Of a stretch of 64,000 nucleotides of DNA, positions 1 through 64,000 are shown in pieces (the stretch's first letter is position 1; every line of letters starts with the position of its first letter). This stretch comes from Desulfovibrionales bacterium. Its GTDB lineage: Bacteria > Desulfobacterota > QYQD01. The stretch lies in assembly GCA_028715605.1 (NCBI GenBank), contig JAQURM010000001.1, forward strand, positions 302,001 to 366,000, written 5' to 3'. The notes under the pieces were generated by a model. That model ran no database searches, was not told where the DNA came from, and saw only the letters and a program-made list of their open reading frames with translations. Position numbers and translations under genes: made by a program.

Positions 1-281
1 TCTTCTGACTCTATGGCGCCGATGCCTATAGATATGGCCTGGCTACGGATAAGATCATCGCAAGTGGCTCGCTGGCGGGCAGAAAGGACTTTAGAGTCAT
101 CTATCCCCGTAAACTCACCGGTAGGGGGCATAATAACAGCGGCAGCCACCACCGGTCCTGCTAACGGTCCCCGCCCGACCTCATCTACCCCGGCTACAAA
201 CCTCATACCTTGAAGGTGAAGTTTTCTCTCCCAGAATAGAAGTCCGCCTCCTTCGAATTCGGGCGAGGCAAGCTCCAACAT
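1..281 (-). CDS. rnhB: Ribonuclease HII, N-terminal part (runs off the window)
   Basis: RNase HII cuts the RNA strand of RNA-DNA hybrids and starts removal of ribonucleotides misincorporated into DNA. Only the first 93 codons are visible; the rest lies left of base 1. After a variable lead of about 30 residues comes the family signature [11 protein letters not shown] at residues 33-43, with metal-binding Asp33 and Glu34, then a DDSK motif near residue 64. The ATG at 281 is preceded by GTAGGGA. It starts 8 bases after the rplS stop, so it is the last gene seen of the ribosomal/tRNA-modification operon; rplS-rnhB is a common bacterial pairing. Function is clear despite the truncation. Confidence 0.9.
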
Positions 282-289
282 AACTATCC

Positions 290-634
290 CTACCTCTTTT
301 CCTTAATGCGAGCCGCCTTTCCGGACAATTTACGGAGATAGTAAAGTTTGGCCCGACGTACCTGGCCATGAGAGATGACCTCAATACGATCAATACGTGG
401 TGAATGTAAAAGGAAAGTCCTCTCTACTCCCACGCCATAGGAAACCTTTCGCACAGTAAAGGTAGTATCAGCAAGGCCCCCGCGCATACGGATAACTATC
501 CCCTCAAAGACCTGAATGCGCTCTTTTTCTTCGCCTTCTTTTATCTTGACGTGGACCTTTACTTTATCCCCTGGTCTAAAATCAGGCAGATCGCCCCGCA
601 TCTGTTCACGTTCAAGCAGTTCCATTACATCCAT
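290..634 (-). CDS. rplS: 50S ribosomal protein L19
   Basis: L19 sits at the interface between the 30S and 50S subunits. The 114 residues match the usual family length of about 115. The conserved core is visible: the [15 protein letters not shown] stretch near residues 20-35, the [11 protein letters not shown] block near 45, [17 protein letters not shown] near 60-75, and the C-terminal [12 protein letters not shown] segment that ends in basic residues. It follows a predicted RNA methyltransferase by 11 bases and precedes rnhB, the classical tail of the rpsP-rimM-trmD-rplS operon. Nothing is unusual in the protein; I am confident of both ends. Confidence 0.97.
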
Positions 635-645
635 AAAGTACCTCC

Positions 646-1215
646 CTATCCTCTGTCACCCAAAAATCTATCTACTATAATAGCCGCAGCGCTGCGCACA
701 GAAAGGTGATTGTACTGTGCGCATTTTTGCACCGGCTTTAAAACATAATCGGCTTGTTCTATTACCTCTCCGGCTAATCCCCAGGCCGTGCCGAAAATCA
801 ACAATAGCGGGCGATCACCCGCTAACAGTCTCCGCGCCTCTTCTATACCAAGCGCCGGCCTTCTTTCCCTGGCGCCTGTAGCCAGGACAACGGGTTCCTT
901 GCCGGTTCCGGCCTGAATACTTTCCCGGGCCTGTTTGATGGAATCGCTAACCCGTACCAAATTAAGGGCATCTACCCGGTCCTTATTGTACACGCCGCCC
1001 CAGCCGAAAAGCCAATGGTCAAGTATCCGCCCTATAAAAGCCTGTTGTTCTTTAACCGGGGTTATAACATGGAAGGCGCCCAGATCATAAGTTTTCGCCA
1101 GCCGCGCTAAATCATGTAAGTCCAAATTAGTTACGGCTGAGGCAATAATAGAGCCATTTTTATTATAAACAGGATAGTGGACAAGCGCTATGTCCACCCG
1201 AACCTTATTTTGCAT
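646..1215 (-). CDS. SAM-dependent RNA methyltransferase (Methyltrn_RNA_4 family)
   Basis: A 189-residue protein that I place in the SPOUT-like RNA methyltransferase family Methyltrn_RNA_4. It opens with the family-like strand [15 protein letters not shown] and ends with a knot-like segment containing [11 protein letters not shown] (residues about 137-147), the place where SPOUT enzymes bind S-adenosylmethionine. The RNA target is not known to me. Its ATG shares one base with the trmD stop (TGATG), so the two are probably translationally coupled. The gene is an extra member between trmD and rplS; in Escherichia coli trmD is followed directly by rplS. The family call is fairly sure; substrate and modified base cannot be told from the sequence. 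Confidence 0.8.
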
Positions 1216-1958
1216 CAGCCGGCCTTAAGTTTGCGCTCCCTTTCAATATCTTCCAGCAAGCGGCGATCCCTAGCAGACAGGTCGGCAGTCTTCAACATAT
1301 CTGGCCTCTTGAGCAAAGTCTGCTTCAGGGCCTCTTTGCGGCGCCAGAGAGCGATCTTTTCATGATCCCCTGACAATAAAACAGACGGAACCTCCATCTC
1401 CTGCCATACCTGCGGCCTGGTAAACTGGGGGTACTTCAGGAGGCCGTCCATAAAAGAGTCTCTGGCCGCCGAATCCGGCGAACCCAGCACACCCGGCAAC
1501 AGCCGGGTTATCGATTCAATGAGCACTAGGGCAGCTAATTCTCCCCCGGAAAGGACATAGTCGCCGATGGATACCTCGTCATCTACAAAATGAAAAAGCC
1601 GTTCATCAATGCCTTCGTAACGCCCGCAGATAATGAACAGGTGACTATGTGCGCTCATTTCTCTGGCTACGGCCTGTGTATAAAGCCGGCCTTGCGGGCT
1701 GAGCAGAACCACCCGGGTTCCGGCATCTTTAGTCTTAATGGCCTGGATGGCCCGGTAAATCGGTTCGGGCTTCATCACCATCCCCTCACCACCGCCATAA
1801 GGACGATCATCCGTAACCTGATGTTTGTCTGTGGTGTAATCCCGCAGATTTATAACTCTGACGGTGACCTTGCCTTCCTTGACGGCCTTGCCCAGAATAC
1901 CTTCGGCCAGGACTGAAGACGGCAGTTGTGGGAATATGGTCAAGATATCAAATATCAT
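1215..1958 (-). CDS. trmD: tRNA (guanine-N1)-methyltransferase TrmD
   Basis: TrmD methylates N1 of G37 next to the anticodon in tRNAs that read CNN and CGG codons, which prevents +1 frameshifting. At 247 residues it has the usual length. The trefoil-knot methyl-donor site is recognisable: PYGGGEGMVMKPEPI near residues 53-67, LLSPQGRLY near 85, the hallmark ICGRYEGIDERL near 110, and IGDYVLSGGE near 130. The MIFDILTIFPQ start is typical. It overlaps the end of rimM by 11 bases and shares a base with the next methyltransferase, so this is a tightly packed operon read leftwards from the ffh promoter. Confidence 0.97.
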   Translation of the reverse strand: MIFDILTIFPQLPSSVLAEGILGKAVKEGKVTVRVINLRDYTTDKHQVTDDRPYGGGEGMVMKPEPIYRAIQAIKTKDAGTRVVLLSPQGRLYTQAVAREMSAHSHLFIICGRYEGIDERLFHFVDDEVSIGDYVLSGGELAALVLIESITRLLPGVLGSPDSAARDSFMDGLLKYPQFTRPQVWQEMEVPSVLLSGDHEKIALWRRKEALKQTLLKRPDMLKTADLSARDRRLLEDIERERKLKAG

Positions 1959-2472
1959 TCATATTCAACAAATCTTCCAGCAGGCGGATCGTCATGATCT
2001 TGTTCGTCAGGTCTATATTGACCACTACGTCCTCGATAGCCGGGATAAGATGTTCTTTTGGTCCATTTTCGACTACATAGACGTCATTACTGCCGGTCGG
2101 AAAAATGGCCTTTATCTTTCCCAGGACAGACCCATCTTCTAATCGGACCGTCAACCCTATAATCTGGTGCCAGTAGTATTCGTCAGCCGGTAACTCTTCA
2201 AGCCACTTTTTTGAACAATAGACCTCTGAATCAATAAATGACTCCCCCTTTGTGCGGGAATCCACCCCCGATAGACCGAGAAGGCTGACTTTCCCTTTCA
2301 CGCCGGCAGATTCCAACCTAAACTCTTGAAGTCCACCAGCTTTATCTTTCAACCAGACGGCTTTTAATGCCTTGAAGCTATCGGGCGATTCGGTGTAGGA
2401 CAAGACCTTCAACACTCCTCTAACACCGTGAGCGCCGACTACTTTTCCGATGAGGATGTAATCCTCATCCAT
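1948..2472 (-). CDS. rimM: 16S rRNA processing protein RimM
   Basis: RimM binds ribosomal protein S19 and helps mature the head of the 30S subunit. The start VIGKV-like motif is present as ILIGKVVGAHGVRGVLKV, the signature of the N-terminal barrel. The second domain (PRC barrel) begins near YYWHQIIGLTV and includes GKIKAIFPTGSNDVYVV and the HLIPAIEDVV strand. I chose the ATG at 2472, which gives MDEDYILIGKVVG. A TTG five codons upstream (2487) overlaps the end of the KH-protein gene and is the other possible start. About 174 residues is normal for the family. Confidence 0.94.
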   Translation of the reverse strand: MDEDYILIGKVVGAHGVRGVLKVLSYTESPDSFKALKAVWLKDKAGGLQEFRLESAGVKGKVSLLGLSGVDSRTKGESFIDSEVYCSKKWLEELPADEYYWHQIIGLTVRLEDGSVLGKIKAIFPTGSNDVYVVENGPKEHLIPAIEDVVVNIDLTNKIMTIRLLEDLLNMNDI

Positions 2473-2479
2473 TAGCCTG

Positions 2480-2710
2480 CTACTCAATGATCTCGAGGAC
2501 TGACCTCTTCCTTAACTTGGTCGAGGCAGCGCTTAAGATAGTACGCATAGATCGGGCAGTGCGTCCCTGTTTGCCGATAACCTTTCCCAGGTCCTCCTTG
2601 GCTACCTTCAATTCGATGACGGAAGTCTGCTCGCCCTCTATCTCATTAACTTCCACTGCATCCGGATTATCGACCAAAGCGCGTGCAATATACCTGATCA
2701 ATTCCTTCAT
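2480..2710 (-). CDS. khpA: KH-domain RNA-binding protein (KhpA-like)
   Basis: A 76-residue single KH domain protein of the KhpA/YlqC family, an RNA chaperone found between rpsP and rimM in many bacteria. The GXXG loop that grips single-stranded RNA is visible as [15 protein letters not shown] near residues 43-57. The N-terminal helix [17 protein letters not shown] and the acidic [12 protein letters not shown] strand are typical. The ATG at 2710 follows a GGAGGGTTGGAGAG ribosome-binding region. In Gram-positive bacteria KhpA pairs with KhpB; I see no khpB gene here. Position and length agree with the family. Confidence 0.93.
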
Positions 2711-2794
2711 CTCTCCAACCCTCCCTATCGTTAGGCTCGCTCGACGATCGTACCCTGCAAAAATATTCTATACAGTATCCGTCCAAAGTGGAAG

Positions 2795-3043
2795 TTATTT
2801 TTTTAACAAGCCGCCGCTGATAAGTAAGCTCTTTACTGTGTCTGTGGGCTTGGCCCCTTTCTGCAGCCATGCGGCCAACTTTTGCTCGTCCACATGGACG
2901 ACATGAGGCGTTTGCTTGGGGTCATAAGTGCCTATTTTATCGATAAATTTACCATCTCGCGGCGATTCTGAGTTTGCTACTACCAGACGATAAAAGGGGC
3001 TTTTTTTGTCTCCCCGCCGCGCCAATCGGATTCTAACTGCCAT
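2795..3043 (-). CDS. rpsP: 30S ribosomal protein S16
   Basis: S16 is a primary binder of the 5' domain of 16S rRNA, important in early 30S assembly. The 82-residue protein begins with MAVRIRLARRGDKKSPFYRL, the near-invariant S16 start, and continues with VVANSESPRDGKFIDKIGTYDP. The C-terminal KPTDTVKSLLISGGLL stretch is also typical. It lies 33 bases downstream of ffh and 84 bases upstream of the KH-protein gene, the usual ffh-rpsP-khpA-rimM-trmD-rplS order. A clear AGGTAAAAA sequence precedes the ATG. No anomaly. Confidence 0.97.
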   Translation of the reverse strand: MAVRIRLARRGDKKSPFYRLVVANSESPRDGKFIDKIGTYDPKQTPHVVHVDEQKLAAWLQKGAKPTDTVKSLLISGGLLKK

Positions 3044-3076
3044 ACTATTTTTTACCTCCCCGGTTGTTGGTTTTTA

Positions 3077-4405
3077 CTATCCTGAAAACAGATTTTGTAT
3101 ATTTCTCAGTCCACCCTTTTTGAGCTTTTTCATCATCTTTTGCATGTGGACGAAGTTTTTCAGCAGCTTATTTACATCTTGCACCGAGGTGCCGCTGCCT
3201 TGGGCGATGCGCCGCCTGCGGCTTCCATTTATGATTGTATAATTGCATCGTTCCACCCTGGTCATGGAATTTATAATAGCCTCTATCCTGACCAACTCGC
3301 TCTCGTCCGGACGCAATCCTTGCAATGATTTGATCTTGTTTAGTCCGGGAATCATGCCGATAATTTGTTCCAGAGTCCCCATCTTTTTTATCTGCTGTAG
3401 TTGATCCCGGAAGTCCTCCAGGGTGAAAGACTCTTTTCTGATCTTTTTCTCAAGTTCTACGGCCTTCTTGGCATCAAGAGTGGCCTGGGCCTTCTCAATA
3501 AGAGTCAGGACATCACCCATCCCCAGTATGCGGGAGGCCATGCGATCCGGATAGAAAGGCTCTAAGGCATCTAATTTTTCACCCACTCCAACAAATTTAA
3601 TCGGCTTCTGAGTAACCGCTTTTATAGATAGGGCCGCTCCTCCGCGGGCGTCGCCATCCATTTTAGTGAGAATTATACCCGTTAGCCCCAGGGTCTGGTT
3701 AAACTTCTCGGCTATATTAACCGCATCCTGACCGGTCATGGCATCGGCTACCAGAATAATTTCCGAAGGATCAATGGCCGCCTCGATGCCTTTCAGTTCA
3801 TCCATGAGTACCGTATCAATGTGCAGGCGCCCTGCTGTATCTATGATGACGGTATCATAGGCCTTCTCCCTGGCCAGAGTCATAGCCCTCCGGCAAATAT
3901 CCAGGGGCTTCATATCCGGCACAGACGGATAAGCGGGCATGTGCAAATCATTGGCCAATTTTTGCAACTGGTCGATAGCCGCCGGCCTATATATATCGGC
4001 CGGCACCAGATAAGGGCGCCTCCCCTTACCCCGCAGGTGTAGGGCCAGCTTACCCGCCGTGGTGGTCTTGCCCGAACCCTGCAGACCAACCATCATGATA
4101 GACACCGGCCATTTCCCCGAAAAATTAATGTCTTGTTTCTGCCCCCCCATCAGGGCGGTCAATTCCTCCTGAACTATCTTAATAAGTTGCTGCCCCGGGG
4201 TAAGACTGTCCGACACCTCCTGTCCGACAGCGCGTTCATGGACTGTATTGACAAAATCTTTAACGACTTTATAGTTTACATCAGCCTCTAAGAGGGCAAG
4301 GCGCACTTCACGCAGGCCGTCCTGAATATTCTGCTCTGTTAATTTGCCGTAGCCCCGAAGCTTCTTGAAAACGAGGTTAAGGCGTTCGGTTAAGCTTTCA
4401 AACAA
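3077..4405 (-). CDS. ffh: Signal recognition particle GTPase Ffh
   Basis: Ffh binds 4.5S RNA and signal sequences and delivers ribosomes to FtsY at the inner membrane. The N domain (LRGYGKLTEQNIQDGLREVRLALLEADV) is followed by the GTPase domain with P-loop GLQGSGKTTTAGKLA, DTAGRL and TKMDGDARGGAAL, then the methionine-rich M domain ending near the C terminus. I place the start at a TTG at 4405, giving LFESLTERL, because that matches the usual Ffh N terminus and has AGGGAG seven bases upstream. A longer reading from 4471 would cross the promoter. The 4.5S RNA gene is not in this window. First gene of the leftward operon. Confidence 0.95.
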   Translation of the reverse strand: MFESLTERLNLVFKKLRGYGKLTEQNIQDGLREVRLALLEADVNYKVVKDFVNTVHERAVGQEVSDSLTPGQQLIKIVQEELTALMGGQKQDINFSGKWPVSIMMVGLQGSGKTTTAGKLALHLRGKGRRPYLVPADIYRPAAIDQLQKLANDLHMPAYPSVPDMKPLDICRRAMTLAREKAYDTVIIDTAGRLHIDTVLMDELKGIEAAIDPSEIILVADAMTGQDAVNIAEKFNQTLGLTGIILTKMDGDARGGAALSIKAVTQKPIKFVGVGEKLDALEPFYPDRMASRILGMGDVLTLIEKAQATLDAKKAVELEKKIRKESFTLEDFRDQLQQIKKMGTLEQIIGMIPGLNKIKSLQGLRPDESELVRIEAIINSMTRVERCNYTIINGSRRRRIAQGSGTSVQDVNKLLKNFVHMQKMMKKLKKGGLRNIQNLFSG

Positions 4406-4442
4406 AACACTACTCCCTGAAGATTTGAAACATAAAAGGATA

Positions 4443-4471
4443 TTTATAAAATTTCTTTTGACAACCGTCAA
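4443..4471 (-). promoter_or_regulatory. Sigma-70-type promoter of the ffh operon
   Basis: On the minus strand TTGACG (4466-4471) and TATAAA (4443-4448) are separated by exactly 17 bases. Transcription would begin near 4436, about 30 bases before the ffh start at 4405. It lies in an AT-rich gap between divergent ffh and rpoZ. Spacing and hexamers are close to the sigma-70 consensus, so this is the best promoter candidate in the window. Confidence 0.65.
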
Positions 4472-4546
4472 GCAAATTATGTTTACAATTTCTTCATATA
4501 ATAGTAAGTCCGAATCCTAACCATCAAAAGAAAGAACAAAAAAACA

Positions 4547-4574
4547 TTGCTAAGTAGAATAAACTTACTATAAT
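4547..4574 (+). promoter_or_regulatory. Candidate promoter of rpoZ, with inverted repeats around it
   Basis: A perfect TATAAT (4569-4574) is preceded at 16 bases by TTGCTA (4547-4552). A 9-base inverted repeat, ATAGTAAGT at 4500-4508 and ACTTACTAT at 4563-4571, covers the -10 box and could be an operator. Further down, TTTAGGCC-TGA-GGCCTAAA (4629-4647) is a perfect 8-bp inverted repeat just before the rpoZ ribosome-binding site. The promoter call rests on hexamers only; the operator idea is inference. Confidence 0.45.
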
Positions 4575-4663
4575 TTTTATTTTATGTTTTATACGGTAAT
4601 TAAATACCAAAATTATGTTCGTAGGCTTTTTAGGCCTGAGGCCTAAAGAAAGGATGATATAGC

Positions 4664-4906
4664 ATGGCACGAGTTACGGTTGAAGATTGTCTAAAAAGGA
4701 TTAGTAGTCGATTTGTCCTGGTTAATCTGGCGAAAAAAAGGGTTCAACAGCTTCGTAGCGGCGCGCAGCCTCTGGTTCAATCCAGAAACAAGGAAATCGT
4801 TGTGGCCCTGCGGGAGATAGCGGCAGGGAAGGTCACGCCTGAAAATGTAGATGAACTGGGAAAGGTTGAAAAAGGGTTGCAGATAGAGGGGGAGGTTAAA
4901 GAGTAG
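4664..4906 (+). CDS. rpoZ: DNA-directed RNA polymerase omega subunit
   Basis: Omega wraps the C-terminal tail of beta-prime and aids polymerase assembly. At 80 residues it is near the family norm. The N terminus [20 protein letters not shown] is the recognisable omega start, followed by the helix with [17 protein letters not shown] and a [15 protein letters not shown] segment. The acidic C-terminal tail is variable, as usual. GAAAGGATGATATAGC before the ATG holds a ribosome-binding site. dnaJ begins 12 bases after its stop, so the two probably share a transcript. In many deltaproteobacteria rpoZ sits beside gmk and spoT instead; that context is absent here. Confidence 0.93.
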
Positions 4907-4918
4907 AACAGTAACGAT

Positions 4919-6010
4919 ATGATCAAGCGCGATTATTATGAGGCACTTAATGTCCCGCGGGATGCTTCTGAGGAGGAGATAAAAAGGAGTTATCGCCGCC
5001 TGGCTATGGAGTATCATCCAGACCGAAACCCTGGAGATAAAGAGGCGGAAGAGCGTTTCAAGGAGGCGGCTGAGGCCTACGAAGTCCTTATGGATCCCCA
5101 GAAAAGGGAAATTTACAATCATTATGGACACGAAGGGCTACAGGGCGCTGGATTTCGGGGGTTCAGTGGATTTGATGACATATTCGCCAGTTTCAGTGAT
5201 ATATTTGAGGAATTTTTCGGCTTCGGGACTACAAGGCAAGGTCGAACTGCTTCCAGGCCGGGGGCCGACCTGCGCTATGATCTGAATATTTCATTTGCCG
5301 ATGCAGCCTTCGGCAGGGAAACAGAGATAGAAATAAGCAGGCTGGAAACCTGTTCGGTCTGCGGAGGCAGCGGTTGTAAAGAGAATTCTCGTCCCGGCAC
5401 CTGTCCAACCTGCCGCGGAAGAGGTCAGGTCGTACGCGCAGAAGGTTTCTTCCGTATCAGTACCACCTGCCCGCACTGCCGCGGCGCAGGGACCATCATC
5501 ACTAATCCCTGTGAAAATTGCGCCGGTAGCGGGCAGACACGAGTCAAAAAGAAAGCGGCCATTAAGATTCCTCCGGGTGTGGACACCGGATCAAGGCTTC
5601 GATTGCGGGGAGAAGGGGAAAGCGGTGAAAGAGGCGGTCCACCCGGTGATCTTTACGTAGTTTTACATGTTGAGCCCCATGATTTTTTTGAACGGAAGGG
5701 CTATGATATTTATTGTCATGTACCTATTCCCTTCACTCAGGCGGCCTTGGGCGACAAAATCGAAGTTACTACCCTGAAAGGAACTAAAAAAGTTACTATC
5801 CCTGAGGGCATACAATCAGGCGAAGCTATCGTCTTAAAGGGCGAAGGCATACCCTTTTTGCAAGGGCACGGGAAAGGGGATCAGATAATAGAGGTGATTG
5901 TCAACACACCGGTATCCCTTACCGCCCGTCAGAAAGAAATTTTATGCGAATTTGCCGAAATCGAGGCAGAAAAACACGCCGGTTTTTTTAAGAAAATATT
6001 CCGTAAGTAA
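4919..6010 (+). CDS. dnaJ: Chaperone protein DnaJ (type I Hsp40)
   Basis: DnaJ delivers unfolded proteins to DnaK and stimulates its ATPase. The full type I layout is present in 363 residues: J domain with HPD at residues 33-35, a Gly/Phe-rich linker (about 75-100), a zinc-binding region with four CXXCXGXG repeats ([32 protein letters not shown], about residues 143-205), then the two client-binding C-terminal beta domains. dnaK and grpE are not nearby, so the gene stands apart from the usual heat-shock operon. I see no HrcA or sigma-32-like site. moaC follows 18 bases later. Confidence 0.96.
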
Positions 6011-6028
6011 GGTAAGGATTTTCAAGCC

Positions 6029-6514
6029 ATGCAACCCTTAAGCCATTTTGATGCCCAAGGGAAGGCGGTTATGGTGGAGGTCGGCCATAAAGAGACCACC
6101 TATCGTTGCGCCCGGGCTGGCGGTTCGGTATTGGTAAACGCCGAAACCCTACAGTTAATTAAGGAAGGGCGGGCTGATAAAGGGGATGTCTTGGGGATAG
6201 CCCGTGTGGCCGGCATCATGGCCGCCAAAAAGACCAGCGAACTCATCCCCCTCTGCCATCCATTATTCATCTCCAGTGTACATATCTCTTTTTCCCTGGA
6301 TGAAACAAATAATAAGGTGTTAATCGAGGCCATAGTCAACAGCCAGGGCAAGACGGGCGTGGAGATGGAGGCCCTGACCGCTGTTTCTGTAGCCGCTCTG
6401 ACCATCTACGATATGTGTAAGTCAATGGACAAAGGTATAATCATCATGGACATTTGCCTCCAGGAAAAAGAAGGAGGGAAGAGCGGTCACTATAAGAGGC
6501 CGGTCACGGGATAA
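6029..6514 (+). CDS. moaC: Cyclic pyranopterin monophosphate synthase MoaC
   Basis: MoaC works with the radical SAM enzyme MoaA to make cyclic pyranopterin monophosphate, the first intermediate of molybdenum cofactor. The 161-residue protein shows the conserved block KGDVLGIARVAGIMAAKKTS followed by LIPLCHPLF, then TGVEMEALTAVSVAALTIYDMCK and the C-terminal GGKSGHYKR that closes the active site. The family usually has about 160 residues. moaA is not next door, although the following gene encodes a different radical SAM protein. It follows dnaJ by 18 bases. Confidence 0.96.
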   Translation: MQPLSHFDAQGKAVMVEVGHKETTYRCARAGGSVLVNAETLQLIKEGRADKGDVLGIARVAGIMAAKKTSELIPLCHPLFISSVHISFSLDETNNKVLIEAIVNSQGKTGVEMEALTAVSVAALTIYDMCKSMDKGIIIMDICLQEKEGGKSGHYKRPVTG

Positions 6515-6580
6515 GTCCGGGTGATCTGACTACACTGGAAGACTAAAGTCAGATTGGTACACGGATAACGCAGTATTATC

Positions 6581-7873
6581 ATGAAGATACTGACTGCTGA
6601 GGTTATTGAAACACTGAAGGGCAGAGGTCTCCTGCCGTCTTTACCGGAAGGAGTCCCCATTCCTTTACCTGCCGTTGATAAGGTGGAGCTATATCTCTCC
6701 TTTCACTGCAATGACCGCTGTGCGCACTGCATTACGAACTCGGGACCGGAGAGGCAGGAGACGCTGAGTCCAGATGATGCAATAACGGTTATAAAACACG
6801 TAGCACAATTTTCTGTGTTGAGGCAGCTTGACAGGCTCTTTGGAAAAGGGGAGTTCCGCTGCATACTACCGCAACAATTTCGAGACCTGGAGGCGAGGAA
6901 AGTCCCGCCCAAAAGACTGAGCGAATCGCTTAAAACCGCCTATGTGGATTGTTTACAGGGCAATGGCTGCAACTCACAGTGGGTTATTGGCTCTTCATCT
7001 TTTAATCTCAACTTTGGCCGGCCATCCGTCCGAATAAGCGGCGGAGAATTCTTTAGGTGGCCTGCCAGGACGAATGGTAAAGAACTGTCCGATAACCAGA
7101 GATTGGATTTCCAGGGACAATTGTTAAGGGAAATACGCACCTTATTGCCCGATTATGATGTGTGGATATTGACAAACGGACGGTTCGCGGTCAGTCAGGA
7201 ACATGCGGACAAAGTTATCGAGGTCTGGGCCCGGCATGCAAACTCTCCAAACGCCGGAGGGAAGACACGCATCTGCATCTCTGTGGACGTATTCCACCGG
7301 CCTCCGCCAGGCAGTTCCGTAGAGGAGATGTTGGACAGAATATGGGCGGCAACCCGGAAGTATGGCTTAAGCGCTCCTTTTCTGTATGGAATTCCAAATG
7401 ACTGGATCGGCTACCTGGGCAGGGTATTTGGAAGTTTCAAGGTGGGAAGGATGGAAAAACATACGGTTAAAAATGTATCCGGAAGTTCTTTCAATCCAGT
7501 CATGGATCTGATGGTAGATCCGTTAGATCTGGTCGGCGCCGACGGCTGCCGGGAGGTTAAGGGATTTTATCTGCGCCACAGTTCCGGGGTCTTGATCGCC
7601 AACAACATCTATATAGCCCCATCCGGCCATATGGTATATTGTTGTGCCTGTTTGGGCAGCTATGGGGATTTTGTACGTGAACCGAAGAGCTGTCTCGAAA
7701 ATCTGGTCAGGGATCCGATTTCTTTGATGCTGCGCCACGCCGAGACGGCCATCCCTCTTCTTAATACTGCCGTTGAGCTTGATCCTACAATCAAAGTGCT
7801 CGGCACCGGAGAACACCCCGCGGTTACCGGGTCAACCTGTTATCAGCTTATGACTGGTAAAAGACTACCCTGA
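6581..7873 (+). CDS. Radical SAM protein of unknown function
   Basis: A 430-residue protein with a radical SAM cluster motif CNDRCAHC (C43, C47, C50; CX3CX2C) and a GGE motif for SAM binding in the ISGGEFF strand near residue 153. A third strand-like segment reads VWILTNGRF. A C-terminal cluster of cysteines (VYCCACLG near 352 and a Cys about 17 residues later) may bind a second iron-sulfur centre. It is not MoaA, BioB, a HemN-type enzyme or a standard SPASM peptide maturase by any motif I recognise, and I see no small precursor-peptide gene beside it. It lies between moaC and birA and its TGA overlaps the birA ATG, so it is co-translated with a biotin-attachment enzyme. Confidence 0.8.
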   Translation: MKILTAEVIETLKGRGLLPSLPEGVPIPLPAVDKVELYLSFHCNDRCAHCITNSGPERQETLSPDDAITVIKHVAQFSVLRQLDRLFGKGEFRCILPQQFRDLEARKVPPKRLSESLKTAYVDCLQGNGCNSQWVIGSSSFNLNFGRPSVRISGGEFFRWPARTNGKELSDNQRLDFQGQLLREIRTLLPDYDVWILTNGRFAVSQEHADKVIEVWARHANSPNAGGKTRICISVDVFHRPPPGSSVEEMLDRIWAATRKYGLSAPFLYGIPNDWIGYLGRVFGSFKVGRMEKHTVKNVSGSSFNPVMDLMVDPLDLVGADGCREVKGFYLRHSSGVLIANNIYIAPSGHMVYCCACLGSYGDFVREPKSCLENLVRDPISLMLRHAETAIPLLNTAVELDPTIKVLGTGEHPAVTGSTCYQLMTGKRLP

Positions 7874-8682
7874 TGAGTTCTCCAAAACTTGCCCCGATAG
7901 ATGTTGCGTCACTTACCAGCAGGCTTAAAACCACCCCTTTCGCGCAAGGGAAAATACACTATCTACCAACCACCGGCTCCACAAACAATGTGGCGAGAGA
8001 CCTGGCAGAAAAAGGGGCCCCGGAGGGGACTATCGTTATTGCCGAAGCCCAGACCAAAGGGCGGGGGCGTCTGGGCCGGACGTGGCATTCACCTCCCGGT
8101 GCCGGTCTCTATTTTTCCGTTGTCCTCCGGCCCCGGCTCGATCCATCCGATCTCCCTAAAATCACGCTGCTGGCGGGAACAGCCGCTGCCGAATCTATAG
8201 AAGAAACCACCGGTCTGCACCCAGTTATCAAGTGGCCGAATGACCTCCTGTTGGCAGGTAAAAAGGTAGCCGGCATACTGACAGAACTTTATGGCGATAT
8301 CGCCGCACCTTATGTTATCCTCGGGATCGGCATAAATATTCACACACGCCGCGAAGAGTTCCTCCCTGAACTGCAAAAAACCGCCACCTCTCTGGCCATG
8401 GCCGGCGGACAAAACATCTCTCGCGCCGATCTCATGCAGGCCATACTTACACATCTGGGCGGGTGGTATGAGTTATTCAAAAAGGGGATGTTTCAGCCCA
8501 TCCTGGACGCCTGGCGTAAGAGATGCGTTATTATCGGCGCCCGTGTCAGGATACTATCCGGAGAAAAAGAACTGGAAGGGATCGTTGTCGATGTGGATGC
8601 GTCCGGCGCTTTGCTCCTTCGGGATCAGACCGGACAAATCCGGCGTATCTTATCCGGTGAAGTTATAAGATGGGAAAAATGA
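7873..8682 (+). CDS. birA: Biotin--[acetyl-CoA-carboxylase] ligase
   Basis: BirA activates biotin as biotinyl-5'-AMP and attaches it to the lysine of carboxyl-carrier proteins. The catalytic domain is clear: KGRGRLGRTWHSPPGAGLYF near residues 60-80 is the adenylate-binding loop, KWPNDLLL near 120 the second signature, then GIGINIH. A small SH3-like C-terminal domain ends the 269 residues. There is no N-terminal winged helix, so this is the non-regulatory (group I) type and should not repress biotin genes. Its ATG overlaps the TGA of the radical SAM gene. A strong terminator follows. Confidence 0.95.
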   Translation: MSSPKLAPIDVASLTSRLKTTPFAQGKIHYLPTTGSTNNVARDLAEKGAPEGTIVIAEAQTKGRGRLGRTWHSPPGAGLYFSVVLRPRLDPSDLPKITLLAGTAAAESIEETTGLHPVIKWPNDLLLAGKKVAGILTELYGDIAAPYVILGIGINIHTRREEFLPELQKTATSLAMAGGQNISRADLMQAILTHLGGWYELFKKGMFQPILDAWRKRCVIIGARVRILSGEKELEGIVVDVDASGALLLRDQTGQIRRILSGEVIRWEK

Positions 8683-8766
8683 AACATTACGCAGCCCGGC
8701 GCATCTATGACACACACCCGAAACGCATCTCCAAACCGCAAGAGCCATGACGGCCTGAGAATTTAT

Positions 8767-8799
8767 GAAAGAGGCGGGAGAATCTCCCGCCTCTTTTTT
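8767..8799. terminator. Bidirectional intrinsic terminator between birA and adk
   Basis: GAAAGAGGCGGGAG (8767-8780), loop AAT, CTCCCGCCTCTTTTTT (8784-8799): a stem of about 14 bp rich in GC, followed by T on the plus strand and by A before it, so it also reads as stem plus T tract on the minus strand. It lies between convergent birA and adk and fits both. Confidence 0.88.
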
Positions 8800-8820
8800 G
8801 CAAATATGGAGGGTATCAGG

Positions 8821-9498
8821 TTAGGACAACTGGGCCATCAATTTCTCTGAGACTACATTGATGGGCGGCGCACCATCCACGGCAACTACCTTTGGCCCCG
8901 GCACCTTTTTGAAATAGTTGACTGCCGCCATGGTGCCGCTGTTGGTATCGTAATAAATATCATGCCTCTTATCAATAGCGGCCGTATCCTGGTCATCGGC
9001 CCGAGTCTTCAAATCACCCCCGCAGACCCGGCAGACCAATTTCCCATCTTTTTCTACCGGCTTGATGGCATCAATATGGACATGGTTCGGATGGTTGTTG
9101 TCATTAACGCAGAGCCTTCTGCCCATAATCCTTTCCGCGGCTGTCTTGCGGTCCAGGCCAATCTCCACGACATAGTCAAGCTTGATGCCGGCCTCATTAA
9201 GCGCCTTGTGCAGGGCCTCGGCCTGGACAACGTTACGCGGGAAGCCGTCCAGAAGCCATCCCTTTTTACAATCATCCTCCTTAAGCCGGTTGAGGATCAT
9301 GGGGATGGTGATGTCATCCGGCACCAGATCTCCCCGGTCGATGTATGCCTTGGCCTTTTTCCCCAGCTCTGTGCCCCCGCCTATATTCTTTCTGAATATG
9401 GCGCCCGATTCGATGTGAGGGAGATTGTACTTCTTCTGAACAATTGCCCCCTGCGTTCCCTTGCCACTTCCATTTGGACCAAAAATTAAGATGTTCAT
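8821..9498 (-). CDS. adk: Adenylate kinase with a Cys/His metal-binding lid
   Basis: Adenylate kinase equilibrates ATP + AMP with 2 ADP. The P-loop GPNGSGKGT is at residues 7-15 and the LDGFPR motif near 83-88. The lid has the metal pattern Cys130-X5-His136-X19-Cys156-X2-Cys159, very like the C-X5-H-X15-C-X2-C site of the Desulfovibrio gigas enzyme, which binds Zn, Co or Fe. Common zinc-lid kinases use four cysteines instead. I chose the ATG at 9498, which has AAAGGAGG upstream; the reading frame is open for 11 more codons. At 225 residues it is of long-lid type. Convergent with birA. Confidence 0.95.
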   Translation of the reverse strand: MNILIFGPNGSGKGTQGAIVQKKYNLPHIESGAIFRKNIGGGTELGKKAKAYIDRGDLVPDDITIPMILNRLKEDDCKKGWLLDGFPRNVVQAEALHKALNEAGIKLDYVVEIGLDRKTAAERIMGRRLCVNDNNHPNHVHIDAIKPVEKDGKLVCRVCGGDLKTRADDQDTAAIDKRHDIYYDTNSGTMAAVNYFKKVPGPKVVAVDGAPPINVVSEKLMAQLS

Positions 9499-9986
9499 GA
9501 AAATCCTCCTTTGGGAAAAATTATTTCTCACTTCAAAAATCCGGTAGTGCCAGTCGTCCGTTGTCAGTGGTCAATTGTATCTGTATATCCAAATAGTTAG
9601 ACGAAGCGTTGAAACGTTAGAGCCTTCGTTGCTACCTGGTCGAACCGGTTGATTTCTTTTGTTTTTGCAACAAACAACCGACAACAATCAATGGGCACCA
9701 CCAAAAATTGAAGATTTGAAAAATCACCGGTAGAACTATAGCAGAAAGTTATTGATTATTTCCAGAAGAAAATGAATATCCATTCAAAAAAATTGCCCCC
9801 CTTCTCTATCACTGCCTGGAAAGCTTTCTATACCCGTCCAGGCCTTTCCGCCTTTGTCCTTGACAATCATATCTAACTCATATAAAGCAGAAAAAGTTTT
9901 CTTATTTCCCCTCCTTTTCTTAATGACTAAAGTGGCCGATATAGTAATAGATATAAGGGCCTTTGTGCTCTCAGGGAGGAGGATGC
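9499..9986. other. 488-base gap between divergent adk and the propeller gene
   Basis: No gene is supported here. The left part (about 9548-9697) is a loose dyad of GTTGTC/GACAAC words, one of the window's intergenic repeat families. TTGACA (9860-9865) and TATAAA (9881-9886), 15 bases apart, may form a weak rightward promoter for the cluster that starts at 9987. The rest is AT-rich with no further structure that I can see. Confidence 0.5.
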
Positions 9987-11573
9987 ATGTACAAAATCCT
10001 TCATAAATATTATTTGCTTTGTCTGTCTCTTCTTCTCGTAATCACTCTGTGCTGGGGCTGCGCCGGGCTAAAGGAAAAACATCTGGCCGAACCGATGAAT
10101 AGCCGGCCACAGGGCAGACTCGTTCTGTTTTTGAATGGCCCGCCGCAGACCGGCCTGAATCTCACCTTTGGCCTCAGCAGCGTTGGCGTCTTCAGCGAAG
10201 AAGGCGGTTGGGAAGAGTTGCCGCTTAAACTTCAGCCGATAAACTCCCGGGGTATAATCGGACGCCAGGTCATCCTCGCGGAAAGCAAACTTGTGGCCAG
10301 GGCCTATGAAAAGCTGCGCTTTACCTTTGATCGGGCACAGGTCATTAAGGAAAATAAGGCCGCAGACCTTTCCATCCCTTCCGAAGGCCTGGAGATGGAT
10401 TTTAACTTCAGGATAGTCAAAGGGCAGGATACTTCAGTTTTTATCAACTGGGATGTAGAGGGGTCTATAGCGGATAATTATCTGTTTATCCCCGCATTTG
10501 CGCTAAAGACAGAGATTCGCGGGGTAAGAAGTCAACTGGCTTATGTAACCAATGAAGGGTCAGATAATGTAACGGTTATAAACAGAGAATGGGATGAGGT
10601 CGTTTCTACCATAGCGGTAGGAAAGGCGCCCTGCGGCTTGGCCGCCGGTACAAAAAAGACCAGGCTAAGGGTATATGTGGCCAACTCCAGGGCGAATAAC
10701 ATTACGGTCATCGATCCGACCCTAAATCAGGTCGAGCAGACCATACCTATATCATTTGGGAGACAACCCCGGGCCATTGCCGCAGCGCAGACCCGGTCAG
10801 GCAAGGAATGTCTGTTTGTGGCCAATTATGCCTCTAACAATGTCTCCATAATAGATACGGATAATTACGAAGAGATTGAACAGGTCAGGGTAGGCGTCGG
10901 CCCTATAGCCATAATCACTGACCCCCCCACGGACACCATATATAATATGAAAGGGCTGACGGCCGGTCAATTGAATCGCTGGAAGGATTATCGGGATCAA
11001 CACCTGCATATATATGTAGCCAACAGTAAGACCAACACCGTATCCGTTATCATTTTCAATACCTCTACACTGGCCGTGCAAGATACCCATACCTTAACCG
11101 TGGGCTGGAATCCGACGGCCCTGGATGTGGATGTAGAGCGGGGTAAGGTCTATGTAGCTAATAACGGCTCTGATACGATCTCAATTATCGACGCATTAAA
11201 AATCATGGATGGCTCCACCTCGGACGCGGTAACCACCTTAACCAACGTGGGCACGGGCGGGGTGGACATTGCGGTCGATGCCCTTTTTCTGAGGTTGTAT
11301 CTTTTAAAAGACCGGCCCGGTGAAGTGCTCTTCCTTAAGACTCCGGTGGAGGATATAGCTGCATCCTTGAAATCTATTATGACGCCCATTACGGGAGTGA
11401 TCGATGTGAGTGGGTTTCACCAATCCATGGCCTTGGACCCCGAAAGTAGAAAGCTTTATGTCGTGGATCGTGAAGATGGCATAGTTCACGTTATAGATAA
11501 GACTAGCCGGCGATTGATCAAGAATATTCCCGTGGGTAGCAAGCCTTATGAGATTACGATGGTTCCTTTTTGA
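9987..11573 (+). CDS. YVTN beta-propeller lipoprotein with DUF4382-like N-terminal domain
   Basis: A secreted lipoprotein of 528 residues. The signal peptide MYKILHKYYLLCLSLLLVI ends in a lipobox with Cys in CWGCAG. Residues about 40-175 look like a DUF4382-type beta domain (inference from pattern). The rest is a beta-propeller of about seven blades with repeated YVAN/YVTN motifs: YVTNEGSDN, YVANSRANN, FVANYASNN, YVANSKTNT, YVANNGSDT and a last YVVDREDG blade. Such propellers bind proteins or polymers at the cell surface. The ATG at 9987 has GGGAGGAGG four bases upstream; a TTG at 9963 would put that site inside the gene. It opens the envelope/cytochrome cluster; the barrel gene begins 17 bases later. 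Confidence 0.82.
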   Translation: MYKILHKYYLLCLSLLLVITLCWGCAGLKEKHLAEPMNSRPQGRLVLFLNGPPQTGLNLTFGLSSVGVFSEEGGWEELPLKLQPINSRGIIGRQVILAESKLVARAYEKLRFTFDRAQVIKENKAADLSIPSEGLEMDFNFRIVKGQDTSVFINWDVEGSIADNYLFIPAFALKTEIRGVRSQLAYVTNEGSDNVTVINREWDEVVSTIAVGKAPCGLAAGTKKTRLRVYVANSRANNITVIDPTLNQVEQTIPISFGRQPRAIAAAQTRSGKECLFVANYASNNVSIIDTDNYEEIEQVRVGVGPIAIITDPPTDTIYNMKGLTAGQLNRWKDYRDQHLHIYVANSKTNTVSVIIFNTSTLAVQDTHTLTVGWNPTALDVDVERGKVYVANNGSDTISIIDALKIMDGSTSDAVTTLTNVGTGGVDIAVDALFLRLYLLKDRPGEVLFLKTPVEDIAASLKSIMTPITGVIDVSGFHQSMALDPESRKLYVVDREDGIVHVIDKTSRRLIKNIPVGSKPYEITMVPF

Positions 11574-11590
11574 TAGGCTGAGGATAAGGG

Positions 11591-13879
11591 TTGGATGTTA
11601 AACTCTTAAAGGTGATGACCAGCAAAATGCCTGCCCTACGAGGATTGTGGAGGGTAGTTATAGCCTTGGTCGTGCTTATAACTTATCCTGGCCCATCTGC
11701 AGGGGCAGCAGGTATAGGCGGCACGGCCGATCTTCGTTATAACGCAACCAAACAAAAAAAGGATGGAGTTAAAACAAGCGACGGTTATAATTTTTCTCAA
11801 AATTATTATTTAAATCTGGCCGATGAAATTACGCCCGTGCTTTCTTATACTCTCAACTTCCGGGCCAATCACAACAAAACTTCTTCTACCCAGGACAGCA
11901 TAACCACAAAAACTTATAACCAGGGCGCTGAGCCACAGATTGAATTCAGCCTGCATAATCCTTATTATAATGCCAGCGCCGGCTATCAACGTACAGAGAC
12001 CTGGAGCGGCGCATCTTTGGCTGATGAGATACGGAAGACCGGTGATTATACCTATGCCCGCTTTGATATATCTCCACGTGATTTGCCGACACTGGCCTTA
12101 CAATGGGGCCGCAAACGGGATTTTGATTATCTTTCGCCCACGCGCCTCGATACAACTACCGACACCTATCTTCTAAATACAAGTTATGATTACGCCCCTT
12201 TCAGGTTTTACTATAATTATTACCTTACCCAGACCACAGATGATGCCCTCTCAGGCGATATCTATCGCACCGAGAAAGAGGCGCACACACATAATGGCCG
12301 GCTGGACTACGGCCAATCATTTTTTGACGGCAAGCTGCCGATTAACGCCAGTTACCAGGCCAATTATAACCGGAATATTACGGATATTTTTTCCACAGCA
12401 GCGGTAGTTACAGTAGAGCGGACACCTTTTCTGGGACTTCATAAACGTGATACGGCTTCACCTCCAACGCCAACGACACTCGCGATCGAGACGCAAAATG
12501 CCCTTATTGATGGGGACAAAAGCACGGCTATAACAACTATTGATGTTGGGCTCACTGGGTTGCCAAACACTGACCCCAACTCACATCTCTATCACAACAT
12601 AGGGCTGGAACTAACCAGTACCAAATCAGTGAAGACCCTTCGCATTTACACAAACATAGCCAAGACCTCTACTTTTAGTGATACACTGACCTTTACTGTT
12701 TACTCGGGTACCACGGCATCGAACTGGACCGCGATAACCGGCGCCGCTTCTCCGGCTCCGAGCACCTCGGTGACAGAAGACGTTTATTTTTACGAGGTAA
12801 GCTTTACGCCTACGACCGCCAGATTTTTCAAGATCGTCAATACTGACGAAGCTACACTTCCGGCCGGCATAACCAACATATACATTACGGAAATAGAGGC
12901 CTATGGTGACGAGACAGAAAAAACCGATATTACCGACCGGTTCGATCAGGGTCTGAATTTTAACACCAGTTTGAAGGCCAGGCCTGATTTGTCGGTTTCA
13001 TTCAGTTTTTACCTGACGCGCAATGATGAAGAACCATCATCCCTTCCCGAGGCGGCGAGTAATCTTTTTTCAACCATTTTCAGCAAGACCCAAAAAGGGG
13101 GGGAAGGCGCATCAAGCGGAACCACTACGCGGAGCTGGGGTCCTTCCGTTAACTGGCAGCCCTATACAAAGCTTATGACCTCTTTGCGTTTCCAGAGGCA
13201 GGACTCGTGGGATACGGAGGGGACCACCGATTCGGCATCCAATACATACGCCTTTTCTCTTAATTCTCCGCTTCTTGATACGCTGGATACCACATTTTCC
13301 GCGACACGCAGTGAGCAGTACAGTTTTTCCGAGAAACAGACCATAAGCGACTCCCTTCTCCTCAGTACGCTGGCTAAATTGTACGACGGCGTCAATATGG
13401 TTACAGACCTGAATTATACCACCTCGGAATCCTTTCAGACTAATCTCACTACAGATACCCTTTCCCTTAACGGTAATATAAATGCTATACTGACGCGCAG
13501 GCTAAGTGGAACATTTACATATGGTTTTAGCTGGCCTGCGCCTGGTACGGCCTCCAACCAGCAGTCCCTGGTCTTGACTTATCGCCCCAGTGCGCTATTA
13601 AATTTTATGGCCTCGCTTCAGACTGCCGATACAGGGACTACCCGTACTTTTGGCCAGAATTACAGTATAGATTGGCTTCCGGTTCCCGTACTTAATTTTA
13701 ATCTGAGCGCCCAGGAGACGGACTCAGGGGACACAAAAAACCAGACCCTTACCTTCCAGAATAGGTGGCAGATAAACAAGTATATGGATTTTCAGTTTAA
13801 TTACTCCTTTGGGCGTGTTAAATCATCGTCTGAAACAGATACCCATACCTGGGGATTATCCTTTACCGGACGGTTCTAA
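11591..13879 (+). CDS. Outer-membrane beta-barrel protein with an inserted discoidin-like domain
   Basis: A 762-residue exported protein. A signal peptide (hydrophobic core VVIALVVLITY) ends near an AGA-AG site. Most of the rest is alternating amphipathic strands rich in Tyr, Asn, Thr and Ser, ending in WGLSFTGRF with the terminal Phe typical of Omp85/BAM-inserted barrels. Residues about 290-442 differ: ALIDGDKSTA, a series of strands with VKTLRIYTN and FTVYSGTT, and an end ITEIEAYGDE, the pattern of an F5/8 type C (discoidin) domain, here inside the barrel as an extra loop. It could be the porin of a cytochrome conduit like MtrB/PioB or Omb proteins, but I see no family signature. The TTG start follows GAGGATAAGGG. 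Confidence 0.75.
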   Translation: MDVKLLKVMTSKMPALRGLWRVVIALVVLITYPGPSAGAAGIGGTADLRYNATKQKKDGVKTSDGYNFSQNYYLNLADEITPVLSYTLNFRANHNKTSSTQDSITTKTYNQGAEPQIEFSLHNPYYNASAGYQRTETWSGASLADEIRKTGDYTYARFDISPRDLPTLALQWGRKRDFDYLSPTRLDTTTDTYLLNTSYDYAPFRFYYNYYLTQTTDDALSGDIYRTEKEAHTHNGRLDYGQSFFDGKLPINASYQANYNRNITDIFSTAAVVTVERTPFLGLHKRDTASPPTPTTLAIETQNALIDGDKSTAITTIDVGLTGLPNTDPNSHLYHNIGLELTSTKSVKTLRIYTNIAKTSTFSDTLTFTVYSGTTASNWTAITGAASPAPSTSVTEDVYFYEVSFTPTTARFFKIVNTDEATLPAGITNIYITEIEAYGDETEKTDITDRFDQGLNFNTSLKARPDLSVSFSFYLTRNDEEPSSLPEAASNLFSTIFSKTQKGGEGASSGTTTRSWGPSVNWQPYTKLMTSLRFQRQDSWDTEGTTDSASNTYAFSLNSPLLDTLDTTFSATRSEQYSFSEKQTISDSLLLSTLAKLYDGVNMVTDLNYTTSESFQTNLTTDTLSLNGNINAILTRRLSGTFTYGFSWPAPGTASNQQSLVLTYRPSALLNFMASLQTADTGTTRTFGQNYSIDWLPVPVLNFNLSAQETDSGDTKNQTLTFQNRWQINKYMDFQFNYSFGRVKSSSETDTHTWGLSFTGRF

Positions 13880-13890
13880 GGGAGGTAGTA

Positions 13891-13956
13891 ACCGTTGACC
13901 GTTCACCGAAGAAACACTATTCAGGTTCTTACAGACAACGGTGACCGGACAACGGT
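13891..13956. repeat. Intergenic dyad, ACCGTTGACC word family
   Basis: Left arm 13891-13908 and right arm 13939-13956 pair at 16 of 18 positions. Each arm is made of variants of ACCGTTGACC/GGTCAACGGT. The same words recur inside the larger elements at 34788-34950 and 36108-36280. The element sits between the barrel gene and the next lipoprotein gene and runs through the region where a TTG-initiated reading of that gene would begin. Confidence 0.75.
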
Positions 13957-13981
13957 AAACAGATACGGGAGGGCATTATTG

Positions 13982-14587
13982 TTGACAGTGATACGTAAAA
14001 CTGATAAAAGCCAAAATTGGACAGCCGTTCTGTTGTCTTGTTTGTGCTTAACGCTTGTATTTTTGTCTGCCTGCGCACCCGGCCGAAAGACCTATTTGCG
14101 TTCAGGCGTTGATATTCGTCAGATTACAAAGGTAGCGGTTATGCCTTTTGAGAATCTGACAAACGACCCCTATGCAGGTAAAAAGGTGCAAGATCTCATG
14201 ATTACAGAACTTTTGTATAGGGGTCGTGTAGATGTTATCGAGCCCGGCGAGGTACTAAATGCTATACGGAGCGCCGGTATTACCTCCATCAGTGCCTTGC
14301 ATATTGAAAATATAAAGATTATTGGACAGCGGTTGCGGGTCCCGGCGGTAGTGGTGGGTTCAGTCCATGCCTTTGGAGTGGTGCGGGGTGTTACGATATC
14401 CTATCCCGAGGTAACTATTCACTGTATTGTGGTGGAAACTACTTCGGGGGCAATTATTGCTTCGACCCAGTACACGTCGGGCGGAACCAGCTTCTGGGGC
14501 AGGCATTTCAAGGCTGAAGGGCCTACCTTGGGCGAGACAGCCGAGGATGCGGTAAAGGTTATAGTAAGGAGTCTGTTTTTGCCATGA
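13982..14587 (+). CDS. CsgG/GNA1162-like lipoprotein (first of three paralogues)
   Basis: A predicted lipoprotein of about 201 residues: signal peptide with LCLTLVFLSAC lipobox, then a domain that opens with ITKVAVMPFENLTND and contains EVLNAIRSAGI and VVGSVHAFG. This alpha/beta layout with the PFENLT motif is shared by the CsgG, HfaB and GNA1162 (DUF799) outer-membrane lipoprotein families. The exact role is unknown. The frame is open from a TTG at 13895, but that stretch is the intergenic dyad described above; GGGAGGG at 13969 supports TTG 13982 (or neighbours at 13979 and 13988). It overlaps the next paralogue by four bases (ATGA). Confidence 0.75.
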   Translation: MTVIRKTDKSQNWTAVLLSCLCLTLVFLSACAPGRKTYLRSGVDIRQITKVAVMPFENLTNDPYAGKKVQDLMITELLYRGRVDVIEPGEVLNAIRSAGITSISALHIENIKIIGQRLRVPAVVVGSVHAFGVVRGVTISYPEVTIHCIVVETTSGAIIASTQYTSGGTSFWGRHFKAEGPTLGETAEDAVKVIVRSLFLP

Positions 14588-15165
14588 AGCGATGGGGGGC
14601 TTATCACTTTATAATTTGTCTTTTGCTGGCCTGTATATGCTTTGGTTGCGCCCGTACGCCTAAGCCGAATTTTTATATACGCCAGGACTTTGACTTTAGC
14701 GTTATCAAAAGGGTGGCCGTATTGCCCTTTGATAATCTTACCAATGATAAGTTCGCCTCTGAAAGGATCAGAAGACTGGTAATTAATGAACTTCTGGCCT
14801 CAGGTTTGATGGATGTAGTCGTAGCCGGCGATCTTTCGGCCACTCTTAAGACGGCTAAAGTGGAATCGGTAACGGCACTGCCTCCTAAGGAGATCAAAGA
14901 AATTGGCCGGGCATTAAATGCACAGGCCGTTCTTGCAGGCTCGGTCGAAAGGTATGAGGAATCAAAAGGTGGATCCTTTGCCGCCCCTGAAATTTCCATC
15001 TCCTTAGTTATGGCGGAGATCGATTCCGGATCCATTGTGTGGTCAGTAAGCGCTTCTACCGGTGGGGCAGGTTTTGGGACCCGCCATTTTGGGGCACGTG
15101 CAGATACGATCAGTGAGGCATCTGAAAAGGTAGTTAAAAAGGCGATCCGGACGTTGTATCCATGA
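14584..15165 (+). CDS. CsgG/GNA1162-like lipoprotein (second paralogue)
   Basis: A 193-residue lipoprotein: MKRWGAYHFIICLLLACICFGC gives the signal peptide and lipidated Cys. The mature domain begins IKRVAVLPFDNLTNDKFASER and includes a strand AVLAGSVERYEE and a C-terminal helix, parallel to the preceding gene at nearly every element. Its ATG overlaps the upstream TGA, so the two are translated together and may form a hetero-oligomer; CsgG-type proteins form rings in the outer membrane. Whether this protein forms a channel, a chaperone or a scaffold cannot be told. It is followed by a 123-base gap with an ATTCGAAAT word repeat. Confidence 0.78.
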   Translation: MKRWGAYHFIICLLLACICFGCARTPKPNFYIRQDFDFSVIKRVAVLPFDNLTNDKFASERIRRLVINELLASGLMDVVVAGDLSATLKTAKVESVTALPPKEIKEIGRALNAQAVLAGSVERYEESKGGSFAAPEISISLVMAEIDSGSIVWSVSASTGGAGFGTRHFGARADTISEASEKVVKKAIRTLYP

Positions 15166-15173
15166 GAGATAAA

Positions 15174-15203
15174 ATTCGAAATACGAATATCGAAATTCGA
15201 AAT
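15174..15203. repeat. Short intergenic repeat, ATTCGAAAT word family
   Basis: Three to four variants of the word ATTCGAAAT/ATACGAATAT stand in tandem. The words are themselves nearly self-complementary, so the stretch can fold or act as a dyad. It follows directly after the stop of the second lipoprotein gene. No other copy of this word family was seen in the window. Confidence 0.6.
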
Positions 15204-15287
15204 AAAATGTTGATGGTAGGGGTAGGGTTTGCCCTGCGTAATAGTCTCGTTAATCCAGACACTTCCAAGTAGTTATGAAACGGCCCT

Positions 15288-16334
15288 ATGTGGAAAATAT
15301 CACCCTTTCTTTTGACTCTCCTTATTTTTTTACCTTCCTGTGCCGGACGGGCGGCATTTGATAGCGATGCCAGGCTGCCGCTGGCCCGAAAAGCTATAGC
15401 GCTGATGCCTTTTGAGAACCTTTCTGATAAGAAAGAGGCCGTGGAAACGGTTATGCCCTATATACGGCAGTGGTTTAAAGATGCCGGGGCTGAAATAGTG
15501 CCTGATGAAGTAGTAGAAAGATTTCTGTTGCGGCATGAAATTAGAAGCACCGGGCGTTTCTCAGATAAAATTATTCATAGTATGGATCGCGGGCTTGGAG
15601 CCACTTATATTCTGCTGGGAAGCGTAAATTCATGCTCTGATGAACCGCTACTATCCATCTCTACCCGTCTGGTATCCGTGCCGGATGGGAATATTGTCTG
15701 GGGCGGACATGCCAGCCGCAGTGGGGAGGAATTTAAAACGGTCCTTGGCCTGGGTAAAATTACGACACTAGCTGGGCTCTCCCCTATAGTAATTGAGGAA
15801 CTTTTTTCTCCTCTTAAGCGGTTTACACCGCCGGATAAGGCGGAACAAGAGAAATGGCGTTTCCGGGTGGCGGTAATGCCCTTTGGGAACCTGAGCCCGC
15901 GCAGGGATGCCGGGGTTATCGCCACGTACCTATTCCTTGCGGGCATAGCGCAAAAAACGGGTTGGGCGACTGTTGAATATGGCCAGGTCTGGAATACCCT
16001 GGTTTCAGAGAATTATCCGTATCGGGGAGAACTGGACTATGATACGTTGCAGGCGCTGGGCAAGAAACTTGAAGTCGATGGCATCCTGCTCGGAACAGTG
16101 GAAAAATATACCGAAGATCTGGGCGCCAAAGGGCAGGTTATCCCGGAGGCAGCTATCAGCCTGCGTCTTTTATATGTTCCTAATAAGACCATCATCTGGG
16201 CAGATCGACTGGGAGCTACGGGCGAAGACGATATCTTAGTCCTGGATTGGGGGCGAATAAGAACGGCCGATAAGGTTGCCGAAAAGGTAATCAAAAAATT
16301 GGTACAGCGTTTGCCTTATATTGAGGTTAGGTAG
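15288..16334 (+). CDS. Tandem-domain CsgG/GNA1162-like lipoprotein (third paralogue)
   Basis: A 348-residue lipoprotein with signal peptide MWKISPFLLTLLIFLPSC. It carries two copies of the domain found in the two genes upstream: the first begins AIALMPFENLSD (near residue 35), the second VAVMPFGNLSPR (near 195). Each has the strand-type LLGSVN or LLGTVEKY and a C-terminal arm with TIIWAD or NIVWGG. This looks like an internal duplication, so the cluster holds four copies of the domain in three genes. Function is unknown; context suggests an envelope assembly around the barrel and cytochromes. A repeat element separates it from the parvulin gene. Confidence 0.78.
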   Translation: MWKISPFLLTLLIFLPSCAGRAAFDSDARLPLARKAIALMPFENLSDKKEAVETVMPYIRQWFKDAGAEIVPDEVVERFLLRHEIRSTGRFSDKIIHSMDRGLGATYILLGSVNSCSDEPLLSISTRLVSVPDGNIVWGGHASRSGEEFKTVLGLGKITTLAGLSPIVIEELFSPLKRFTPPDKAEQEKWRFRVAVMPFGNLSPRRDAGVIATYLFLAGIAQKTGWATVEYGQVWNTLVSENYPYRGELDYDTLQALGKKLEVDGILLGTVEKYTEDLGAKGQVIPEAAISLRLLYVPNKTIIWADRLGATGEDDILVLDWGRIRTADKVAEKVIKKLVQRLPYIEVR

Positions 16335-16337
16335 TGT

Positions 16338-16444
16338 CCATCCGGAAACTAATGTTCCCGGCTTCACGCTTTCAGCGATCAGCAATTAGCTGTCAGCAAA
16401 AACCTAAGACAAACAACACATTAAGCTGAATGCTGACGGCTTAG
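16338..16444. repeat. Intergenic dyad, AGCTGA word family (short form)
   Basis: Begins with CCATCCGGAAAC and continues with TCAGCGATCAGC-type words answered by AAGCTGAATGCTGACGGC on the right. The same left end and the same AGCTGA words occur at 34788-34950 and 36108-36280, but those copies hold an extra inner dyad that this one lacks. It separates the third lipoprotein gene from the parvulin gene. Confidence 0.7.
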
Positions 16445-16471
16445 TAAAGGGCCAAATTTGGGGAGTTAGAT

Positions 16472-18151
16472 ATGTCACTGTTTATATTGTTACGAAACTA
16501 TATGATTATCGGGGTGCTTTTGTTGCTTGCGGCCTGTAGCGGGTTCATGATCTCAGGTGAAAAACCCGTGGCCTGGGTGGACGGCGTGCCGGTAACTGAG
16601 GGGGATTTAAAAGAGGCGTTAAAGATAACGCATCGCACTGAGGCCGTACGGCCGGAGGAGCATCTCGACCTTATGGATTATGTTAATAAATTGATCGATG
16701 ACCGCCTGATTGTCCAGGAGGCCTATCGTATGGGGCTGGATAAGGATCCCTGGGTGCAAAATAAGATGCACGAATATAACCTCAGGGAATCAGTGGTACG
16801 CCTCTATAAAGAAGAGGTTCAGGACAGGGTTTGGGTAAGCGATGACGAGATGCGGCGATTTTACAATGAGCAGATGGAGGAGACACATATTCGCCAACTA
16901 ACGGTGGGAACTGAGGAAAAGGCCCTGAATATACGGGACCAGATCGAAGCCGGTTCTGATATGGCCACTCTCGCCCGGGAGCATTCTATCGATATGTTTA
17001 AAGATAAGGGAGGAGACCGGGGGTTTTTACGCCGATGGCAACTCCCGGAATCAGTTAGAGATATAGCCTTCTCTCTTAAGGCTGGCCAGCTACCACCCGT
17101 AATTAAAACTCCCTCCGGCTATCAAATAATAAAAATTGAGGAGAAGAAGCCGGCACCGGAGAAAAGTTTAGAGGAGATACGGCAGGTTGCAGAAAAACAT
17201 TTTCGTAAGAAGAAAGAAGAGGCGCAAGGTCAGGAAGTTTTAAAGAGATATCACAAGCAGGCCGATATAGTCATAAGCGAAGATTTGTTGGCAGAATTGC
17301 CGGTTTCTATTGACGCCGCAAGGGATGAAAAGTGGGCCAAGGATGAACGGCCTATTGTAAAAATTGGGGAAGAAATATTGACGGTGCGCGATTTCTATCA
17401 ACAGCTAAAAGACATACCGGATTCTAAATTAGTTGCGGATAATCCGCCGGACTTAAAGAGAAAGTTTGTAGATAACTGGATCGACCGCAAACTTGTGGAT
17501 GTAGTTGCTTTAAATCGGCATTATGAACAAGACGCAGATTTCGGTCGCATGCTTAAGTATTATGAAGAATACCTACTAAAGAAGTTGTTTGCCCAGAAGG
17601 TTATATACCCACAGATAAAGATTTCAGATGAACTCCTCAAGGATTATTACGATAAACACCGTGACAAGTATCTCAAGCCGGTTCAGTACCGGATAAGGCA
17701 GATTACTGTAAGTGATGAGGCGCAGTCCCGGGCCATCCTGGAACAACTGCGCGGGGGAGCTGATTTTGCCTGGCTGGCAAAAAATAAGTCCGAAGATGGC
17801 CTGGCTGAGAAGGGAGGAGACAGGGGCTGGATTTCAGAGGATAAATTGTTTTTTTTATCTAAGGCTGTTTCTGCCCTGAAGGTTGGAGAGAACAGCGATG
17901 TGCTTTCAGAGGGCGGTGCGTATTATATCGTAAAGTTGGAGGCCAAGTCCGATGTTGACTACGAGGACCTTGAACAAATAAAGGACGTCGTGCAAAGGGA
18001 TTATGTCAAGGAAAACTATGAGAAATTATGGACGGATTATGCCAAGGAGTTAAGACAGGATGCTGAAGTCAGGATGAACGATCCCTTTATCCAGGAATTG
18101 AAAGAACGATTCCTGCCTACTGTGAAATCTTCTACTCTTGACAAGCAATGA
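16472..18151 (+). CDS. SurA/PrsA-like peptidyl-prolyl isomerase lipoprotein, two parvulin domains
   Basis: A 559-residue lipoprotein (lipobox LLLLAAC, Cys22). An N-terminal helical chaperone part (residues about 30-130) is followed by a parvulin domain (about 138-228; IRQLTV, GGDRGFL, GYQIIKIEEKK), a long helical linker, a second SurA_N-like segment and a second parvulin domain (about 403-490; IRQITVSDE, GGDRGWIS, YYIVKLE). It would help fold exported proteins, most plausibly the neighbouring barrel and cytochromes. Parvulin or cyclophilin genes beside large outer-membrane cytochrome genes are also known from Geobacter. Its stop overlaps the ATG of the 26-haem cytochrome, which supports a joint role. 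Confidence 0.88.
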   Translation: MSLFILLRNYMIIGVLLLLAACSGFMISGEKPVAWVDGVPVTEGDLKEALKITHRTEAVRPEEHLDLMDYVNKLIDDRLIVQEAYRMGLDKDPWVQNKMHEYNLRESVVRLYKEEVQDRVWVSDDEMRRFYNEQMEETHIRQLTVGTEEKALNIRDQIEAGSDMATLAREHSIDMFKDKGGDRGFLRRWQLPESVRDIAFSLKAGQLPPVIKTPSGYQIIKIEEKKPAPEKSLEEIRQVAEKHFRKKKEEAQGQEVLKRYHKQADIVISEDLLAELPVSIDAARDEKWAKDERPIVKIGEEILTVRDFYQQLKDIPDSKLVADNPPDLKRKFVDNWIDRKLVDVVALNRHYEQDADFGRMLKYYEEYLLKKLFAQKVIYPQIKISDELLKDYYDKHRDKYLKPVQYRIRQITVSDEAQSRAILEQLRGGADFAWLAKNKSEDGLAEKGGDRGWISEDKLFFLSKAVSALKVGENSDVLSEGGAYYIVKLEAKSDVDYEDLEQIKDVVQRDYVKENYEKLWTDYAKELRQDAEVRMNDPFIQELKERFLPTVKSSTLDKQ

Positions 18152-20190
18152 AGGCTGATGATATGGTGCAGCGCATGAAAAATTCGAAGCACGTCCGCTT
18201 GCGGCGAAGCTGTCTTTGGTGTGAGACTCGGAAAATAAAATTTAACGCCATAAGCATTGCAGTATTTGTACTAGCGATCGCCCTTATCGTTTTAAGTTGT
18301 GCTGAAAGTCCAACCAGACCTCAGCGAGGTTTTGCTCCGAAGGCATGCCTGGACTGTCATGGCAAGAAATTCGATGATCTCAAAAAACCTTATGTCCATG
18401 GTCCGGCGCTCAAAAAAGACTGCGAAGTATGCCATGATCGCCATGGTAAGATACCCATCAGGACATTCAAGAAACCGGGTGCCGCGTTGTGTTATACCTG
18501 CCATGCCGCGGAAAAACTGGGGATAAGTGAAAAAGTTGCGGTTCATACCCCTATAAAAGAAGGCAAATGCATACCCTGTCATGCCCCACACGCCGGTGAC
18601 AATAAGCTCTTCTTAAAAAAGCAGGGTAATAGCCTTTGCTTTGATTGCCACGAGGAGACGCTATTTAAAGGCGCTAAAGTCCATGCCCCGGTAGAAAAGG
18701 GGTGCTCGACCTGCCACAGACCTCATGCCTCACCCCAGGCCGATCATCTTGTAAAACCTGAGACAGAGCTTTGCCTCGGTTGCCATAACTCAGGGAGCGC
18801 CTCTTTCCGGGCAGCGCATCAGAACTATCCGGTGGAAAAGGCGCATTGTACGGGATGCCATGACCCGCATGCCACAGCCCATCCTAAGTTACTAAGGCCT
18901 TCTATACATAAGCCTCTGGCGGAAAAAAGGTGTAGTTCCTGCCACCGTCCATCTGCAGATAAAGAGCCGCTAAAGGCGGTGGCTCAGGATGGCGCTCTTT
19001 GCTATTCCTGCCACGAGCAGGTCGCCAAGCGATTTGAACAGGTCTGCCGGCATAAGCCCATACAAGAGGGTAAGTGTCTGGTCTGCCATAGTCCCCATGC
19101 CACGGATTTTGTCCCCCAGTTGGTTAAGGATGTTAACTCTCTTTGCTTTGCCTGTCATAAAGAGAAGACAGGCTCTTTGAAGGCAGGTGTGCCCCATGCG
19201 CCACTCAAAAAGCAGGGTTGTACGGCCTGTCATGATGCGCATGCTGCGGCTAATAAGCAATTGCTCAAAATGGAAAAAAAGAAGCTCTGTCTCGGGTGTC
19301 ATAAGAGGGCGGAGGAAGAGCTAAGCGCAGCTTATATACATAAACCTCTTCTAGCTGATCAGTGCACGACCTGCCACAACGCCCATGGATCCAATTATAA
19401 GGGAATGCTGAGCGTATCTCCGGAGGCCCTGTGCTACAGCTGTCATAAGGAGGCCAGAGATAAATTTTATAAGGCATACGTTCATACGCCCGTAAGTAAA
19501 AAGAATTGTACAGGATGTCATAAGCCGCACGGAGCGAATTATAAGTCTCTTCTCAAGCATTCCAGGACTGATATTTGTTTCTCCTGTCATGTAGAAATGA
19601 AGAATATAGGTATAGAAGGCAAGGGTCACCCGCCGTTTATGAGAAGAGAATGCCAGGGCTGTCATGACTCCCATGCCAGTAATTATCCTATGCAGCAGAT
19701 GATCCCACCTTCTGAACTCTGTCTGAAGTGTCATAAGAATTTCGTGGCCAAAGGAAAAGATGCCCAGGCCGTACATCAACCCATAAAGGAAGGGAACTGC
19801 ATTAGCTGCCATAGCCCGCACGGTACAAAACTTGCCAGTTTGCTCCTCAACCAAACCGGCGAGCTGTGTCTGTCCTGCCATGGCCAGCTAAAGGAGGCGT
19901 TGCGTTCGGCTCGGGGGCATATGCCGGTCAAGCAAGGCAATTGTCGCGGCTGCCATCTACCCCATTACGGAGAAGAAAAAGGACTTTTGGCCAATCGTGA
20001 TCCATTCCTCTGTCTCCAGTGCCATGCCGCCGATAAACCTACTAATATCAAGGCGCATCAAGGGTTGCTCCAAAATACCAGCTTATGTCTGGAGTGTCAT
20101 GAACCACATATAGCCGCTAAAGGAAGTTTGTTGAAGAAAAATGAGCACAGTCCTTTTGCCAAGAGAGATTGCAGGCTGTGCCATAAATAA
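18148..20190 (+). CDS. Giant c-type cytochrome lipoprotein with 26 CXXCH motifs
   Basis: A 680-residue multihaem cytochrome of the doubled-CXXCH repeat type. I count 26 CXXCH haem sites, spaced as alternating pairs: CxxCH-x-PHA followed some 25-30 residues later by LCxxCH, about 13 repeats. An N-terminal hydrophobic stretch ends in a lipobox-like VLSCAES (Cys51), so the protein may be anchored in a membrane, possibly the outer one. The N-region before it is unusually long and basic; ATG codons at 18163 or 18175 are alternative starts. Numerous His residues between motifs can act as distal ligands. Translation is coupled to the parvulin gene (ATGA). It most probably carries electrons between periplasm and outside. 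Confidence 0.9.
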   Translation: MKADDMVQRMKNSKHVRLRRSCLWCETRKIKFNAISIAVFVLAIALIVLSCAESPTRPQRGFAPKACLDCHGKKFDDLKKPYVHGPALKKDCEVCHDRHGKIPIRTFKKPGAALCYTCHAAEKLGISEKVAVHTPIKEGKCIPCHAPHAGDNKLFLKKQGNSLCFDCHEETLFKGAKVHAPVEKGCSTCHRPHASPQADHLVKPETELCLGCHNSGSASFRAAHQNYPVEKAHCTGCHDPHATAHPKLLRPSIHKPLAEKRCSSCHRPSADKEPLKAVAQDGALCYSCHEQVAKRFEQVCRHKPIQEGKCLVCHSPHATDFVPQLVKDVNSLCFACHKEKTGSLKAGVPHAPLKKQGCTACHDAHAAANKQLLKMEKKKLCLGCHKRAEEELSAAYIHKPLLADQCTTCHNAHGSNYKGMLSVSPEALCYSCHKEARDKFYKAYVHTPVSKKNCTGCHKPHGANYKSLLKHSRTDICFSCHVEMKNIGIEGKGHPPFMRRECQGCHDSHASNYPMQQMIPPSELCLKCHKNFVAKGKDAQAVHQPIKEGNCISCHSPHGTKLASLLLNQTGELCLSCHGQLKEALRSARGHMPVKQGNCRGCHLPHYGEEKGLLANRDPFLCLQCHAADKPTNIKAHQGLLQNTSLCLECHEPHIAAKGSLLKKNEHSPFAKRDCRLCHK

Positions 20191-20281
20191 AATAAGTGAC
20201 AACCCCCGTATTTAATATGGGACGAATGGCGAAATTTCCGCGATACCCGGAAAGCTTATGAGATGGAGAGATGTTAACAAT

Positions 20282-21520
20282 ATGAGGGTTAAGTTTGCGA
20301 TATGGCCTTTGTTGACCTTTTTTGCCTGGATACTTACAAGTGAGGCGCTGGCGGCAAGGCCTTCGGCTGATACCTGCTATAGCTGCCATAGCCAGTTAAA
20401 AAAGCAATTTGCGCAGAAAATCATACATGATCCTGTGGCCAAGGGCCAGTGCATGGCCTGTCACAATCCTCACGCCGCGAACCAGGATAAGTTTTTAAAG
20501 GATGACATAAATAAGCTCTGCTATAGTTGCCATAAAGGATTGGCACAGGAACTGGGGCGCGGGTACGTTCATTCCGTTCTTTTGCATGATAAATGCACGC
20601 GTTGTCACAGTCCCCATGCCTCTGCACACAGAAATCTACTGGCCAAAGAAGCAAATAGCTTATGCCTGGACTGCCATGAGGGCGTAAAAAAGCAGCTTAC
20701 CTTTTCCTTTTCCATACCGCCCTTCCGGGAGAAAAAGTGCCTTTCTTGTCACCAGCCCCATGTCTCCAGGGAGGAAGGGTTGGTAAGGAAAAATATAAAT
20801 CGTCTTTGCCAGGATTGTCATGGTATTAAGTGCAAGAGTAAGGGGGTTTCTCTGGCCTTTGTCCTCCAGAATGCCGACTGCACCAGCTGTCATAATCCCC
20901 ATGCCTCAAACAAGAAAGGGGTTTTCAACCCTATAGCCCATCAGTCTTTTGTCGATCAAAAGTGTGAGGCATGCCACGATACGATTGTAGCAAATAAGCC
21001 CCTTACAACAAAGTTGACCGGCCGGACATTATGCCTTGATTGCCATGGTAATAAGAAGGATATGCTGTCTAAGATATATGTTCACGCCGGAGGAGGTAAG
21101 GCCTGCACCACCTGTCATAATCCTCATGCCTCGCAGGATAAAGGCCTTATCTGGAAGAAAGAGAAATGGCTCTGCATCTCCTGCCATGCCGACACGGACC
21201 GGCGTGAGAAGGCATCCATCGAGAAACAAAAGGGCATCCGCTGTACGGCTATCAAGGAGGGAAGATGTTCCCATTGTCATGATCCACACGCCGCAAATAT
21301 GCCCCGCTACTTTAAAGGCGACGGAGTTGATATCTGTATGAGTTGCCATAAAAAAGAGCACAGCTTATCGCATCCCCTCAGGGAAAAATCTATAGATCCG
21401 CGGACTAACCAGCCGACTTATTGCACTACCTGCCACGGGATGCACACTGCTGAAAACAAATTTATGCTTTATTTCGACCGCAAAAAGGAATTGTGCATAG
21501 AGTGCCATAAAAGAGATTAA
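20282..21520 (+). CDS. Multihaem c-type cytochrome with 16 CXXCH motifs
   Basis: A periplasmic cytochrome of about 412 residues with 16 CXXCH sites by my count, again in the paired doubled-CXXCH layout (CMACHNPHA, CTRCHSPHA, CTSCHNPHA, CTTCHNPHA, CSHCHDPHA). Signal peptide MRVKFAIWPLLTFFAWILT ends at ALA-AR; no lipobox, so it should be soluble. ATG 20282 gives a standard signal peptide; an ATG at 20258 adds eight residues. It lies 91 bases after the 26-haem gene and is clearly related to it by duplication or shared repeat units. A natural guess is the periplasmic partner that feeds electrons to the lipidated cytochrome. Confidence 0.9.
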   Translation: MRVKFAIWPLLTFFAWILTSEALAARPSADTCYSCHSQLKKQFAQKIIHDPVAKGQCMACHNPHAANQDKFLKDDINKLCYSCHKGLAQELGRGYVHSVLLHDKCTRCHSPHASAHRNLLAKEANSLCLDCHEGVKKQLTFSFSIPPFREKKCLSCHQPHVSREEGLVRKNINRLCQDCHGIKCKSKGVSLAFVLQNADCTSCHNPHASNKKGVFNPIAHQSFVDQKCEACHDTIVANKPLTTKLTGRTLCLDCHGNKKDMLSKIYVHAGGGKACTTCHNPHASQDKGLIWKKEKWLCISCHADTDRREKASIEKQKGIRCTAIKEGRCSHCHDPHAANMPRYFKGDGVDICMSCHKKEHSLSHPLREKSIDPRTNQPTYCTTCHGMHTAENKFMLYFDRKKELCIECHKRD

Positions 21521-21532
21521 GGAGCTTGCGGT

Positions 21533-22492
21533 ATGGCTTTGATGTTTGGCAGGATCAGGCTTTTATTAATTGTCCTCGTGTTGTGTAGCATTATGTCGGT
21601 TTTTTTCGCACTTGATTTTTGTTTTGCCCAGCAAAAGACCCCCCTTGCCCTCCAAGTTGGTTTTACACAGATGGAAGGCATGGGCAAATTGAAGCAGATC
21701 CAGGGACTTTTTTGGTCCCCTGCCCAAAATAGACTGCTTGTGACTGATACCGGCAATAACCGCCTGCTTTTCTTTGGCGATAGTGAGGGGAAATTCCGGT
21801 TCCTGTCTGAATTTAAATCCGACAAAATGGCGTTACCCATTAGCGCTGTAGAGACCAGCCGGGGGACGATTATAGTCATCGAGCGGGGCGCTCAGGGAAT
21901 TATCAGTTATAATCCTGAGACCGGCGAGAGACGCAGCATTTTTACGGATGGATTTCCCGATGCTTCATCCTTTTGGCCTACTCGCCTGGCCTTAGATGAT
22001 AAGGACAATCTCTATGTCGTGGATCAAGGGAACCAGAGAATTTACATTTTTGATGGCAATCTAACGTATAAGCTCCATATAAATCCTCCTGAACCGACGT
22101 TCACGGGATTCTCAGCGGTAGCAGTTGCTAAGGACGGTAACATAGTTGCGCTTGAGGCCCGACGAGGTATAGTCTATCTCTTTGATAAAGAAGGGAAGAT
22201 TATCCGCCAGGTTAGTAAGCGCGGAGATCTTCGCGGAGAAACTGAATTTCCAGTGGACATAGCTGTGGATGGACAGGGGCGCATTTACGTCCTGGATTCT
22301 CACCGGCATCAAATCGTCATTCTGGACCGAAACGGGAACTGGCAGGGAGAGATAGGCGAAAAGGGGTGGAAGGAGGGGAAGTTCATATTCCCCTATCGGG
22401 TAGAAGTGGCTTCTGATTATCGGTTGTTTATAGTTGACGCCGATAATAATCGCCTACAGGTCTTTATCCCGGCCGGCCGTTTGGAGCAATAG
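21533..22492 (+). CDS. Secreted NHL-repeat beta-propeller protein
   Basis: A 319-residue exported protein: signal peptide with core LLLIVLVLCSIMSVFFA ending FCFAQQ. About six NHL-type blades follow, seen as LLVTDTGNNRLLFF, NLYVVDQGNQRIYIF, RIYVLDSHRHQIVIL and LFIVDADNNRLQVF. NHL propellers bind proteins or nucleic acids; outside the cytoplasm they usually serve as docking parts. NHL-repeat genes are regular neighbours of outer-surface cytochrome genes in Geobacter and relatives. It starts 12 bases after the 16-haem gene, with AAGGAG before the ATG, so it shares its transcript. Confidence 0.87.
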   Translation: MALMFGRIRLLLIVLVLCSIMSVFFALDFCFAQQKTPLALQVGFTQMEGMGKLKQIQGLFWSPAQNRLLVTDTGNNRLLFFGDSEGKFRFLSEFKSDKMALPISAVETSRGTIIVIERGAQGIISYNPETGERRSIFTDGFPDASSFWPTRLALDDKDNLYVVDQGNQRIYIFDGNLTYKLHINPPEPTFTGFSAVAVAKDGNIVALEARRGIVYLFDKEGKIIRQVSKRGDLRGETEFPVDIAVDGQGRIYVLDSHRHQIVILDRNGNWQGEIGEKGWKEGKFIFPYRVEVASDYRLFIVDADNNRLQVFIPAGRLEQ

Positions 22493-22539
22493 TTAGGTTA
22501 AATATAACGGTTTTCCGAGTCATAAGATAATAAACTTAG

Positions 22540-22584
22540 AACCCCTCACCGTGGTTTTTAGTTTAATCACGTGAGGGGTTTTAT
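22540..22584 (+). terminator. Hairpin after the NHL gene, possible terminator
   Basis: AACCCCTCAC (22540-22549) pairs perfectly with GTGAGGGGTT (22571-22580) around a 21-base loop and is followed by TTAT. The T tract is short. It would end the cytochrome transcript before the DUF2155 gene at 22608. Confidence 0.5.
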
Positions 22585-22607
22585 ACTAATACGGAGGACA
22601 TGGAATA

Positions 22608-23228
22608 ATGGATACGTTCAAAAAAATCGGGATGCTTGCAGTTCCACTCATTGCAGGAGGGATTTTGTTGGCTGGCGGGTGTCAGAAAAAGGAAGACATA
22701 AAAACGGCGCAAGAGAAGCCGGCAATGCCTTCTGAACCGTCTATGCACGAACCTGCTCCAGACGGGCAAGAGCAGATGCCCCCGGCCATGGGAAAACAAT
22801 TCCCGAAGGAGATGCTTGAAGCTATCCAGAGGGGGGAACAAAAACCGGAGTCAAGACCGGTTACGAAAGGCCACGCACCGGTGGTTGTCCCCCGGGAGGT
22901 ACAGGGCAAATGGAAAGCGGTGGTGATAGCCGTGGTTAATAAACAAACGAACGAAAAAAAGGATTATGTGGTGGGGATTAACAAGGATTTCGCACTTCCT
23001 AATAGTAAGATAAAAATTAAGGTGTTAAATTTTCTGCCTAATTTTTCCATGTCTCCCCAGGGTATAACATCACTTTCTAATGAATCTAAAAACCCGGCTG
23101 CGCAGATAATCGTTTACGAAGACAATAAGAACGTTTTTGAAGGCTGGCTGTTTGAAAAGTTTCCCCAGGTACATCCTTTCCAACACAAGGTATATGCCAT
23201 CATGCTGAAGAATCAAATGCCGATTTAG
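22608..23228 (+). CDS. DUF2155-like lipoprotein
   Basis: A 206-residue lipoprotein: signal peptide with IAGGILLAGGC lipobox, then a low-complexity Pro/Glu/Met-rich linker (residues about 30-95). The C-terminal part (about 100-205) fits the DUF2155 pattern: strands with WKAVVIAVVNKQT, a KIKVLNFLPNF block and GWLFEKFPQVHPFQH. The domain has no assigned role. Good GGAGG ribosome-binding site 11 bases before the ATG. It stands alone between a hairpin and a convergent cytochrome, still in the envelope cluster. Confidence 0.75.
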   Translation: MDTFKKIGMLAVPLIAGGILLAGGCQKKEDIKTAQEKPAMPSEPSMHEPAPDGQEQMPPAMGKQFPKEMLEAIQRGEQKPESRPVTKGHAPVVVPREVQGKWKAVVIAVVNKQTNEKKDYVVGINKDFALPNSKIKIKVLNFLPNFSMSPQGITSLSNESKNPAAQIIVYEDNKNVFEGWLFEKFPQVHPFQHKVYAIMLKNQMPI

Positions 23229-23236
23229 CCATTTCG

Positions 23237-23334
23237 GCCACGAATTGACACAAATGAACTCGAATAGATACAGGGTCCTGTATAAATTTTCATTATGCCT
23301 GCCTTATTGGGGTAGATTCGTGTTCATTCGTGGC
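23237..23334. repeat. Intergenic dyad, CCACGAATGAACACGAAT word family
   Basis: Left GCCACGAATTGACACAAATG (from 23237) and right ATTCGTGTTCATTCGTGGC (23316-23334) are complementary word by word with a small insertion on the left. It fills the gap between convergent genes, so it may also serve as a two-way terminator, although there is no clear T tract. Confidence 0.7.
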
Positions 23335-23345
23335 TGGATAAATTT

Positions 23346-24350
23346 TTAGTGATTGCGGTGACAGGTACGACAAGAGCCTGAAGAGGACATGTTTTCGTCG
23401 TAAGCGAAGCGGAGGATACTCGGATAGGGCGAACCGTGGGCACGGTGACAGGACAGACACATTACCACCTCATTGCCTGACGAGACGTTCACTTCTGACG
23501 GATTTTTTGCGCGATCGAGATACAGTCTGGCAACGGGCACAACCGGGTTATATTCCGTATAACCGGAGAATTCCCCGTCCGGGATGGGGATGTCTGTCGG
23601 GTGTCTTAACCAGGGGCCCTTGCCTCCGATGCCGGCCGCACCGTGAAAGTTACCTGTACTGCCGCCCAAGGCATCGCTGCCATGGCATTGACCGCATAAA
23701 TAGCTTATGCTCTTTGGATCACGCCAGTTATCAGACCCCTGGTATTCGTTATGCTTATCAGCGGCAGTCTTGTATTCCCATTTGTAGCCGTCTTCGTTCA
23801 TTTCCCTTCCGGTAACCCCCGACAGAAACCGGTAACTTGTCGCTACCGTCTTTCCATCGGACGGTTTGGCAGAGTTGTAGGCATGGTGGGCTCCCTTCAT
23901 GGCTTCGCGTGGTGAGATATTGGTACGGTCGCCATGGCAGCCATATTTACCGGCACACGTGAGCCGGACGCTGGTGAAGTTCGAGGAGGGGTCGTTTAGT
24001 CCCGGCGCATTAATAGTATCCGGCCCTATATCCGTAAACCCATCCACATTATGGCCATGGCGGCTACCGTGAAGGCCGACATAATAAAAATTGCCACCGG
24101 CTAAGTCCGTCCCGGTATTGTGATAAACATAAGGGGTTGATCCGGCCTTGCCGGTATTGCCTGCCTGTATGGCCGTGTGGCACCGGGTGCAATGCCCTGA
24201 ACCTTGATCCTGTGTGCCTTTCATAACTACGGCCTTGTAGGAGGCATGGCAGTTGTCACAATTGGTATCTAAAGCCATTGCACCGGGACTTACCCATGTG
24301 AAATAAGTCCATAGCACAGGTATTATCAACCAGCGGGATGCCGTTTTCAC
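23346..24350 (-). CDS. Periplasmic multihaem cytochrome c with an atypical CX5CH site
   Basis: A 334-residue exported cytochrome. Signal peptide MKTASRWLIIPVLWTYFTW ends at AMA-LD. Five CXXCH motifs are present (CDNCH, CTRCH, CGQCH, CLSCH, CRTCH) plus one CAGKYGCHG with five residues between the cysteines, a non-standard haem-site candidate. The middle part is rich in Gly, Asn and aromatic residues, unlike the two repeat cytochromes upstream. It is read on the opposite strand, convergent with the DUF2155 gene. Role unknown; electron transfer in the periplasm or at the surface is the reasonable inference. Confidence 0.85.
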   Translation of the reverse strand: MKTASRWLIIPVLWTYFTWVSPGAMALDTNCDNCHASYKAVVMKGTQDQGSGHCTRCHTAIQAGNTGKAGSTPYVYHNTGTDLAGGNFYYVGLHGSRHGHNVDGFTDIGPDTINAPGLNDPSSNFTSVRLTCAGKYGCHGDRTNISPREAMKGAHHAYNSAKPSDGKTVATSYRFLSGVTGREMNEDGYKWEYKTAADKHNEYQGSDNWRDPKSISYLCGQCHGSDALGGSTGNFHGAAGIGGKGPWLRHPTDIPIPDGEFSGYTEYNPVVPVARLYLDRAKNPSEVNVSSGNEVVMCLSCHRAHGSPYPSILRFAYDENMSSSGSCRTCHRNH

Positions 24351-24435
24351 TATTGTCCTTATTTATGGATTAGCCTGTTGATTAACGCTTCTATTTTCTT
24401 ATCGGCATTCCGCTGTTTTTCTTTAGCGCATAGCT

Positions 24436-26032
<1,597 letters not shown>

Positions 26033-26091
26033 AAAAATGCCTCCCTCCTCTTAGTGAGCTTTTGTTTTCATAACGTGCACTATAACTTTAT

Positions 26092-26120
26092 ATTATCGGG
26101 GGAAAATGTTTTTTTGTAAA
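26092..26120 (-). promoter_or_regulatory. Candidate promoter of the GAF-gap operon
   Basis: On the minus strand TTTACA (26115-26120) and GATAAT (26092-26097) are 17 bases apart, about 60 bases before the GAF start at 26032. Both hexamers differ from consensus by one base. The 184-base gap holds nothing else that I can see. Confidence 0.5.
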
Positions 26121-26216
26121 TGTAAAGATTTGAAGTAAAGAATCTTGCAACGTGCGTTTTGTTGTTTAAGACGTGAGGACTATGATCTTAAAAAGGACAG
26201 GGTTCTTACTTATTCC

Positions 26217-28442
26217 TCAATCGTACGACTGAAGCGCAATCCGGGCCTCTTTAAAAAGGGGATTAACCTTGAGCGCCTTTTGCCATTTTCTCCTGGCCTC
26301 AGCTATGTCACCCATTTTTTCATAAACCAGGCCCAAATGATAGTAGATTTCGTGGTCTTTTTTCATCCGGCGCTGGGCTTCGCTAAGATGGTGGATGGCC
26401 TGAGGATAATCATTTTTGAGATAATAAATCCGCCCGATTGTCTTCCAATAGAGGCTGTTTTGGTGATCGAGTTCGAGCGCTTTTTGACATAATGTACGGG
26501 CAATTTCCAGGTCGTTTTTTAGTTCAGCATAAAGCATACCCAACCAACTGAAGGAGAAGGCGTCAGCAGGGTTGCTCTTAACCGCCTTTTTAAATGCAGT
26601 CATGGCGTCTTTTTTTAGATTCAAGCCGAGATAAGCTTCTCCCAGGTATCGGTATATATACCCCTTGGCATCCGGGCATTGCGCTGCCTTTTGAAAATAA
26701 CCAACGGCCTCCGCCCCTCTTTTTTGTTCTTGTAATAACTTCCCCATCTGAAAGAGGATGTCAAAATGATTTCCGTTCAAAGAAGCCGCCTGTTGCAGGG
26801 CCAAAAAGGCCTTATCCGGTATGCCGGTTTTGAGATAGGCCAACCCCAGATTGTATTGGGCCATAAAATTATCTTTTTCCATAGATAGGGTCTTCTCAAA
26901 ACAGGAGATGGCCCTGTTATACCATTTAAGACGGGCATAGCAAACGCCCAGGCTATTTAAGAGATTGACGTCTTGCGGATCGAGGGATAGTCCCTTTTTA
27001 TATTCCATTATGGCGCCATGGATATGGCCTGCGTTGAAGAGCGTATCCCCGCTTATATTGAGACTTACGGCGTCAAAAGCGGTAATGGTGTCCGGGCCAA
27101 AGAAATCAGTATGCACAAGCGCCTTGTAGGCGTTAAAAGTGATCTCCTCTTTTTCATAGTAAAGTAACGGATAACCGGCCAGGCCCATAGTTACGGTCTT
27201 GCCGCAGTCTTCCTTTATCTGAGATTTCAAATTCTGTCCTGCAAGAAGGGCCTCTTCCGGGCTGATATCCGGCAGGTAAACGAAAAAGGAATCCTCAGTG
27301 CACGGCAGGATCGACTGCCCCGGTGATAACCAGGAATTTATCTTTTCCAGGAAGGGACTATAGTCCTCTTTTCCATTTTGGTCATCATATCTTGCCAATA
27401 TCAGGGAAAATCTCTTCGTTTTTTCCCACTTCCTTCTCAGCTTATCCGTAACCCGATGAATATTTGCCGCCATTTTAAGGCTAGAGGTCTCTTCAAGCTC
27501 CCGGGAAAAACAAAGAGGATAATCGAACCTGCTTTGGGCCACGGCTAAAATCTCTTTACCCTTCCCGATAATAAGATCATATAATTTTCCTGGCGGCAGA
27601 TTCCGGCATTTTTCGTTGCTACTTATTGGATAGGACAGAAACCCTATCGCTGCCTTGATTCCATCCTTAAGGCGTCTTTTATTAAGGAGTTCAAATAGGG
27701 CCAGGCTTATATTACGGCCCCTCTCCTCATCACAAAAGGGCACGATCAGGGCTAAGGCCGACTTGTCTCTGCGAAACAGGCATGAAAGATCAACGCCTTT
27801 CAGCTCATTTTTTATAGCCGGGATAATATCCGCCCAGAATCCCATTTGACGGCCCGGCTTAAGACTCGGGTTAGGGCGGCGCTTTAGTGACTGCCGAAAG
27901 AGTACCTCCATAAAGATTATGGAAAACCTGGTATGCGAGCCGGACAGATCCGGAAAGCTCTCTGGTTCGGGTACAGGTTTAGTATCCTTGCCCTTCAGGT
28001 CTGTAGTTATAAGCTGGATAAGGGTATCTTTAAAAAGTTCCGGGGCCAGTGCGCCGCTTTCCGTATCTGTAAAATAGGTCTTATATACCCGGACTTTTTC
28101 CAGGATTAATTGGCTGAGCTTTGACCATTGGCTGGCTAGTATATTTTTTTTAAATGTCCCGGCCGTATCTTTAAATATAGCTATGCCGAGCGGCTCGTTT
28201 TGCCATATAAAAGGCAGGAATACAGAGTTGTTTTTTCCAAGGGGGTGTGTGGGGGTATTCCGGGGAATTGTTTCCATTTTGCTTTTGGTAATCAGAGGGG
28301 TAAGAAGATTTGGCGCACAGTTCGCAGGCAAAAGGAGTACATCTTGGGCCTGAAAGAGAAGGTTTAAGTCTTTTTTTATATACTCCTGGAAGAGGAATAT
28401 ATCCTGTGGTTCCGATGAAGTTATGGAGAGCCTTTTTACCAT
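26217..28442 (-). CDS. Degenerate GGDEF-like and TPR protein
   Basis: A 741-residue cytoplasmic protein with no signal peptide. The first 300 residues hold a poorly conserved sensory-type part. Residues about 345-455 look like a nucleotide-cyclase (GGDEF) fold that has lost its GGDEF signature: FSLILARYDD, EDSFFVYLPD and VTMGLAGYP stand where active enzymes have their catalytic strands. The last 280 residues are about eight TPR units, for example LLNSLGVCYARL and IYYHLGLVYEKMGD. It should be a scaffold, not an enzyme. It ends just downstream of selA and starts 6 bases after the selA gene stop in reading direction from the right, so the two may be co-transcribed. Confidence 0.7.
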   Translation of the reverse strand: MVKRLSITSSEPQDIFLFQEYIKKDLNLLFQAQDVLLLPANCAPNLLTPLITKSKMETIPRNTPTHPLGKNNSVFLPFIWQNEPLGIAIFKDTAGTFKKNILASQWSKLSQLILEKVRVYKTYFTDTESGALAPELFKDTLIQLITTDLKGKDTKPVPEPESFPDLSGSHTRFSIIFMEVLFRQSLKRRPNPSLKPGRQMGFWADIIPAIKNELKGVDLSCLFRRDKSALALIVPFCDEERGRNISLALFELLNKRRLKDGIKAAIGFLSYPISSNEKCRNLPPGKLYDLIIGKGKEILAVAQSRFDYPLCFSRELEETSSLKMAANIHRVTDKLRRKWEKTKRFSLILARYDDQNGKEDYSPFLEKINSWLSPGQSILPCTEDSFFVYLPDISPEEALLAGQNLKSQIKEDCGKTVTMGLAGYPLLYYEKEEITFNAYKALVHTDFFGPDTITAFDAVSLNISGDTLFNAGHIHGAIMEYKKGLSLDPQDVNLLNSLGVCYARLKWYNRAISCFEKTLSMEKDNFMAQYNLGLAYLKTGIPDKAFLALQQAASLNGNHFDILFQMGKLLQEQKRGAEAVGYFQKAAQCPDAKGYIYRYLGEAYLGLNLKKDAMTAFKKAVKSNPADAFSFSWLGMLYAELKNDLEIARTLCQKALELDHQNSLYWKTIGRIYYLKNDYPQAIHHLSEAQRRMKKDHEIYYHLGLVYEKMGDIAEARRKWQKALKVNPLFKEARIALQSYD

Positions 28443-28448
28443 GTTGGC

Positions 28449-29867
28449 TTACTCCGAAAGGACTGTTTTGACGGCTTCGACAATATGGGGAATTTCTTCC
28501 GTACTCACTGTGCGCATGTCCATGATAAATTGATCGTTTTCAATGCGGCCGATGACCGGGCGGGAAAGGCTTCGCATCCTGGCTTCCAGTTCTGTTACGG
28601 AGAATCCCTTTGGCTGGACGGCTACGGCCCGGCTAGGCAATTTCTGAAGCGGCAGGGCTCCACCGCCTACCTGGGAGTCAACATCTATAACCCGCAACGA
28701 AAGATGATCCACGGCTGCCTTTGTCAGGCGGCGGTAAAGCTGTAATGCCTTTTTGTTGATCTCAGCGATGGGCACGGTCAATAACCGTAGTGTCGGTATC
28801 TGTTTGACGACCCCTTCATCGTCAAGGTACAGCCTTAACGTGGCCTCCAGGCCGGCCAGTGTTAACTTATCGATCCTCAGCGCCCTGTTCAGGGGATTGC
28901 TTCGGACCTGCCCGATAAATTTATCCCGGCCCAGGATGATACCGGCCTGGGGCCCTCCCAATAACTTGTCCCCGCTGAAGGTCACTATATCTGCCCCGGC
29001 TTGGAGTGCCTCCTGGACGGTGGGCTCTTTAAGCAGCCCGTAGCGGGAAAGATCAACAAAACATCCGCTCCCCAGGTCCTCCACCACCGGAAGACCATGT
29101 CTTTTACCCAGCGCGACCAGATCTGCTAGTGGAACTTCGGAAGTGAAACCTATTATATGGAAGTTACTGGTGTGGACCTTCATTAGAAAGGCCGTATTCT
29201 CAGTTATAGCCCGTTCATAGTCCGCCGGATGGGTTCGGTTGGTCGTGCCCACTTCGACTAGTTGTGCCCCGCTTCGGGCCATTATATCCGGTATGCGGAA
29301 AGAGCCCCCTATCTCTACCAACTGTCCGCGGGAGACAATAACCTCCTTACCTCTGGCCAGGGTATCCAGCACCAGGAGCACAGCCGCCGCGTTGTTGTTA
29401 ACGATGAGGGCGGCCTCAGCGCCAGTCAACTGACGCAGTATCTCTTCCACATGCACATACCGGCTGCCGCGCCGTCCGGCAGACAGGTCAAATTCCAGAT
29501 TTGAATAACCGGCAGCGATTGCGTTCATCTGTTCAACCGCTGCGTCCGCTAATAGTGACCGGCCGAGATTGGTATGGATAACCACTCCCGTGGCATTTAT
29601 AAGAGGGCGGAGACTAGGCCGGGCAGCTTGACCTAAAAATTCCTTCAACGATTCCGTGATATTGTCTAAAGAGGTATCTACATGGGATGATTGACTGTTT
29701 GTGGCCAGGAGTTGGCCGCGGATCCCTTCCAATACCTGGCGGATAGTGGATACCACCAGGCGGCGGGGATATTTTTCAAGCAATGATTGTGTCTCTGAAA
29801 GAGATAATATTTCATCCACGGAGGGGATGTTGCGCAGCAGATTATTTGTATCTTCCCTGGATGGCAT
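28449..29867 (-). CDS. selA: L-seryl-tRNA(Sec) selenium transferase
   Basis: SelA turns seryl-tRNA(Sec) into selenocysteyl-tRNA(Sec) with selenophosphate. The 472-residue PLP enzyme has its cofactor lysine at about residue 301 in TFSGDKLLGGPQAG; LINATGVVIHTNLGRS near 90-104 and SNLEFDLSAGRRGSR near 122-136 are family hallmarks. Its presence means the organism makes selenoproteins. selB, selC and selD are not in the window, so the usual selA-selB pair is split. I did not find a gene here interrupted by in-frame TGA. It is followed after 6 bases by the TPR gene. Confidence 0.96.
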   Translation of the reverse strand: MPSREDTNNLLRNIPSVDEILSLSETQSLLEKYPRRLVVSTIRQVLEGIRGQLLATNSQSSHVDTSLDNITESLKEFLGQAARPSLRPLINATGVVIHTNLGRSLLADAAVEQMNAIAAGYSNLEFDLSAGRRGSRYVHVEEILRQLTGAEAALIVNNNAAAVLLVLDTLARGKEVIVSRGQLVEIGGSFRIPDIMARSGAQLVEVGTTNRTHPADYERAITENTAFLMKVHTSNFHIIGFTSEVPLADLVALGKRHGLPVVEDLGSGCFVDLSRYGLLKEPTVQEALQAGADIVTFSGDKLLGGPQAGIILGRDKFIGQVRSNPLNRALRIDKLTLAGLEATLRLYLDDEGVVKQIPTLRLLTVPIAEINKKALQLYRRLTKAAVDHLSLRVIDVDSQVGGGALPLQKLPSRAVAVQPKGFSVTELEARMRSLSRPVIGRIENDQFIMDMRTVSTEEIPHIVEAVKTVLSE

Positions 29868-29905
29868 ATTTTATAGAATAGGCTTACATTGCATGTTTAA
29901 TATTC

Positions 29906-30601
29906 TTATTTCTGTTCAAGCTGGCTGACCTTATTAACATAAGAGCTTATCCTGTCTCTATCTTTGGCTTTCAGGTCTATAAATTGTAATCCAGCCATTA
30001 CTATCTTTTTATCCTTTTCCGTCCCCAGGCTTGACCATACCACCTGGCAATCCGTTTCAATAGGAAGGCTTTCGCCCGGAAGATTGAAACATACCGCGCA
30101 TCTTGTCCCCACAGACACCGGTTCATCGACTCTTACCAGTAACCCCCCGCCTCCTATGTTGACGGCATAAGCCTTGGTGAAATCCCGGCCGGATTTGAAT
30201 TGAATGTCCAGGGGCTTCTCCGCCCGTTGATCCTGGCGGCCGGAAAATGCGCTAATTCTAGCGGTCGTTTCGCGCAGGCGTTTTACCAAGGCCCTGAATA
30301 CCATGCGCATATCCTGCGACAGTTTATTATATTCATGGTCCAGGAGATCACGGTCCACGATACCCAGAGATACGTTACCCCTGGCTATGGCCGAGGCGGA
30401 GCGCGGCGTTTTATCGACAAAACTCATTTCTCCAAAGACGTCACCTTCTTTTAAGGTCTCTACGATAACCTTTTGCCCCCGGCAATATTTTGAGATTTCA
30501 ACCTGTCCGGATAAGATCACATAGATCCAATCCCCGTAACTTCCCTCTTTAAATATATAGTCTCCGTCTTTAAACTGCATTTCATTCACAATGGAAAGCA
30601 T
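29906..30601 (-). CDS. Cyclic-nucleotide-binding / PilZ domain protein
   Basis: A 231-residue two-domain protein. Residues 1-115 form a CRP-type cyclic-nucleotide-binding barrel with GDWIYVILSGQVEI and the ligand loop GEMSFVDKTPRSASA. Residues about 125-225 look like a PilZ domain, the c-di-GMP receptor fold, with VNIGGGGLLVRVDEPV (the DxSxxG-like strand) and a terminal helix. There is no DNA-binding domain. It could join cAMP-type and c-di-GMP signals, or use one domain only for contacts. It lies 38 bases upstream of selA on the same strand. Confidence 0.82.
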   Translation of the reverse strand: MLSIVNEMQFKDGDYIFKEGSYGDWIYVILSGQVEISKYCRGQKVIVETLKEGDVFGEMSFVDKTPRSASAIARGNVSLGIVDRDLLDHEYNKLSQDMRMVFRALVKRLRETTARISAFSGRQDQRAEKPLDIQFKSGRDFTKAYAVNIGGGGLLVRVDEPVSVGTRCAVCFNLPGESLPIETDCQVVWSSLGTEKDKKIVMAGLQFIDLKAKDRDRISSYVNKVSQLEQK

Positions 30602-30863
30602 TGGCTTCTTTTGCTCCTTTGAGGATTAAAGGCCAAGGCACCTATCCTTAACGTAAAAGATTATTTAGTAGCCCTATAAATGGGAATATTTCTTCGTTGA
30701 ATTGGTACGTTACTCATTTTACATAGGTATGTCAAGATGTTATCGGGTGTGTTCGTTTAAAAATTGGAGATCCGGGCTTGATCCGGACTCAAAAACATAC
30801 TATGCTGGCCTCAAATAGAGACATCAGACTAAACAGAACTGATAAGAGAGGCGTTTGTTGGAA

Positions 30864-31649
30864 ATGAACCATTTGATCCGTGCTGTCCAGATAAACGTTC
30901 CTTTTGTCCTCCTCAAGAGCAAATACCTGCCGGTGGTCTTAGAGAACCGTATCAACCCGGAGATCGGCATAGACAGCCCGGCGCTGGATGAATTTTCCCT
31001 GTCTCAGTTTACAGAGATAGCCCGCCTCCTGCGTAAGGAAGACCTTTCTGTTACCCTGCACGCCCCTTTTATGGATATGGTGCCGGGTTCACCCGATCCA
31101 CTTATGCGAAAAGCTACTATAAGGCGGCTACGTCAGGCATTTGAACTACTGCCGGTATTTGAGCCGCTCAGTGTGGTCTGCCACACCGGCTTTAACAGTC
31201 AAAGCTATCAAAACCAGGTTGATTCCTGGCTGGAAAGGAGTGTTGAGTCCTGGTTGCCTTTGACAGAGCTGGCCCAGAGCGCAGGAACAAAGGTGATGCT
31301 GGAAAATGTTTATGAGGAAACTCCAGACCTCCACGTAGCCCTTTTGTCACAGCTTAACTCGCCCCACGCCGGCTTTTGCTTTGATATAGGTCATTGGCAT
31401 GTGTTTGGCCGTACGGATATTGGCGAGTGGCTGGGAAAACTGCGGCCTTATCTGGGACAGCTTCACCTGCATGACAATTTAGGGGACACCGATTCCCATT
31501 TGGCCCTTGGGTGTGGGAACATAGACTTCCACTCCCTTTTTTCCTTACTGAATAATTGCTCACCCAGGCCGATAGTTACCCTTGAGCCCCATCGTGAGGA
31601 AGATGTTTTTAAAAGCGTAGAAGCCCTTGGCGCCCTGTGGCCTTGGTGA
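30864..31649 (+). CDS. Sugar-phosphate isomerase/epimerase-like TIM-barrel protein
   Basis: A protein of about 261 residues of the xylose-isomerase-like TIM-barrel superfamily (AP endonuclease 2 family). Metal and substrate residues typical of the fold are visible: TLHAPFMD, VVCHTGFN, MLENVYEE, FDIGHWHVF, LHLHDNLGDTDSHL and TLEPHREE. The LHLHDN strand is the best hallmark. The natural substrate cannot be named; members act on sugars, inositols or hydroxypyruvate. ATG at 30864 or TTG at 30858, after GAGAGG. It is divergent from the PilZ gene and is followed by the structured element before alr. Confidence 0.8.
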   Translation: MNHLIRAVQINVPFVLLKSKYLPVVLENRINPEIGIDSPALDEFSLSQFTEIARLLRKEDLSVTLHAPFMDMVPGSPDPLMRKATIRRLRQAFELLPVFEPLSVVCHTGFNSQSYQNQVDSWLERSVESWLPLTELAQSAGTKVMLENVYEETPDLHVALLSQLNSPHAGFCFDIGHWHVFGRTDIGEWLGKLRPYLGQLHLHDNLGDTDSHLALGCGNIDFHSLFSLLNNCSPRPIVTLEPHREEDVFKSVEALGALWPW

Positions 31650-31653
31650 GAAA

Positions 31654-31823
31654 GGAACCCCTTATTCCTGAGCGAAACTTGCTGGAGCAGTGGGGGACCC
31701 ATCGAAGGTGAGCAGGAAGGGGAAAGCCGGCCCTTTAGTGGCTGGAAGGGGCAAGTATTCCCCACCTGCGAACCCCGGTAGGGTCACTGCGAAAGCCGTG
31801 GAGCAAAGGAATAGAGGGGTTCC
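31654..31823. ncRNA. Unidentified structured element before alr (RNA candidate)
   Basis: Ends GGAACCCCTTATTCC (31654-31668) and GGAATAGAGGGGTTCC (31808-31823) form a closing stem of about 15 bp with one bulge. Inside, further nested stems can form: GCAGTG/CACTGC with a bulge, GCAGG/CCTGC, GGGGAA/TTCCCC and AGCC/GGCT. The order is consistent with one long branched hairpin. It does not match RNase P, tmRNA, 4.5S RNA, 6S RNA or any riboswitch I know. It lies 5 bases after the epimerase-like gene stop and 122 bases before alr. Instead of an RNA gene it could be a small mobile element with terminal inverted repeats; I see no clear target duplication. Confidence 0.45.
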
Positions 31824-31945
31824 ATAAAAAAATGGGAGAAAACCGGAGCCATAAAGCCCTTGTAACACGGGATGCAATCTGGTAAGTTACGCAAGATTCG
31901 AAACTTATTTCTATGGGGCGATAGCACGGGCCGGCGCTGCATAAA

Positions 31946-33064
31946 ATGGCACTAAACAGGGTTGAAATTGACCTCTCAGCCGTAAGGCATAACTTCAGCG
32001 AGGCAAAACGGCTGGTCAAACCAGAAGTGGCAGTTTTCCCTGTAGTAAAATCAGATGCCTATGGACATAGTCTTATTCCGGTTGCACAGGCCCTTCAAGA
32101 GCAAGGCGCTGATGGCTTCTTCGTATCCATAATGGAGGAGGCCGTAACTTTAAGGCAAGCCGGCGTCTGGACTCCTGTTATCCTGCACCTGCCGGAATCA
32201 AAGCGGGACGCATTTGAGATTGTTGAGTTCAATATCTCTCCTGTGGTCTATAACTTTGAGCTTATAGATGCCCTTTCCAGAGAATCCCAAAATAGAGACA
32301 GGGTAGCAGGCATTTACATAAAAGTTGATACGGGTATGGGGCGTCTGGGTGTAGGCATAACTGATTTGCCGGCTATCCTTTCTTACGTTCGTGGGAAGGA
32401 AGGCATCAAGGTCTTAGGGCTTATGTCGCATCTATCCTGTGCGGACAGCAGTAATGATAGGGATTACACTTTGAGTCAATTAGAACACTTTAATGAGGCT
32501 ATTAATATCGGCAGGGGGTTAGGGTTTGAGCTTCCCCAAAATCATATTGCCAATTCGGCAGGGCTGATGGCCTACCCGGCGGCACGGATGAACCTGGTAC
32601 GACCGGGTATCATGATCTATGGCGCATATCCCGGTAAGGACATGCAAGGCGTAGCGGCGCTAAGGCCGGTAATGACCTTTAAAAGTAAGGTGATCCAGGT
32701 TAAAAAAGTACCGGCAGGCGCCTCGATCAGTTATGGCCGGAGGTACGTTACACCCGAGGCAAAGACTATTGCTGTAGTGCCGGTAGGCTATGATGCCGGA
32801 TACAGCCGCTCTATTTCCAACCGGGGAGAGGTGCTGATACGTCGGAAACGGGCGCCCGTGCTGGGCACGGTGTGTATGTGTCTGACCATGATTGATGTGA
32901 GCCACATTGAAGGCGCAGCTATAGATGATGAGGTGGTCATTTTTGGAAGACAGGGTGATCAGGTTATCTCTGTAGATGAGGTGGCGGACCGAGCCGGGAC
33001 TATCAGTTATGACCTTCTCTGTGCCGTAGGCAGCCGTAATCCGCGCTTTACAGTCAATCCTTGA
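31946..33064 (+). CDS. alr: Alanine racemase
   Basis: PLP enzyme that makes D-alanine for peptidoglycan. The PLP lysine is Lys35 in VVKSDAYGH, and the opposing catalytic tyrosine lies in SISYGRRYVTP near residue 258-268. VDTGMGRLGV, the SHLSCAD motif and the AGLMAYPAARMNLVRPGIMIYG stretch are family signatures. At 372 residues it has normal length. The ribosome-binding site before the ATG is weak. It is followed 49 bases later by argS; nearby genes give no shared pathway. The structured element upstream may be its leader. Confidence 0.95.
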   Translation: MALNRVEIDLSAVRHNFSEAKRLVKPEVAVFPVVKSDAYGHSLIPVAQALQEQGADGFFVSIMEEAVTLRQAGVWTPVILHLPESKRDAFEIVEFNISPVVYNFELIDALSRESQNRDRVAGIYIKVDTGMGRLGVGITDLPAILSYVRGKEGIKVLGLMSHLSCADSSNDRDYTLSQLEHFNEAINIGRGLGFELPQNHIANSAGLMAYPAARMNLVRPGIMIYGAYPGKDMQGVAALRPVMTFKSKVIQVKKVPAGASISYGRRYVTPEAKTIAVVPVGYDAGYSRSISNRGEVLIRRKRAPVLGTVCMCLTMIDVSHIEGAAIDDEVVIFGRQGDQVISVDEVADRAGTISYDLLCAVGSRNPRFTVNP

Positions 33065-33113
33065 CAACACAGTCAAACGGTTTATAAATTTAAAGACATT
33101 ATATGGATTAGAG

Positions 33114-34778
33114 ATGCGAAAAAAACTGCAACTAGTAGTTTTGGATAGTATAAAGGCCTTTTTTGACCGGCAGGGAATAGAATATAAAGATGTTCCCGTC
33201 TTTCAGCTCGAAAGGCCCAAAACAGAGACCCACGGCGATTATTCGTCGAATGTAGCATTAGTAATGGCCGGTTCTCTCAAAAAGAGCCCGCGCGATGTTG
33301 CTCAGGCGCTGTCTGAAGAGATAGAAAAAAGCGCCGATTTTTTGACAAAAGTAGAGGTGGCAGGCCCGGGTTTCATTAATTTTTTCGTAAAAGATAGCTG
33401 CTGGCGGGAGGCATTAGCGGAGATTGACCGGGAGCGCAAGAATTATGGGCGATCTAAAATAGGCCAGGGACGAAAAGTACAGGTGGAATTTGTCAGCGCC
33501 AACCCTACCGGTCCTCTGCATATAGGACACGGACGGGGAGCAGCCGTAGGAGACAGCTTGGCTAATCTCCTGGATGCGGCCGGATTCCAGGTGGCAAGGG
33601 AATATTACATAAATGATATCGGCACTCAGATGGAGACCCTGGGGGCCTCTACCTATCTGCGTTACCGGGAGCTTTTAGGGGAGAAAATCGAATTCCCGGC
33701 TAACCATTATCAGGGCGATTATATAAAGGATATCGCTCAGGCCATTATTGAGCGGGAAGGACAACGTTTTCTAGACGAATCTACAGGGCCGGCCATACCA
33801 TATTTTACCCGGGAGGCACAGCAGGTTATTCTGGAGGGTATCAAGCGGGATCTTACGGATTTTAACGTCCTTCACGATCACTGGTTTAGTGAGAAGAGCC
33901 TTTTTGACACCGGTACGGTGGATAGGGCCATAGATATACTCAGAGAGAGAGACTTTCTTTATGAAGCGGAGGGGGCGTTATGGTTTAAAGCCTCGGCCCT
34001 CGGTGATGAAAAAGACCGGGTAGTGGTACGCGGGAAGGGGGCTACTACCTACTTTGCCTCAGATATTGCCTATCATCTCAATAAATTTGAGAGAGGTTTT
34101 GACCTCATAATCGATATATGGGGAGCTGACCACCACGGTTATGTCCCGCGGCTTAAAGCCGCGGTGGAGGCCCTCGGTCAGCCTAAAGAAAAGGTGCATA
34201 TTATCCTGGTGCAGTTGGTAAATTTGATGCGCGGCGGCAGCCCGGTGGCTATGTCCACCCGCTCGGGTGAATTTGTTACGCTGCGGGAAGTCATCGATGA
34301 GGTAGGCAAAGACGCAGCCCGCTTCATATTCCTGACCCGGCGGTCAAACAGCCACCTGGATTTCGACCTTGACCTGGCCAAGAGCCAGAGCCAGGAAAAC
34401 CCGGTTTATTATGTGCAATATGCCCATGCCCGCATATCCAGCGTTTTTGAGATGGCGGCAGAAAAAGGCATTGAGATATGGCCTGTAGCTAAAGTGGATA
34501 CGTCGCTTTTGACTGCTCCGGAAGAGCTTCGCTTACTGAAACTACTCTCTTTTTATCCTGAAGTAATCGAGGACAGCGCTACAACTCTTGAGCCGCACCG
34601 CATAGCCTTTTATCTGGGCGATCTGGCCGCGGTGCTGCACAATTTTTATAATAAACACCGCATTGTAAGTGACACCGAGCCGCTTACGCAGGCTCGATTG
34701 GCCGTGATCCAGGGAGTACAGCAAGTATTGAAAAACGGCCTCAGGATACTGGGTGTCTCGGCGCCGGATAAGATGTGA
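33114..34778 (+). CDS. argS: Arginyl-tRNA synthetase
   Basis: Class I aminoacyl-tRNA synthetase that charges tRNA(Arg). The ATP-binding HIGH motif is in SANPTGPLHIGHGRG near residue 125-139; the KMSKS position carries AMSTRSGEFV, the variant often seen in bacterial ArgRS. The N-terminal Add-1 domain (first about 100 residues, with GDYSSNVALVMA) recognises the tRNA D-loop, and the C-terminal helical domain (DALR type) binds the anticodon. Length 554 fits the family. It is separated from the SPOR gene by one arm of the large inverted repeat pair. Confidence 0.96.
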   Translation: MRKKLQLVVLDSIKAFFDRQGIEYKDVPVFQLERPKTETHGDYSSNVALVMAGSLKKSPRDVAQALSEEIEKSADFLTKVEVAGPGFINFFVKDSCWREALAEIDRERKNYGRSKIGQGRKVQVEFVSANPTGPLHIGHGRGAAVGDSLANLLDAAGFQVAREYYINDIGTQMETLGASTYLRYRELLGEKIEFPANHYQGDYIKDIAQAIIEREGQRFLDESTGPAIPYFTREAQQVILEGIKRDLTDFNVLHDHWFSEKSLFDTGTVDRAIDILRERDFLYEAEGALWFKASALGDEKDRVVVRGKGATTYFASDIAYHLNKFERGFDLIIDIWGADHHGYVPRLKAAVEALGQPKEKVHIILVQLVNLMRGGSPVAMSTRSGEFVTLREVIDEVGKDAARFIFLTRRSNSHLDFDLDLAKSQSQENPVYYVQYAHARISSVFEMAAEKGIEIWPVAKVDTSLLTAPEELRLLKLLSFYPEVIEDSATTLEPHRIAFYLGDLAAVLHNFYNKHRIVSDTEPLTQARLAVIQGVQQVLKNGLRILGVSAPDKM

Positions 34779-34787
34779 TGGGCTTCC

Positions 34788-34950
34788 ATCCGGAAACACA
34801 AGGTTTCTGGCCTACGGTCGGCCCAAGGCCGGATGGAGCAATCAGCGCTCAGCTATAAGCATGAAGCCGGTTCACCGTTCACTGTTGACCGTTTACCGAA
34901 AGAAAATGTCGGACAACGGTTAACGGATAACAAACATGCTGACGGCTGAC
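34788..34950. repeat. Composite intergenic repeat, left member of an inverted pair
   Basis: About 163 bases with near-complete reverse-complement identity to 36108-36280. Three layers can be seen: a hairpin CCATCCGG...CCGGATGG at the left end, an AGCTGA-word dyad, and inside it an ACCGTTGACC-word dyad (TTCACCGTTCACTGTTGACC answered by CGGACAACGGTTAACGG). AGCTGA-like words run on to about 34973. It fills most of the 231-base gap between argS and the SPOR gene. Confidence 0.85.
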
Positions 34951-35009
34951 AACTGATCGCTGAAAGCTTATTTTCTCCGTGTGTCCCTGTAGGTCAAGTG
35001 GGAGTAACT

Positions 35010-35648
35010 ATGGCTTCTAAAGGGAAGAAAGACCGACGTATATATCAGTTTGAAATCAGCCGGGGCGGGTTGGTAACCATAGGTATAGCTGCCCTTGGCG
35101 TCCTTCTCTGGATGTTTATCTTTGGCATATGGGTAGGCCGGGATATGTTCAGCAGTGTTAACAAAGAACTTGAGGCCATGACCTCGCCACCTGCGACTCA
35201 AGGCGGGCAGCAACCTGAGGGAAATAAACCTCTGACGCCGGTTACCACTCAACAAGGAGAGGATCTTTTAGGGCAGGAGATGAACCAGGGCGGTCAACCT
35301 GTGCCAGGCCTTGAGGAGCCTGGCAACCTTCAGGCAGAAGAGGCAACAGGCGCTGGAAAAACAAGGCCATCTCCTAATGTTTTTTATACGTTACAGGTGG
35401 CCTCTCTTCGCGACGCAGCTAAGGCCGAAGAATTGAAGGCCGTGTGGGAAAAGAAAGGGTATGAGGTCTTTATTATCAAGGGTGAGATACCACGGGCCGG
35501 TGTATGGTACCGTGTACAGATCGGGCGGTTTAGTGCCGTAAGCGACGCCAATAGCGCTGCCGACCGTATAGCAGAGAAGGAAAACACCAGGCTGTTCATA
35601 ACTACAGTTTCCATCCCGGTTACTTCTGGCGAAAGCACAAAGGATTAG
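35010..35648 (+). CDS. Membrane-anchored SPOR-domain protein
   Basis: A 212-residue inner-membrane protein. A short basic cytoplasmic tail is followed by one transmembrane segment (VTIGIAALGVLLWMFIFGIWV, about residues 21-42), a Pro/Gln/Glu-rich periplasmic linker and a C-terminal SPOR domain (about 125-205) with FYTLQVASLRDAAKAEEL, a VWYRVQIGRF strand and a final helix. SPOR domains bind denuded glycan at division septa, as in FtsN. A role in cell division or septal wall work is likely. ATG 35010 follows GGGAG; GTG 34998 is an alternative. Bracketed with the next gene by the inverted repeats. Confidence 0.87.
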   Translation: MASKGKKDRRIYQFEISRGGLVTIGIAALGVLLWMFIFGIWVGRDMFSSVNKELEAMTSPPATQGGQQPEGNKPLTPVTTQQGEDLLGQEMNQGGQPVPGLEEPGNLQAEEATGAGKTRPSPNVFYTLQVASLRDAAKAEELKAVWEKKGYEVFIIKGEIPRAGVWYRVQIGRFSAVSDANSAADRIAEKENTRLFITTVSIPVTSGESTKD

Positions 35649-35651
35649 TAG

Positions 35652-36107
35652 ATGATACGTAAGGCCCGCATATCTGATGTCGCCAATATCCATCAATTGC
35701 TTAGCACGTTTGCCAAACAAGGCGATCTATTGGGTCGATCGTTAAGCGAGCTTTACGATAACCTGCGCGATTTCTATGTTTATCAGGATGGCGACCATGG
35801 GCCGGTCGTAGGTAGCTGCGCTTTGCATATTTGCTGGGGAGACCTTGCAGAGATCAGATCACTGGCTGTAGTTGAGGATTTTCAGAGGCGTGGAATAGGG
35901 AGAAGTCTGGTGGAGGCATGTATCAGCGAGGCCATTACCCTGGGTATTTACAGGATATTTACCCTGACAAACCGGCCGGATTTTTTTATGCGCCTTGGAT
36001 TTATAAAGATTGATAAGGCGACTTTGCCGCAAAAGATCTGGAGCGATTGCATAAAATGTTACAAATTCCCTCAATGTGATGAGGTAGCTTTGCTGTTAGA
36101 GGTATGA
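35652..36107 (+). CDS. ArgA-like GNAT N-acetyltransferase
   Basis: A 151-residue GNAT acetyltransferase. The acetyl-CoA site is visible in SLAVVEDFQRRGIGRSLVEAC (motif A, RRGIG). The last third, FMRLGFIKIDKATLPQKIW followed by SDCIKCYKFPQCDEVALL, is characteristic of the short N-acetylglutamate synthase-like proteins of deltaproteobacteria, so it may catalyse the first step of arginine synthesis. argJ lies 2.7 kb downstream, consistent with that. The two clustered Cys pairs (CIKC, C of PQC) near the end could bind metal. Four bases after the SPOR gene, AAAGGA before ATG. Confidence 0.82.
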   Translation: MIRKARISDVANIHQLLSTFAKQGDLLGRSLSELYDNLRDFYVYQDGDHGPVVGSCALHICWGDLAEIRSLAVVEDFQRRGIGRSLVEACISEAITLGIYRIFTLTNRPDFFMRLGFIKIDKATLPQKIWSDCIKCYKFPQCDEVALLLEV

Positions 36108-36280
36108 GCTGTCAGCATGTTTGTTATCCGTTATCCGTTAACCGTTAACCGTTGTCCGACATTTTCTTTCGGTAAACGGTCAACAGTGAATGGTGAACCG
36201 GCTTCATGCTTATAGCTGAGCGCTGATTGCTCCATCCGGCCTTAGGCCGACCGTAGGCCAGAAACGGTAGTTTCCGGATG
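36108..36280. repeat. Composite intergenic repeat, right member of an inverted pair
   Basis: Reverse-complement copy of 34788-34950, about 95% identical by eye. It is longer mainly because the word GTTAACGGATAACG is repeated where the left copy has it once. It fills the gap between the acetyltransferase and secA genes and, with its partner, brackets a 1.1-kb two-gene segment. Confidence 0.85.
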
Positions 36281-36318
36281 AAAACTAAATAGAAATTTAT
36301 TATTTGTTCGGGGTAAAG

Positions 36319-38847
36319 ATGATAGGCAGTCTATTAGCCAGGGTATTTGGCACTAAAAATGAGCGGGAAGTAAATAGATTAAGCTTAACGCTCAGCCACA
36401 TAAACAGTCTTGAGCCGTCCGTGCAGGCCTTGAGCGACGATGCGCTCCGGGGGAAGACGGAAGAATTCAAAAGTTGCCTGGCAAACGGGGAATCTCTCGA
36501 TAATCTCTTGCCGGAGGCCTTTGCCGCAGTCCGGGAAGCTTCCAGGCGGGTCCTGGGGCAGCGCCACTTTGACGTACAGATTATGGGCGGCATGGTCCTG
36601 CACCAGGGTAAGATTGCGGAGATGAAAACGGGCGAAGGGAAGACGCTGGTGGCTACCTTACCGGTCTATCTCAACGCCCTTACCGGAAGGGGCGTGCACG
36701 TGGTGACCGTGAATGATTATCTGGCCAGACGCGACGCCGAATGGATGGGTGGGATTTATAAATTTCTGGGCCTTTCGGTCGGGGTAATAGTGCACGGGCT
36801 GAACGATGCCGAACGCAAGCAGGCCTATTTTTCGGACATTACTTATGGCACTAACAATGAATTCGGGTTTGACTATCTCCGCGATAATATGAAGTTTAGC
36901 GTCGATGATTTTGTGCAGCGTGATTTTTATTACGCCCTGGTGGACGAGGTCGATAGTATCCTTATAGATGAGGCCCGTACTCCGCTTATCATTTCCGGAC
37001 CGGCGGAAGAGTCCACAGAACTTTATTATCGTGTAGATAAGATTATCCCAAAACTCCGATCAGAACAAGACTACGTGGTGGAGGAAAAGACACGCACTGT
37101 GGTCCTGACCGAGGAGGGTGTAGCCAAGGCGGAAAAATTGCTCAAGACAGACAATCTCTATGATCCTAAAAATATAGAGACGTTGCACCATGTGAACCAG
37201 GCCCTGCGAGCCCATACCCTTTTCAAGAAAGACGTTGATTATATAGTCAAAGATGGGGAAGTTATCATTGTGGATGAATTTACGGGCCGGCTCATGCCCG
37301 GCCGCCGCTACAGTGAAGGGCTGCACCAGGCCCTGGAAGCCAAGGAAGAAGTTAAAATTGAGAGTGAGAACCAGACCCTGGCCTCCGTTACCTTCCAGAA
37401 TTATTTCCGCATGTATGAGAAACTGGCCGGCATGACCGGTACGGCAGATACTGAAGCGGTGGAATTTCAGAAAATCTATAATCTTGAGGTAGTCATTATC
37501 CCCACCAATATGCCCATGATCCGTACCGATTATCCGGATGCTATCTATAAGACAGAGAATGAAAAATTCAAGGCTGTCGCACGGGAAATAAAAGAACTCC
37601 ATGCCAAAGGGCAGCCGGTGCTGGTGGGAACTATATCGATTGAGAAGTCAGAACGCTTGAGCAGCCTCTTACGCAAGGAAGGCATCAGGCATTCCGTGCT
37701 CAACGCCAAACACCATGAAAAGGAGGCGGAGATCGTGGCCCGGGCCGGGCAGCAAGGGGCCGTAACCCTCTCCACGAATATGGCCGGCCGGGGTACGGAT
37801 ATTGTCCTCGGCGAGGGTGTGCCTGATCTGGGCGGGTTGCATATTGTGGGCACCGAGAGACACGAGGCCAGGCGTATTGACAATCAGCTTCGCGGCCGGG
37901 CCGGACGTCAGGGCGACCAGGGTTCTTCGCGGTTTTATCTTTCTTTAGAAGATGACCTTTTGCGCATATTCGGTTCGGAACGTATCTCCTCTATCATGGA
38001 CAAACTGGGTATGGAAGAAGACCAACCCATTGAACACACCCTGGTTTCCAAGGCCATAGAAAATGCGCAAAAGAGGGTAGAGGCGCAGAATTTCGAGATC
38101 AGAAAACGTCTCCTGGAATATGACGACGTCATGAACCAGCAAAGAGAGGTTATATACAGACAGAGGCGCGAAATTTTGGGCAGCGATAACCTGCAGGAAT
38201 ATATCGGAGAAATGATCGAAGATATTGTTTCGGTTATGGTGGATGCCGTGGCGGACGAAAAGAGCCTGCCGGAAGAGTGGGATTTGAAGGGATTGGCCGA
38301 CCGGTGTTACAGCCAGTTTTCTATTCACCTATCCTTTGCCCCTGAAGAAGTCCGTAATTTTAACCGGGGCACCCTGGAAGATATGGTGTTGGCCAGAGTA
38401 AAAGAGGCGTATGCAGCCAGGGAAAGAGAGTTCGGTACAGAAACGTTTCGATCCCTGGAGCGTTTTATTACCTTACAGACCGTAGATAGTCTCTGGAAAG
38501 ATCACCTGCTCAATATGGATCACCTGAAAGAGGGGATAGGACTCCGTGGTTACGGACAGAAAGACCCGTTACAGGAATATAAGAAGGAAGGGTACGAGAT
38601 GTTTATGGCCATGGTGGAACGCATCAAAGAAGAAGCGGTCTCTACCCTCTTCCGCGTTCAGTTGGCCAGGGAGGCGGATTTAGAGACTTATCAGCGTCCC
38701 AAAAGGCAGGAATTCTCTTTAACCCGTGGCGACGAAGGTGAAGAAGAGAAAGAACCTGTGCGGCGGCAGGCCGAAAAAATCGGGCGCAATCAACTCTGCC
38801 CGTGCGGCAGCGGCAAAAAATATAAAAAGTGCTGTGGGAAAAAATAA
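36319..38847 (+). CDS. secA: Preprotein translocase ATPase SecA
   Basis: SecA drives export through SecYEG. The full layout is here in 842 residues: Walker [18 protein letters not shown] near residue 100, [15 protein letters not shown] (DEAD-like Walker B) near 205-220, the preprotein cross-linking domain, SERLSSLL and [12 protein letters not shown] in the second helicase domain, and a C-terminal zinc site [14 protein letters not shown] that binds SecB and lipids. ATG 36319 gives the standard [17 protein letters not shown] start with GGGGTAAAG upstream. Its end overlaps the argJ start. It would export the signal-peptide proteins of the left half. Confidence 0.97.
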
Positions 38848-40033
38848 CCAGCAGATAAAAGGCTTTTTATTTTCGGCTACCGGGGCCTCCATCAAAAAGC
38901 CGGGGCGTTTGGACGTAGGGCTGATTTATGCCGAGAAGCCGGCCGTGGCGGCGGGCGTATTTACCAGAAATCGCGTCAAGGCTGCGCCGGTCATCATAAG
39001 TCGGGAGCGCCTGCGTCGGGGAGCGGCTCAGGCCATCCTTGTAAACAGCGGGAACGCTAATGCCTGTACCGGAGAGCAGGGGCTGGAGGATGCCCGGGAG
39101 TCGGCGCGTGTTCTGGCAAAACATTTGGAGATAAAAGAAAAACTGGCGCTGGTGGCCTCGACCGGCGTTATCGGTCAGTTCCTGCCTATGGAGAGGATTA
39201 AAGGGGCCATTCCCCCCCTGGCGCAGTCCCTTGCGCCGAACCGCCTGGCTGAGGTCAGCCGGGCTATCCTGACTACAGATAAGATGCCTAAGACAGCCTT
39301 TCGCGAAGGTAATATCGACGGCGTTCCCATCCGTATGGCGGCTATAGCCAAGGGGGCAGGGATGATTATGCCGCAGATGGCGACCATGCTCTGTTTTGTC
39401 ATGACCGACGCCGCCATAAGGGCCGATGCCCTGAGGGCATCTTTGCATCGCGCGGTTTCGCTGTCTTTTAACCGGATCACGGTAGATGGAGATATGAGCA
39501 CTAACGATTCGGTGATAATCCTGGCCAGTGGCGAAGCCAATAATAAGCGCATAGATATTGACGATTCTGCGGGCAGAGGCGTTTTTGAAAAGCTGCTGGG
39601 CGAGCTTCTTATAGACCTGGCCAGGAGGATCGTACGGGATGGCGAGGGAGCCACAAAGCTGGTGGAGGTTCGTGTCACCGGCGCCGGCACTGTTGGCGAG
39701 GCCCGTAAGGCCGCTTACGCCGTGGCTAATTCCAACCTGGTAAAGACAGCGCTGTTTGGGGAAGACGCTAACTGGGGGCGGATTATGGCCGCTCTGGGAA
39801 GGTCCGGTGTCCCCATGGATCCGGGGAGGGTGAGCGTTGCTATAAACACGTTCCCCCTGGTTAAAAACGGCCTGGGCTGCGGACCGGAGGCAGAAATGGC
39901 GGCTACCGGGGCTATGCGTCAGGAAGAATTTATCCTGCGCATAGACCTGGACAGAGGTCCTTGTGATTTTAACGTCTGGACATGCGACCTGTCAGCGGAT
40001 TATGTGCGTATAAATGCTTCATATCGCAGCTGA
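38834..40033 (+). CDS. argJ: Bifunctional ornithine acetyltransferase / N-acetylglutamate synthase ArgJ
   Basis: ArgJ transfers acetyl from N-acetylornithine to glutamate (arginine cycle) and may also use acetyl-CoA. The precursor cleaves itself at the Thr in [16 protein letters not shown] near residue 190-205, giving two chains. [24 protein letters not shown] and [17 protein letters not shown] are family hallmarks. I chose GTG 38834, which yields [11 protein letters not shown] and overlaps secA by 14 bases; the frame is open further up, but that stretch is secA sequence. About 399 residues is normal. The ArgA-like gene upstream and ArgJ supply the same pathway. Confidence 0.93.
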
Positions 40034-40120
40034 TCAGTATATAAACCCTTTTTGAGAACTATCTGATTTTAATTGCAAAGGCGCCTTTTTTGTGTTAAAA
40101 AGCAACGTTTTAAATACACA

Positions 40121-40181
40121 CACCCTCTGATTAGCCTTGGTGTCCGCCTTGGGCGGGGTTAACGGTGAGATGCGGAGGGTG
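40121..40181 (+). promoter_or_regulatory. Structured rpsB leader (S2 autoregulation candidate)
   Basis: CACCCTC (40121-40127) pairs with GAGGGTG (40175-40181); inside, CCGCC (40144-40148) and GGCGG (40152-40156) form a hairpin. The branch closes 32 bases before the rpsB ATG. Bacterial rpsB-tsf operons are commonly controlled by S2 binding to their own leader; whether this is such a site is inference from position and fold. Confidence 0.4.
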
Positions 40182-40212
40182 GTGGAACTAACCAAGGAAC
40201 AGGAGGAATATT

Positions 40213-41016
40213 ATGTCTTATGTTACCATGAAACAATTATTGGAAGCCGGGGTCCACTTTGGTCACCAGACCAGGCGGTGGAATCCCAAGATGAAACCTT
40301 ACATTTTTGGCACTAGAAACGGCATTTATATTATTGACCTGCAAAAGACCGTGCAATTATTCAAGACTGCTTACGATTTTGTTGTGCAGGCGACGACCGG
40401 GGGAAAACCTGTTTTATTTGTGGGGACAAAGAAACAGGCCCAGGAGTCTATTGCAGAAGAGGCCAACCGCTGCGGTATGTTTTATGTGAACAGTCGCTGG
40501 TTGGGCGGCACCCTAACTAATTTCCAGACTATCCGTAAAAGCATCGACCGCCTTAAGACTCTGGAAGCCATGAAGGAGGATGGAAGCATCCATCGTTTTA
40601 AAAAGAAAGAAATCCTTCAAATGGAGAAGGAGATTGTTAAATTAGAAAAATCACTGGGGGGTATCAAAGAGATGGGAAAATTGCCCGGGGCCCTCTTTGT
40701 GGTTGATCCCAGGAAGGAGTATATCGCCATAACCGAGGCCCGAAAGCTGGGCATTCCTGTTGTTGCTATAGTTGATACTAATTGTGATCCCGACGGTATT
40801 GATTACCTGATACCCGGAAATGATGATGCGATAAGGGCTATCAGGCTTCTCACCTCACGAATAGCCGATGCCTGCTTAGAAGGCAAGGGGCGTTTAGAGG
40901 AGGCCCTTCAGGCCGTAACTGATAAGACTGCGGCGGAGACCGAGTCGGTAGGGTTGACAGGGGATACTGGGCCACAAGAAGAATTGTTACCGGCCTCGGC
41001 AGAGGATGAAGGTTAA
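40213..41016 (+). CDS. rpsB: 30S ribosomal protein S2
   Basis: S2 lies on the back of the 30S subunit and is added late. [33 protein letters not shown] is represented by its start and the [14 protein letters not shown] signature; [19 protein letters not shown] and [12 protein letters not shown] are also conserved, and the [14 protein letters not shown] stretch is near the C-terminal domain. The last 35 residues are an acidic, variable tail, typical of this group. Length 267. It opens the rpsB-tsf-pyrH-frr order that is common to many bacteria, with AGGAGG before the ATG. Confidence 0.97.
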
Positions 41017-41031
41017 CCCTTGCGATGTCAA

Positions 41032-41160
41032 GAAGTTCAAAATTCAAAGCTCAAAATTAAAATCACTACCAAATGTCAAAGCTCAAATAGAGAAGCGCCT
41101 TTGACATTTGTCATTTGAACTTCATTTGAACTTTGGGTTTTGTCATTTGAAATTTGCGCA
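41032..41160. repeat. Intergenic dyad, CATTTGAACTTTG word family
   Basis: The left half has TTCAAAATTCAAAGCTC and ATGTCAAAGCTCAAATAG; the right half answers with TTTGACATTTGTCATTTG, TTCATTTGAACTTTGGG and TGTCATTTGAAATTTG. Arms are composed of tandem words of 8-9 bases with single changes. It fills the rpsB-tsf gap and would be copied into the joint mRNA. Confidence 0.75.
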
Positions 41161-41234
41161 AAGCGTTTTTGGTTGCGGCTTTGCCGCGCTGTGGTTAATC
41201 TTTTGATAATATGTCTAGTTTTAAGGGGGTAAGA

Positions 41235-41840
41235 ATGGTGGAAATTTCGGCAAATACTATAAAGGAATTACGCGATAAGACCAATGCGGGCATTATGGAT
41301 TGTAAGTTAGCCCTTAAGGAATGTCAGGGAGATATGGAAAAGGCAATTGCCTACCTTCGCAAAAAGGGATTGGCCGTGGCCGTTAAACGCGCTGGCCGGG
41401 CGATGACCGAAGGAGCTGTTCGGGCGTATATCCATGCCGGCGGCAAGATAGGCGTGTTGGTAGAAGTTAACTGTGAAACAGATTTTGTGGCCAAGACAGA
41501 CCAATTCCAGGAATTTGTTAAGAATATAGCCATGCATATTGCTGCGGCCAATCCGATTTATCTACGCAGAGAGGATGTCCATGCCGCGGTAATAGAAAAA
41601 GAGAAGGAGATTTACCGCGCCCAGGCTGTTGAAACCGGAAAGCCGGAGAAGATCCTGGACAAGATAGTTGAAGGGCGACTAGAAAAATATTATGGTGAAA
41701 TCTGCCTCTTGGAGCAGAAATATGTACGCGATCCCGACCTTACCATTCAGGATGTTTTAAATGAGTTAATAACCAAGACCGGAGAAAACGTATCTGTTCG
41801 ACGTTTTACGCGGTATCAGCTCGGTGAAAATGGTGAATAG
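41235..41840 (+). CDS. tsf: Elongation factor Ts (short form)
   Basis: EF-Ts exchanges GDP for GTP on EF-Tu. The N-terminal UBA-like module with [19 protein letters not shown] and the core block [16 protein letters not shown] are intact. At 201 residues it is of the short type with a reduced dimerisation domain, in contrast to about 280 in Escherichia coli; such forms are usual in Thermus and many deltaproteobacteria. ATG 41235 has AAGGGGG upstream; an in-frame ATG at 41211 would place that site inside the coding part. pyrH starts 5 bases after the stop. Confidence 0.94.
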
Positions 41841-41845
41841 GTCTG

Positions 41846-42568
41846 ATGACCCCCAAGTATAAACGAGTCTTGCTAAAATTAAGCGGTGAGGCCCTGTTGG
41901 GCGGTCAATCATTTGGCATAAGCCACGATGTCCTGACTTTTATCTCCGAAGAGATTAAAGAGATAATGGGACTGGGCGTACAACTGGCGGTGGTCATTGG
42001 CGGCGGCAATATCTTTCGGGGCATAGCCGGCGCTTCCCAGGGTATGGACAGGGCTTCTGCTGACTATATGGGCATGTTGGCTACGGTGATAAATGCCCTG
42101 GCTCTGCAGGATGCCCTGGAAAAAAAAGGCGTCCAGACCCGGGTGCAGACCGCTATTGAGATGCGGGAAGTAGCCGAACCCTACATAAGACGGCGCTCAA
42201 TCCGGCATCTGGAAAAAGGAAGGGTGGTTATATTCGGAGCCGGTACCGGTAACCCCTATTTTACCACGGACACCACCGCCGCCCTCCGCGCCATGGAGAT
42301 TCACGCCGATGTTATTCTTAAGGCCACGCGAGTGGACGGGGTCTATGACCGGGACCCTCTTAAAGATAAAAAGGCCAGGATGTTTCGCAACTTGACTTAC
42401 CTGGATGTATTGCAGAAAAAATTACGCGTTATGGATGCCACGGCTATTTCTTTAGCTATGGATCATCAAAAGCCTATAATAATCTTTAATATTCAAAAAA
42501 AGGGGAATATTAAGAAAGCTATTTTTGGAAAACCGGTCGGAACAACAGTGCAGGGCGCCGAACCATGA
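41846..42568 (+). CDS. pyrH: Uridylate kinase PyrH
   Basis: UMP kinase of the amino-acid kinase fold; it makes UDP for nucleotides and cell-wall sugars. The 240 residues open with [16 protein letters not shown], then [32 protein letters not shown], and the [16 protein letters not shown] loop that binds [15 protein letters not shown] is the ATP-side motif. It lies between tsf and frr as in most bacteria, and its TGA overlaps the frr ATG, so they are translated in series. Nothing is atypical. Confidence 0.96.
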
Positions 42569-43122
42569 AGGACGAAGTCTTAAAAGATTTAAAGGCTAAA
42601 ATGGAAAAGACCATTGAGGTCTTTAAACATGAGCTGGCCAGGATGCGTACCGGAAGGGCATCTGTTTCCCTCTTTGACGGCATTAAAGTGGACTATTATG
42701 GCTCCATGTTGCCGCTTAGCCAGGTGGCCTCTCTTACTGTGCCGGAACCCAGGCTTATTACTATTCAGCCCTGGGATACCAATGCCCTGGCCAATATTGA
42801 GCGGGCCATACTTAAATCAGAACTGGGGTTGACACCGGCAAATGACGGGAAAATTATACGGATAGCCATACCGCCTCTTACAGAAGAACGGCGGAAAGAG
42901 ATCGTTAAATTGGTTAAAAAAACCACCGAGGAATACCGGGTTATCCTTCGGAATATACGCCGCGATGCCAACGAAGAACTTAAGGGTTTAAAAAAAGAAA
43001 AGATAATTTCAGAGGATGAAGCCTTTGCCGTGCAGGAAGAGGTACAAAAGATAACAGATAATTATATTAAAAAAGTGGAGCAGCTTTACGCTGAAAAGGA
43101 GAAAGAGATATTGGCATTTTAA
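42565..43122 (+). CDS. frr: Ribosome recycling factor
   Basis: RRF splits post-termination ribosomes together with EF-G. The 185-residue protein shows the long helical start [20 protein letters not shown], the [20 protein letters not shown] hinge domain, and the C-terminal helix with [15 protein letters not shown]. The conserved RTGRAS motif near residue 29-34 and NIRRDAN near 130-136 are present. The ATG overlaps pyrH by four bases. An 85-base gap of no obvious structure follows before uppS. Confidence 0.96.
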
Positions 43123-43207
43123 TAAATAGCCATTTAAGTATATTTTCTCTCCCTGGAAATTATCCGGTCATTCCCTAAGTTATCTCTCGATGTAGGGGTC
43201 GCAGACT

Positions 43208-43978
43208 TTGCCTCATTCAGATAGTCCGTTGTTAGATCCAAAAAAATTGCCCCGGCACTTAGCCATAATCATGGATGGAAATGGACGCTGGGCGAAATCG
43301 CGTTCTTTGCCTCGGATTGCCGGTCACCGGCGAGGTGTTGAATCTGTGCGCGAGGTAGTCCGGACTTGTCGGGAGATAGGGATTAAGTTTCTTACCTTAT
43401 ATGCCTTTTCTCAGGAAAACTGGCAACGCCCGCCAGGTGAAGTCAATGCCCTTATGGGTCTCCTTTCTGATTACTTAGAAAAAGAACTGGCGGAGATGCT
43501 TGCCAACGGGATATCGCTAAGGGCTATCGGGGAGATAAAAAGACTTCCCCGGCCTGTTTATGAGGTCTTGTTGCGTACGGTTAAACAAACAGAGTCTAAT
43601 CAGGATATGGTTCTCACCCTGGCATTAAGTTACAGCGGTCGTGATGAGATCGTGCGTGCCGTGCGGGAGATCGCGCGCAGGGTAAACCAGGGTGCCCTGC
43701 TACCGGATGAAATAAGCGAAGGATATATAAGCCAGACCCTGGATACCGCCGCCGCCGGACTGCCTGATCCGGACTTCCTTATAAGAACAAGCGGAGAATA
43801 TCGCTTAAGCAATTTTCTCCTCTGGCAAATGGCCTATACGGAAAACTATATCACCGACGTCCTATGGCCGGACTTTCGTAGAGAGGACCTCGTAAGGGCC
43901 CTCCTGGATTACCAGGAAAGAGAGCGGCGTTTTGGCCTGACCAGTGAACAGATTAAAGGCGCCTATGCAGCACCTTAA
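43208..43978 (+). CDS. uppS: Undecaprenyl diphosphate synthase UppS
   Basis: cis-Prenyltransferase that makes the C55 lipid carrier for peptidoglycan and other wall polymers. HLAIIMDGNGRWAKSR at residues about 16-31 carries the catalytic Asp; GHRRGVESVREVV, LTLYAFSQENWQRP and the C-terminal DFLIRTSGEYRLSNFLLWQ are the other conserved regions. It starts with TTG at 43208 after a TAGGGGT site, 256 residues. The product feeds the same pathway as the downstream dxr (isoprenoid precursor). cdsA begins inside its last few codons. Confidence 0.95.
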   Translation: MPHSDSPLLDPKKLPRHLAIIMDGNGRWAKSRSLPRIAGHRRGVESVREVVRTCREIGIKFLTLYAFSQENWQRPPGEVNALMGLLSDYLEKELAEMLANGISLRAIGEIKRLPRPVYEVLLRTVKQTESNQDMVLTLALSYSGRDEIVRAVREIARRVNQGALLPDEISEGYISQTLDTAAAGLPDPDFLIRTSGEYRLSNFLLWQMAYTENYITDVLWPDFRREDLVRALLDYQERERRFGLTSEQIKGAYAAP

Positions 43979-44771
43979 ACGTATAATAACCGCCCTGATT
44001 GCTACGCCCCTTCTAATAGCCGTTATATGGTATGGGCCCAGGTCTGTTTTTTTGTTGGTGATTCTGGCCACTGTGGCCATTAGTTTGCTGGAGTACTACG
44101 CCCTGGCCGGGAGAATCGATCTCTCCCTCCCGGTTTATTTCGGCATCTTGTTAGGCAGCCTCATCGTCCTTTCCAGTTATAATTTTTCCTTCCCCTGCAC
44201 CCTGGCAGTGCTTTTTTTAATCACGGCCTTGAGTCTTGCATACTATTTGTTCAATTATGAGCCTCATCCCAAGGTCATTTATTCAATGGGCGTTTTCATT
44301 GCCGGTCTGGTATATGTGGCCTTTTCCCTATCTCACCTTGTTCTTATAAGACATCTGGCCATGGGACGTATCTGGATTTTATTTCTTTTGGCCGTAGTCT
44401 TTGCGGGTGACGCCGGCGCTTACTGCGTAGGTGTTCTCTTGGGACGTCATAAGCTTTATCCGCGTGTAAGTCCGGGAAAGACCATAGAAGGGGCTATCGG
44501 GGGGCTGGCGGCCAGCATTGGGGCGGCCTATCTCATGAGCATTCATTTTTTCCCCTGGATAACTGTGCGACAGGTTGTTTTTCTGGCCCTTTCCCTGGGA
44601 ATTACCGCTCAAATTGGAGACCTTGTGGAGTCCATGTTTAAACGTTCTGCCCAGGTGAAAGATTCAGGCAAACTCTTTCCGGGGCATGGGGGGATGCTGG
44701 ATCGCATAGATGGGGTTATCCTGGCCGCACCCGTCCTCTTTTATGAGCTGGTGTTTTTCATCCGGCCCTAA
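43965..44771 (+). CDS. cdsA: Phosphatidate cytidylyltransferase CdsA
   Basis: Integral membrane enzyme that makes CDP-diacylglycerol, the common precursor used by PssA in the same window. The 268 residues are mostly transmembrane segments (about seven to eight), with the C-terminal family signature GDLVESMFKRSAQVKDSG followed by LFPGHGGMLDRIDG. I chose ATG 43965 (MQHLKRIITALIATPLL), which overlaps uppS by 14 bases and has AAAGG upstream; an in-frame ATG at 43944 lies deeper in uppS. The uppS-cdsA-dxr-rseP order is widespread. Confidence 0.94.
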   Translation: MQHLKRIITALIATPLLIAVIWYGPRSVFLLVILATVAISLLEYYALAGRIDLSLPVYFGILLGSLIVLSSYNFSFPCTLAVLFLITALSLAYYLFNYEPHPKVIYSMGVFIAGLVYVAFSLSHLVLIRHLAMGRIWILFLLAVVFAGDAGAYCVGVLLGRHKLYPRVSPGKTIEGAIGGLAASIGAAYLMSIHFFPWITVRQVVFLALSLGITAQIGDLVESMFKRSAQVKDSGKLFPGHGGMLDRIDGVILAAPVLFYELVFFIRP

Positions 44772-44793
44772 CTTGCAGTAAAGGTATGCCGCA

Positions 44794-45948
44794 TTGAAAA
44801 TATTATCTATCCTGGGTTCTACCGGGTCTATTGGGCGCAACGCGTTGGAAGTGGCCGCGCGTTTTCCGGAACGTTTCCAGGTAGCCGGACTTTCTGCCGG
44901 CAAGAACATCGGATTGTTGATAGAACAGATTGAACGCTTTAGGCCGCGCCTGGTCTCTGTCCAGGATGAGAGACTGGCTGTGGAGTTAAAGGCCCGGATG
45001 CTGGCGGGGCTGGGCGTGGAGGTTGCTTCCGGTATAAACGGGTATAGAGAGGTGGCTACGCTGCCGGAAGTTGATATGGTTGTCTCGGCTATGGTGGGCG
45101 CTGCCGGTCTCGTGCCCACTTACGAGGCCATCTGTGCGGGGAAGAATATTGCCCTGGCCAATAAAGAAGTCCTGGTTACCGCCGGTTCGCTGATTATGAA
45201 AGCAGCCAGGGATAAGGGCGTCTCCATTAACCCTGTTGATAGTGAGCATGGCGCCATTTTTCAGTCCCTGTTAGGACACCGTAAAGAAGATGTCAGGAGG
45301 ATCATACTCACAGCTTCAGGCGGACCGTTCTTGCATTATACTTATGAGATGTTGCATAATATAGCCCCGGCCGAGGCCTTAAAACATCCCAACTGGCAAA
45401 TGGGCAGGAAGATAACGATTGACTCTGCCTCCTTAATGAACAAGGGACTGGAGGTTATAGAGGCTAAATGGCTTTTTGATCTCTCCGTCGAGCAGATAGT
45501 CGTGCAAATACACCCACAGAGTATAGTGCATTCTATGGTGGAGTACATAGATGGTTCCATAATTGCTCAACTGGGCATACCGGACATGCGTATTCCGATT
45601 GCCTATGCCCTTTCCGCCCCGGAGCGGATCGATATGGGGCTTCCCCGGCTGGATCTTCCATCAGTAAATAACCTGACTTTTTTAGAACCGGATATGGACA
45701 AATTTCCATGCCTGCGGCTGGCGTATGCGGCTTGTAAGCAGGGAGGGACACTGCCCGTTGTCCTTAATGCGGCCAATGAGGTAGCGGTAGATGCCTTTCT
45801 CGAAGGCCGCATAAGATTCACGGATATTGTCCGTGTCGTGGAAGGCACGATGAATGGTTCGGAAGCCTCAGCAGTTAATTCACTGGAAGACGTCATGGCA
45901 GCGGATCGTTTGGCCAGAATCCGGGCTGAAGAAGAGGTTAAAAAATAA
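44794..45948 (+). CDS. dxr: 1-deoxy-D-xylulose 5-phosphate reductoisomerase
   Basis: First committed enzyme of the MEP isoprenoid pathway; it turns DXP into MEP with NADPH. The 384-residue protein starts at TTG 44794 with MKILSILGSTGSIGRNALEV, the nucleotide-binding signature. NKEVLVTAGSLI, PVDSEHGAIFQSL (metal ligands Asp and Glu) and NWQMGRKITIDSASLMNKGLE are the expected active-site blocks. The upstream uppS uses the end product of this route. The gap to rseP holds a repeat dyad. Confidence 0.96.
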   Translation: MKILSILGSTGSIGRNALEVAARFPERFQVAGLSAGKNIGLLIEQIERFRPRLVSVQDERLAVELKARMLAGLGVEVASGINGYREVATLPEVDMVVSAMVGAAGLVPTYEAICAGKNIALANKEVLVTAGSLIMKAARDKGVSINPVDSEHGAIFQSLLGHRKEDVRRIILTASGGPFLHYTYEMLHNIAPAEALKHPNWQMGRKITIDSASLMNKGLEVIEAKWLFDLSVEQIVVQIHPQSIVHSMVEYIDGSIIAQLGIPDMRIPIAYALSAPERIDMGLPRLDLPSVNNLTFLEPDMDKFPCLRLAYAACKQGGTLPVVLNAANEVAVDAFLEGRIRFTDIVRVVEGTMNGSEASAVNSLEDVMAADRLARIRAEEEVKK

Positions 45949-46037
45949 TTCAGAATCCAGAATCCAGAATCCAGAATTGATAATGTCTCGATTCTTTCAT
46001 CTTTCTTCTGTTTTCTGGCTCCTGAATTCTACATTTT
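45949..46037. repeat. Intergenic dyad, GAATCCAGAATCCAG word family
   Basis: Left: ATTCAGAATCCAGAATCCAG, three tandem copies of the word AGAATCC and a fourth variant. Right: CTTCTGTTTTCTGGCTCCTG followed by AATTCTACATTTTGGCT, imperfectly complementary. It fills the dxr-rseP gap. The same words recur weakly in the dyad at 56377-56497. Confidence 0.7.
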
Positions 46038-46089
46038 GGCTTACGCAGTGAGATTTTTGACAATACCCGTGTGTAGGGAACGAGGATAG

Positions 46090-47157
46090 ATGACGACTGT
46101 TTTTACCGTGATAATAGTCCTGGGCGTATTGATCCTGGTGCATGAACTGGGACATTTCTTGCTGGCCAAAGTTTTTAAGGTCAGGGTAGAAAAATTTTCT
46201 TTGGGTTTTGGCCCCAGGATATGGGGCAAGGTAGTTGGTGAAACGGAATATCGTATATCAGCCGTGCCCCTTGGTGGTTATGTCAAACTTTTTGGTGAAA
46301 ATCCGGGGGAAACCGTTGAAGCCGATGAAGAGTCCAGGTCTTTTATCCATAAAAAATTGTGGCAACGGGGCCTTATTGTAGCGGCAGGGCCTTTTTCTAA
46401 TCTTATTTTTGCCTTTTTCATATTTTTTGTCACTTTTATGGCCTTTGGGCAACCTATGCTGCCGGCGACTATAGGTGGCGTGCAAGACGGGCTGCCGGCA
46501 CAAGAGGCCGGCCTTAGGCCCGGAGACCGGATCACCCACATCAATGGCCGTCACGTAAAAGAGTGGGATGAACTTGCCGGGATGGTACGCAAGGGCGGTA
46601 AACAGCCGCTGGATATTTATGCGGTGCGTGACGGCAAGGCCTTCAGGGTACAGATAACACCGGTTATAGCTGCGCATCGCAACATATTTGGTGAGGAAGT
46701 TACAGTTCCGGTGATCGGGATATCGGCCTCTGATCACATTATTATGGACAGGATGAATCCCCTCGAAGCGTTCGTAGCCGGAATCGACCGGACCGGGAAA
46801 ATTGTCTATATAACATATCTAAGTATAATAAAACTGGTACAGCGGATTGTGCCCATATCCACCTTGGGGGGACCTATTCTTATTGCTCAATTAGCCGGTG
46901 AGCAGGCACAGGCAGGGGTGGTTCCTCTTCTCTTTTTTGTGGCCTTATTGAGCATCAATCTGGGTGTTCTAAACTTATTGCCTATACCTATCCTGGATGG
47001 TGGACATCTTCTTTTTCTGGGCATTGAGCTGATCCTGGGGCGTCCGGTCAGCCTCAAAAAAAGAGAGATTGCCCAGCAAGTCGGGCTGGTTATTCTTATT
47101 TCCCTTATGGCCGTGGTCTTTTACAATGATATCCTTCGCCTCCTGGTAAAAGGGTGA
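46090..47157 (+). CDS. rseP: Site-2 zinc metalloprotease RseP
   Basis: Intramembrane protease of the RseP/RasP family that cuts anti-sigma factors or signal-peptide remnants within the membrane. HELGH at residues 18-22 in the first transmembrane segment gives the zinc ligands; the third ligand is in NLLPIPILDGGHLLF near residue 295-309. A PDZ domain (about 115-200; GLRPGDRITHINGRHV) sits between. 355 residues is slightly short because only one PDZ domain is present, against two in Escherichia coli. No rseA or rpoE gene is seen here, so the substrate is open. Confidence 0.95.
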   Translation: MTTVFTVIIVLGVLILVHELGHFLLAKVFKVRVEKFSLGFGPRIWGKVVGETEYRISAVPLGGYVKLFGENPGETVEADEESRSFIHKKLWQRGLIVAAGPFSNLIFAFFIFFVTFMAFGQPMLPATIGGVQDGLPAQEAGLRPGDRITHINGRHVKEWDELAGMVRKGGKQPLDIYAVRDGKAFRVQITPVIAAHRNIFGEEVTVPVIGISASDHIIMDRMNPLEAFVAGIDRTGKIVYITYLSIIKLVQRIVPISTLGGPILIAQLAGEQAQAGVVPLLFFVALLSINLGVLNLLPIPILDGGHLLFLGIELILGRPVSLKKREIAQQVGLVILISLMAVVFYNDILRLLVKG

Positions 47158-47173
47158 ATAGGGCAGGTAATAT

Positions 47174-47878
47174 TTGAAGATTCTGGCTGTCGATACGTCT
47201 ACTCATACCGGTAGCGCAGCCCTCACGGATAACGGAGCGGTGCTGGCTGAATACAGCCTCTTCAGCAACGAAACGCACAGCCGGCGTTTATTGCAGGCGG
47301 TAGAGCATCTTTTGGCCCAAACCGGATTAGCCTTTAACGATATTGATGGGCTGGCCGTGGCTATAGGGCCGGGCAGCTTTACAGGTATCCGGATCGGCCT
47401 GGCTACTTTCAAGGGACTAGCCCTGGCCACTGGGAAACCGGTCGTGGGCATATCAAGCCTGGATGCGCTGGCCGCAAACTTTCCCGTGGCCGACCGCCCG
47501 GTGTTTCCCGTTATTGATGCCCGAAAGAAAGAGGTTTTTACGGCTGCTTATTATCCGAATGAGGATGGCCGGCTGATAAAGACCTCCCCTGAGTTAGCCC
47601 TTTCGCCGCAGGACCTTGTCACACGGATAAAAGAACGGGTGATATTGGTTGGAGATGGCGCCCGGTCTTACGGCGAATTCTTTAAAAAGGAGCTTGGTGA
47701 CAAGGCATTCTTTGCCCCCGGCCCCTTTTCTTTTATCCGGGCTTCTAATGTGGCTTTCCTGGCGGCAGAGAAGTTTAAGGCCGGAGAGCAGGCCGATATT
47801 GTTACCATGGTTCCGGCATATATCCGGCCATCCGAAGCCGAGCTAAAATGGGCCGAAAAAGATGGGGACATATCCTGA
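47174..47878 (+). CDS. tsaB: tRNA threonylcarbamoyladenosine synthesis protein TsaB
   Basis: TsaB binds TsaD and TsaE to make t6A37 in tRNAs that read ANN codons. The 234 residues begin at TTG 47174 with ILAVDTSTHTGSAALTD, the ASKHA ATPase-like opening, followed by AVAIGPGSFTGIRIGLATFKGLA, the best family hallmark. The C-terminal part is shorter and more variable than in TsaD, as expected. The ribosome-binding site GGGCAGG is moderate. It follows rseP by 16 bases; tsaD, tsaE and tsaC are elsewhere. Confidence 0.94.
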   Translation: MKILAVDTSTHTGSAALTDNGAVLAEYSLFSNETHSRRLLQAVEHLLAQTGLAFNDIDGLAVAIGPGSFTGIRIGLATFKGLALATGKPVVGISSLDALAANFPVADRPVFPVIDARKKEVFTAAYYPNEDGRLIKTSPELALSPQDLVTRIKERVILVGDGARSYGEFFKKELGDKAFFAPGPFSFIRASNVAFLAAEKFKAGEQADIVTMVPAYIRPSEAELKWAEKDGDIS

Positions 47879-47925
47879 TCAGCTTTAAGGCATAAAACAA
47901 ATATGCTAAAATCGATGATAATCAG

Positions 47926-47954
47926 TTGACAAATCAGATGGTTATTTCTTATAG
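47926..47954 (+). promoter_or_regulatory. Sigma-70-type promoter of the DUF465-ilv operon
   Basis: TTGACA (47926-47931) and TTATAG (47949-47954) are separated by 17 bases. Start of transcription would be near 47961, so the CGCAGAG dyad at 47990-48100 lies wholly in the 5' leader of the mRNA for DUF465, ilvB and probably ilvN. Hexamer match is good on the -35 side and fair on the -10 side. Confidence 0.55.
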
Positions 47955-47989
47955 TGAACAAAGTTCGATGAACTCATAAAAAATAAAAA

Positions 47990-48100
47990 TTACCGCAGAG
48001 GTCGCTGAGAACGCCGAGATAACATATTAAACAGTTTAAAGTTTTTCTCTGCGGGCTCTGCGTACTCAGCGGTGAAAAGGCTTTCTTACGAATTGATCAA
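47990..48100. repeat. Intergenic dyad, CGCAGAG word family (member of an inverted pair)
   Basis: 111 bases; TACCGCAGAGGTCGCTGAG on the left and CTCTGCGTACTCAGCGGTGA on the right can pair. A reverse-complement copy of exactly the same length, about 90% identical, is at 61743-61853. Identity extends past the dyad through GGCTTTCTTACGAATTGATC, so the copied unit includes more than the hairpin. Confidence 0.85.
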
Positions 48101-48129
48101 GTTTAGTTTGCGAGGGATGGTAATAAGAT

Positions 48130-48348
48130 ATGGAAGAAAAAGACAAGGCGTTGATGGCCCTTTGGATAGACAAAGATGAAGAGCTTAAGAGGGCGGCAAA
48201 AGAACATCAGTCTCTGGAGAGAAAACTGGAGGAGTTTAATCAGAGGCCCTATCTAACCACAGAAGAAACCATGGAGAAGAAGCGGATTCAGAAGTTGAAA
48301 CTAGCCGAGAAGGATAAAATAATGGCCATATTGGCCAAGTATCGGTAG
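48130..48348 (+). CDS. DUF465 / SlyX-like small helical protein
   Basis: A 72-residue, highly charged, helical protein of DUF465 type, with MEEKDKALMALWIDKDEEL, a central LERKLEEF heptad stretch and a basic C-terminal helix with MEKKRIQKLKLAEKDKI. It probably forms a coiled-coil dimer. No biochemical role is established for the family. It precedes ilvB by nine bases and shares its promoter, a linkage that I would regard as positional only. The upstream leader holds the CGCAGAG dyad. Confidence 0.85.
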   Translation: MEEKDKALMALWIDKDEELKRAAKEHQSLERKLEEFNQRPYLTTEETMEKKRIQKLKLAEKDKIMAILAKYR

Positions 48349-48357
48349 GTGATTACT

Positions 48358-50046
48358 ATGAAACTGACAGGCGCACAGATTTTGATCGAATGTTTGAAAA
48401 AGGAAGGCGTGGATCTGATCTTTGGATTTCCGGGTGGGGCGGTAATAGACATCTATGACGAACTCATGAAGTCTTCTATCCGTCACGTACTGGTAAGGCA
48501 TGAGCAGGCTGCGGTGCATGCCGCTGATGCCTATGCCCGTGTAACCGGCAAAGTGGGTGTAGTTCTTGTCACCTCCGGGCCGGGAGCTACAAACACAGTT
48601 ACCGGCATTGCGTCAGCTTATGGGGACTCCATTCCCGTGGTGGTTATGACCGGTCAGGTGCCTACCAAGCTCATTGGCAATGACGCCTTTCAAGAGGTGG
48701 ATATTGTCGGCATTACCCGGCCATGTACTAAACACAATTATCTGGTGAAGAGTGTTAAGGATGTGGCCCAGACCGTGAGAGAGGCCTTTCATTTGGCCAG
48801 ATCAGGACGGCCCGGCCCGGTGTTAATGGATTTGCCAAAGGACGTAATGGTTGATAGGACTGAATTTAAGTATCCGGAAACAATCAATATGCGTACCTAT
48901 AATCCAACCTATGGGGCACATGTGGGCCAGATAGAAAAGGCCGGCCAGTTAATCGTCCAATCCAGGCGCCCTGTGCTTTACGTCGGCGGCGGGATCATAG
49001 CCTCCAATGCGGCAGCCGAGTTGACCGGGCTGGCCACCCTCGCGCAGATACCGACTACTGCTACTTTGATGGGTTTGGGCGGGTTTCCGGGCACGCATCC
49101 GTTGTGGATGGGGATGCTGGGTATGCATGGCACCTATTGTTCGAATATGGCGGTGGCGAATTGTGACCTCCTTATCGCGGTAGGGGCTCGCTTTGACGAC
49201 CGGGTTACCGGTAAGCTGGATGCCTTTGCTTCCCATGCCAAGATTATTCATATCGATATTGATCCTACGTCCATCAGTAAAAATGTCAGGGTGGATGTCC
49301 CGATAGTGGCTGACTGCAAAAACGCCCTTGGAAAGCTCGTCACTTTTCTCAAAGGGGAAAAGGGGATAAACTGGAAAGAAAAACATGAAGAGTGGCTGGC
49401 CCAGGTGCGTGATTGGGATAAGAAACACCCCCTTTCCTATAAAGAAGAAAAGGGAGTGATAAAGCCGCAATATGTAGTAGAAAAACTTTATGAACTCACG
49501 AAGGGTAAGGCAATTATTACCACAGAAGTCGGTCAAAACCAGATGTGGGCCGCGCAATTTTATAAGTTTGCCGAGCCGCGTTCACTTATGACCTCGGGTG
49601 GTCTGGGAGTTATGGGATATGGATTCCCGGCCGCCATCGGAGCCCAGTTGGCAGCGCCGGATCGGATAGTCATAGACATAGCCGGGGACGGCAGTATTCA
49701 AATGAACATCCAGGAGCTGGCCACGGCCATGGAACAGCGGTTACCGGTAAAAATTGCCATCCTGAATAATCAGTATCTGGGTATGGTGCGCCAATGGCAA
49801 GAGCTCTTTTACGGAAAGCGGTACGCTGCTACCTCACTGGCTACTGCACCTGATTTCGTCAAATTGGCGGAGGCCTATGGCGCGGTGGGGCTCCGGGCCA
49901 CTAAACCTGAAGAGGTAGTGCCGGTTATTAAAAAGGCCCTGAAGACCCCGAATCTTGTGGTTATGGAGTTCATCATTGCGCATGAAGAAAAGGTTTATCC
50001 CATGGTGCCGGCCGGTAAGGCAACTACCGAAATGCTCTTGGTTTGA
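48358..50046 (+). CDS. ilvB: Acetolactate synthase, large (catalytic) subunit
   Basis: Thiamine-diphosphate enzyme that condenses pyruvate with pyruvate or 2-oxobutyrate, the first common step to valine, leucine and isoleucine. The 562 residues hold the N-terminal TPP-pyrimidine domain with VRHEQAAVHAADAYARVTG (catalytic Glu), the FAD-type middle domain, and the TPP-diphosphate motif DGSIQMNIQELATAMEQ ending ILNNQYLGMVRQWQ. ATG 48358 follows TAGGTGA; GTG 48349 is an alternative. The regulatory subunit gene is 138 bases downstream. Confidence 0.96.
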   Translation: MKLTGAQILIECLKKEGVDLIFGFPGGAVIDIYDELMKSSIRHVLVRHEQAAVHAADAYARVTGKVGVVLVTSGPGATNTVTGIASAYGDSIPVVVMTGQVPTKLIGNDAFQEVDIVGITRPCTKHNYLVKSVKDVAQTVREAFHLARSGRPGPVLMDLPKDVMVDRTEFKYPETINMRTYNPTYGAHVGQIEKAGQLIVQSRRPVLYVGGGIIASNAAAELTGLATLAQIPTTATLMGLGGFPGTHPLWMGMLGMHGTYCSNMAVANCDLLIAVGARFDDRVTGKLDAFASHAKIIHIDIDPTSISKNVRVDVPIVADCKNALGKLVTFLKGEKGINWKEKHEEWLAQVRDWDKKHPLSYKEEKGVIKPQYVVEKLYELTKGKAIITTEVGQNQMWAAQFYKFAEPRSLMTSGGLGVMGYGFPAAIGAQLAAPDRIVIDIAGDGSIQMNIQELATAMEQRLPVKIAILNNQYLGMVRQWQELFYGKRYAATSLATAPDFVKLAEAYGAVGLRATKPEEVVPVIKKALKTPNLVVMEFIIAHEEKVYPMVPAGKATTEMLLV

Positions 50047-50068
50047 GAACGGGGGGACTGTTCAGATA

Positions 50069-50155
50069 GCCACCAGGGCACAAAGGCACAAAAGCCTGCG
50101 CTTAGATGTTTTGAAAGGATAATTCTCTAATCTTAGTGTCTTGGTGTCTTAGTGG
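50069..50155. repeat. Intergenic dyad, CACCAAGACAC word family (short form)
   Basis: CCACCAGGGCACAAAGGCAC on the left is answered by TCTTAGTGTCTTGGTGTCTT and AGTGG on the right; about 17 of 23 positions pair. The middle has TTAGATGTTTTGAAAGGATA, a short relative of the TTAGCGTTTTGAAAATG start of the 175-base element at 54821. It separates ilvB and ilvN. Confidence 0.72.
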
Positions 50156-50184
50156 TCGAATAGTTAAAAAACGGGAGATTGCTC

Positions 50185-50670
50185 ATGAAACATACATTTT
50201 CAGTTCTGGTTGAAAATAAGCCCGGCGTTCTTTCGCGAGTGGCAGGGCTCTTTAGCGGCCGGGGTTTTAACATCGAGAGCCTTTGCGTGGCTGAAACCCT
50301 GGACCCGGAGTTATCACTTATGACTTTAGTGACCCGGGGTGACGAACAAATTATTGAGCAGATCAACAAGCAGTTGAATAAACTGATCAATGTGCTCAAG
50401 GTAGTGGACATAAGTGAAGGGGATTTTGTAGAACGGGAGATGGTTCTGGTTAAGGTTAAGGCAGAAGGGAATACTCGCGCCGAGGTTCTGCGCATGGCGG
50501 ATATCTTTCGGGGCAAGATTGTGGATGTCAGCCCGAGGGAATATACTATTGAACTCACCGGTGATGAAAACAAGATAAAGGCGGTGCTGGAATTGTTAAG
50601 ACCGCTGGGGATAAAAGAGGTGGCCCGTACCGGAACCATTGCCATGCCACGCAGCAAAAAGACGCCGTAG
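50185..50670 (+). CDS. ilvN: Acetolactate synthase, small (regulatory) subunit
   Basis: Regulatory subunit that raises the activity of IlvB and confers valine feedback inhibition. The 161-residue protein has an N-terminal ACT domain, seen as [20 protein letters not shown] and [15 protein letters not shown], and the longer C-terminal domain with [17 protein letters not shown] and the [20 protein letters not shown] segment. This is the full-length IlvH/IlvN type, not the short form. ATG 50185 follows GGGAG. ilvC comes 124 bases later, beyond another dyad. Confidence 0.95.
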
Positions 50671-50681
50671 TTATACTGAAC

Positions 50682-50766
50682 GTCATTAGTCATCGGTCAT
50701 TGGTTAACTGTGGAAGATTGCTTTCTTTTACCAGTGACAAATGACAATTGACTAATGACCAGTGAC
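50682..50766. repeat. Intergenic dyad, GTCATTAGTCATTGG word family
   Basis: Left words GTCATTAGTCATCGGTCATT; right words CCAGTGACAAATGACAATTG and ACTAATGACCAGTGAC. Arms are loosely complementary, with each word 7-8 bases long and slightly changed. It fills the ilvN-ilvC gap, ending about 28 bases before the ilvC ATG. Confidence 0.7.
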
Positions 50767-50794
50767 ATTGCCTATAGATAAGGGAGGAAGTTGG

Positions 50795-51796
50795 ATGCGG
50801 ATTTATTATGACAAAGATGCGGACCTGAAAAAACTTAAAAACAAAAAAATAGCCGTCATCGGCTATGGCAGCCAGGGGCACGCCCAGGCCCAGAACCTGC
50901 GCGATAGCGGGCTTAACGTTATAGTGGGGCAAAGGCCGGGTTCGGCTAATTATGATCTGGCGGTAAGCCATGGATTTAAACCGGTTAGCGCTTCCGAAGC
51001 CAGTAAAGAGGCGGATGTTATTCAGATACTAACCCAGGACCACATCCAGGCCATACTTTACGAAAAGGATGTCCTGCCCCACCTTAAAAAGGGAAAAACC
51101 CTGGTTTTTTCTCATGGGTTTAATATCCACTACGGGCAGATTACGCCTTCCAAGGATATCGATGTGGTTATGGTTGCGCCTAAGGGCCCGGGACATCTCG
51201 TCCGCTCGGAGTATGAAAAAGGGGCTGGTGTTCCTGCTCTGGTGGCTATTCAACAGGACGTCAGTGGTAAGGCGATGGAAAGAGCCCTGGCTTACGCCAG
51301 AGGTATCGGCGCCACGCGGGCCGGAGTTATCGAGACCACCTTTAAAGAAGAGACAGAGACCGATCTTTTTGGGGAGCAGGTCGTCCTCTGTGGCGGAGTA
51401 ACAGAACTCGTAAAAGCCGGATTTGAGACCCTGGTCGAGGCCGGCTATCAGCCGGAGATTGCCTATTTTGAGTGTCTGCACGAGTTGAAATTAATCGTTG
51501 ACCTCTTTTATAAGGGAGGTATCCGCTACATGCGCTATTCGGTCAGTGACACTGCCGAATACGGCGACCTGACCCGCGGTAAAAGAATCGTTACTACTGA
51601 GACGCGGAGGGAAATGAAACGCATCCTTGAGGAGATTCAGGGCGGCGCCTTTGCCCGGGACTGGATATTGGAGAACAAGGCCAACCGGCCGGTATTCAAT
51701 GCCTTACGGCGCAGGGAGGCAGAACACCCGATAGAAGAAGTCGGTGAACGTCTGCGGGCCATGATGAGCTGGCTGCAGGAAAAGAAGAAGAAATAG
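50795..51796 (+). CDS. ilvC: Ketol-acid reductoisomerase
   Basis: NADPH enzyme that rearranges and reduces acetolactate to dihydroxyisovalerate. The 333-residue class I protein has [20 protein letters not shown] near residue 18-37 for the nucleotide, GETETDLF-like [11 protein letters not shown] for the metal site, and the knotted C-terminal helical domain with [18 protein letters not shown] and [18 protein letters not shown] lies seven bases before ATG 50795. It links ilvBN to the leu genes, with two phospholipid genes between. Confidence 0.97.
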
Positions 51797-51806
51797 GCAT
51801 TAGCTG

Positions 51807-52451
51807 ATGTTGCAGCCCGGAATACCTGTGGCCAAAGAAGGTTATCCGTTCATTTTTATCGCCGCCTTTACGGCGCTGCTGGCAGCGCTATTAAATTGGG
51901 TTATCGTCTCGGTATTTTTTGGGGCGGCAGGCATCTTTATCCTGTATTTTTTCCGGGATCCGGAGCGGGTGGTCCCGGACGATCCGCGCGCCGTGGTTTC
52001 TCCGGCAGACGGCAAGGTCATACTGATTGAAAAGGTGACCGATGAACGGTTTTTACATGGGCAAGTTTTGAAGATCAGTATTTTTATGAATATCTTCAAC
52101 GTCCATGTCAATCGCATACCGTATGACGGAGTGGTGAAGGAGATACGATATCAGGCCGGGCAATTTCTGGCCGCTGATCAGGCTCGGGCCAGTTTTGAGA
52201 ATGAAAATAACGCTGTTTTTCTTGATGTAGAGGATGACCGGCGCATGGTCGTCGTTCAGGTGGCCGGTGTGCTGGCCCGGCGCATTGTCTGCTGGGCGGA
52301 AAATGGCGATAAGGTAAGGAAAGGGATGCGGTTTGGCATGATCCGTTTTGGGTCGCGCCTCGATGTTTATTTACCTTTAAGCGCCCAGATAGAAGTGGAT
52401 ATAGACCAGCGCGTTGTGGCCGGTCAGACTGTTTTGGGGTATTTGACATGA
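51807..52451 (+). CDS. psd: Phosphatidylserine decarboxylase (short, archaeal-type proenzyme)
   Basis: Makes phosphatidylethanolamine from phosphatidylserine. The 214-residue proenzyme has two N-terminal hydrophobic segments, an FRDPERVVPDDPRAVVSPAD motif, the MNIFNVHVNR block with the proton-relay His, and the self-cleavage site at Gly-Ser in IRFGSRLDVYLP, where Ser becomes the pyruvoyl group (LGST in the longer E. coli enzyme). Four-base overlap (ATGA) with pssA. Together with CdsA and PssA upstream and downstream it completes PE synthesis. Confidence 0.94.
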   Translation: MLQPGIPVAKEGYPFIFIAAFTALLAALLNWVIVSVFFGAAGIFILYFFRDPERVVPDDPRAVVSPADGKVILIEKVTDERFLHGQVLKISIFMNIFNVHVNRIPYDGVVKEIRYQAGQFLAADQARASFENENNAVFLDVEDDRRMVVVQVAGVLARRIVCWAENGDKVRKGMRFGMIRFGSRLDVYLPLSAQIEVDIDQRVVAGQTVLGYLT

Positions 52452-53221
52452 TTAGGAGAAGGAAAAAGAAGAGGGATAAGAGGAGACGGGGCATCTATAT
52501 CCTGCCCAATCTTTTTACGACGGCCAGCCTGTTTAGCGGATTTTATAGCATTATTTCCGCTATCGGAGGCCATTATTACACGGCCGCTGTGGCCATCCTT
52601 ATCTCCTGTGTCTTTGACATGCTGGACGGCAGAATTGCCCGTTTGACCAGGACAACCAGCCGGTTTGGGCTGGAATACGATTCCCTTTCGGATCTTGTGG
52701 CCTTTGGCGTAGCCCCGGCCATTCTGGCATTTCTCTGGGCGTTACAGCCTTATCGGCGCCTGGGCTGGCTGGCGGCCTTTCTTTATGTGGCAACGTGCGC
52801 ATTGAGGCTGGCCCGGTTTAACACCCAGGTTAACAACATTGACAGCCGTTATTTTAACGGCCTTCCCTGTCCGAGCGCTGCCGGCCTGGTAGCTACGAGT
52901 GTTTTACTGCATCACGAATTATCAGGCAGTACGGGAACGTTTCAGCATCCGGGTGTGCTCATAATGATATATATCCTTTCTTATCTTATGGTCAGCACTG
53001 TACCCTATCATAGTCTTAAAAGTTCACAGATCTTTCAGAAAAAACCTTTTCATGTCCTGGTAGCGGCCATCCTGCTCATAATGGTTATAGCTATGGAGCC
53101 CCATATCACCCTGTTTATATTGACGGCGCTCTATGTTGCTTCCGGGCCCGTTCTTTTTGTAGCCCTTTACCGCCGCCGGAAAGCGGAAAAACTCCTGGTT
53201 GAACAAGGCCAGTCCCACTAA
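52448..53221 (+). CDS. pssA: CDP-diacylglycerol--serine O-phosphatidyltransferase
   Basis: Membrane enzyme that makes phosphatidylserine from CDP-diacylglycerol and serine. The CDP-alcohol transferase motif is in DMLDGRIARLTRTTSRFG followed by LEYDSLSDLVAFG, containing the D-x2-DG-x2-AR-x8-G-x3-D-x3-D pattern. About seven to eight transmembrane segments fill the 257 residues; a very basic N-terminal tail (RRRKKKRDKRRR) faces the cytoplasm. Its ATG overlaps psd, so substrate production and use are coupled. leuA follows 21 bases later. Confidence 0.95.
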   Translation: MIRRRKKKRDKRRRGIYILPNLFTTASLFSGFYSIISAIGGHYYTAAVAILISCVFDMLDGRIARLTRTTSRFGLEYDSLSDLVAFGVAPAILAFLWALQPYRRLGWLAAFLYVATCALRLARFNTQVNNIDSRYFNGLPCPSAAGLVATSVLLHHELSGSTGTFQHPGVLIMIYILSYLMVSTVPYHSLKSSQIFQKKPFHVLVAAILLIMVIAMEPHITLFILTALYVASGPVLFVALYRRRKAEKLLVEQGQSH

Positions 53222-53242
53222 ACTAAAAAGAATCGCCAAACT

Positions 53243-54775
53243 ATGAAAGATAAGATTTTTATTTTTGATACGACCTTGCGGGATGGCGAGCAATCGCCCG
53301 GCGCCAGCATGAACATCAGCGAAAAGGTGCGCGTAGCGCATCAACTGGAAAAATTAAATGTGGATATCATAGAGGCGGGATTTCCTGTGGCTTCCAGGGG
53401 TGATTTTGAAGCCGTAAAGGCCGTGGCCAAAGAGATAAAAAACATCCAGGTGGCGGCCCTGGCCCGGTCCAACACCAAGGACATCGACCGGGCTGCAGAG
53501 GCCCTTAAAGCAGCCAAGCACCCATGCATCCACATATTTCTCGCCACTTCGGATATCCATCTTAAGTATAAGCTGAAAAAGAGCCGGGAAGAAGTGTTAA
53601 AAATGGCGGCGGAGGCTGTAAGGTACGCCCGGCGTTATGCGGACAGCGTGGAGTTTTCAGCCGAAGATGCCTCACGCAGTGACCTGGACTTTGTCTGTAA
53701 GGTTTTTGCCTCGGTGATAAAGGCAGGGGCCACGGTTCTCAATTTCCCGGACACCGTCGGATACGCCGTGCCGGATGAATTCGGGCAAAAGATTAAATAT
53801 GTCATGGAGCGCACCCCGGGCATAGAGAAGGCCCGGTTAAGCGTGCATTGCCATAATGACCTCGGCCTGGCGGTAGCCAATTCCCTGGCCGCCATAGCCC
53901 ATGGGGCGCGTCAGGTAGAGGTGACCATAAACGGCATAGGCGAGCGGGCCGGCAATGCCGCTTTGGAAGAAGTGGTTATGGCTATCCGGACGCGGGCGGA
54001 TGCCCTGAAAGTGCAAACGGATATAGTTACCGAGCACATCTGTGCTTCCAGCCGGCTGGTTACCATGATTACCGGCATACCCGTTCAGCCCAACAAGGCC
54101 ATAGTGGGGGCGAATGCCTTTGCACATGAGGCCGGGATACATCAGGACGGTGTGCTAAAGGAACGGACCACCTACGAGATTATGAATCCCTGTGCCATCG
54201 GCCTGGCCAAGAGCAGCCTGGTGATGGGAAAACACTCCGGCCGGCATGCCTTTAAGCAGAGACTGAAAGAGCTTGGGTATAAGCTGGGAGAGGCCGATAT
54301 AGACCGGGCCTTCGAGAGATTCAAGGACCTGGCAGATAAGAAGAAAACGGTCTTCGATGACGATATCGAGGCCCTGATTACGGATGAGATCTTTCGAGGT
54401 AAGGATAAGTACCAATTGGTCTATCTGGGAGTAGTTACCGGGACTGAGGCTGTTCCTACGGCTACAGTTCAGATTGACATTGACGGGGAGCTTCAGCAGG
54501 AGGCCGAGTTCGGGGTCGGCCCGATTGATGCGACTTTTAATGCTATTACCAAGATAACCAAGGTAAAGGCAAAGCTGCTCCGTTTCTCGGTGAACTCCAT
54601 CACCGGGGGCACGGATGCCCAGGGAGAGGTTACCGTGCGGCTGGAGGAAGATGGTCAGGTGGTTATCGGCCAGGGGGCGGATGCGGACATTATTATAGCC
54701 AGCGCCAAGGCCTATTTGAACGCCTTAAACAGACTGGAATATCTCAAGAGAAATCCGGTCAAGTCGCTTTATTAA
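53243..54775 (+). CDS. leuA: 2-isopropylmalate synthase
   Basis: First step of leucine synthesis: condensation of 2-oxoisovalerate with acetyl-CoA. The 510-residue type I enzyme begins with [35 protein letters not shown] holds the metal-binding His pair, and [14 protein letters not shown] is also conserved. The C-terminal regulatory LeuA_dimer domain (about 370-500) is present, so leucine feedback is expected. In contrast to a citramalate synthase the HINGIGER-type motif reads [11 protein letters not shown] 323-base gap with nested repeats separates it from leuC. Confidence 0.96.
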
Positions 54776-54778
54776 GAC

Positions 54779-55026
54779 TGCCAACAAGGCACCAAGACAC
54801 AAAAGAATAATCGTAGCAATTTAGCGTTTTGAAAATGCATGATAAAAAGTGCAAAGAAACATATCAAATCTGGAACTCAGGGACTCAGGGAAGTGCAAAC
54901 CCAAATAAAGAGGGTCTATCTTTTCCTGATTTTCTGAGTTCCAGATTAATAGCCTTTTCTGAATGTAGGACTATTTCAAACACCTAAAGTGTTACGAATA
55001 ATCTTAGTCTTAGTGGCTGAATAGTT
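54779..55026. repeat. CACCAAGACAC dyad holding a 175-base inserted element
   Basis: Outer arms GCCAACAAGGCACCAAGACA (from 54779) and TAATCTTAGTCTTAGTGGCT (from 54998) are the same words as at 50069-50155. Between them lies the 175-base unit 54821-54995, which recurs at 58226-58400. Inside that unit, AATCTGGAACTCAG and CTGAGTTCCAGATT form a perfect 14-bp stem. So three layers are nested. The unit also holds an open frame of 50 codons (54835-54987), without a convincing ribosome-binding site. This fills most of the 323-base leuA-leuC gap. Confidence 0.85.
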
Positions 55027-55041
55027 ACAAATTCCGGCTAC

Positions 55042-55076
55042 AAAGGGCAGGTCATAACTTGATCTGTCCTTTTTAT
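55042..55076 (+). terminator. Terminator-like hairpin directly before leuC (attenuator candidate)
   Basis: AAAGGGCAGGTC (55042-55053) and GATCTGTCCTTT (55061-55072) pair over 12 positions with two G-U pairs, loop of seven, then TTATT. It ends 23 bases before the leuC ATG. A new promoter could hardly fit behind it, so leuC mRNA must pass through it. That points to attenuation or partial termination. Confidence 0.55.
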
Positions 55077-55098
55077 TAAAGGAAGGCGGTACAGGGAT

Positions 55099-56376
55099 AT
55101 GGGCATGACTATTACAGAGAAGATACTGGCTCAGGGGGCGAGACTGGCTGAGGTCAAACCGGGCCAGCTCATTGAGGTCCAAATCGATATGGCCCTGGGT
55201 AATGACATTACGGCTCCTCTGGCTATTGATATAGTGCGATCAGCCGGGGTTAAATCCGTATTTGACCGGGAGAAGGTAGCCCTGGTTCCCGATCACTTTG
55301 TGCCGAACAAGGATATAAAGGCCGCCACTCAGGTCAAAATCCTGCGTGATTTTGCCAAAGAGTTCGGCATTGTGAATTACTTTGAGCTGGGCGAGATGGG
55401 GGTTGAACACGCCCTTTTGCCGGAAAAAGGGATGGTGCTGCCCGGGGACATCGTGATCGGTGCGGACAGCCATACCTGCACCTATGGCGCACTGGGCGCC
55501 TTTGCCACGGGCGTGGGAAGCACCGATCTGGCGGCTGCGATGATTACCGGCAAGGTCTGGCTCAAGGTCCCGGAGTCCATGAAATTCATTTATCATGGTA
55601 AACGTCCGCCTTTTGTCTGTGGCAAGGACCTTATCTTATATGCCATTGGGCAGATCGGCGTGGATGGCGCCCTTTACCGTGCTATGGAATTTACCGGGGA
55701 AGCCATAGACGAGCTGCCCATGGCCGACCGTTTTACTATGGCGAATATGGCCATTGAGGCGGGCGGTAAAAACGGGATCATAGCGCCGGATAAGGCCACA
55801 GAGGCATACGTGCGTGGCCGCAGCCGGAGAAAGCACCGGTTTTATGCCAGTGATAAAGATGCTACGTATGTCGAGACTATTGAGTACGACGTCTCAAGGA
55901 TTGAGCCACAGGTAGCCTTCCCGCATCTGCCGTCAAATACCAGGGGCATTTCCCATGTGGGAGATGTGCCCATCGATCAGGCGGTAATCGGTTCTTGCAC
56001 CAATGGCCGTCTGGAGGATCTGGAGATTGCAGCCCATGTTCTTCGAGGGCGGAAGGTTGCCCCGCATGTACGCCTGATCGTTATTCCGGCTACGCCCTGG
56101 ATTTACCGGCAGGCCATGCATCAAGGGCTTTTCGATATCTTCCTGGAGGCGGGCGGCATCATAAGTCCGCCTACCTGCGGTCCTTGCTTAGGCGGGCACA
56201 TGGGCATTCTGGCTAAAGGCGAACGGGCCATAGCCACAACTAACCGGAATTTCGTCGGCCGTATGGGCCATCCGGAGAGCGAGGTCTATCTGGCCAATCC
56301 GGCGGTAACCGCGGCATCGGCTGTTTTGGGCCGCATAGGCGGGCCGGGAGAACTCGGGGTAATACCAAAAGATTAA
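55099..56376 (+). CDS. leuC: 3-isopropylmalate dehydratase, large subunit
   Basis: Aconitase-family subunit with the 4Fe-4S cluster; isomerises 2- to 3-isopropylmalate. Cluster cysteines are in [10 protein letters not shown] near residue 299 and [12 protein letters not shown] near 358-369. [25 protein letters not shown] near 122-146 is the substrate-side block. 425 residues corresponds to the shorter LeuC2 (archaeal/homoaconitase-like) subfamily; the Escherichia coli type has about 466. The ATG at 55099 stands 12 bases after AAAGGAAGG. The hairpin upstream may regulate it. Confidence 0.95.
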
Positions 56377-56497
56377 CCACAGAGCACACAGAGAGATAAA
56401 AAAGAGATAGGATTCAAAATACAGAAGGAATTAAAAAGATTGGATCCTCCGGTATCGAGTCTTCTGACTCCTGAATTCTGTCTCCTACATTCTGTGG
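56377..56497. repeat. Intergenic dyad, CACAGAG and GAATTCAGAA words mixed
   Basis: CCACAGAGCACACAGAGAG at the left edge is answered by CTACATTCTGTGGC on the right. Inside, GGATTCAAAATACAGAAGG and TCTTCTGACTCCTGAATTCT are also loosely complementary, with words like those at 45949-46037. This is again one dyad type inside another. It fills the leuC-leuD gap. Confidence 0.65.
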
Positions 56498-56510
56498 CTG
56501 AGGAGAAAAG

Positions 56511-57008
56511 ATGAAACTAACAGGCAAGGTCTGGAAATTCGGCGATAATATTGACACCGATGTGATTATACCGGCCAGGCATCTGACTACGTTTGACCCC
56601 AGAGAATTGGCCAGGCATTGTATGGAAGACAAAGATCCATCATTTGCACAGAAAGTAAAGCCTGGGGATATTATAGTGGCTGGCAGAAACTTTGGCTGCG
56701 GGTCTTCGCGGGAGCACGCCCCCATTGCCCTTAAAGGTTGCGGCCTGAGCTGTGTGGTAGCCAGGAGCTTTGCCCGCATCTTTTTCCGGAACGCATTCAA
56801 TATGGGGCTTCTAATTTTTGAATGTCCGGAAGTGGCTGACGCCGTAGAGGAAGGCGATACCATGGAGATAGATGTGGCTTCGGGTAAAATCTTTATCGCG
56901 GGGAAGGGGCTTTCATTTGCGGCCCAGCCGGTTCCTCCCTTTATGCAGGAATTGCTGAGAGATGGCGGCCTCATTCCGCATATTATGAAGAAGGTGAAAA
57001 GGGCTTAA
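56511..57008 (+). CDS. leuD: 3-isopropylmalate dehydratase, small subunit
   Basis: Swivel subunit that completes the LeuCD enzyme. The 165 residues start MKLTGKVWKFGDNIDTDVIIPARHL, and NFGCGSSREHAPIALKGCG near 62-80 is the conserved substrate-recognition loop. Short single-domain LeuD of this type pairs with the LeuC2 subfamily upstream, so the pair is consistent. GAGGAG lies before the ATG. A CGCAGAG-type repeat follows and then leuB, so the order leuC-leuD-leuB is kept despite two repeat elements between genes. Confidence 0.96.
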   Translation: MKLTGKVWKFGDNIDTDVIIPARHLTTFDPRELARHCMEDKDPSFAQKVKPGDIIVAGRNFGCGSSREHAPIALKGCGLSCVVARSFARIFFRNAFNMGLLIFECPEVADAVEEGDTMEIDVASGKIFIAGKGLSFAAQPVPPFMQELLRDGGLIPHIMKKVKRA

Positions 57009-57013
57009 TTTTT

Positions 57014-57068
57014 CACCGCAGAGCACGACGAGAACGCAGAGAAAAGTTTTTAAAGTATCTTCTGCGGC
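57014..57068. repeat. Short intergenic repeat, CGCAGAG word family
   Basis: CACCGCAGAGCACGACGAGA followed by ACGCAGAGAAAAG and, on the right, CTTCTGCGGCTAA. The words match the larger dyads at 47990-48100 and 61743-61853, but the right arm is reduced to one word. It looks like a truncated copy between leuD and leuB. Confidence 0.65.
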
Positions 57069-57095
57069 TAAATCAAAAGGAGATAGACAGATATT

Positions 57096-58163
57096 ATGGG
57101 AACCAGAAACTATAACATTGCAATTATTCCGGGGGATGGCACTGGTCCTGAGGTTATTGCCCAGGGGATCAAAGTCCTTAAGGCGGCTGGAGACTTATAT
57201 GGCATAACGTTCCATTTTACGGAGTTTGATTTCGGTGGAGAGCGTTACCTGCGTACCGGCGAGACCCTACCGGATACGGCTATTGAGGAGTTAAAAGGCT
57301 TTCAGGCCATTTACCTGGGCGCTATCGGGCACCCGGGGGTCAAGCCCGGCATCCTGGAAAAGGGTATCTTACTTAAACTCCGTTTTGCCCTTGATCAGTA
57401 CATAAATCTCCGGCCGGTTATCCTCTATCCGGGGGTGGATACGCCCCTTAAAGATAAAAGACCGGAGGATATTGATTTTCTGGTGGTGCGCGAAAACACG
57501 GAAGGGCTTTATGCCGGCGCCGGCGGGGTGCTGAGAAAAGGGACACCGGATGAGGTGGCCGTACAGGAGTCCATAAATACCAGGAAGGGCGTAGAACGCT
57601 GCATACGCTTTGCCTTTGACTCTTGCCGGCGTCGCAACAAGCGCCGCAAATTGACCCTGTGCGGTAAGACAAACGTGCTTACTTTTGCCTTCGATCTATG
57701 GGAGCGAACCTTCCATGAGGTAGCTAAAGAATATCCGGATATTCAAACGGATTATGCCCATGTAGATGCTATCTGTATGTGGATGGTCAAGAACCCGGAA
57801 TGGTTTGATGTCATCGTAACTGATAATATGTTTGGGGATATAATTACTGATCTGGGGGCCATGATCCAGGGCGGCATGGGCATTGCCGCAGGCGGGAACA
57901 TAAATCCCGGCGGTGTATCCATGTTTGAGCCTATCGGCGGCTCAGCGCCCAAATACACCGGGAAGAATGTCATTAATCCATTGGCGGCTATAGCGGCCGG
58001 GCAGATGATGGTGGATAATCTGGGCGAAGAGAAGGCGGCGCGGGCTATAGAAATCGGCATTAAGGAGATCGTGACAAGGCTGAAGAGCCTGGCTGCCGGC
58101 AAGATGGGTTATACTACTACCGAAGTAGGCGATCTGGTTGTGTCGGTCTTGCCGAAGCCATAA
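57096..58163 (+). CDS. leuB: 3-isopropylmalate dehydrogenase
   Basis: Oxidative decarboxylation of 3-isopropylmalate with NAD, the last specific leucine step before transamination. The 355-residue protein has IAIIPGDGTGPEVIAQGIKVL, the substrate arginines in KLRFALDQYINLRPV, VVRENTEGLYAGAGG, and the metal site in VTDNMFGDIITDLGAM, followed by GGSAPKYTGKNVINPLA. The relatives isocitrate and tartrate dehydrogenase share these motifs; placement next to leuCD decides the call. A 318-base repeat-filled gap follows. Confidence 0.94.
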   Translation: MGTRNYNIAIIPGDGTGPEVIAQGIKVLKAAGDLYGITFHFTEFDFGGERYLRTGETLPDTAIEELKGFQAIYLGAIGHPGVKPGILEKGILLKLRFALDQYINLRPVILYPGVDTPLKDKRPEDIDFLVVRENTEGLYAGAGGVLRKGTPDEVAVQESINTRKGVERCIRFAFDSCRRRNKRRKLTLCGKTNVLTFAFDLWERTFHEVAKEYPDIQTDYAHVDAICMWMVKNPEWFDVIVTDNMFGDIITDLGAMIQGGMGIAAGGNINPGGVSMFEPIGGSAPKYTGKNVINPLAAIAAGQMMVDNLGEEKAARAIEIGIKEIVTRLKSLAAGKMGYTTTEVGDLVVSVLPKP

Positions 58164-58167
58164 GTGC

Positions 58168-58455
58168 GTTCAGCCCTCAGCCGTCAGCGATCCGCAAGAT
58201 AAAAAACAATAATTATCACAACAAGTTAGCGTTTTGAAAATGGATGATAAAAAGTGCAAAGAAACATATCAAATCTGGAAATCAGGAACTCAGGGAAGTA
58301 CAAACCCAAATAAAGAGGGTTTATCTTTTCCTGATTTTCTGAGTTCCAGATTAATAGCCTTTTCTGAATGTAGGACTGTTTCAAACACCTAAAGTGTTAC
58401 TAATTAACTATGGAGACTTTTTTGTTTTTACTGAAAGCTGATAGCTGATCGCTTA
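58168..58455. repeat. AGCTGA dyad holding the second copy of the 175-base element
   Basis: Outer arms TTCAGCCCTCAGCCGTCAGC (near 58170-58190) and ACTGAAAGCTGATAGCTGAT (near 58430-58449) belong to the AGCTGA word family. Between them 58226-58400 repeats 54821-54995 with six substitutions in 175 bases and no indel. The same element thus sits in two different host dyads. The 50-codon open frame is kept (58240-58392), with four amino-acid changes. This fills the leuB-asd gap. Confidence 0.85.
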
Positions 58456-58481
58456 GAATTATTGCAAAAGGAGTGAAGACC

Positions 58482-59507
58482 ATGGGCAAAAAGGCTAAAT
58501 ACAACGTAGCGGTGGCCGGGGCCACCGGGGCGGTTGGTCAGTGCATGATTAAGGTGCTGGAGGAGAGAAAATTCCCGGTGGATGAAGTCCGTCTCCTGGC
58601 CTCGGAACGATCTGTAGGTAAGGAGTTGACCTTTCAGGGACATAAGGTGCCGGTGGCCCGGTTAACCAGAGATTCCTTTAAAGGGATAGATATTGCCCTC
58701 TTTTCCGCAGGGGCGGCACGGAGTTTAGAATTTGCCCCGGCGGCTGCGGCATCCGGGGCGGTAGTAGTGGATAACTCAAGCGCCTTTCGTATGGACCCGG
58801 ATGTTCCCTTGGTGGTACCGGAAGTCAATCCCGCTGATGTTGGTCTGTACACGAAAAAAGGCATTATTGCCAATCCAAATTGTTCGACCATCCAGATGGT
58901 GGTGGCCCTTAAGCCAATCCATGATGTAGCCGGGATTAAACGTATCGTAGTGTCAACCTACCAGGCGGTATCCGGGACCGGGCAGAAGGCTATTGCGGAG
59001 CTGGAAGAACAGGTGCGCGCTTATGTAGCCGGAAAGGAAATGCCCCGGTCGGTATATCCGCATCAGATCGCCTTTAACTGTCTTCCGCATATCGACTCTT
59101 TCCTGCCCAATGGCTATACCAAAGAAGAAATGAAGATGGTCAACGAGACCAGAAAGATCATAGGTGATGATTCCATCCGGGTGACGGCCACCACAGTCCG
59201 CGTGCCTGTCTTTTGGGGACATTCAGAGTCTGTAAATATCGAGACGGAAAAAAATATCACGGCGGACGACCTCAAAGAGCTTCTGAAAAAAACTCCTGGT
59301 GTAGTAGTGGTTGACGATCCTGCCCAAAATCTGTATCCTTTAGCTATATATGCTGCCGGGCGTGATGAGACCTTTGTAGGCCGGATTCGCGAGGACGAGT
59401 CGATTGCCAATGGAATTAATATGTGGGTTGTCGCTGATAACATCCGTAAGGGGGCAGCTACAAATGCAGTGCAGATAGCGGAGATATTGATTGAAAAATA
59501 TTTGTAG
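58482..59507 (+). CDS. asd: Aspartate-semialdehyde dehydrogenase
   Basis: Makes aspartate semialdehyde, the branch point to lysine, diaminopimelate, threonine and methionine. The 341-residue protein has VAVAGATGAVGQCMIKVL for NADP, the catalytic Cys in GIIANPNCSTIQMVVALKP near residue 128-134, a QAVSGTGQKAI loop and the VRVPVFWGHSESVNIE block. ATG 58482 follows AAGGAG at nine bases; an in-frame GTG at 58473 would overlap that site. Not in a lysine operon; it follows the leucine genes, beyond repeat elements. Confidence 0.96.
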   Translation: MGKKAKYNVAVAGATGAVGQCMIKVLEERKFPVDEVRLLASERSVGKELTFQGHKVPVARLTRDSFKGIDIALFSAGAARSLEFAPAAAASGAVVVDNSSAFRMDPDVPLVVPEVNPADVGLYTKKGIIANPNCSTIQMVVALKPIHDVAGIKRIVVSTYQAVSGTGQKAIAELEEQVRAYVAGKEMPRSVYPHQIAFNCLPHIDSFLPNGYTKEEMKMVNETRKIIGDDSIRVTATTVRVPVFWGHSESVNIETEKNITADDLKELLKKTPGVVVVDDPAQNLYPLAIYAAGRDETFVGRIREDESIANGINMWVVADNIRKGAATNAVQIAEILIEKYL

Positions 59508-59576
59508 GAGGGACTGATCTTAAGTCACCGGATAAGTTTTAGTTAGTACCCCTAGAGCGCCAAAGGAGGCATGGTT

Positions 59577-60662
59577 ATGGCACTTCCAGTTACGGACAAA
59601 GTTTTGGCCCAAAGGCCATCTTATGTGATCGGGAGACTTGGCAAGGGAAGCAAAGTATGCCTGTTAAATTCTAAGGACATCTTAAGGGTACTTAACGATA
59701 AAAAGGCTATTGTTATGGCCTGTAACACGCGCATCAAACATGTCATCCCCGGGATTATGCGGGCGGCCGAAGAGTTGGACGCTGTGGTGGCTTTTGAGCT
59801 GGCCAAGAGCGAGGGCCATATAGATGGCGGCTATACCGGTCAGGACCCTGAGACCTATTTTGCTACGATTACCGGCTATGCAGAAGAAAGAAATTTTACC
59901 CGGCCTTTTTTCATTCATGGCGACCATATCACCGTCAAAAATACCTCGGATAAAGAGATCGAATCGGCTCGCCGGCTCATTGCAGCAGAACTGGCCGCCG
60001 GATACACCTCATTTGCTGTAGATGCCTCTTTTAATGAATTGCCGGATAACATCCGTATTACTGCCGAACTGGCCCGGCCCATTATTGACCAGGGTATCGG
60101 TCTTGAGGTGGAGGTGGGGGAGATAAAGTCTGCCGGCCAGGAGGCCATGTTGACCACGATGGAAGAGGCCGTAGCCTTTATTTCCGGCCTTAAGGCCAAT
60201 GGTGTGCGCCCGGATATGCTGGCTATTAACAATGGCTCCAAGCATGGTAATTATCTGGAAGGAGAGAAGATATTTATCGATCTGGAGCGCACCGGTCAGA
60301 TCTACGAGGCCGTTAAAGGGGATGGGGTAGTAATTGCTCAGCATGGGATTACCGGCACCCCACTGCATCTGGTGGGCCGCTTTGCCGATTATGGTATTCG
60401 CAAGGGCAACGTGGGCACCCAGTGGCAGAATGTTGCCCATAACGGACTGCCAGCCGGTCTAATGGAGGAAATGAGGGCCTGGGCCAGAGAGAATAACAAA
60501 GATATAAAGATGGCCACCAAGCCATTTAAACAGAAGATAGATAATATACCGTCCGAAAATAAGAAGATGATCGAAGATATGGCTTACGAAGAGGCCAGGG
60601 AACTGATAAAGGCATTCAGGGCGGTAGGCACGGCCTCCATGGTCATAGAAGGGCTTTCATAG
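59577..60662 (+). CDS. Divergent class II fructose-bisphosphate aldolase-like protein
   Basis: A 361-residue TIM-barrel protein that I assign to the class II (zinc) aldolase family. Counterparts of the metal and substrate motifs are FFIHGDHITVKN (usual HLDHG), AGYTSFAVDAS, LAINNGSKHGNY and VIAQHGITGTP (usual HGGSG), then GIRKGNVGTQ. The motifs differ from both E. coli-type and tagatose-type aldolases, so the true substrate may be another ketose bisphosphate. ATG 59577 has AAGGAGG eight bases upstream; ATG 59571 is too close to it. gap, the next step in glycolysis, lies at 24.4 kb. Confidence 0.78.
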   Translation: MALPVTDKVLAQRPSYVIGRLGKGSKVCLLNSKDILRVLNDKKAIVMACNTRIKHVIPGIMRAAEELDAVVAFELAKSEGHIDGGYTGQDPETYFATITGYAEERNFTRPFFIHGDHITVKNTSDKEIESARRLIAAELAAGYTSFAVDASFNELPDNIRITAELARPIIDQGIGLEVEVGEIKSAGQEAMLTTMEEAVAFISGLKANGVRPDMLAINNGSKHGNYLEGEKIFIDLERTGQIYEAVKGDGVVIAQHGITGTPLHLVGRFADYGIRKGNVGTQWQNVAHNGLPAGLMEEMRAWARENNKDIKMATKPFKQKIDNIPSENKKMIEDMAYEEARELIKAFRAVGTASMVIEGLS

Positions 60663-60670
60663 AGGCATAA

Positions 60671-61243
60671 TTGCGTATTATTGCCGGTACGGCTAAAGGA
60701 CGGAACTTGGCGCCGATAAAAGGAAAAGGGATCCGGCCTACCAGCGACAAGATTCGGCAGGCTATTTTTAATATCCTGAACCTGGACTGGGATGGAGCCC
60801 GGGTGCTGGACCTCTTTGCCGGTACGGGCGCCCTGGGGATTGAAGCCTTAAGCCGCGGGGCGTCAGAGGCAGTTTTTATTGACCACCATCCCTATGCCAT
60901 TGAGACCATCAAAAAGAATCTCTTGCTTTGCGGTTTTTCCGAAAAAGGACGAGTCTTCCAGAAAAATCCGCTACATGGCCTGGGATTTCTGGAAAAGCCC
61001 GGACTCCTTTTTGACGTAATATTTATGGACCCTCCTTACGGCCAGGGCATGGCCCGGAAGACGCTGGAGTTGCTGGCCCGGGATAATTTAATGAAACCGG
61101 ATGGAGTAGTGGTGGTGGAATGCGATAAGGCAGAGGTTTTATCTTCCCCTGCCGGTTTTCAGATACAGGGTGAAAAGAGAGCTTATGGCCGAACCACGGT
61201 CTATTTTTTTGAGAAAGAAGGACGGGAGGAAGCAGGTGGGTAA
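60671..61243 (+). CDS. rsmD: 16S rRNA (guanine-966-N2)-methyltransferase RsmD
   Basis: RsmD methylates N2 of G966 in helix 31 of 16S rRNA. The 190-residue protein starts with TTG at 60671, MRIIAGTAKGRNLAPIKGKG, then RPTSDKIRQAIFNIL, VLDLFAGTGALGIEALSRGA (SAM motif I) and the catalytic MDPPYGQ near residue 117-123. All are family standards. It overlaps coaD by 8 bases, the widespread rsmD-coaD pair. It follows the aldolase gene by eight bases. Confidence 0.95.
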   Translation: MRIIAGTAKGRNLAPIKGKGIRPTSDKIRQAIFNILNLDWDGARVLDLFAGTGALGIEALSRGASEAVFIDHHPYAIETIKKNLLLCGFSEKGRVFQKNPLHGLGFLEKPGLLFDVIFMDPPYGQGMARKTLELLARDNLMKPDGVVVVECDKAEVLSSPAGFQIQGEKRAYGRTTVYFFEKEGREEAGG

Positions 61244-61742
61244 GCATAGAATCGTGGGAGAGGTCGTTGCCATCTATCCCGGGACGTTTGATCCTATAAC
61301 TAACGGTCACATCGATGTAGTCAACCGGGCGCTCAATATGTTTGACCGGGTTATTATTGCCGTAGCCGTAAACCCGACTAAAAAGCCCCTCTTTACAATT
61401 GAAGAACGTGTGGAGATAATCCGGGAGACTATTAATGAAAATCCACGGATAGAGATCGATACCTTTACCGGTCTCCTCGTAGATTATGTAGCCAACTGTC
61501 AGGCCAATGTTATTGTGCGCGGGCTGCGGGCTGTCTCGGATTTCGATTATGAATTTCAGATGGCCCTGATGAATCGCCGGCTCAACCGTAATATTGAAAC
61601 TGTCTTTCTCATGACCGGGTTCCGCTGGATTTTTATCAGCTCTACCATGATCAGGGAAGTAGCAAGCTTGGGGGGATCAGTAGAAGGGTTGGTCCCGGAT
61701 GTGGCTTGCCGCCGATTGAAAGAAAAATTTAAGATATCCTAA
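61236..61742 (+). CDS. coaD: Phosphopantetheine adenylyltransferase CoaD
   Basis: CoaD adenylates 4'-phosphopantetheine, the penultimate coenzyme A step. The 168-residue nucleotidyltransferase has VAIYPGTFDPITNGHIDV (TxGH-type motif) near residue 11-28, VRGLRAVSDFDYEFQMALMN, and FISSTMIREVASLGG near the C terminus (the ISSTxIR motif). I chose GTG 61236, preceded by GGGAGGA and overlapping rsmD; the frame is open for 22 more codons upstream within rsmD. The CGCAGAG repeat begins on the base after the stop codon. Confidence 0.94.
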   Translation: MGKHRIVGEVVAIYPGTFDPITNGHIDVVNRALNMFDRVIIAVAVNPTKKPLFTIEERVEIIRETINENPRIEIDTFTGLLVDYVANCQANVIVRGLRAVSDFDYEFQMALMNRRLNRNIETVFLMTGFRWIFISSTMIREVASLGGSVEGLVPDVACRRLKEKFKIS

Positions 61743-61853
61743 TTGATCAATTCGTAAAAAAGCCTTCTCACCGCTGAGCACGCAGAGTCCGCAGAGAAAA
61801 AGTGTAAACTATTCAATATGTTATCTCAGCGTTCTCCGCGACCTCTGCGGTAA
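61743..61853. repeat. Intergenic dyad, CGCAGAG word family (inverted partner)
   Basis: Reverse-complement copy of 47990-48100, 111 bases, about 90% identical, including the flanking ATTGATCAATTCGTAA end. It lies exactly between the coaD stop and the end of rng, which converge. The arms ACCGCTGAGCACGCAGAG and CTCTGCGGT-containing words pair at about 20 of 27 positions, so it may serve as a two-way terminator here. Confidence 0.85.
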
Positions 61854-61875
61854 AATTTTACTTTTTACGAAGCCG

Positions 61876-63402
61876 TCAATTATAGGATATCTTGTATTGC
61901 TCCAGATGCAGGTCTGAGTGGGACTGAATAGTAATTTGTTTCTTTATTTTCCGCTCAAGAAGTTCGATCTGTCTCGCCTCTTCGTTTAGAAACATCTCAC
62001 TTATATCCGGATGAACGGAGATAGTGACACCCGGGGCTATTACATCGGCAGATTCTCTTTCAATCTTTCTGAATATCTCATAACAGATAGTTCGTCTTGA
62101 TTTTAGGAATCCCTCGCCGTCACAGTAGAAGCAAGGTTCGCAAAGAAGCCGTCCCAGACTTTCCCGTGTCCTTTTGCGGGTCATTTCAATCAATCCTAAC
62201 TCGGACATTTTCAATATAGTGGTCTTGCTTTTGTCTTTGCGGAGGGCTTCACGCAGGGCATTAAAGACCTCTTCACGATGCTTTTCCCTTTTCATATCAA
62301 TAAAATCGATGATGATTAAGCCTCCTATATTACGCAGTCGCAGCTGATAGGCAACCTCTTTTACTGCCTCCAGATTGGTTTTGAGGATGGTTTCTTCCAG
62401 GTTTCTTTTTCCCACAAAACGTCCGGTGTTAATGTCGATAGCCGTCAGGGCCTCCGTCATTTCGATTACTATATAACCGCCGGATTTCAGCCAGACCTTT
62501 TTTTCCAGTGCCCGGGCCATTTCTACTTCAATACCATAGGCATCGAAGATGGGCGTGATGTTTGTATAAAGCTCTATAGAGGGTTTCAGATGGGAAGCGA
62601 ATGTTTCCATGAAAGTAAGCACTCTCTGGTGCTCTTCCGGTGAATCAATAATCAAGCGATCTACTTCCTTTGCGAAGAGATCACGTGCGGCCCTCAGCGT
62701 AATATCCAGATCTTCGTATATGAGCGAGGGAACCGGTGCGGAAGCGGTCTTTTTCTGAAGATTACCCCACATTCTAATTAGAAAATCCATCTCGACCTGC
62801 AGTTTGGCGACATCCACACCCTCGCTGGCTGTTCGGGCTATAAAACCGACGCCGGCCGGATTAACGGCCTCAATGATGTCTTTGAGGCGTTTTCGCTCCT
62901 CCTCGTCTTCGATACGACGGGATACGCCGACATGCTCGGTCATGGGCATGAGCACTAAATTACGGCCGGCCAGGGTAACATAGGAAGTCAGCCGGGCCCC
63001 CTTGGTCCCTAAAGGCTCTTTGGATGCCTGGACTATTATATCTTGACCTTCGTGTAAAAGGTCTTCGATGTTCAACGAGGCCGGCGGGTGATATTCTGTA
63101 TCTTTTTCCGGCAATTCTCCCGCTGTCTCACTCTCTGTATCTCGAGAAAGCATCATCATCTCATACTCGGTTACTTGATTATAGATATCAGCTGCATGGA
63201 TAAAGGCTGTCCGCTCCAGCCCTATATCCACAAAGGCAGCCTGCATCCCCGGCAAGACCCGGGTAACCCGGCCTTTATATATGTTACCGATAATACTTTT
63301 TTCCAGGCTGCGTTCCACATAGAACTCGACAACTAGGCCGCCTTCCAACAGGGCAACGCGGGTCTCATAAGGTGAGGCATTTATAATGAGTTCTGCAGGC
63401 AT
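61876..63402 (-). CDS. rng: Ribonuclease G (Rne/Rng family)
   Basis: Endoribonuclease for rRNA maturation and mRNA decay. The 508 residues start MPAELIINASPYETRVALLEGG, followed by an S1 RNA-binding domain (about 35-130; NIYKGRVTRVLPGMQAAFVD), the DNase I-like catalytic domain with TAIDINTGRFVGKRNLEET and IIIDFIDM, the two Asp-bearing strands, and the zinc-link CEPCFYCDGEG near residue 415-425. There is no long C-terminal scaffold, so it is RNase G-like and not RNase E. It overlaps the DUF2344 gene by 22 bases, a common neighbour pair in deltaproteobacteria. Confidence 0.95.
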   Translation of the reverse strand: MPAELIINASPYETRVALLEGGLVVEFYVERSLEKSIIGNIYKGRVTRVLPGMQAAFVDIGLERTAFIHAADIYNQVTEYEMMMLSRDTESETAGELPEKDTEYHPPASLNIEDLLHEGQDIIVQASKEPLGTKGARLTSYVTLAGRNLVLMPMTEHVGVSRRIEDEEERKRLKDIIEAVNPAGVGFIARTASEGVDVAKLQVEMDFLIRMWGNLQKKTASAPVPSLIYEDLDITLRAARDLFAKEVDRLIIDSPEEHQRVLTFMETFASHLKPSIELYTNITPIFDAYGIEVEMARALEKKVWLKSGGYIVIEMTEALTAIDINTGRFVGKRNLEETILKTNLEAVKEVAYQLRLRNIGGLIIIDFIDMKREKHREEVFNALREALRKDKSKTTILKMSELGLIEMTRKRTRESLGRLLCEPCFYCDGEGFLKSRRTICYEIFRKIERESADVIAPGVTISVHPDISEMFLNEEARQIELLERKIKKQITIQSHSDLHLEQYKISYN

Positions 63403-64000
63403 AAAGAATTTCCTTCCGCTACGGGATTATCCGGCAATTTCAGTATATGAAGATTCTTTAGTTCTTCTTCGGAAAGATTGAAGATAGACCCCACTATTTC
63501 TGCCGGCTTAGCCCCGAATTTTTGATGGGTCGCCAGGGATAGGGCGATAGTCCGGGCATCGATATACTGCAGGGTCTTCACCAGCGGTTTTATATCCACC
63601 CGCCGTCTGCTATCCTTTCTTTTCTGTTCTATCGGGAAGCTTTCCGCTGAGAGGAAGCGCTGTATCGGACCGGTCGTAAAAACGGCATTATCTGACCGTA
63701 TCCGGTAATAGCTTGTTTCGGCAGTGGCAATTGTAAGCGCTTTTCCCGCGCCGTAGATAATAAGACCCTCCGGCATCTCTTTTTGCAGACGGGAAGCCAG
63801 ATCATCCGGTCTAATCGGTCCCCCCGTCGTTACGTCTGCGTATTCAGCCACACTCTCCGTCCCAACCGGCAGGGCAGAGCTAAAAGACATCTTCGGCATA
63901 GGATGAAATCCCTTAGAATGGGCCAGATTAATGCCGGCCCTCTTCAGCGCCCGGCTGAAAATGCGCGTTATTTCCAGATGGCTAAGGAACCGCGCCTGTT
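63381..64000 (-). CDS. DUF2344 / TIGR03936 radical-SAM-linked protein, C-terminal part
   Basis: The 3' part of a gene that enters from the right edge. The visible 206 residues begin in the frame ARFLSHLEITRIFSRALKRAG, then SKGFHPMPKMSFSSALPVG, the unmistakable TIGR03936 pattern (SHLD/ERALRRA/GF-PRP). In many anaerobes this domain is fused to or follows a B12-binding radical SAM protein, and the pair sits next to rng. Its substrate is not established. An ATG at 63899 is internal to the conserved domain, so the true start is outside the window. The end overlaps rng. Confidence 0.88.
   Translation of the reverse strand, partial: QARFLSHLEITRIFSRALKRAGINLAHSKGFHPMPKMSFSSALPVGTESVAEYADVTTGGPIRPDDLASRLQKEMPEGLIIYGAGKALTIATAETSYYRIRSDNAVFTTGPIQRFLSAESFPIEQKRKDSRRRVDIKPLVKTLQYIDARTIALSLATHQKFGAKPAEIVGSIFNLSEEELKNLHILKLPDNPVAEGNSLCLQNSL

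Follow-up and report, generated by a model that had tools for sequence, protein, structure and literature searches.

Tandem-word dyads between the genes of a Desulfovibrionales bacterium appear to be reduced copies of very small mobile elements present in many bacterial phyla

Introduction

Many of the gaps between genes in a 64,000-nt stretch of DNA from a Desulfovibrionales bacterium (contig JAQURM010000001.1, positions 302,001-366,000 of the forward strand; hereinafter, the window) contain inverted repeats, or dyads, whose arms are built of tandem copies of a short word, with different words in different gaps. The question raised by this locus is what such dyads are and how one design came to be written in so many words. 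Comparison with other genomes suggests an answer: the dyads of the window seem to be reduced versions of very small mobile elements that are present in many bacterial phyla. PF05635, PF13366 and PF04480 were tested as candidate protein families, and the names GxxExxY, STRR, RAYT and Avd are used in their customary sense.

Results

Dyads with tandem-word arms in intergenic gaps

The main detector, which required an inverted-repeat score of at least 12 and an arm autocorrelation of at least 0.38 at a lag of 7-10, called dyads in 15 of the 27 window gaps, drawn by hand from the gene map, compared with 0-2 in 10 dinucleotide shuffles. In 20 other stretches of the genome, 70 of the 183 gaps were called, well above the shuffles (9, 11 and 3) and length-matched coding segments (8 and 6). 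A stricter test that relied on crude gene calls was positive for 26 of 194 gaps, compared with 0 in 5 shuffles and 0, 1 and 1 in coding controls; within the window, only 2 of 24 gaps were positive. The dyads are thus present at the places that the first-pass annotation had reported, in at least a dozen gaps, occur elsewhere in the genome too, and exceed the level in shuffled DNA. Of the 15 gaps called in the window, those at 4430 and 8680 resemble an AT-rich or a plain hairpin, and the gap at 9531-9963, where the reported series of dyads begins, scored 14 and makes a weak example. Three dyads that are visible in the sequence escaped the main detector: the AGCTGA dyad near 16365 and the CGCAGAG dyads near 57014 and 61769.

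The dyads listed in Table 1 represent a single design with many words, and, as already surmised, no one known repeat class accounts for all of them. Genome-wide, GAACTCAGGAACTCAGG occurs 90 times with up to 2 mismatches (reversed control, 0), the corresponding count for the paired CGCAGAG word is 43, with none for its control, and dispersed copies of the same family share whole sequences of about 100-200 bp, many at 85-97% identity. The proposal that architecture rather than sequence is kept holds for the architecture, but an arbitrary sequence is not supported: exact matches to the 18-mer GACGCAGAGAACGCAGAG are present in at least 118 stretches, which come from many phyla, and words tend to go with the protein encoded by the full-length element (see below). 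Two other early claims hold in part. The claim of one main type per gap is correct only in part, since dyads nest inside one another and in MITE-like shells (34797-34972, 54775-55020 and 58163-58455). Avoidance of coding DNA is borne out by the statistics, but arms overlap the ends of ORFs, and congeners hold inserts at places where the window reads as an open frame (63430, 27614 and 28228).

Table 1 Dyads and related repeats along the window, with their state in sister species (G001-G004) and their matches to ORF-bearing elements (L numbers)
Feature	Position	Strand	Observations
ACCGTTG/ACCGTTC 7-mer dyad	13885..13961	.	Arms called with lag 7; missing at the orthologous place in G001
ATTCGAAAT 7-mer array, single arm	15174..15204	+	Matches arm of PF05635 element L209 (score 22, best shuffle 13)
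AGCTGA 7-mer dyad next to CATCCGGAAAC end	16340..16450	.	Seen in the sequence; matches PF05635 element L197; uncalled by main detector
CACGAATGAA 10-mer dyad	23237..23334	.	Called by main detector; matches PF13366 elements L407 and L416 (18, best shuffles 16 and 15)
Nested element: CATCCGGAAAC hairpin, AGCTGA dyad and ACCGTT dyad	34797..34972	.	Called; G001-G004 hold other content there
Inverted second copy of the 34797..34972 nested element	36107..36313	.	G002, G003 and G004 have 10-28 bp instead
CATTTGAAC/AAGTTCAAA 7-mer dyad and further repeats	41030..41212	.	Missing in G002 and G003; matches PF05635 element L208 (23, best shuffle 15)
GAATCCA 7-mer dyad	45944..46055	.	Called; G002, G003 and G004 carry CGCAGAG-type elements there
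CGCAGAG 9-mer dyad	47965..48109	.	Missing in G001 (7 bp remain) and G002
CACCAAG/CACAAAG 8-mer dyad	50063..50162	.	Called with lag 8, score 12; seen in the sequence
GTCATTA 7-mer dyad	50680..50762	.	Missing in G003 and G004 with 3-bp junction repeat; G001 holds another family; matches PF05635 element L201
CACCAAG dyad enclosing MITE-like shell (54817-54995) enclosing GAACTCAGG 9-mer dyad (54867-54947)	54775..55020	.	Shell part 54817-54995 missing in G003; matches PF13366 elements L412 and L413
CACAGAG arm and GATTCAAAATACAG/GAATTCAGGAGTC dyad	56376..56511	.	Called; G004 has GGTTGAGT dyad within CGCAGAG dyad there
CGCAGAG dyad, right arm degenerate	57014..57073	.	Seen in the sequence; G004 carries GGTTGAGT dyad in the loop; uncalled
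AGCTGA dyad enclosing MITE-like shell enclosing GAACTCAGG dyad (58272-58352)	58163..58455	.	Called; matches L412 and L413; AGCTGA arm matches L197
CGCAGAG 9-mer dyad between convergent genes	61769..61858	.	Seen in the sequence; G001 has a different nested element; uncalled; matches PF13366 elements (20, best shuffle 15)

Small ORFs in the loops of full-length relatives

Full-length relatives of the dyads hold a small ORF in the loop, which the window copies lack. Within the genus, 18 of the 27 ORFs matching PF05635 (“23S rRNA-intervening protein”, a four-helix bundle) are flanked by dyads at z>=5, compared with 4 of 179 control ORFs, one of these four being itself a PF05635 ORF; for L203, L212 and L216, dyads are recognized by eye, yet fall below z 5 in this test. 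Among 25 genomes of many phyla, dyads flank 63 of the 91 PF05635 ORFs tested at the same threshold (28 have none) and 7 of 217 controls; the tested ORFs come from 123 matches, of which 32, mostly short or weak, were left out, and the genomes were found by a CGCAGAG scan and then hand-picked, so that these frequencies are not unbiased.

The second family associated with dyads is PF13366, a PD-(D/E)XK nuclease, in which 50 of the 67 ORFs tested have dyad flanks at z>=5 and 17 do not; the 67 were taken from 119 matches, the other 52 being mostly fragments, with some full-length ORFs. The nuclease motif residues D, E and K are present in 50, 47 and 50 of 50 PF13366 proteins, respectively. The predicted structure of one such protein (mean pLDDT 65) has the Holliday-junction resolvase 4tkd as its top Foldseek match, which is not significant (E 0.15), and a search of the PDB with a profile of 29 proteins gave no match at E values up to 5. 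Of 14 control genomes, 3 also have relatives of PF13366, so that the family is not restricted to these elements. Among ORFs of DUF559 (PF04480), considered as a possible third cargo, 7 of the 13 tested, out of 19 matches, have dyads at z>=5, mostly with C-rich hairpin arms and in one case a GTCATT dyad.

The two main classes differ in the period of their arms. Of 86 arms around PF05635 ORFs (class 7), 63 have a best lag of 7 and 18 a best lag of 8, whereas among 86 arms around PF13366 ORFs (class 9), best lags of 8, 9 and 10 are seen in 27, 31 and 20. In a comparison of 18 window slices, with those at 13900 and 48000 left out of the count, 9 of the 10 families in the window aligned with an arm from some ORF-bearing element at a score above the best of 30 shuffles; for the CACCAAG family, this comparison yielded no ORF-bearing match.

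Covariation of words and proteins

A given gene lineage tends to retain a repeat word of its own. Elements with more similar proteins have more similar words (Mantel r 0.179 and 0.345, 0/2000 permutations), and the correlations are unchanged with GC partialled out; they are modest in size. Some pairs of elements from different phyla share the same word at 58-73% protein identity, and the word has the expected orientation relative to the ORF in 157 of 184 cases. The nearest relatives of the AGCTGA proteins in other genomes adjoin other words, and distant proteins share a word at times. The flank beyond the PF13366 elements also correlates with protein identity, weakly (r 0.074, 19/1000 permutations).

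Gain, loss and candidate routes of spread

The turnover that the first-pass annotation had proposed to look for is observed: dyads come and go among the sister species, being present in some orthologous gaps and missing from others, and in one and the same gap, one dyad family can replace that of a relative. Junction repeats vary, at about 3-9 bp, and no single target-site duplication was found among them; several belong to MITE-like shells, so that some movement may stem from ordinary transposases. Insertion targeted to hairpin loops is unsupported in general, with an average of 15.2 spanning pairs at 19 empty sites (including several identical places seen in two species) compared with 14.3 at 300 random intergenic points. 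Dyads inside the loops of other dyads do occur.

The dyads could be passengers of ordinary MITEs, with shells such as TAGTGTTCATCCGGAAAC and GTAACACTTTAGGTGTTT moved by DDE transposases, words riding inside and the small ORFs being other passengers. Several dyads do lie within shells that have end repeats of their own and, at the junctions, repeats of about 4-9 bp (54817-54995, and 22496, 60664 and 61742 in G001), but many are shell-less (13885-13961, 50680-50762 and 47965-48109), and shells predict neither one period per ORF family nor words that follow the protein. We consider this explanation unlikely.

It is less likely still, although dyads do occur within tightly packed operons and, at 61769-61858, between convergent genes, that they are regulatory or RNA-processing sites kept by the host (IHF/HU sites, RNase III stems, terminators or transcript stabilisers), with the ORFs as accidental tenants. 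Comparable roles have been put forward in the cited passages on Geobacter, where paired 7-8-mer arrays are proposed as regulator sites (PMC2700814), and on cyanobacteria, where STRR hairpins are proposed to stabilise transcripts (PMC2670836). The window dyads, however, are not conserved, the orthologous gaps of sister species being empty or occupied by another family, and host regulation leaves the word-protein covariation across phyla unexplained.

The first-pass annotation had also suggested a reverse-transcription route. Matches to RVT_1 are present in 4 of the 5 genomes (1, 2, 2 and 4), and the four-helix fold family includes Avd, the accessory protein of DGRs. Co-occurrence of Avd_like with DGR is noted in the cited part of PMC8934634. 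Yet G001, which is 98% complete, has 0 RVT_1 matches and nonetheless contains elements that the window lacks, so that a resident reverse transcriptase is seemingly not required. Although an enzyme outside RVT_1, or one since lost, may have acted, copying of the elements through RNA appears very improbable.

Replication slippage or structure-driven copying that writes arrays on the spot, likewise suggested earlier, would fit the tandem and slightly varied words, the nested palindromes, the variable array length and the heptamer number, which in the intervening sequence of Coxiella varies from strain to strain, as described in the cited passage of PMC4990558. Slippage could adjust the length of an array but not create the observed pattern: identical words recur across phyla and with related proteins, whole elements are dispersed at high identity, and the design goes with two ORF families, which is not what slippage predicts, so we give it hardly any credence. 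Equally hard to credit is REPIN-like movement by RAYT or other Y1 transposases, given that, of the 2-5 Y1_Tnp matches in each of five genomes, none of the five loci examined in G000 lies between inverted word arms, four being flanked by a different GTAGGGTGGGC...GCCCACCCTAC palindrome, the 11-base core of which is absent from the window, and the fifth (L223) having no palindrome, with a word-like sequence several hundred bases downstream.

Discussion

In our assessment, the dyads are probably the arms of very small mobile elements with two main classes of ORFs, the copies in the window being ORF-less derivatives. In a full-length element, two tandem-word arrays in inverted orientation enclose a loop that holds a single small ORF. 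In class 7, mostly 7-nt (sometimes 8-nt) words surround a protein of PF05635, the S23p/IVP family of rRNA intervening sequences, whereas in class 9, usually two to three words of 8-10 nt surround a PF13366 PD-(D/E)XK nuclease. Each protein may recognise the word array of its own element, possibly with protomers aligned along the evenly spaced repeats, and two inverted arrays would mark a copy, with or without an ORF, for mobilisation. The PD-(D/E)XK protein would do the cutting in class 9, whereas class 7 would depend on other enzymes, perhaps those of the host. Once transcribed, the arms are expected to fold into stems similar to the ones that RNase III cuts in intervening sequences, which would reduce the cost of residing in operons.

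Relatives of the PF05635 four-helix bundle form pentameric rings. A broader reading, which we put forward tentatively and hold to be somewhat short of an even chance, is that one kind of mobile element spans much of the bacterial tree, with two unrelated small proteins, this four-helix bundle and a PD-(D/E)XK nuclease, each having evolved to recognise word arrays of fixed period and to move the DNA between inverted arrays without a known transposase or reverse transcriptase. The rRNA intervening sequences, cyanobacterial STRRs, TAACTGA repeats and Geobacter ‘regulator sites’ would then be local sightings of this element. If so, two common and poorly understood protein families would gain a home and a testable role, one design would cover several repeat sets that have been reported separately and without a mechanism, and rRNA intervening sequences would be no mere curiosity but the part of a common genomic parasite that happens to be visible. 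Such elements would also constitute a system of protein-repeat recognition in which the sequence next to the gene reveals the probable target word. The passages retrieved by an open-licence literature search, with subscription papers outside its scope, include none that places PF05635 or PF13366 ORFs inside word dyads outside rRNA.

Comparison with known systems

The dyads resemble REPIN/RAYT and MITEs in being short, dispersed, palindromic and represented mostly by ORF-less copies, but differ in that the arms consist of tandem words and the enclosed ORFs come from other families (PF05635, PF13366 and some PF04480); neither a Y1 nor a DDE transposase was seen among the arms examined, the family searches having covered Y1_Tnp.

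Cyanobacterial STRRs and TAACTGA repeats are likewise intergenic 7-bp tandem repeats, some of which can form hairpins, scattered across phyla (PMC2670836, PMC4679880). Class 7 arms share these features, being intergenic, hairpin-forming and built on a 7-bp tandem unit, whereas class 9 has a period of 8-10; in the cited passages of these papers, the repeats are direct copies of one word, and no inverted pair around an ORF is mentioned.

The ‘predicted global regulator binding sites’ of Geobacter metallireducens are similar in arrangement, being described in the cited passages of PMC2700814 as dispersed, paired arrays on opposite strands, with 3-5 tandem 7-8-mers at a variable distance. By our own comparison, the opposite strand of the class 2 unit in those passages, TCTCCGTS, is similar to the class 9 word CACGGAG. 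Unlike the elements described here, these arrays are interpreted there as IHF/HU sites, and the passages make no link to a PF05635 or PF13366 ORF.

A close parallel is with 23S rRNA intervening sequences that carry an S23p ORF, for example, in Coxiella, for which the cited part of PMC4990558 describes an ORF of the PF05635 family, terminal inverted repeats, tandem heptamers adjoining the ORF, decay of the ORF to ORF-less forms and horizontal spread by an unknown route. The elements analysed here differ in that they lie between protein genes, with many families per genome, ORF-less copies that far outnumber the ORF-bearing ones and a second, nuclease-bearing class. None lies in an rRNA gene among the 20 loci and the window; Rfam searches of both gave no match, indicating that there is no rRNA there. 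Class 7 elements thus appear to work like intervening sequences, but are not rRNA intervening sequences. Given that the intervening sequence described in PMC4990558 has the same design of heptamers and ORF, rRNA intervening sequences look like one corner of a larger class.

Word dyads in intergenic gaps and their turnover

The first-pass annotation claimed that the gaps hold inverted repeats with arms of tandem short words (word dyads), in many families of one design. Direct reading of the gaps showed that the dyads it listed are present, and their counts exceed those in shuffled DNA: among window gaps of at least 60 bp with limits set by hand, 15 of 27 were called versus 0–2 in ten dinucleotide shuffles, two of the calls being ordinary-looking hairpins and three visible dyads being missed. 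Across 20 other stretches of the genome, where gene calls are crude, the detector found dyads in 70 of 183 gaps versus 9, 11 and 3 after shuffling; length-matched coding segments gave 8 and 6. A stricter detector called 26 of 194 gaps (0 in five shuffles; 0, 1 and 1 in coding segments) and just 2 of 24 in the window.

GAACTCAGGAACTCAGG occurs 90 times genome-wide when up to two mismatches are allowed (reversed control, 0). The paired CGCAGAG word is found 43 times in the source genome (G000; control, 0), 24–49 times in each of four congeners (G001–G004; one control match in total) and 0–9 times in 15 genomes from other families of the phylum (control, 0–3).

BLAST alignments of the window with stretches of the four congeners are interrupted at dyads, and the comparison of orthologous gaps proposed in the first-pass annotation reveals both gain and loss, in the form of clean absences, extra elements and family swaps, along with nesting of one dyad in the loop of another (Table). 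Single elements have dozens of relatives in the congeners, about 100–200 bp long and many 85–97% identical.

Table. Word dyads, matching loci and other repeats (bare numbers, window positions; L numbers, loci from the searched genomes)
Feature	Location	Observation
Dyad	13885-13961	cleanly absent in G001
Interval	36127-36313	cleanly absent in G002 and G003, 10 bp remaining
Interval	41030-41212	cleanly absent in G002 and G003
Interval	47965-48109	cleanly absent in G001, 7 bp remaining
Dyad	50680-50762	cleanly absent in G003 and G004
Interval	54817-54995	cleanly absent in G003
Window-empty places	22496, 60664, 61222	element in G001
Window-empty place	63430	element in G003 and G004
Family swap	45943	window GAATCCA; G002, G003, G004 CGCAGAG-type
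Family swap	61742	window CGCAGAG; G001 CCGGAAAC/AGCTGA/ACCGTT
Nesting	48031	G003 CGCAGAG loop holds CACCAAG dyad
Nesting	56393, 57045	G004 CGCAGAG loops hold GGTTGAGT dyads
ATTCGAAAT arm match	L209	PF05635
AGCTGA arm match	L197	PF05635
GTCATT arm match	L201	PF05635
CATTTGAAC arm match	L208	PF05635
GAATCCAG arm match	L314, L270	PF05635
ACCGTTGACC arm match	L212	PF05635
CGCAGAG arm match	L397 and others	PF13366
CACGAAT arm match	L407, L416	PF13366; small margin, 18 versus 16 and 15
GAACTCAGG arm match	L412	PF13366
PF13366 ORFs	L123, L173	inside CGCAGAG dyads
PF13366 ORF, G000	L016:12678-13055	inside CGCAAAG-type dyad
DUF559 (PF04480) ORFs	L010:2216-2566 (= L364), L359-L377	often within inverted C-rich hairpin arms
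Uma2 (PF05685) ORF, Sphaerospermopsis	L119:4493-5068	inverted arms with TAAGGAAT/GAGGACTGAAGTCCTC units on both sides
Y1_Tnp (RAYT-like) genes, G000	L228, L232, L236, L238	flanked by GTAGGGTGGGC...GCCCACCCTAC palindromes
CRISPR-like array, G000	L016:16-2786 (C2 about 200016-202786)	GTTCATCCCCACGCCTGTGGGGAACA, 46 exact copies, ~61-bp spacing
Direct repeats	18970-21361	resemble CxxCH haem-binding units
C-rich AATTCCCCC-type additions	27614-27668, 28228-28232	in G002 and G003, within frame 26217-28442
Dispersed GC-rich element	31654-31834	~180 bp, ends GGAACCCC...GGGGTTCC; numerous congener copies

ORFs between the arms

Of the ten word families in the first-pass annotation, nine have a counterpart among the arms of ORF-bearing elements that scores above the best of 30 shuffles (two of 18 window slices were mis-cut and are uncounted); CACCAAG matched no ORF-bearing arm beyond that level. 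The four-helix-bundle family PF05635 (23S rRNA-intervening protein) has five matches in the source genome and 4–7 per congener; 14 control genomes gave no match. By reading, four of the five are enclosed by inverted word arrays, and the fifth, L214, is without them. When upstream flanks were compared with the reverse complement of downstream flanks (z from shuffles; dyad, z ≥ 5), 18 of 27 PF05635 ORFs of the genus were positive, against 4 of 179 controls, including one ORF that is itself PF05635. In a biased sample of 30 genomes, reached via CGCAGAG loci and chosen to span phyla, PF05635 was found in 25 (24 above the cut-off), and 63 of 91 ORFs tested (123 matches), in 21 of the 25 genomes, had dyad flanks at z ≥ 5; control ORFs from the CGCAGAG loci gave 7 of 217.

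Three dyad-flanked control ORFs turned out to be PF13366 (PDDEXK_3), the PD-(D/E)XK nuclease family. A targeted search found it in 31 of 35 genomes (controls, 3 of 14), with dyad flanks in 50 of 67 ORFs tested (119 matches), in 22 of 26 genomes.

The words of PF05635 elements vary (GGGTGTA, GGTAAGC, GTAGTAG, AGTACTTAGTATTT and others), and their period is nearly fixed, with arm autocorrelations at lags 7 and 14 of 0.584 and 0.536 (shuffled, about 0.31); of 86 arms, 63 have their best lag at 7 and 18 at 8. The PF13366 arms favour lags 8, 9 and 10 (27, 31 and 20 of 86), lag 7 not being enriched, and their words include CGCAGAG, CACAGAG, CGCAAAG, CACGAAT, CACGGAT, ACAGGAT and, in the source genus, GAACTCAGG (L412, L413). 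Over the 34 elements that contain three or more CGCAGAG-like words, 73 forward and 13 reverse words lie upstream and 14 forward and 84 reverse downstream, so that the array is oriented relative to the gene; word order is opposite or mixed in five.

Both proteins look maintained. Rough counts give a pN/pS of 0.07 for L198 against its G001 and G004 copies and 0.13 for L192 against L197, with synonymous sites saturated in the latter pair; the PF13366 nuclease motif is kept (D 50/50, E 47/50, K 50/50). DUF559 is possibly a third cargo class: 7 of 13 ORFs tested lie between inverted arms, mostly C-rich hairpins, and one of these ORFs sits in a GTCATT word dyad.

Words and proteins across phyla

An exact scan of the genome collection for GACGCAGAGAACGCAGAG returned at least 118 stretches; by chance, about 8 would be expected in the entire collection (18 fixed bases, 257 billion bases scanned on both strands). 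The 80 matches listed come from Cyanobacteria, Acidobacteria, Chloroflexi, Planctomycetes, Verrucomicrobia, Spirochaetes, Gemmatimonadota, Proteobacteria, Latescibacteria, Auribacterota and others.

Between genomes, the word loosely tracks the protein. Protein identity correlates with word similarity for PF05635 (Mantel r 0.179, 63 elements) and PF13366 (r 0.345, 50 elements), each with 0 of 2000 permutations, and both correlations remain with GC partialled out; sequence 500–560 bp from the ORF gives r −0.016 and 0.074, respectively, the latter equalled in 19 of 1000 permutations. Notable pairs are L203 of the source genus and L270 from Auribacterota (protein 73%, common word GAATTCAGGAGTCAG), the congener L205 and L321 from Deferribacteres (65%, AAAGTGAACTAAAG) and the congener L201 and L295 from Ignavibacteriae (58%, GTCATT-type words in both). 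As a counter-case, the closest relatives of AGCTGA proteins in other genomes adjoin different words. One CheY-like/CheA-like junction (labels from our reading of the flanks) holds L203 in the source genome and an AGCTGA element in G001 and G003, the proteins being 41% identical. The L209 junction in the four congeners comprises 100–200 bp with other word repeats, too short for the ORF.

Proposed mobilisation

We propose that each protein would bind its own word array, and that DNA between two inverted arrays could be mobilised with or without an ORF. Protomers arranged as a ring or row on evenly spaced words would yield a near-constant period per protein family despite the varying word, and the PF13366 nuclease could provide the cut. 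The four-helix protein L192 matches PDB 2gsc (XCC0516), apparently the Xanthomonas S23p, a homopentamer according to PMC4990558. At empty sites, the junction repeats vary from about 3 to 9 bp and several belong to MITE-like shells, so we do not claim target duplication. Insertions tested for a hairpin-loop preference displayed none, and RVT_1 had no match in G001. RAYT-like genes were rejected as movers, given that their repeat at the four G000 loci in the Table, a classic-looking REP family, differs from the word dyads.

Other repeats

The CRISPR-like repeat GTTCATCCCCACGCCTGTGGGGAACA resembles that of type I-E, and the CxxCH-like repeats suggest multihaem cytochrome genes. The dispersed GC-rich element, replaced in G001–G004 by unrelated, shorter sequence, is not a word dyad and was absent from the first-pass list. 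Net gap-length differences in frame 26217-28442 are 150 and 90 bp, and the frame may stay open because both are multiples of three; frameshift-free insertion of a repeat family within genes is described for Geobacter bemidjiensis in PMC2996986.

Relationship to known repeats

The open-licence literature searched yielded neither dyads outside rRNA linked to PF05635 or PF13366 ORFs nor the period rule or word-protein covariation, and there is a reasonable chance that the entire class merits its own name. Geobacter metallireducens has 7–8-mer arrays paired on opposite strands and read as regulator sites (PMC2700814), cyanobacterial STRRs are hairpin-capable 7-bp repeats of unknown function (PMC2670836), and TAACTGA repeats occur in several phyla without an evident mechanism (PMC4679880). 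The Coxiella 23S intervening sequence combines an S23p ORF with a 28-bp stem formed by terminal inverted repeats and carries tandem heptamers directly before the ORF, two or three of them according to strain (PMC4990558); it shares its design with the ORF-bearing word-dyad elements.

Follow-up and report, generated by a model that had tools for sequence, protein, structure and literature searches.

Genes for a large outer-membrane barrel and for multihaem cytochromes in one row raise the question of whether they encode a conduit, in which electrons cross the membrane through the barrel, or machinery that exports and assembles something conductive. Such a row lies in a window of 64,000 nucleotides (the whole stretch of DNA analysed here) from contig JAQURM010000001.1 of the Desulfovibrionales assembly GCA_028715605.1, and an earlier note, made from the letters alone, had suggested that it could be a new conduit type. 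The same gene set has been published as the osc cluster and apparently also as OetABI. It is therefore no new type of conduit: the kind of cluster is already known and the window cluster is ordinary in kind, its copy being a clear variant with defined candidate substrates.

Composition of the gene block

Nine genes with short gaps or overlaps fill positions 9,987–22,492, and coordinates together with Pfam and NCBIfam matches (a YVTN/YncE-type propeller, LpoB-like lipoproteins, two parvulin domains, Paired_CXXCH cytochromes and an NHL propeller) place all parts named in the earlier note on this one strand. The overlapping stop and start codons that it described are present at two junctions (14584/14587 and 18148/18151), the remaining gaps being 12–137 bases. 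Upstream, the block is bordered by an adenylate-kinase-like gene that runs on the opposite strand. No RNA was found with Rfam, and PADLOC recognised no defence genes among the three proteins examined.

The genes are named here after their osc counterparts, OscE–G being our own assignment by position. The block opens with an OscD-like lipoprotein (9987..11573, +), a seven-bladed YVTN/YncE propeller with a DUF4382-like N-terminal stretch (a sub-threshold match in Pfam/NCBIfam); its longest form starts at TTG 9963, ATG 9987 being the likelier start. It is followed by the OscE-like outer-membrane beta-barrel (11591..13879, +), by two OscF-like lipoproteins in tandem with 37% identity (13895..14587, +, with a true start probably further downstream; and 14584..15165, +, with an LpoB/PelC fold and a Pfam LpoB match at E 3.1e-7), and by an OscG-like lipoprotein (15288..16334, +) in which profiles match two PelC/GNA1162-like domains. 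The OscH-like lipoprotein (16472..18151, +) is a putative foldase whose two parvulin PPIase domains match PF13145 in two stretches (E 6.9e-34). The OscI-like (18148..20190, +) and OscJ-like (20258..21520, +) cytochromes carry exactly 26 and 16 CXXCH motifs. A six-bladed NHL propeller (21533..22492, +; PF01436, E 6.7e-19), in the GSU2493 position by comparison with the locus of Geobacter H2geo, is the last member of the conserved block. By their translations, six proteins carry a lipobox: the opening propeller, the three small lipoproteins, the PPIase and the 26-haem protein (IVLSC before AES). The 16-haem protein, which has an ordinary signal peptide, and the NHL propeller seem to be exported in the usual way. 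Counts and signal sequences thus agree with the lipidated 26-haem and soluble 16-haem cytochromes of the earlier note. Three features were missing from that account: a DUF2155 lipoprotein directly downstream, which is a possible extra member (22608..23228, +; PF09923, E 9.6e-8), a convergent OmcS-fold cytochrome and a conserved jelly-roll domain inserted in the barrel.

The three small lipoproteins had been called CsgG-like. This label was dropped, as the best matches are LpoB, PelC and GNA1162, related to CsgG in fold only, and two of the three are the tandem duplicate. The second OscF-like copy matches 5t11/5t10 (E about 6e-7) and PelC 9h80 (E 0.011), and the OscG-like protein gives profile matches to 4hrv (GNA1162, E 1.8e-8), 5t11 (1.5e-6), PelC (8.6e-6) and 5t0z (1.8e-5). 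PelC is an oligomeric ring lipoprotein of a polysaccharide export apparatus; since lipoproteins of this type belong to export apparatus, we count them in favour of an export function.

The barrel itself matches no Pfam or NCBIfam family. Its AlphaFold2 model (44 sequences, mean pLDDT 88) has 28 strands, which by our own strand assignment fall into 11, an insert (residues about 273–441; 12407..12913, +) and a further 17. Going by the modelled strands and the Pfam matches of relatives, the insert is an F5/8 type C-like jelly-roll. It is kept in 44 of the 44 aligned sequences; relatives match F5_F8_type_C (4/44) or F5_F8_type_C_2 (5/44), and there is a weak CBM32 match (E 0.0075). The insert is predicted to lie on the outer face, provided that the N-terminus of the barrel is periplasmic, an orientation that agrees with the longer loops on that side. 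Judged by the number of modelled strands, the barrel would be wide enough to accommodate a haem chain, as the earlier note had envisaged for its pore. MtrB has 26 strands, two fewer than modelled here, and to our knowledge no counterpart of the inserted domain.

Conservation and kinship with osc and Oet clusters

Among 395 genomes of the phylum, a search with the barrel turned up relatives in 35, including four out of four congeners, and a profile of 44 barrels matched 51 of the 395 at E <= 1e-20. A scan of named genomes yielded 80 loci, 57 of which include the barrel; for a collection scan with the 26-haem proteins, an alignment of 14 was too variable and one of four sequences was used. The typical order, in loci of up to 20 kb, is cytochrome(s), propeller, barrel, LpoB/PelC-like lipoprotein, two-domain lipoprotein, double-parvulin PPIase, 26-haem protein, 16-haem protein and NHL propeller. 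The full order from propeller through barrel, lipoprotein(s) and PPIase to the 26-haem gene occurs in 50 of the 57 barrel-bearing named loci, which places the gene set far beyond chance; the neighbourhood is widely kept in other genomes, so that the lack of conservation which would have spoken against the earlier note is not seen. A 26-haem gene is followed by a 16-haem gene in 73/80 named loci, a propeller is present in 54/80, and 73 of the 79 large cytochromes of relatives have exactly 26 motifs. The order recurs across phyla, including Geobacter H2geo (L043/L097), the published reference. In congeners and in three further loci (L103, L128 and L137), a DUF2155 gene likewise comes after the NHL gene, and both this kind of gene and OmcS-fold cytochrome genes recur beside related clusters.

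In two loci (L121 and L132; Rokubacteria, Acidobacteria), the block is split, with the 26-haem, 16-haem and NHL genes kept apart from the barrel, lipoproteins and PPIase. The two modules can therefore be separated, as would be expected if the block merely co-transcribed two independent parts, a secretion portal and a 26/16-haem wire that spans the periplasm towards other conduits. We hold this to be improbable, as such splits are rare and the PPIase adjoins the 26-haem gene in 75 of the 80 loci.

A tree of the 26-haem proteins, made by a quick method, has three groups. In clade I (Geobacterales, Desulfobulbaceae and others), the cluster is linked with an upstream OmcS; the hexahaem protein preceding one such cluster (L048) is homologous to OmcS (6ef8, E 1.8e-60), and proteins like it precede the cluster in the other clade I loci. 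In clade II (Desulfobacterales and others), OscG is often followed by an additional lipoprotein. Clade III (support 98) unites the window genus with many Nitrospirota and has OscF duplicated; its Nitrospirota usually carry genes for the X- and Y-type cytochromes treated below directly after the 16-haem gene. The OscF duplication is seen in the window genus, in Nitrospirota-type clusters and in one further genome (G004). In other clades, additional cytochrome genes lie within or next to osc clusters (L042, L103, L115, L117, L127–L129, L131 and L137); in clade II loci, a 5-haem gene separates OscG from the PPIase, and L042 has a 12-haem gene.

The best-described relative is the osc (omcS-companion) cluster of Geobacter sulfurreducens. 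The claims of Shen et al. 2025 on it are given here as reported in two citing papers (PMC13194489 and PMC12977616). According to these, the proposed roles are folding for OscH, secretion for OscE/F/G and morphology for OscD, all with respect to OmcS nanowires and not to a simple conduit (PMC13194489, with the general roles also in PMC12977616), GSU2495 is oscI, the 26-haem protein, and GSU2494 is oscJ (PMC13194489). H2geo is listed there as a holder of the eight-gene "nanowire secretion" block GSU2500–2493, with a GSU2501/OmcS-like hexahaem gene directly upstream of the block in all Geobacter holders (PMC12977616). The window has the same eight gene kinds in the same order, the gene-by-gene comparison being made with H2geo, and doubled-CXXCH cytochromes and ring lipoproteins are normal members there too. 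From this shared order and the published Osc gene roles, we identify the window set, by sequence, as an osc cluster of a variant clade. Unlike the Geobacter cluster, the window has the OscF duplicate, the lipidated 26-haem protein and the possible extra DUF2155 gene, and it carries no OmcS/OscC hexahaem gene upstream; an X-type cytochrome stands downstream in convergent orientation instead.

The set is probably also the OetABI cluster, defined as porin, periplasmic cytochrome and cytochrome lipoprotein in the sulphate-reducing partners of ANME and often found beside OmcS/OmcX-like genes (Murali et al. 2023, PMC10553843). The likeness lies in a barrel, a lipoprotein cytochrome and a periplasmic cytochrome, likewise in sulphate reducers. 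The source MAG of the published OetI query (C00003106, our locus L138) has the same order of lipoprotein, PPIase, 26-haem, 16-haem and NHL genes. Its contig, however, ends before the barrel, so the window barrel is only probably OetI, even though the barrels of neighbouring Desulfobacterales loci are homologous to it. The OetABI clade has the extra lipoprotein after OscG, whereas the window has the OscF duplicate.

OmcS-fold cytochromes beside the block

The convergent cytochrome (23346..24350, −), a candidate filament-type or accessory protein, has five CX2CH motifs and one CX5CH motif rather than six CX2CH. The CX5CH motif (CAGKYGCH, 23934..23957, −) stands at the OmcS haem 3 position in the alignment and motif table. 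The protein belongs to a family, here called X, with nine genes in the window genome, the paralogues ranging from five to seven CX2CH, and an additional copy, perhaps an assembly duplicate. On contig C12 of genome G000, two apparently identical X genes (5461–6567 and 19289–20395) lie 13.8 kb apart, either a true duplication or an assembly artefact. As a single sequence, the window cytochrome gave only chance matches in the PDB, and its AlphaFold2 model is poor (pLDDT 52), so that a family profile was needed. This profile matches OmcS (6ef8, E 2.8e-25) and, at E 3.7e-4, 7tfs, which we take to be OmcE, and a profile–profile comparison with the OmcS family (hhalign) gives a probability of 99.9 (E 3.6e-37). 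By homology along the chain, the protein at 23346–24350 and its eight paralogues are assigned the OmcS fold. A close OmcS is absent from the genome, where an OmcS search returned only the distant X homologues (best E 2.2e-11).

The third haem site of the X proteins mostly reads CX5CH (C[AG]GxxGCH); a few members have CX4CH or CX3CH there. As this CX5CH/CX4CH site aligns with OmcS haem 3, X members that would be counted as 5-haem proteins are probably hexahaem. If haem is attached there, the conserved CX5CH is an unusual attachment motif. A literature search for CX5CH or CXXXXXCH found nothing, a weak result as the spelling varies, and a search for a dedicated CX5CH haem lyase brought up one ResB and two CcsA-type genes.

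The CHxxH after haem 1 is kept in eight of the nine X proteins of the window genome. The inter-subunit ligand of OmcS is presumably His16, the last H of its CHTMH. In OmcS filaments, one haem ligand per subunit comes from the neighbouring subunit (PMC6584659, PMC9473688). The protein at 23346–24350 and its congeners have CHASY in place of CHxxH, and from this loss of the histidine we suggest that the cluster-adjacent X protein may cap or dock instead of polymerising.

Barrel and X/OmcS-type cytochromes go together across genomes: such cytochromes (E <= 1e-10) are found in 49 of 51 barrel-positive genomes and in nine of the 344 without the barrel. Fisher's test gives 1e-50 before correction for relatedness, and kinship inflates this value. 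Nonetheless, the association is robust, as the two occur together in 29 families.

A second cytochrome family, Y, with seven to nine haems, has no relative in the PDB. A 7-8-haem family (YLDSAHGNTSYGV...), likewise with no PDB relative, has five paralogues (L051:4460-5635, L053:4739-6058, L053:11303-12565, L054:4084-5394 and L057:7448-8605), some of which adjoin X genes here and in Nitrospirota osc clusters.

Function and setting

We consider it probable that the block exports and assembles an OmcS-like filament and connects it electrically to the periplasm. Subunits of the OmcS fold would be exported by Sec, loaded with haem in the periplasm and folded by the double-parvulin lipoprotein OscH. 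They would then pass the outer membrane through a portal composed of the 28-stranded barrel OscE, the two PelC/LpoB-like OscF copies and OscG, with the propellers shaping the filament, and the lipid-anchored 26-haem and the 16-haem cytochromes would wire the filament base to the periplasm. In the window genus, the filament subunits would be the nine X paralogues, not OmcS. What is observed is the identity and order of the genes, their clade, the homology of the families and the co-occurrence, while the folding, secretion and morphology roles are those proposed for Geobacter and would apply here by analogy; we infer how the portal is arranged, that the 26- and 16-haem proteins act as wiring and that the X cytochromes are what is exported. 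A literature search found no tested role for the 26- and 16-haem proteins of osc clusters. Against this explanation stand the opposite strand of the adjacent X gene and its lost CHxxH histidine.

The main competitor is the porin–cytochrome conduit of the Oet description, in which the barrel holds the haem chain of the 16-haem and/or the lipidated 26-haem protein, electrons cross the outer membrane through it, and the PPIase and lipoproteins only help with assembly. The OetABI definition quoted above speaks for it, as does the size of the barrel. A Foldseek search with the barrel model gave the MtrB chain of 6r2q as best PDB match (E 7.8e-11), but the TM score is only 0.37–0.42, many TonB-dependent receptors and pilus ushers follow closely, and MtrB_PioB (PF11854) has no match anywhere in the genome. 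For the modelled barrel, this result indicates a size class similar to that of MtrB, not family membership. The set resembles MtrCAB in its large barrel and multihaem partners, and differs in the inserted jelly-roll, the ring-type lipoproteins and the foldase; what the earlier note had seen as an outer-membrane electron-transfer set unlike MtrCAB and PioAB is, in this respect, borne out. The 26-haem protein matches chain A of 6r2q (E 2.7e-18); the label of that chain, 'Cystathionine beta-synthase', was set aside as a mislabelled record, the entry's title being that of the Mtr complex. Lipidation also bears on the conduit: the 26-haem protein has a lipobox in 32/32 members of clade III and in 21/21 of the Desulfobacterales-type clade II, which favours it, yet most members of clade I, the OmcS clade, have an ordinary signal peptide with no lipobox (an automatic count of 7/22 includes four with the cysteine inside the signal core). 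With the Geobacter reports favouring nanowire folding and secretion, and with the insert lacking an MtrB counterpart that we know of, we regard a conduit as rather unlikely.

The PelC homology of the lipoproteins and the carbohydrate-binding-like F5/8C insert could also suit the export of a non-cytochrome cargo, such as a polysaccharide. This is very improbable, since no glycosyltransferase or synthase was recognised among the proteins of the block by Pfam/NCBIfam, the two giant cytochromes are near-constant members and co-occurrence with OmcS-fold cytochromes is very strong.

Filament export being the preferred reading, its setting is of interest. The window genome, which carries dsrA, is congeneric with G120 and with PowLak16_MAG11 (class QYQD01; accession prefix QYQD01; locus L060). 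In the available parts of PMC12246660, members of this class are said to have a full sulphate-reduction pathway and are suspected of partnering Ca. Methanoperedens as sulphate reducers, and a 26-haem/PPIase operon is reported for 'Desulfobacterota class QYQD01' of Lake Cadagno. The class and the 26-haem gene adjoining a PPIase gene are shared with the window. As described in those parts, that operon consists of four ORFs; haem counts of 12 and 26 are given, the PPIase too is said to contain haem motifs, and no link is drawn to the osc/Oet set, to a barrel or to OmcS-fold paralogues. The window thus places a complete cluster of nanowire-assembly type, with candidate filament subunits, in a suspected partner class, and the open question of how a Ca. 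Methanoperedens partner takes up electrons gains a list of named genes. More tentatively, QYQD01 and many Nitrospirota could possess a second class of OmcS-fold conductive filaments, made of X proteins with the CX5CH/CX4CH third site, by an OscF-duplicated machine with a lipid-anchored 26-haem base, the electrons in QYQD01 coming from Ca. Methanoperedens in freshwater sulphate-dependent methane oxidation. This is a possibility against which we would still lean. The osc/Oet clades differ in lipoprotein number, 26-haem lipidation and linked cytochrome, which bears on the choice between a conduit, a secretion machine and a combination of the two. At another locus (L052:1666-7970), genes for two 12-haem cytochromes and for cytochrome-c biogenesis (ResB/CcsA) stand in a row with an X gene, an arrangement that resembles the second gene cluster reported for class QYQD01.
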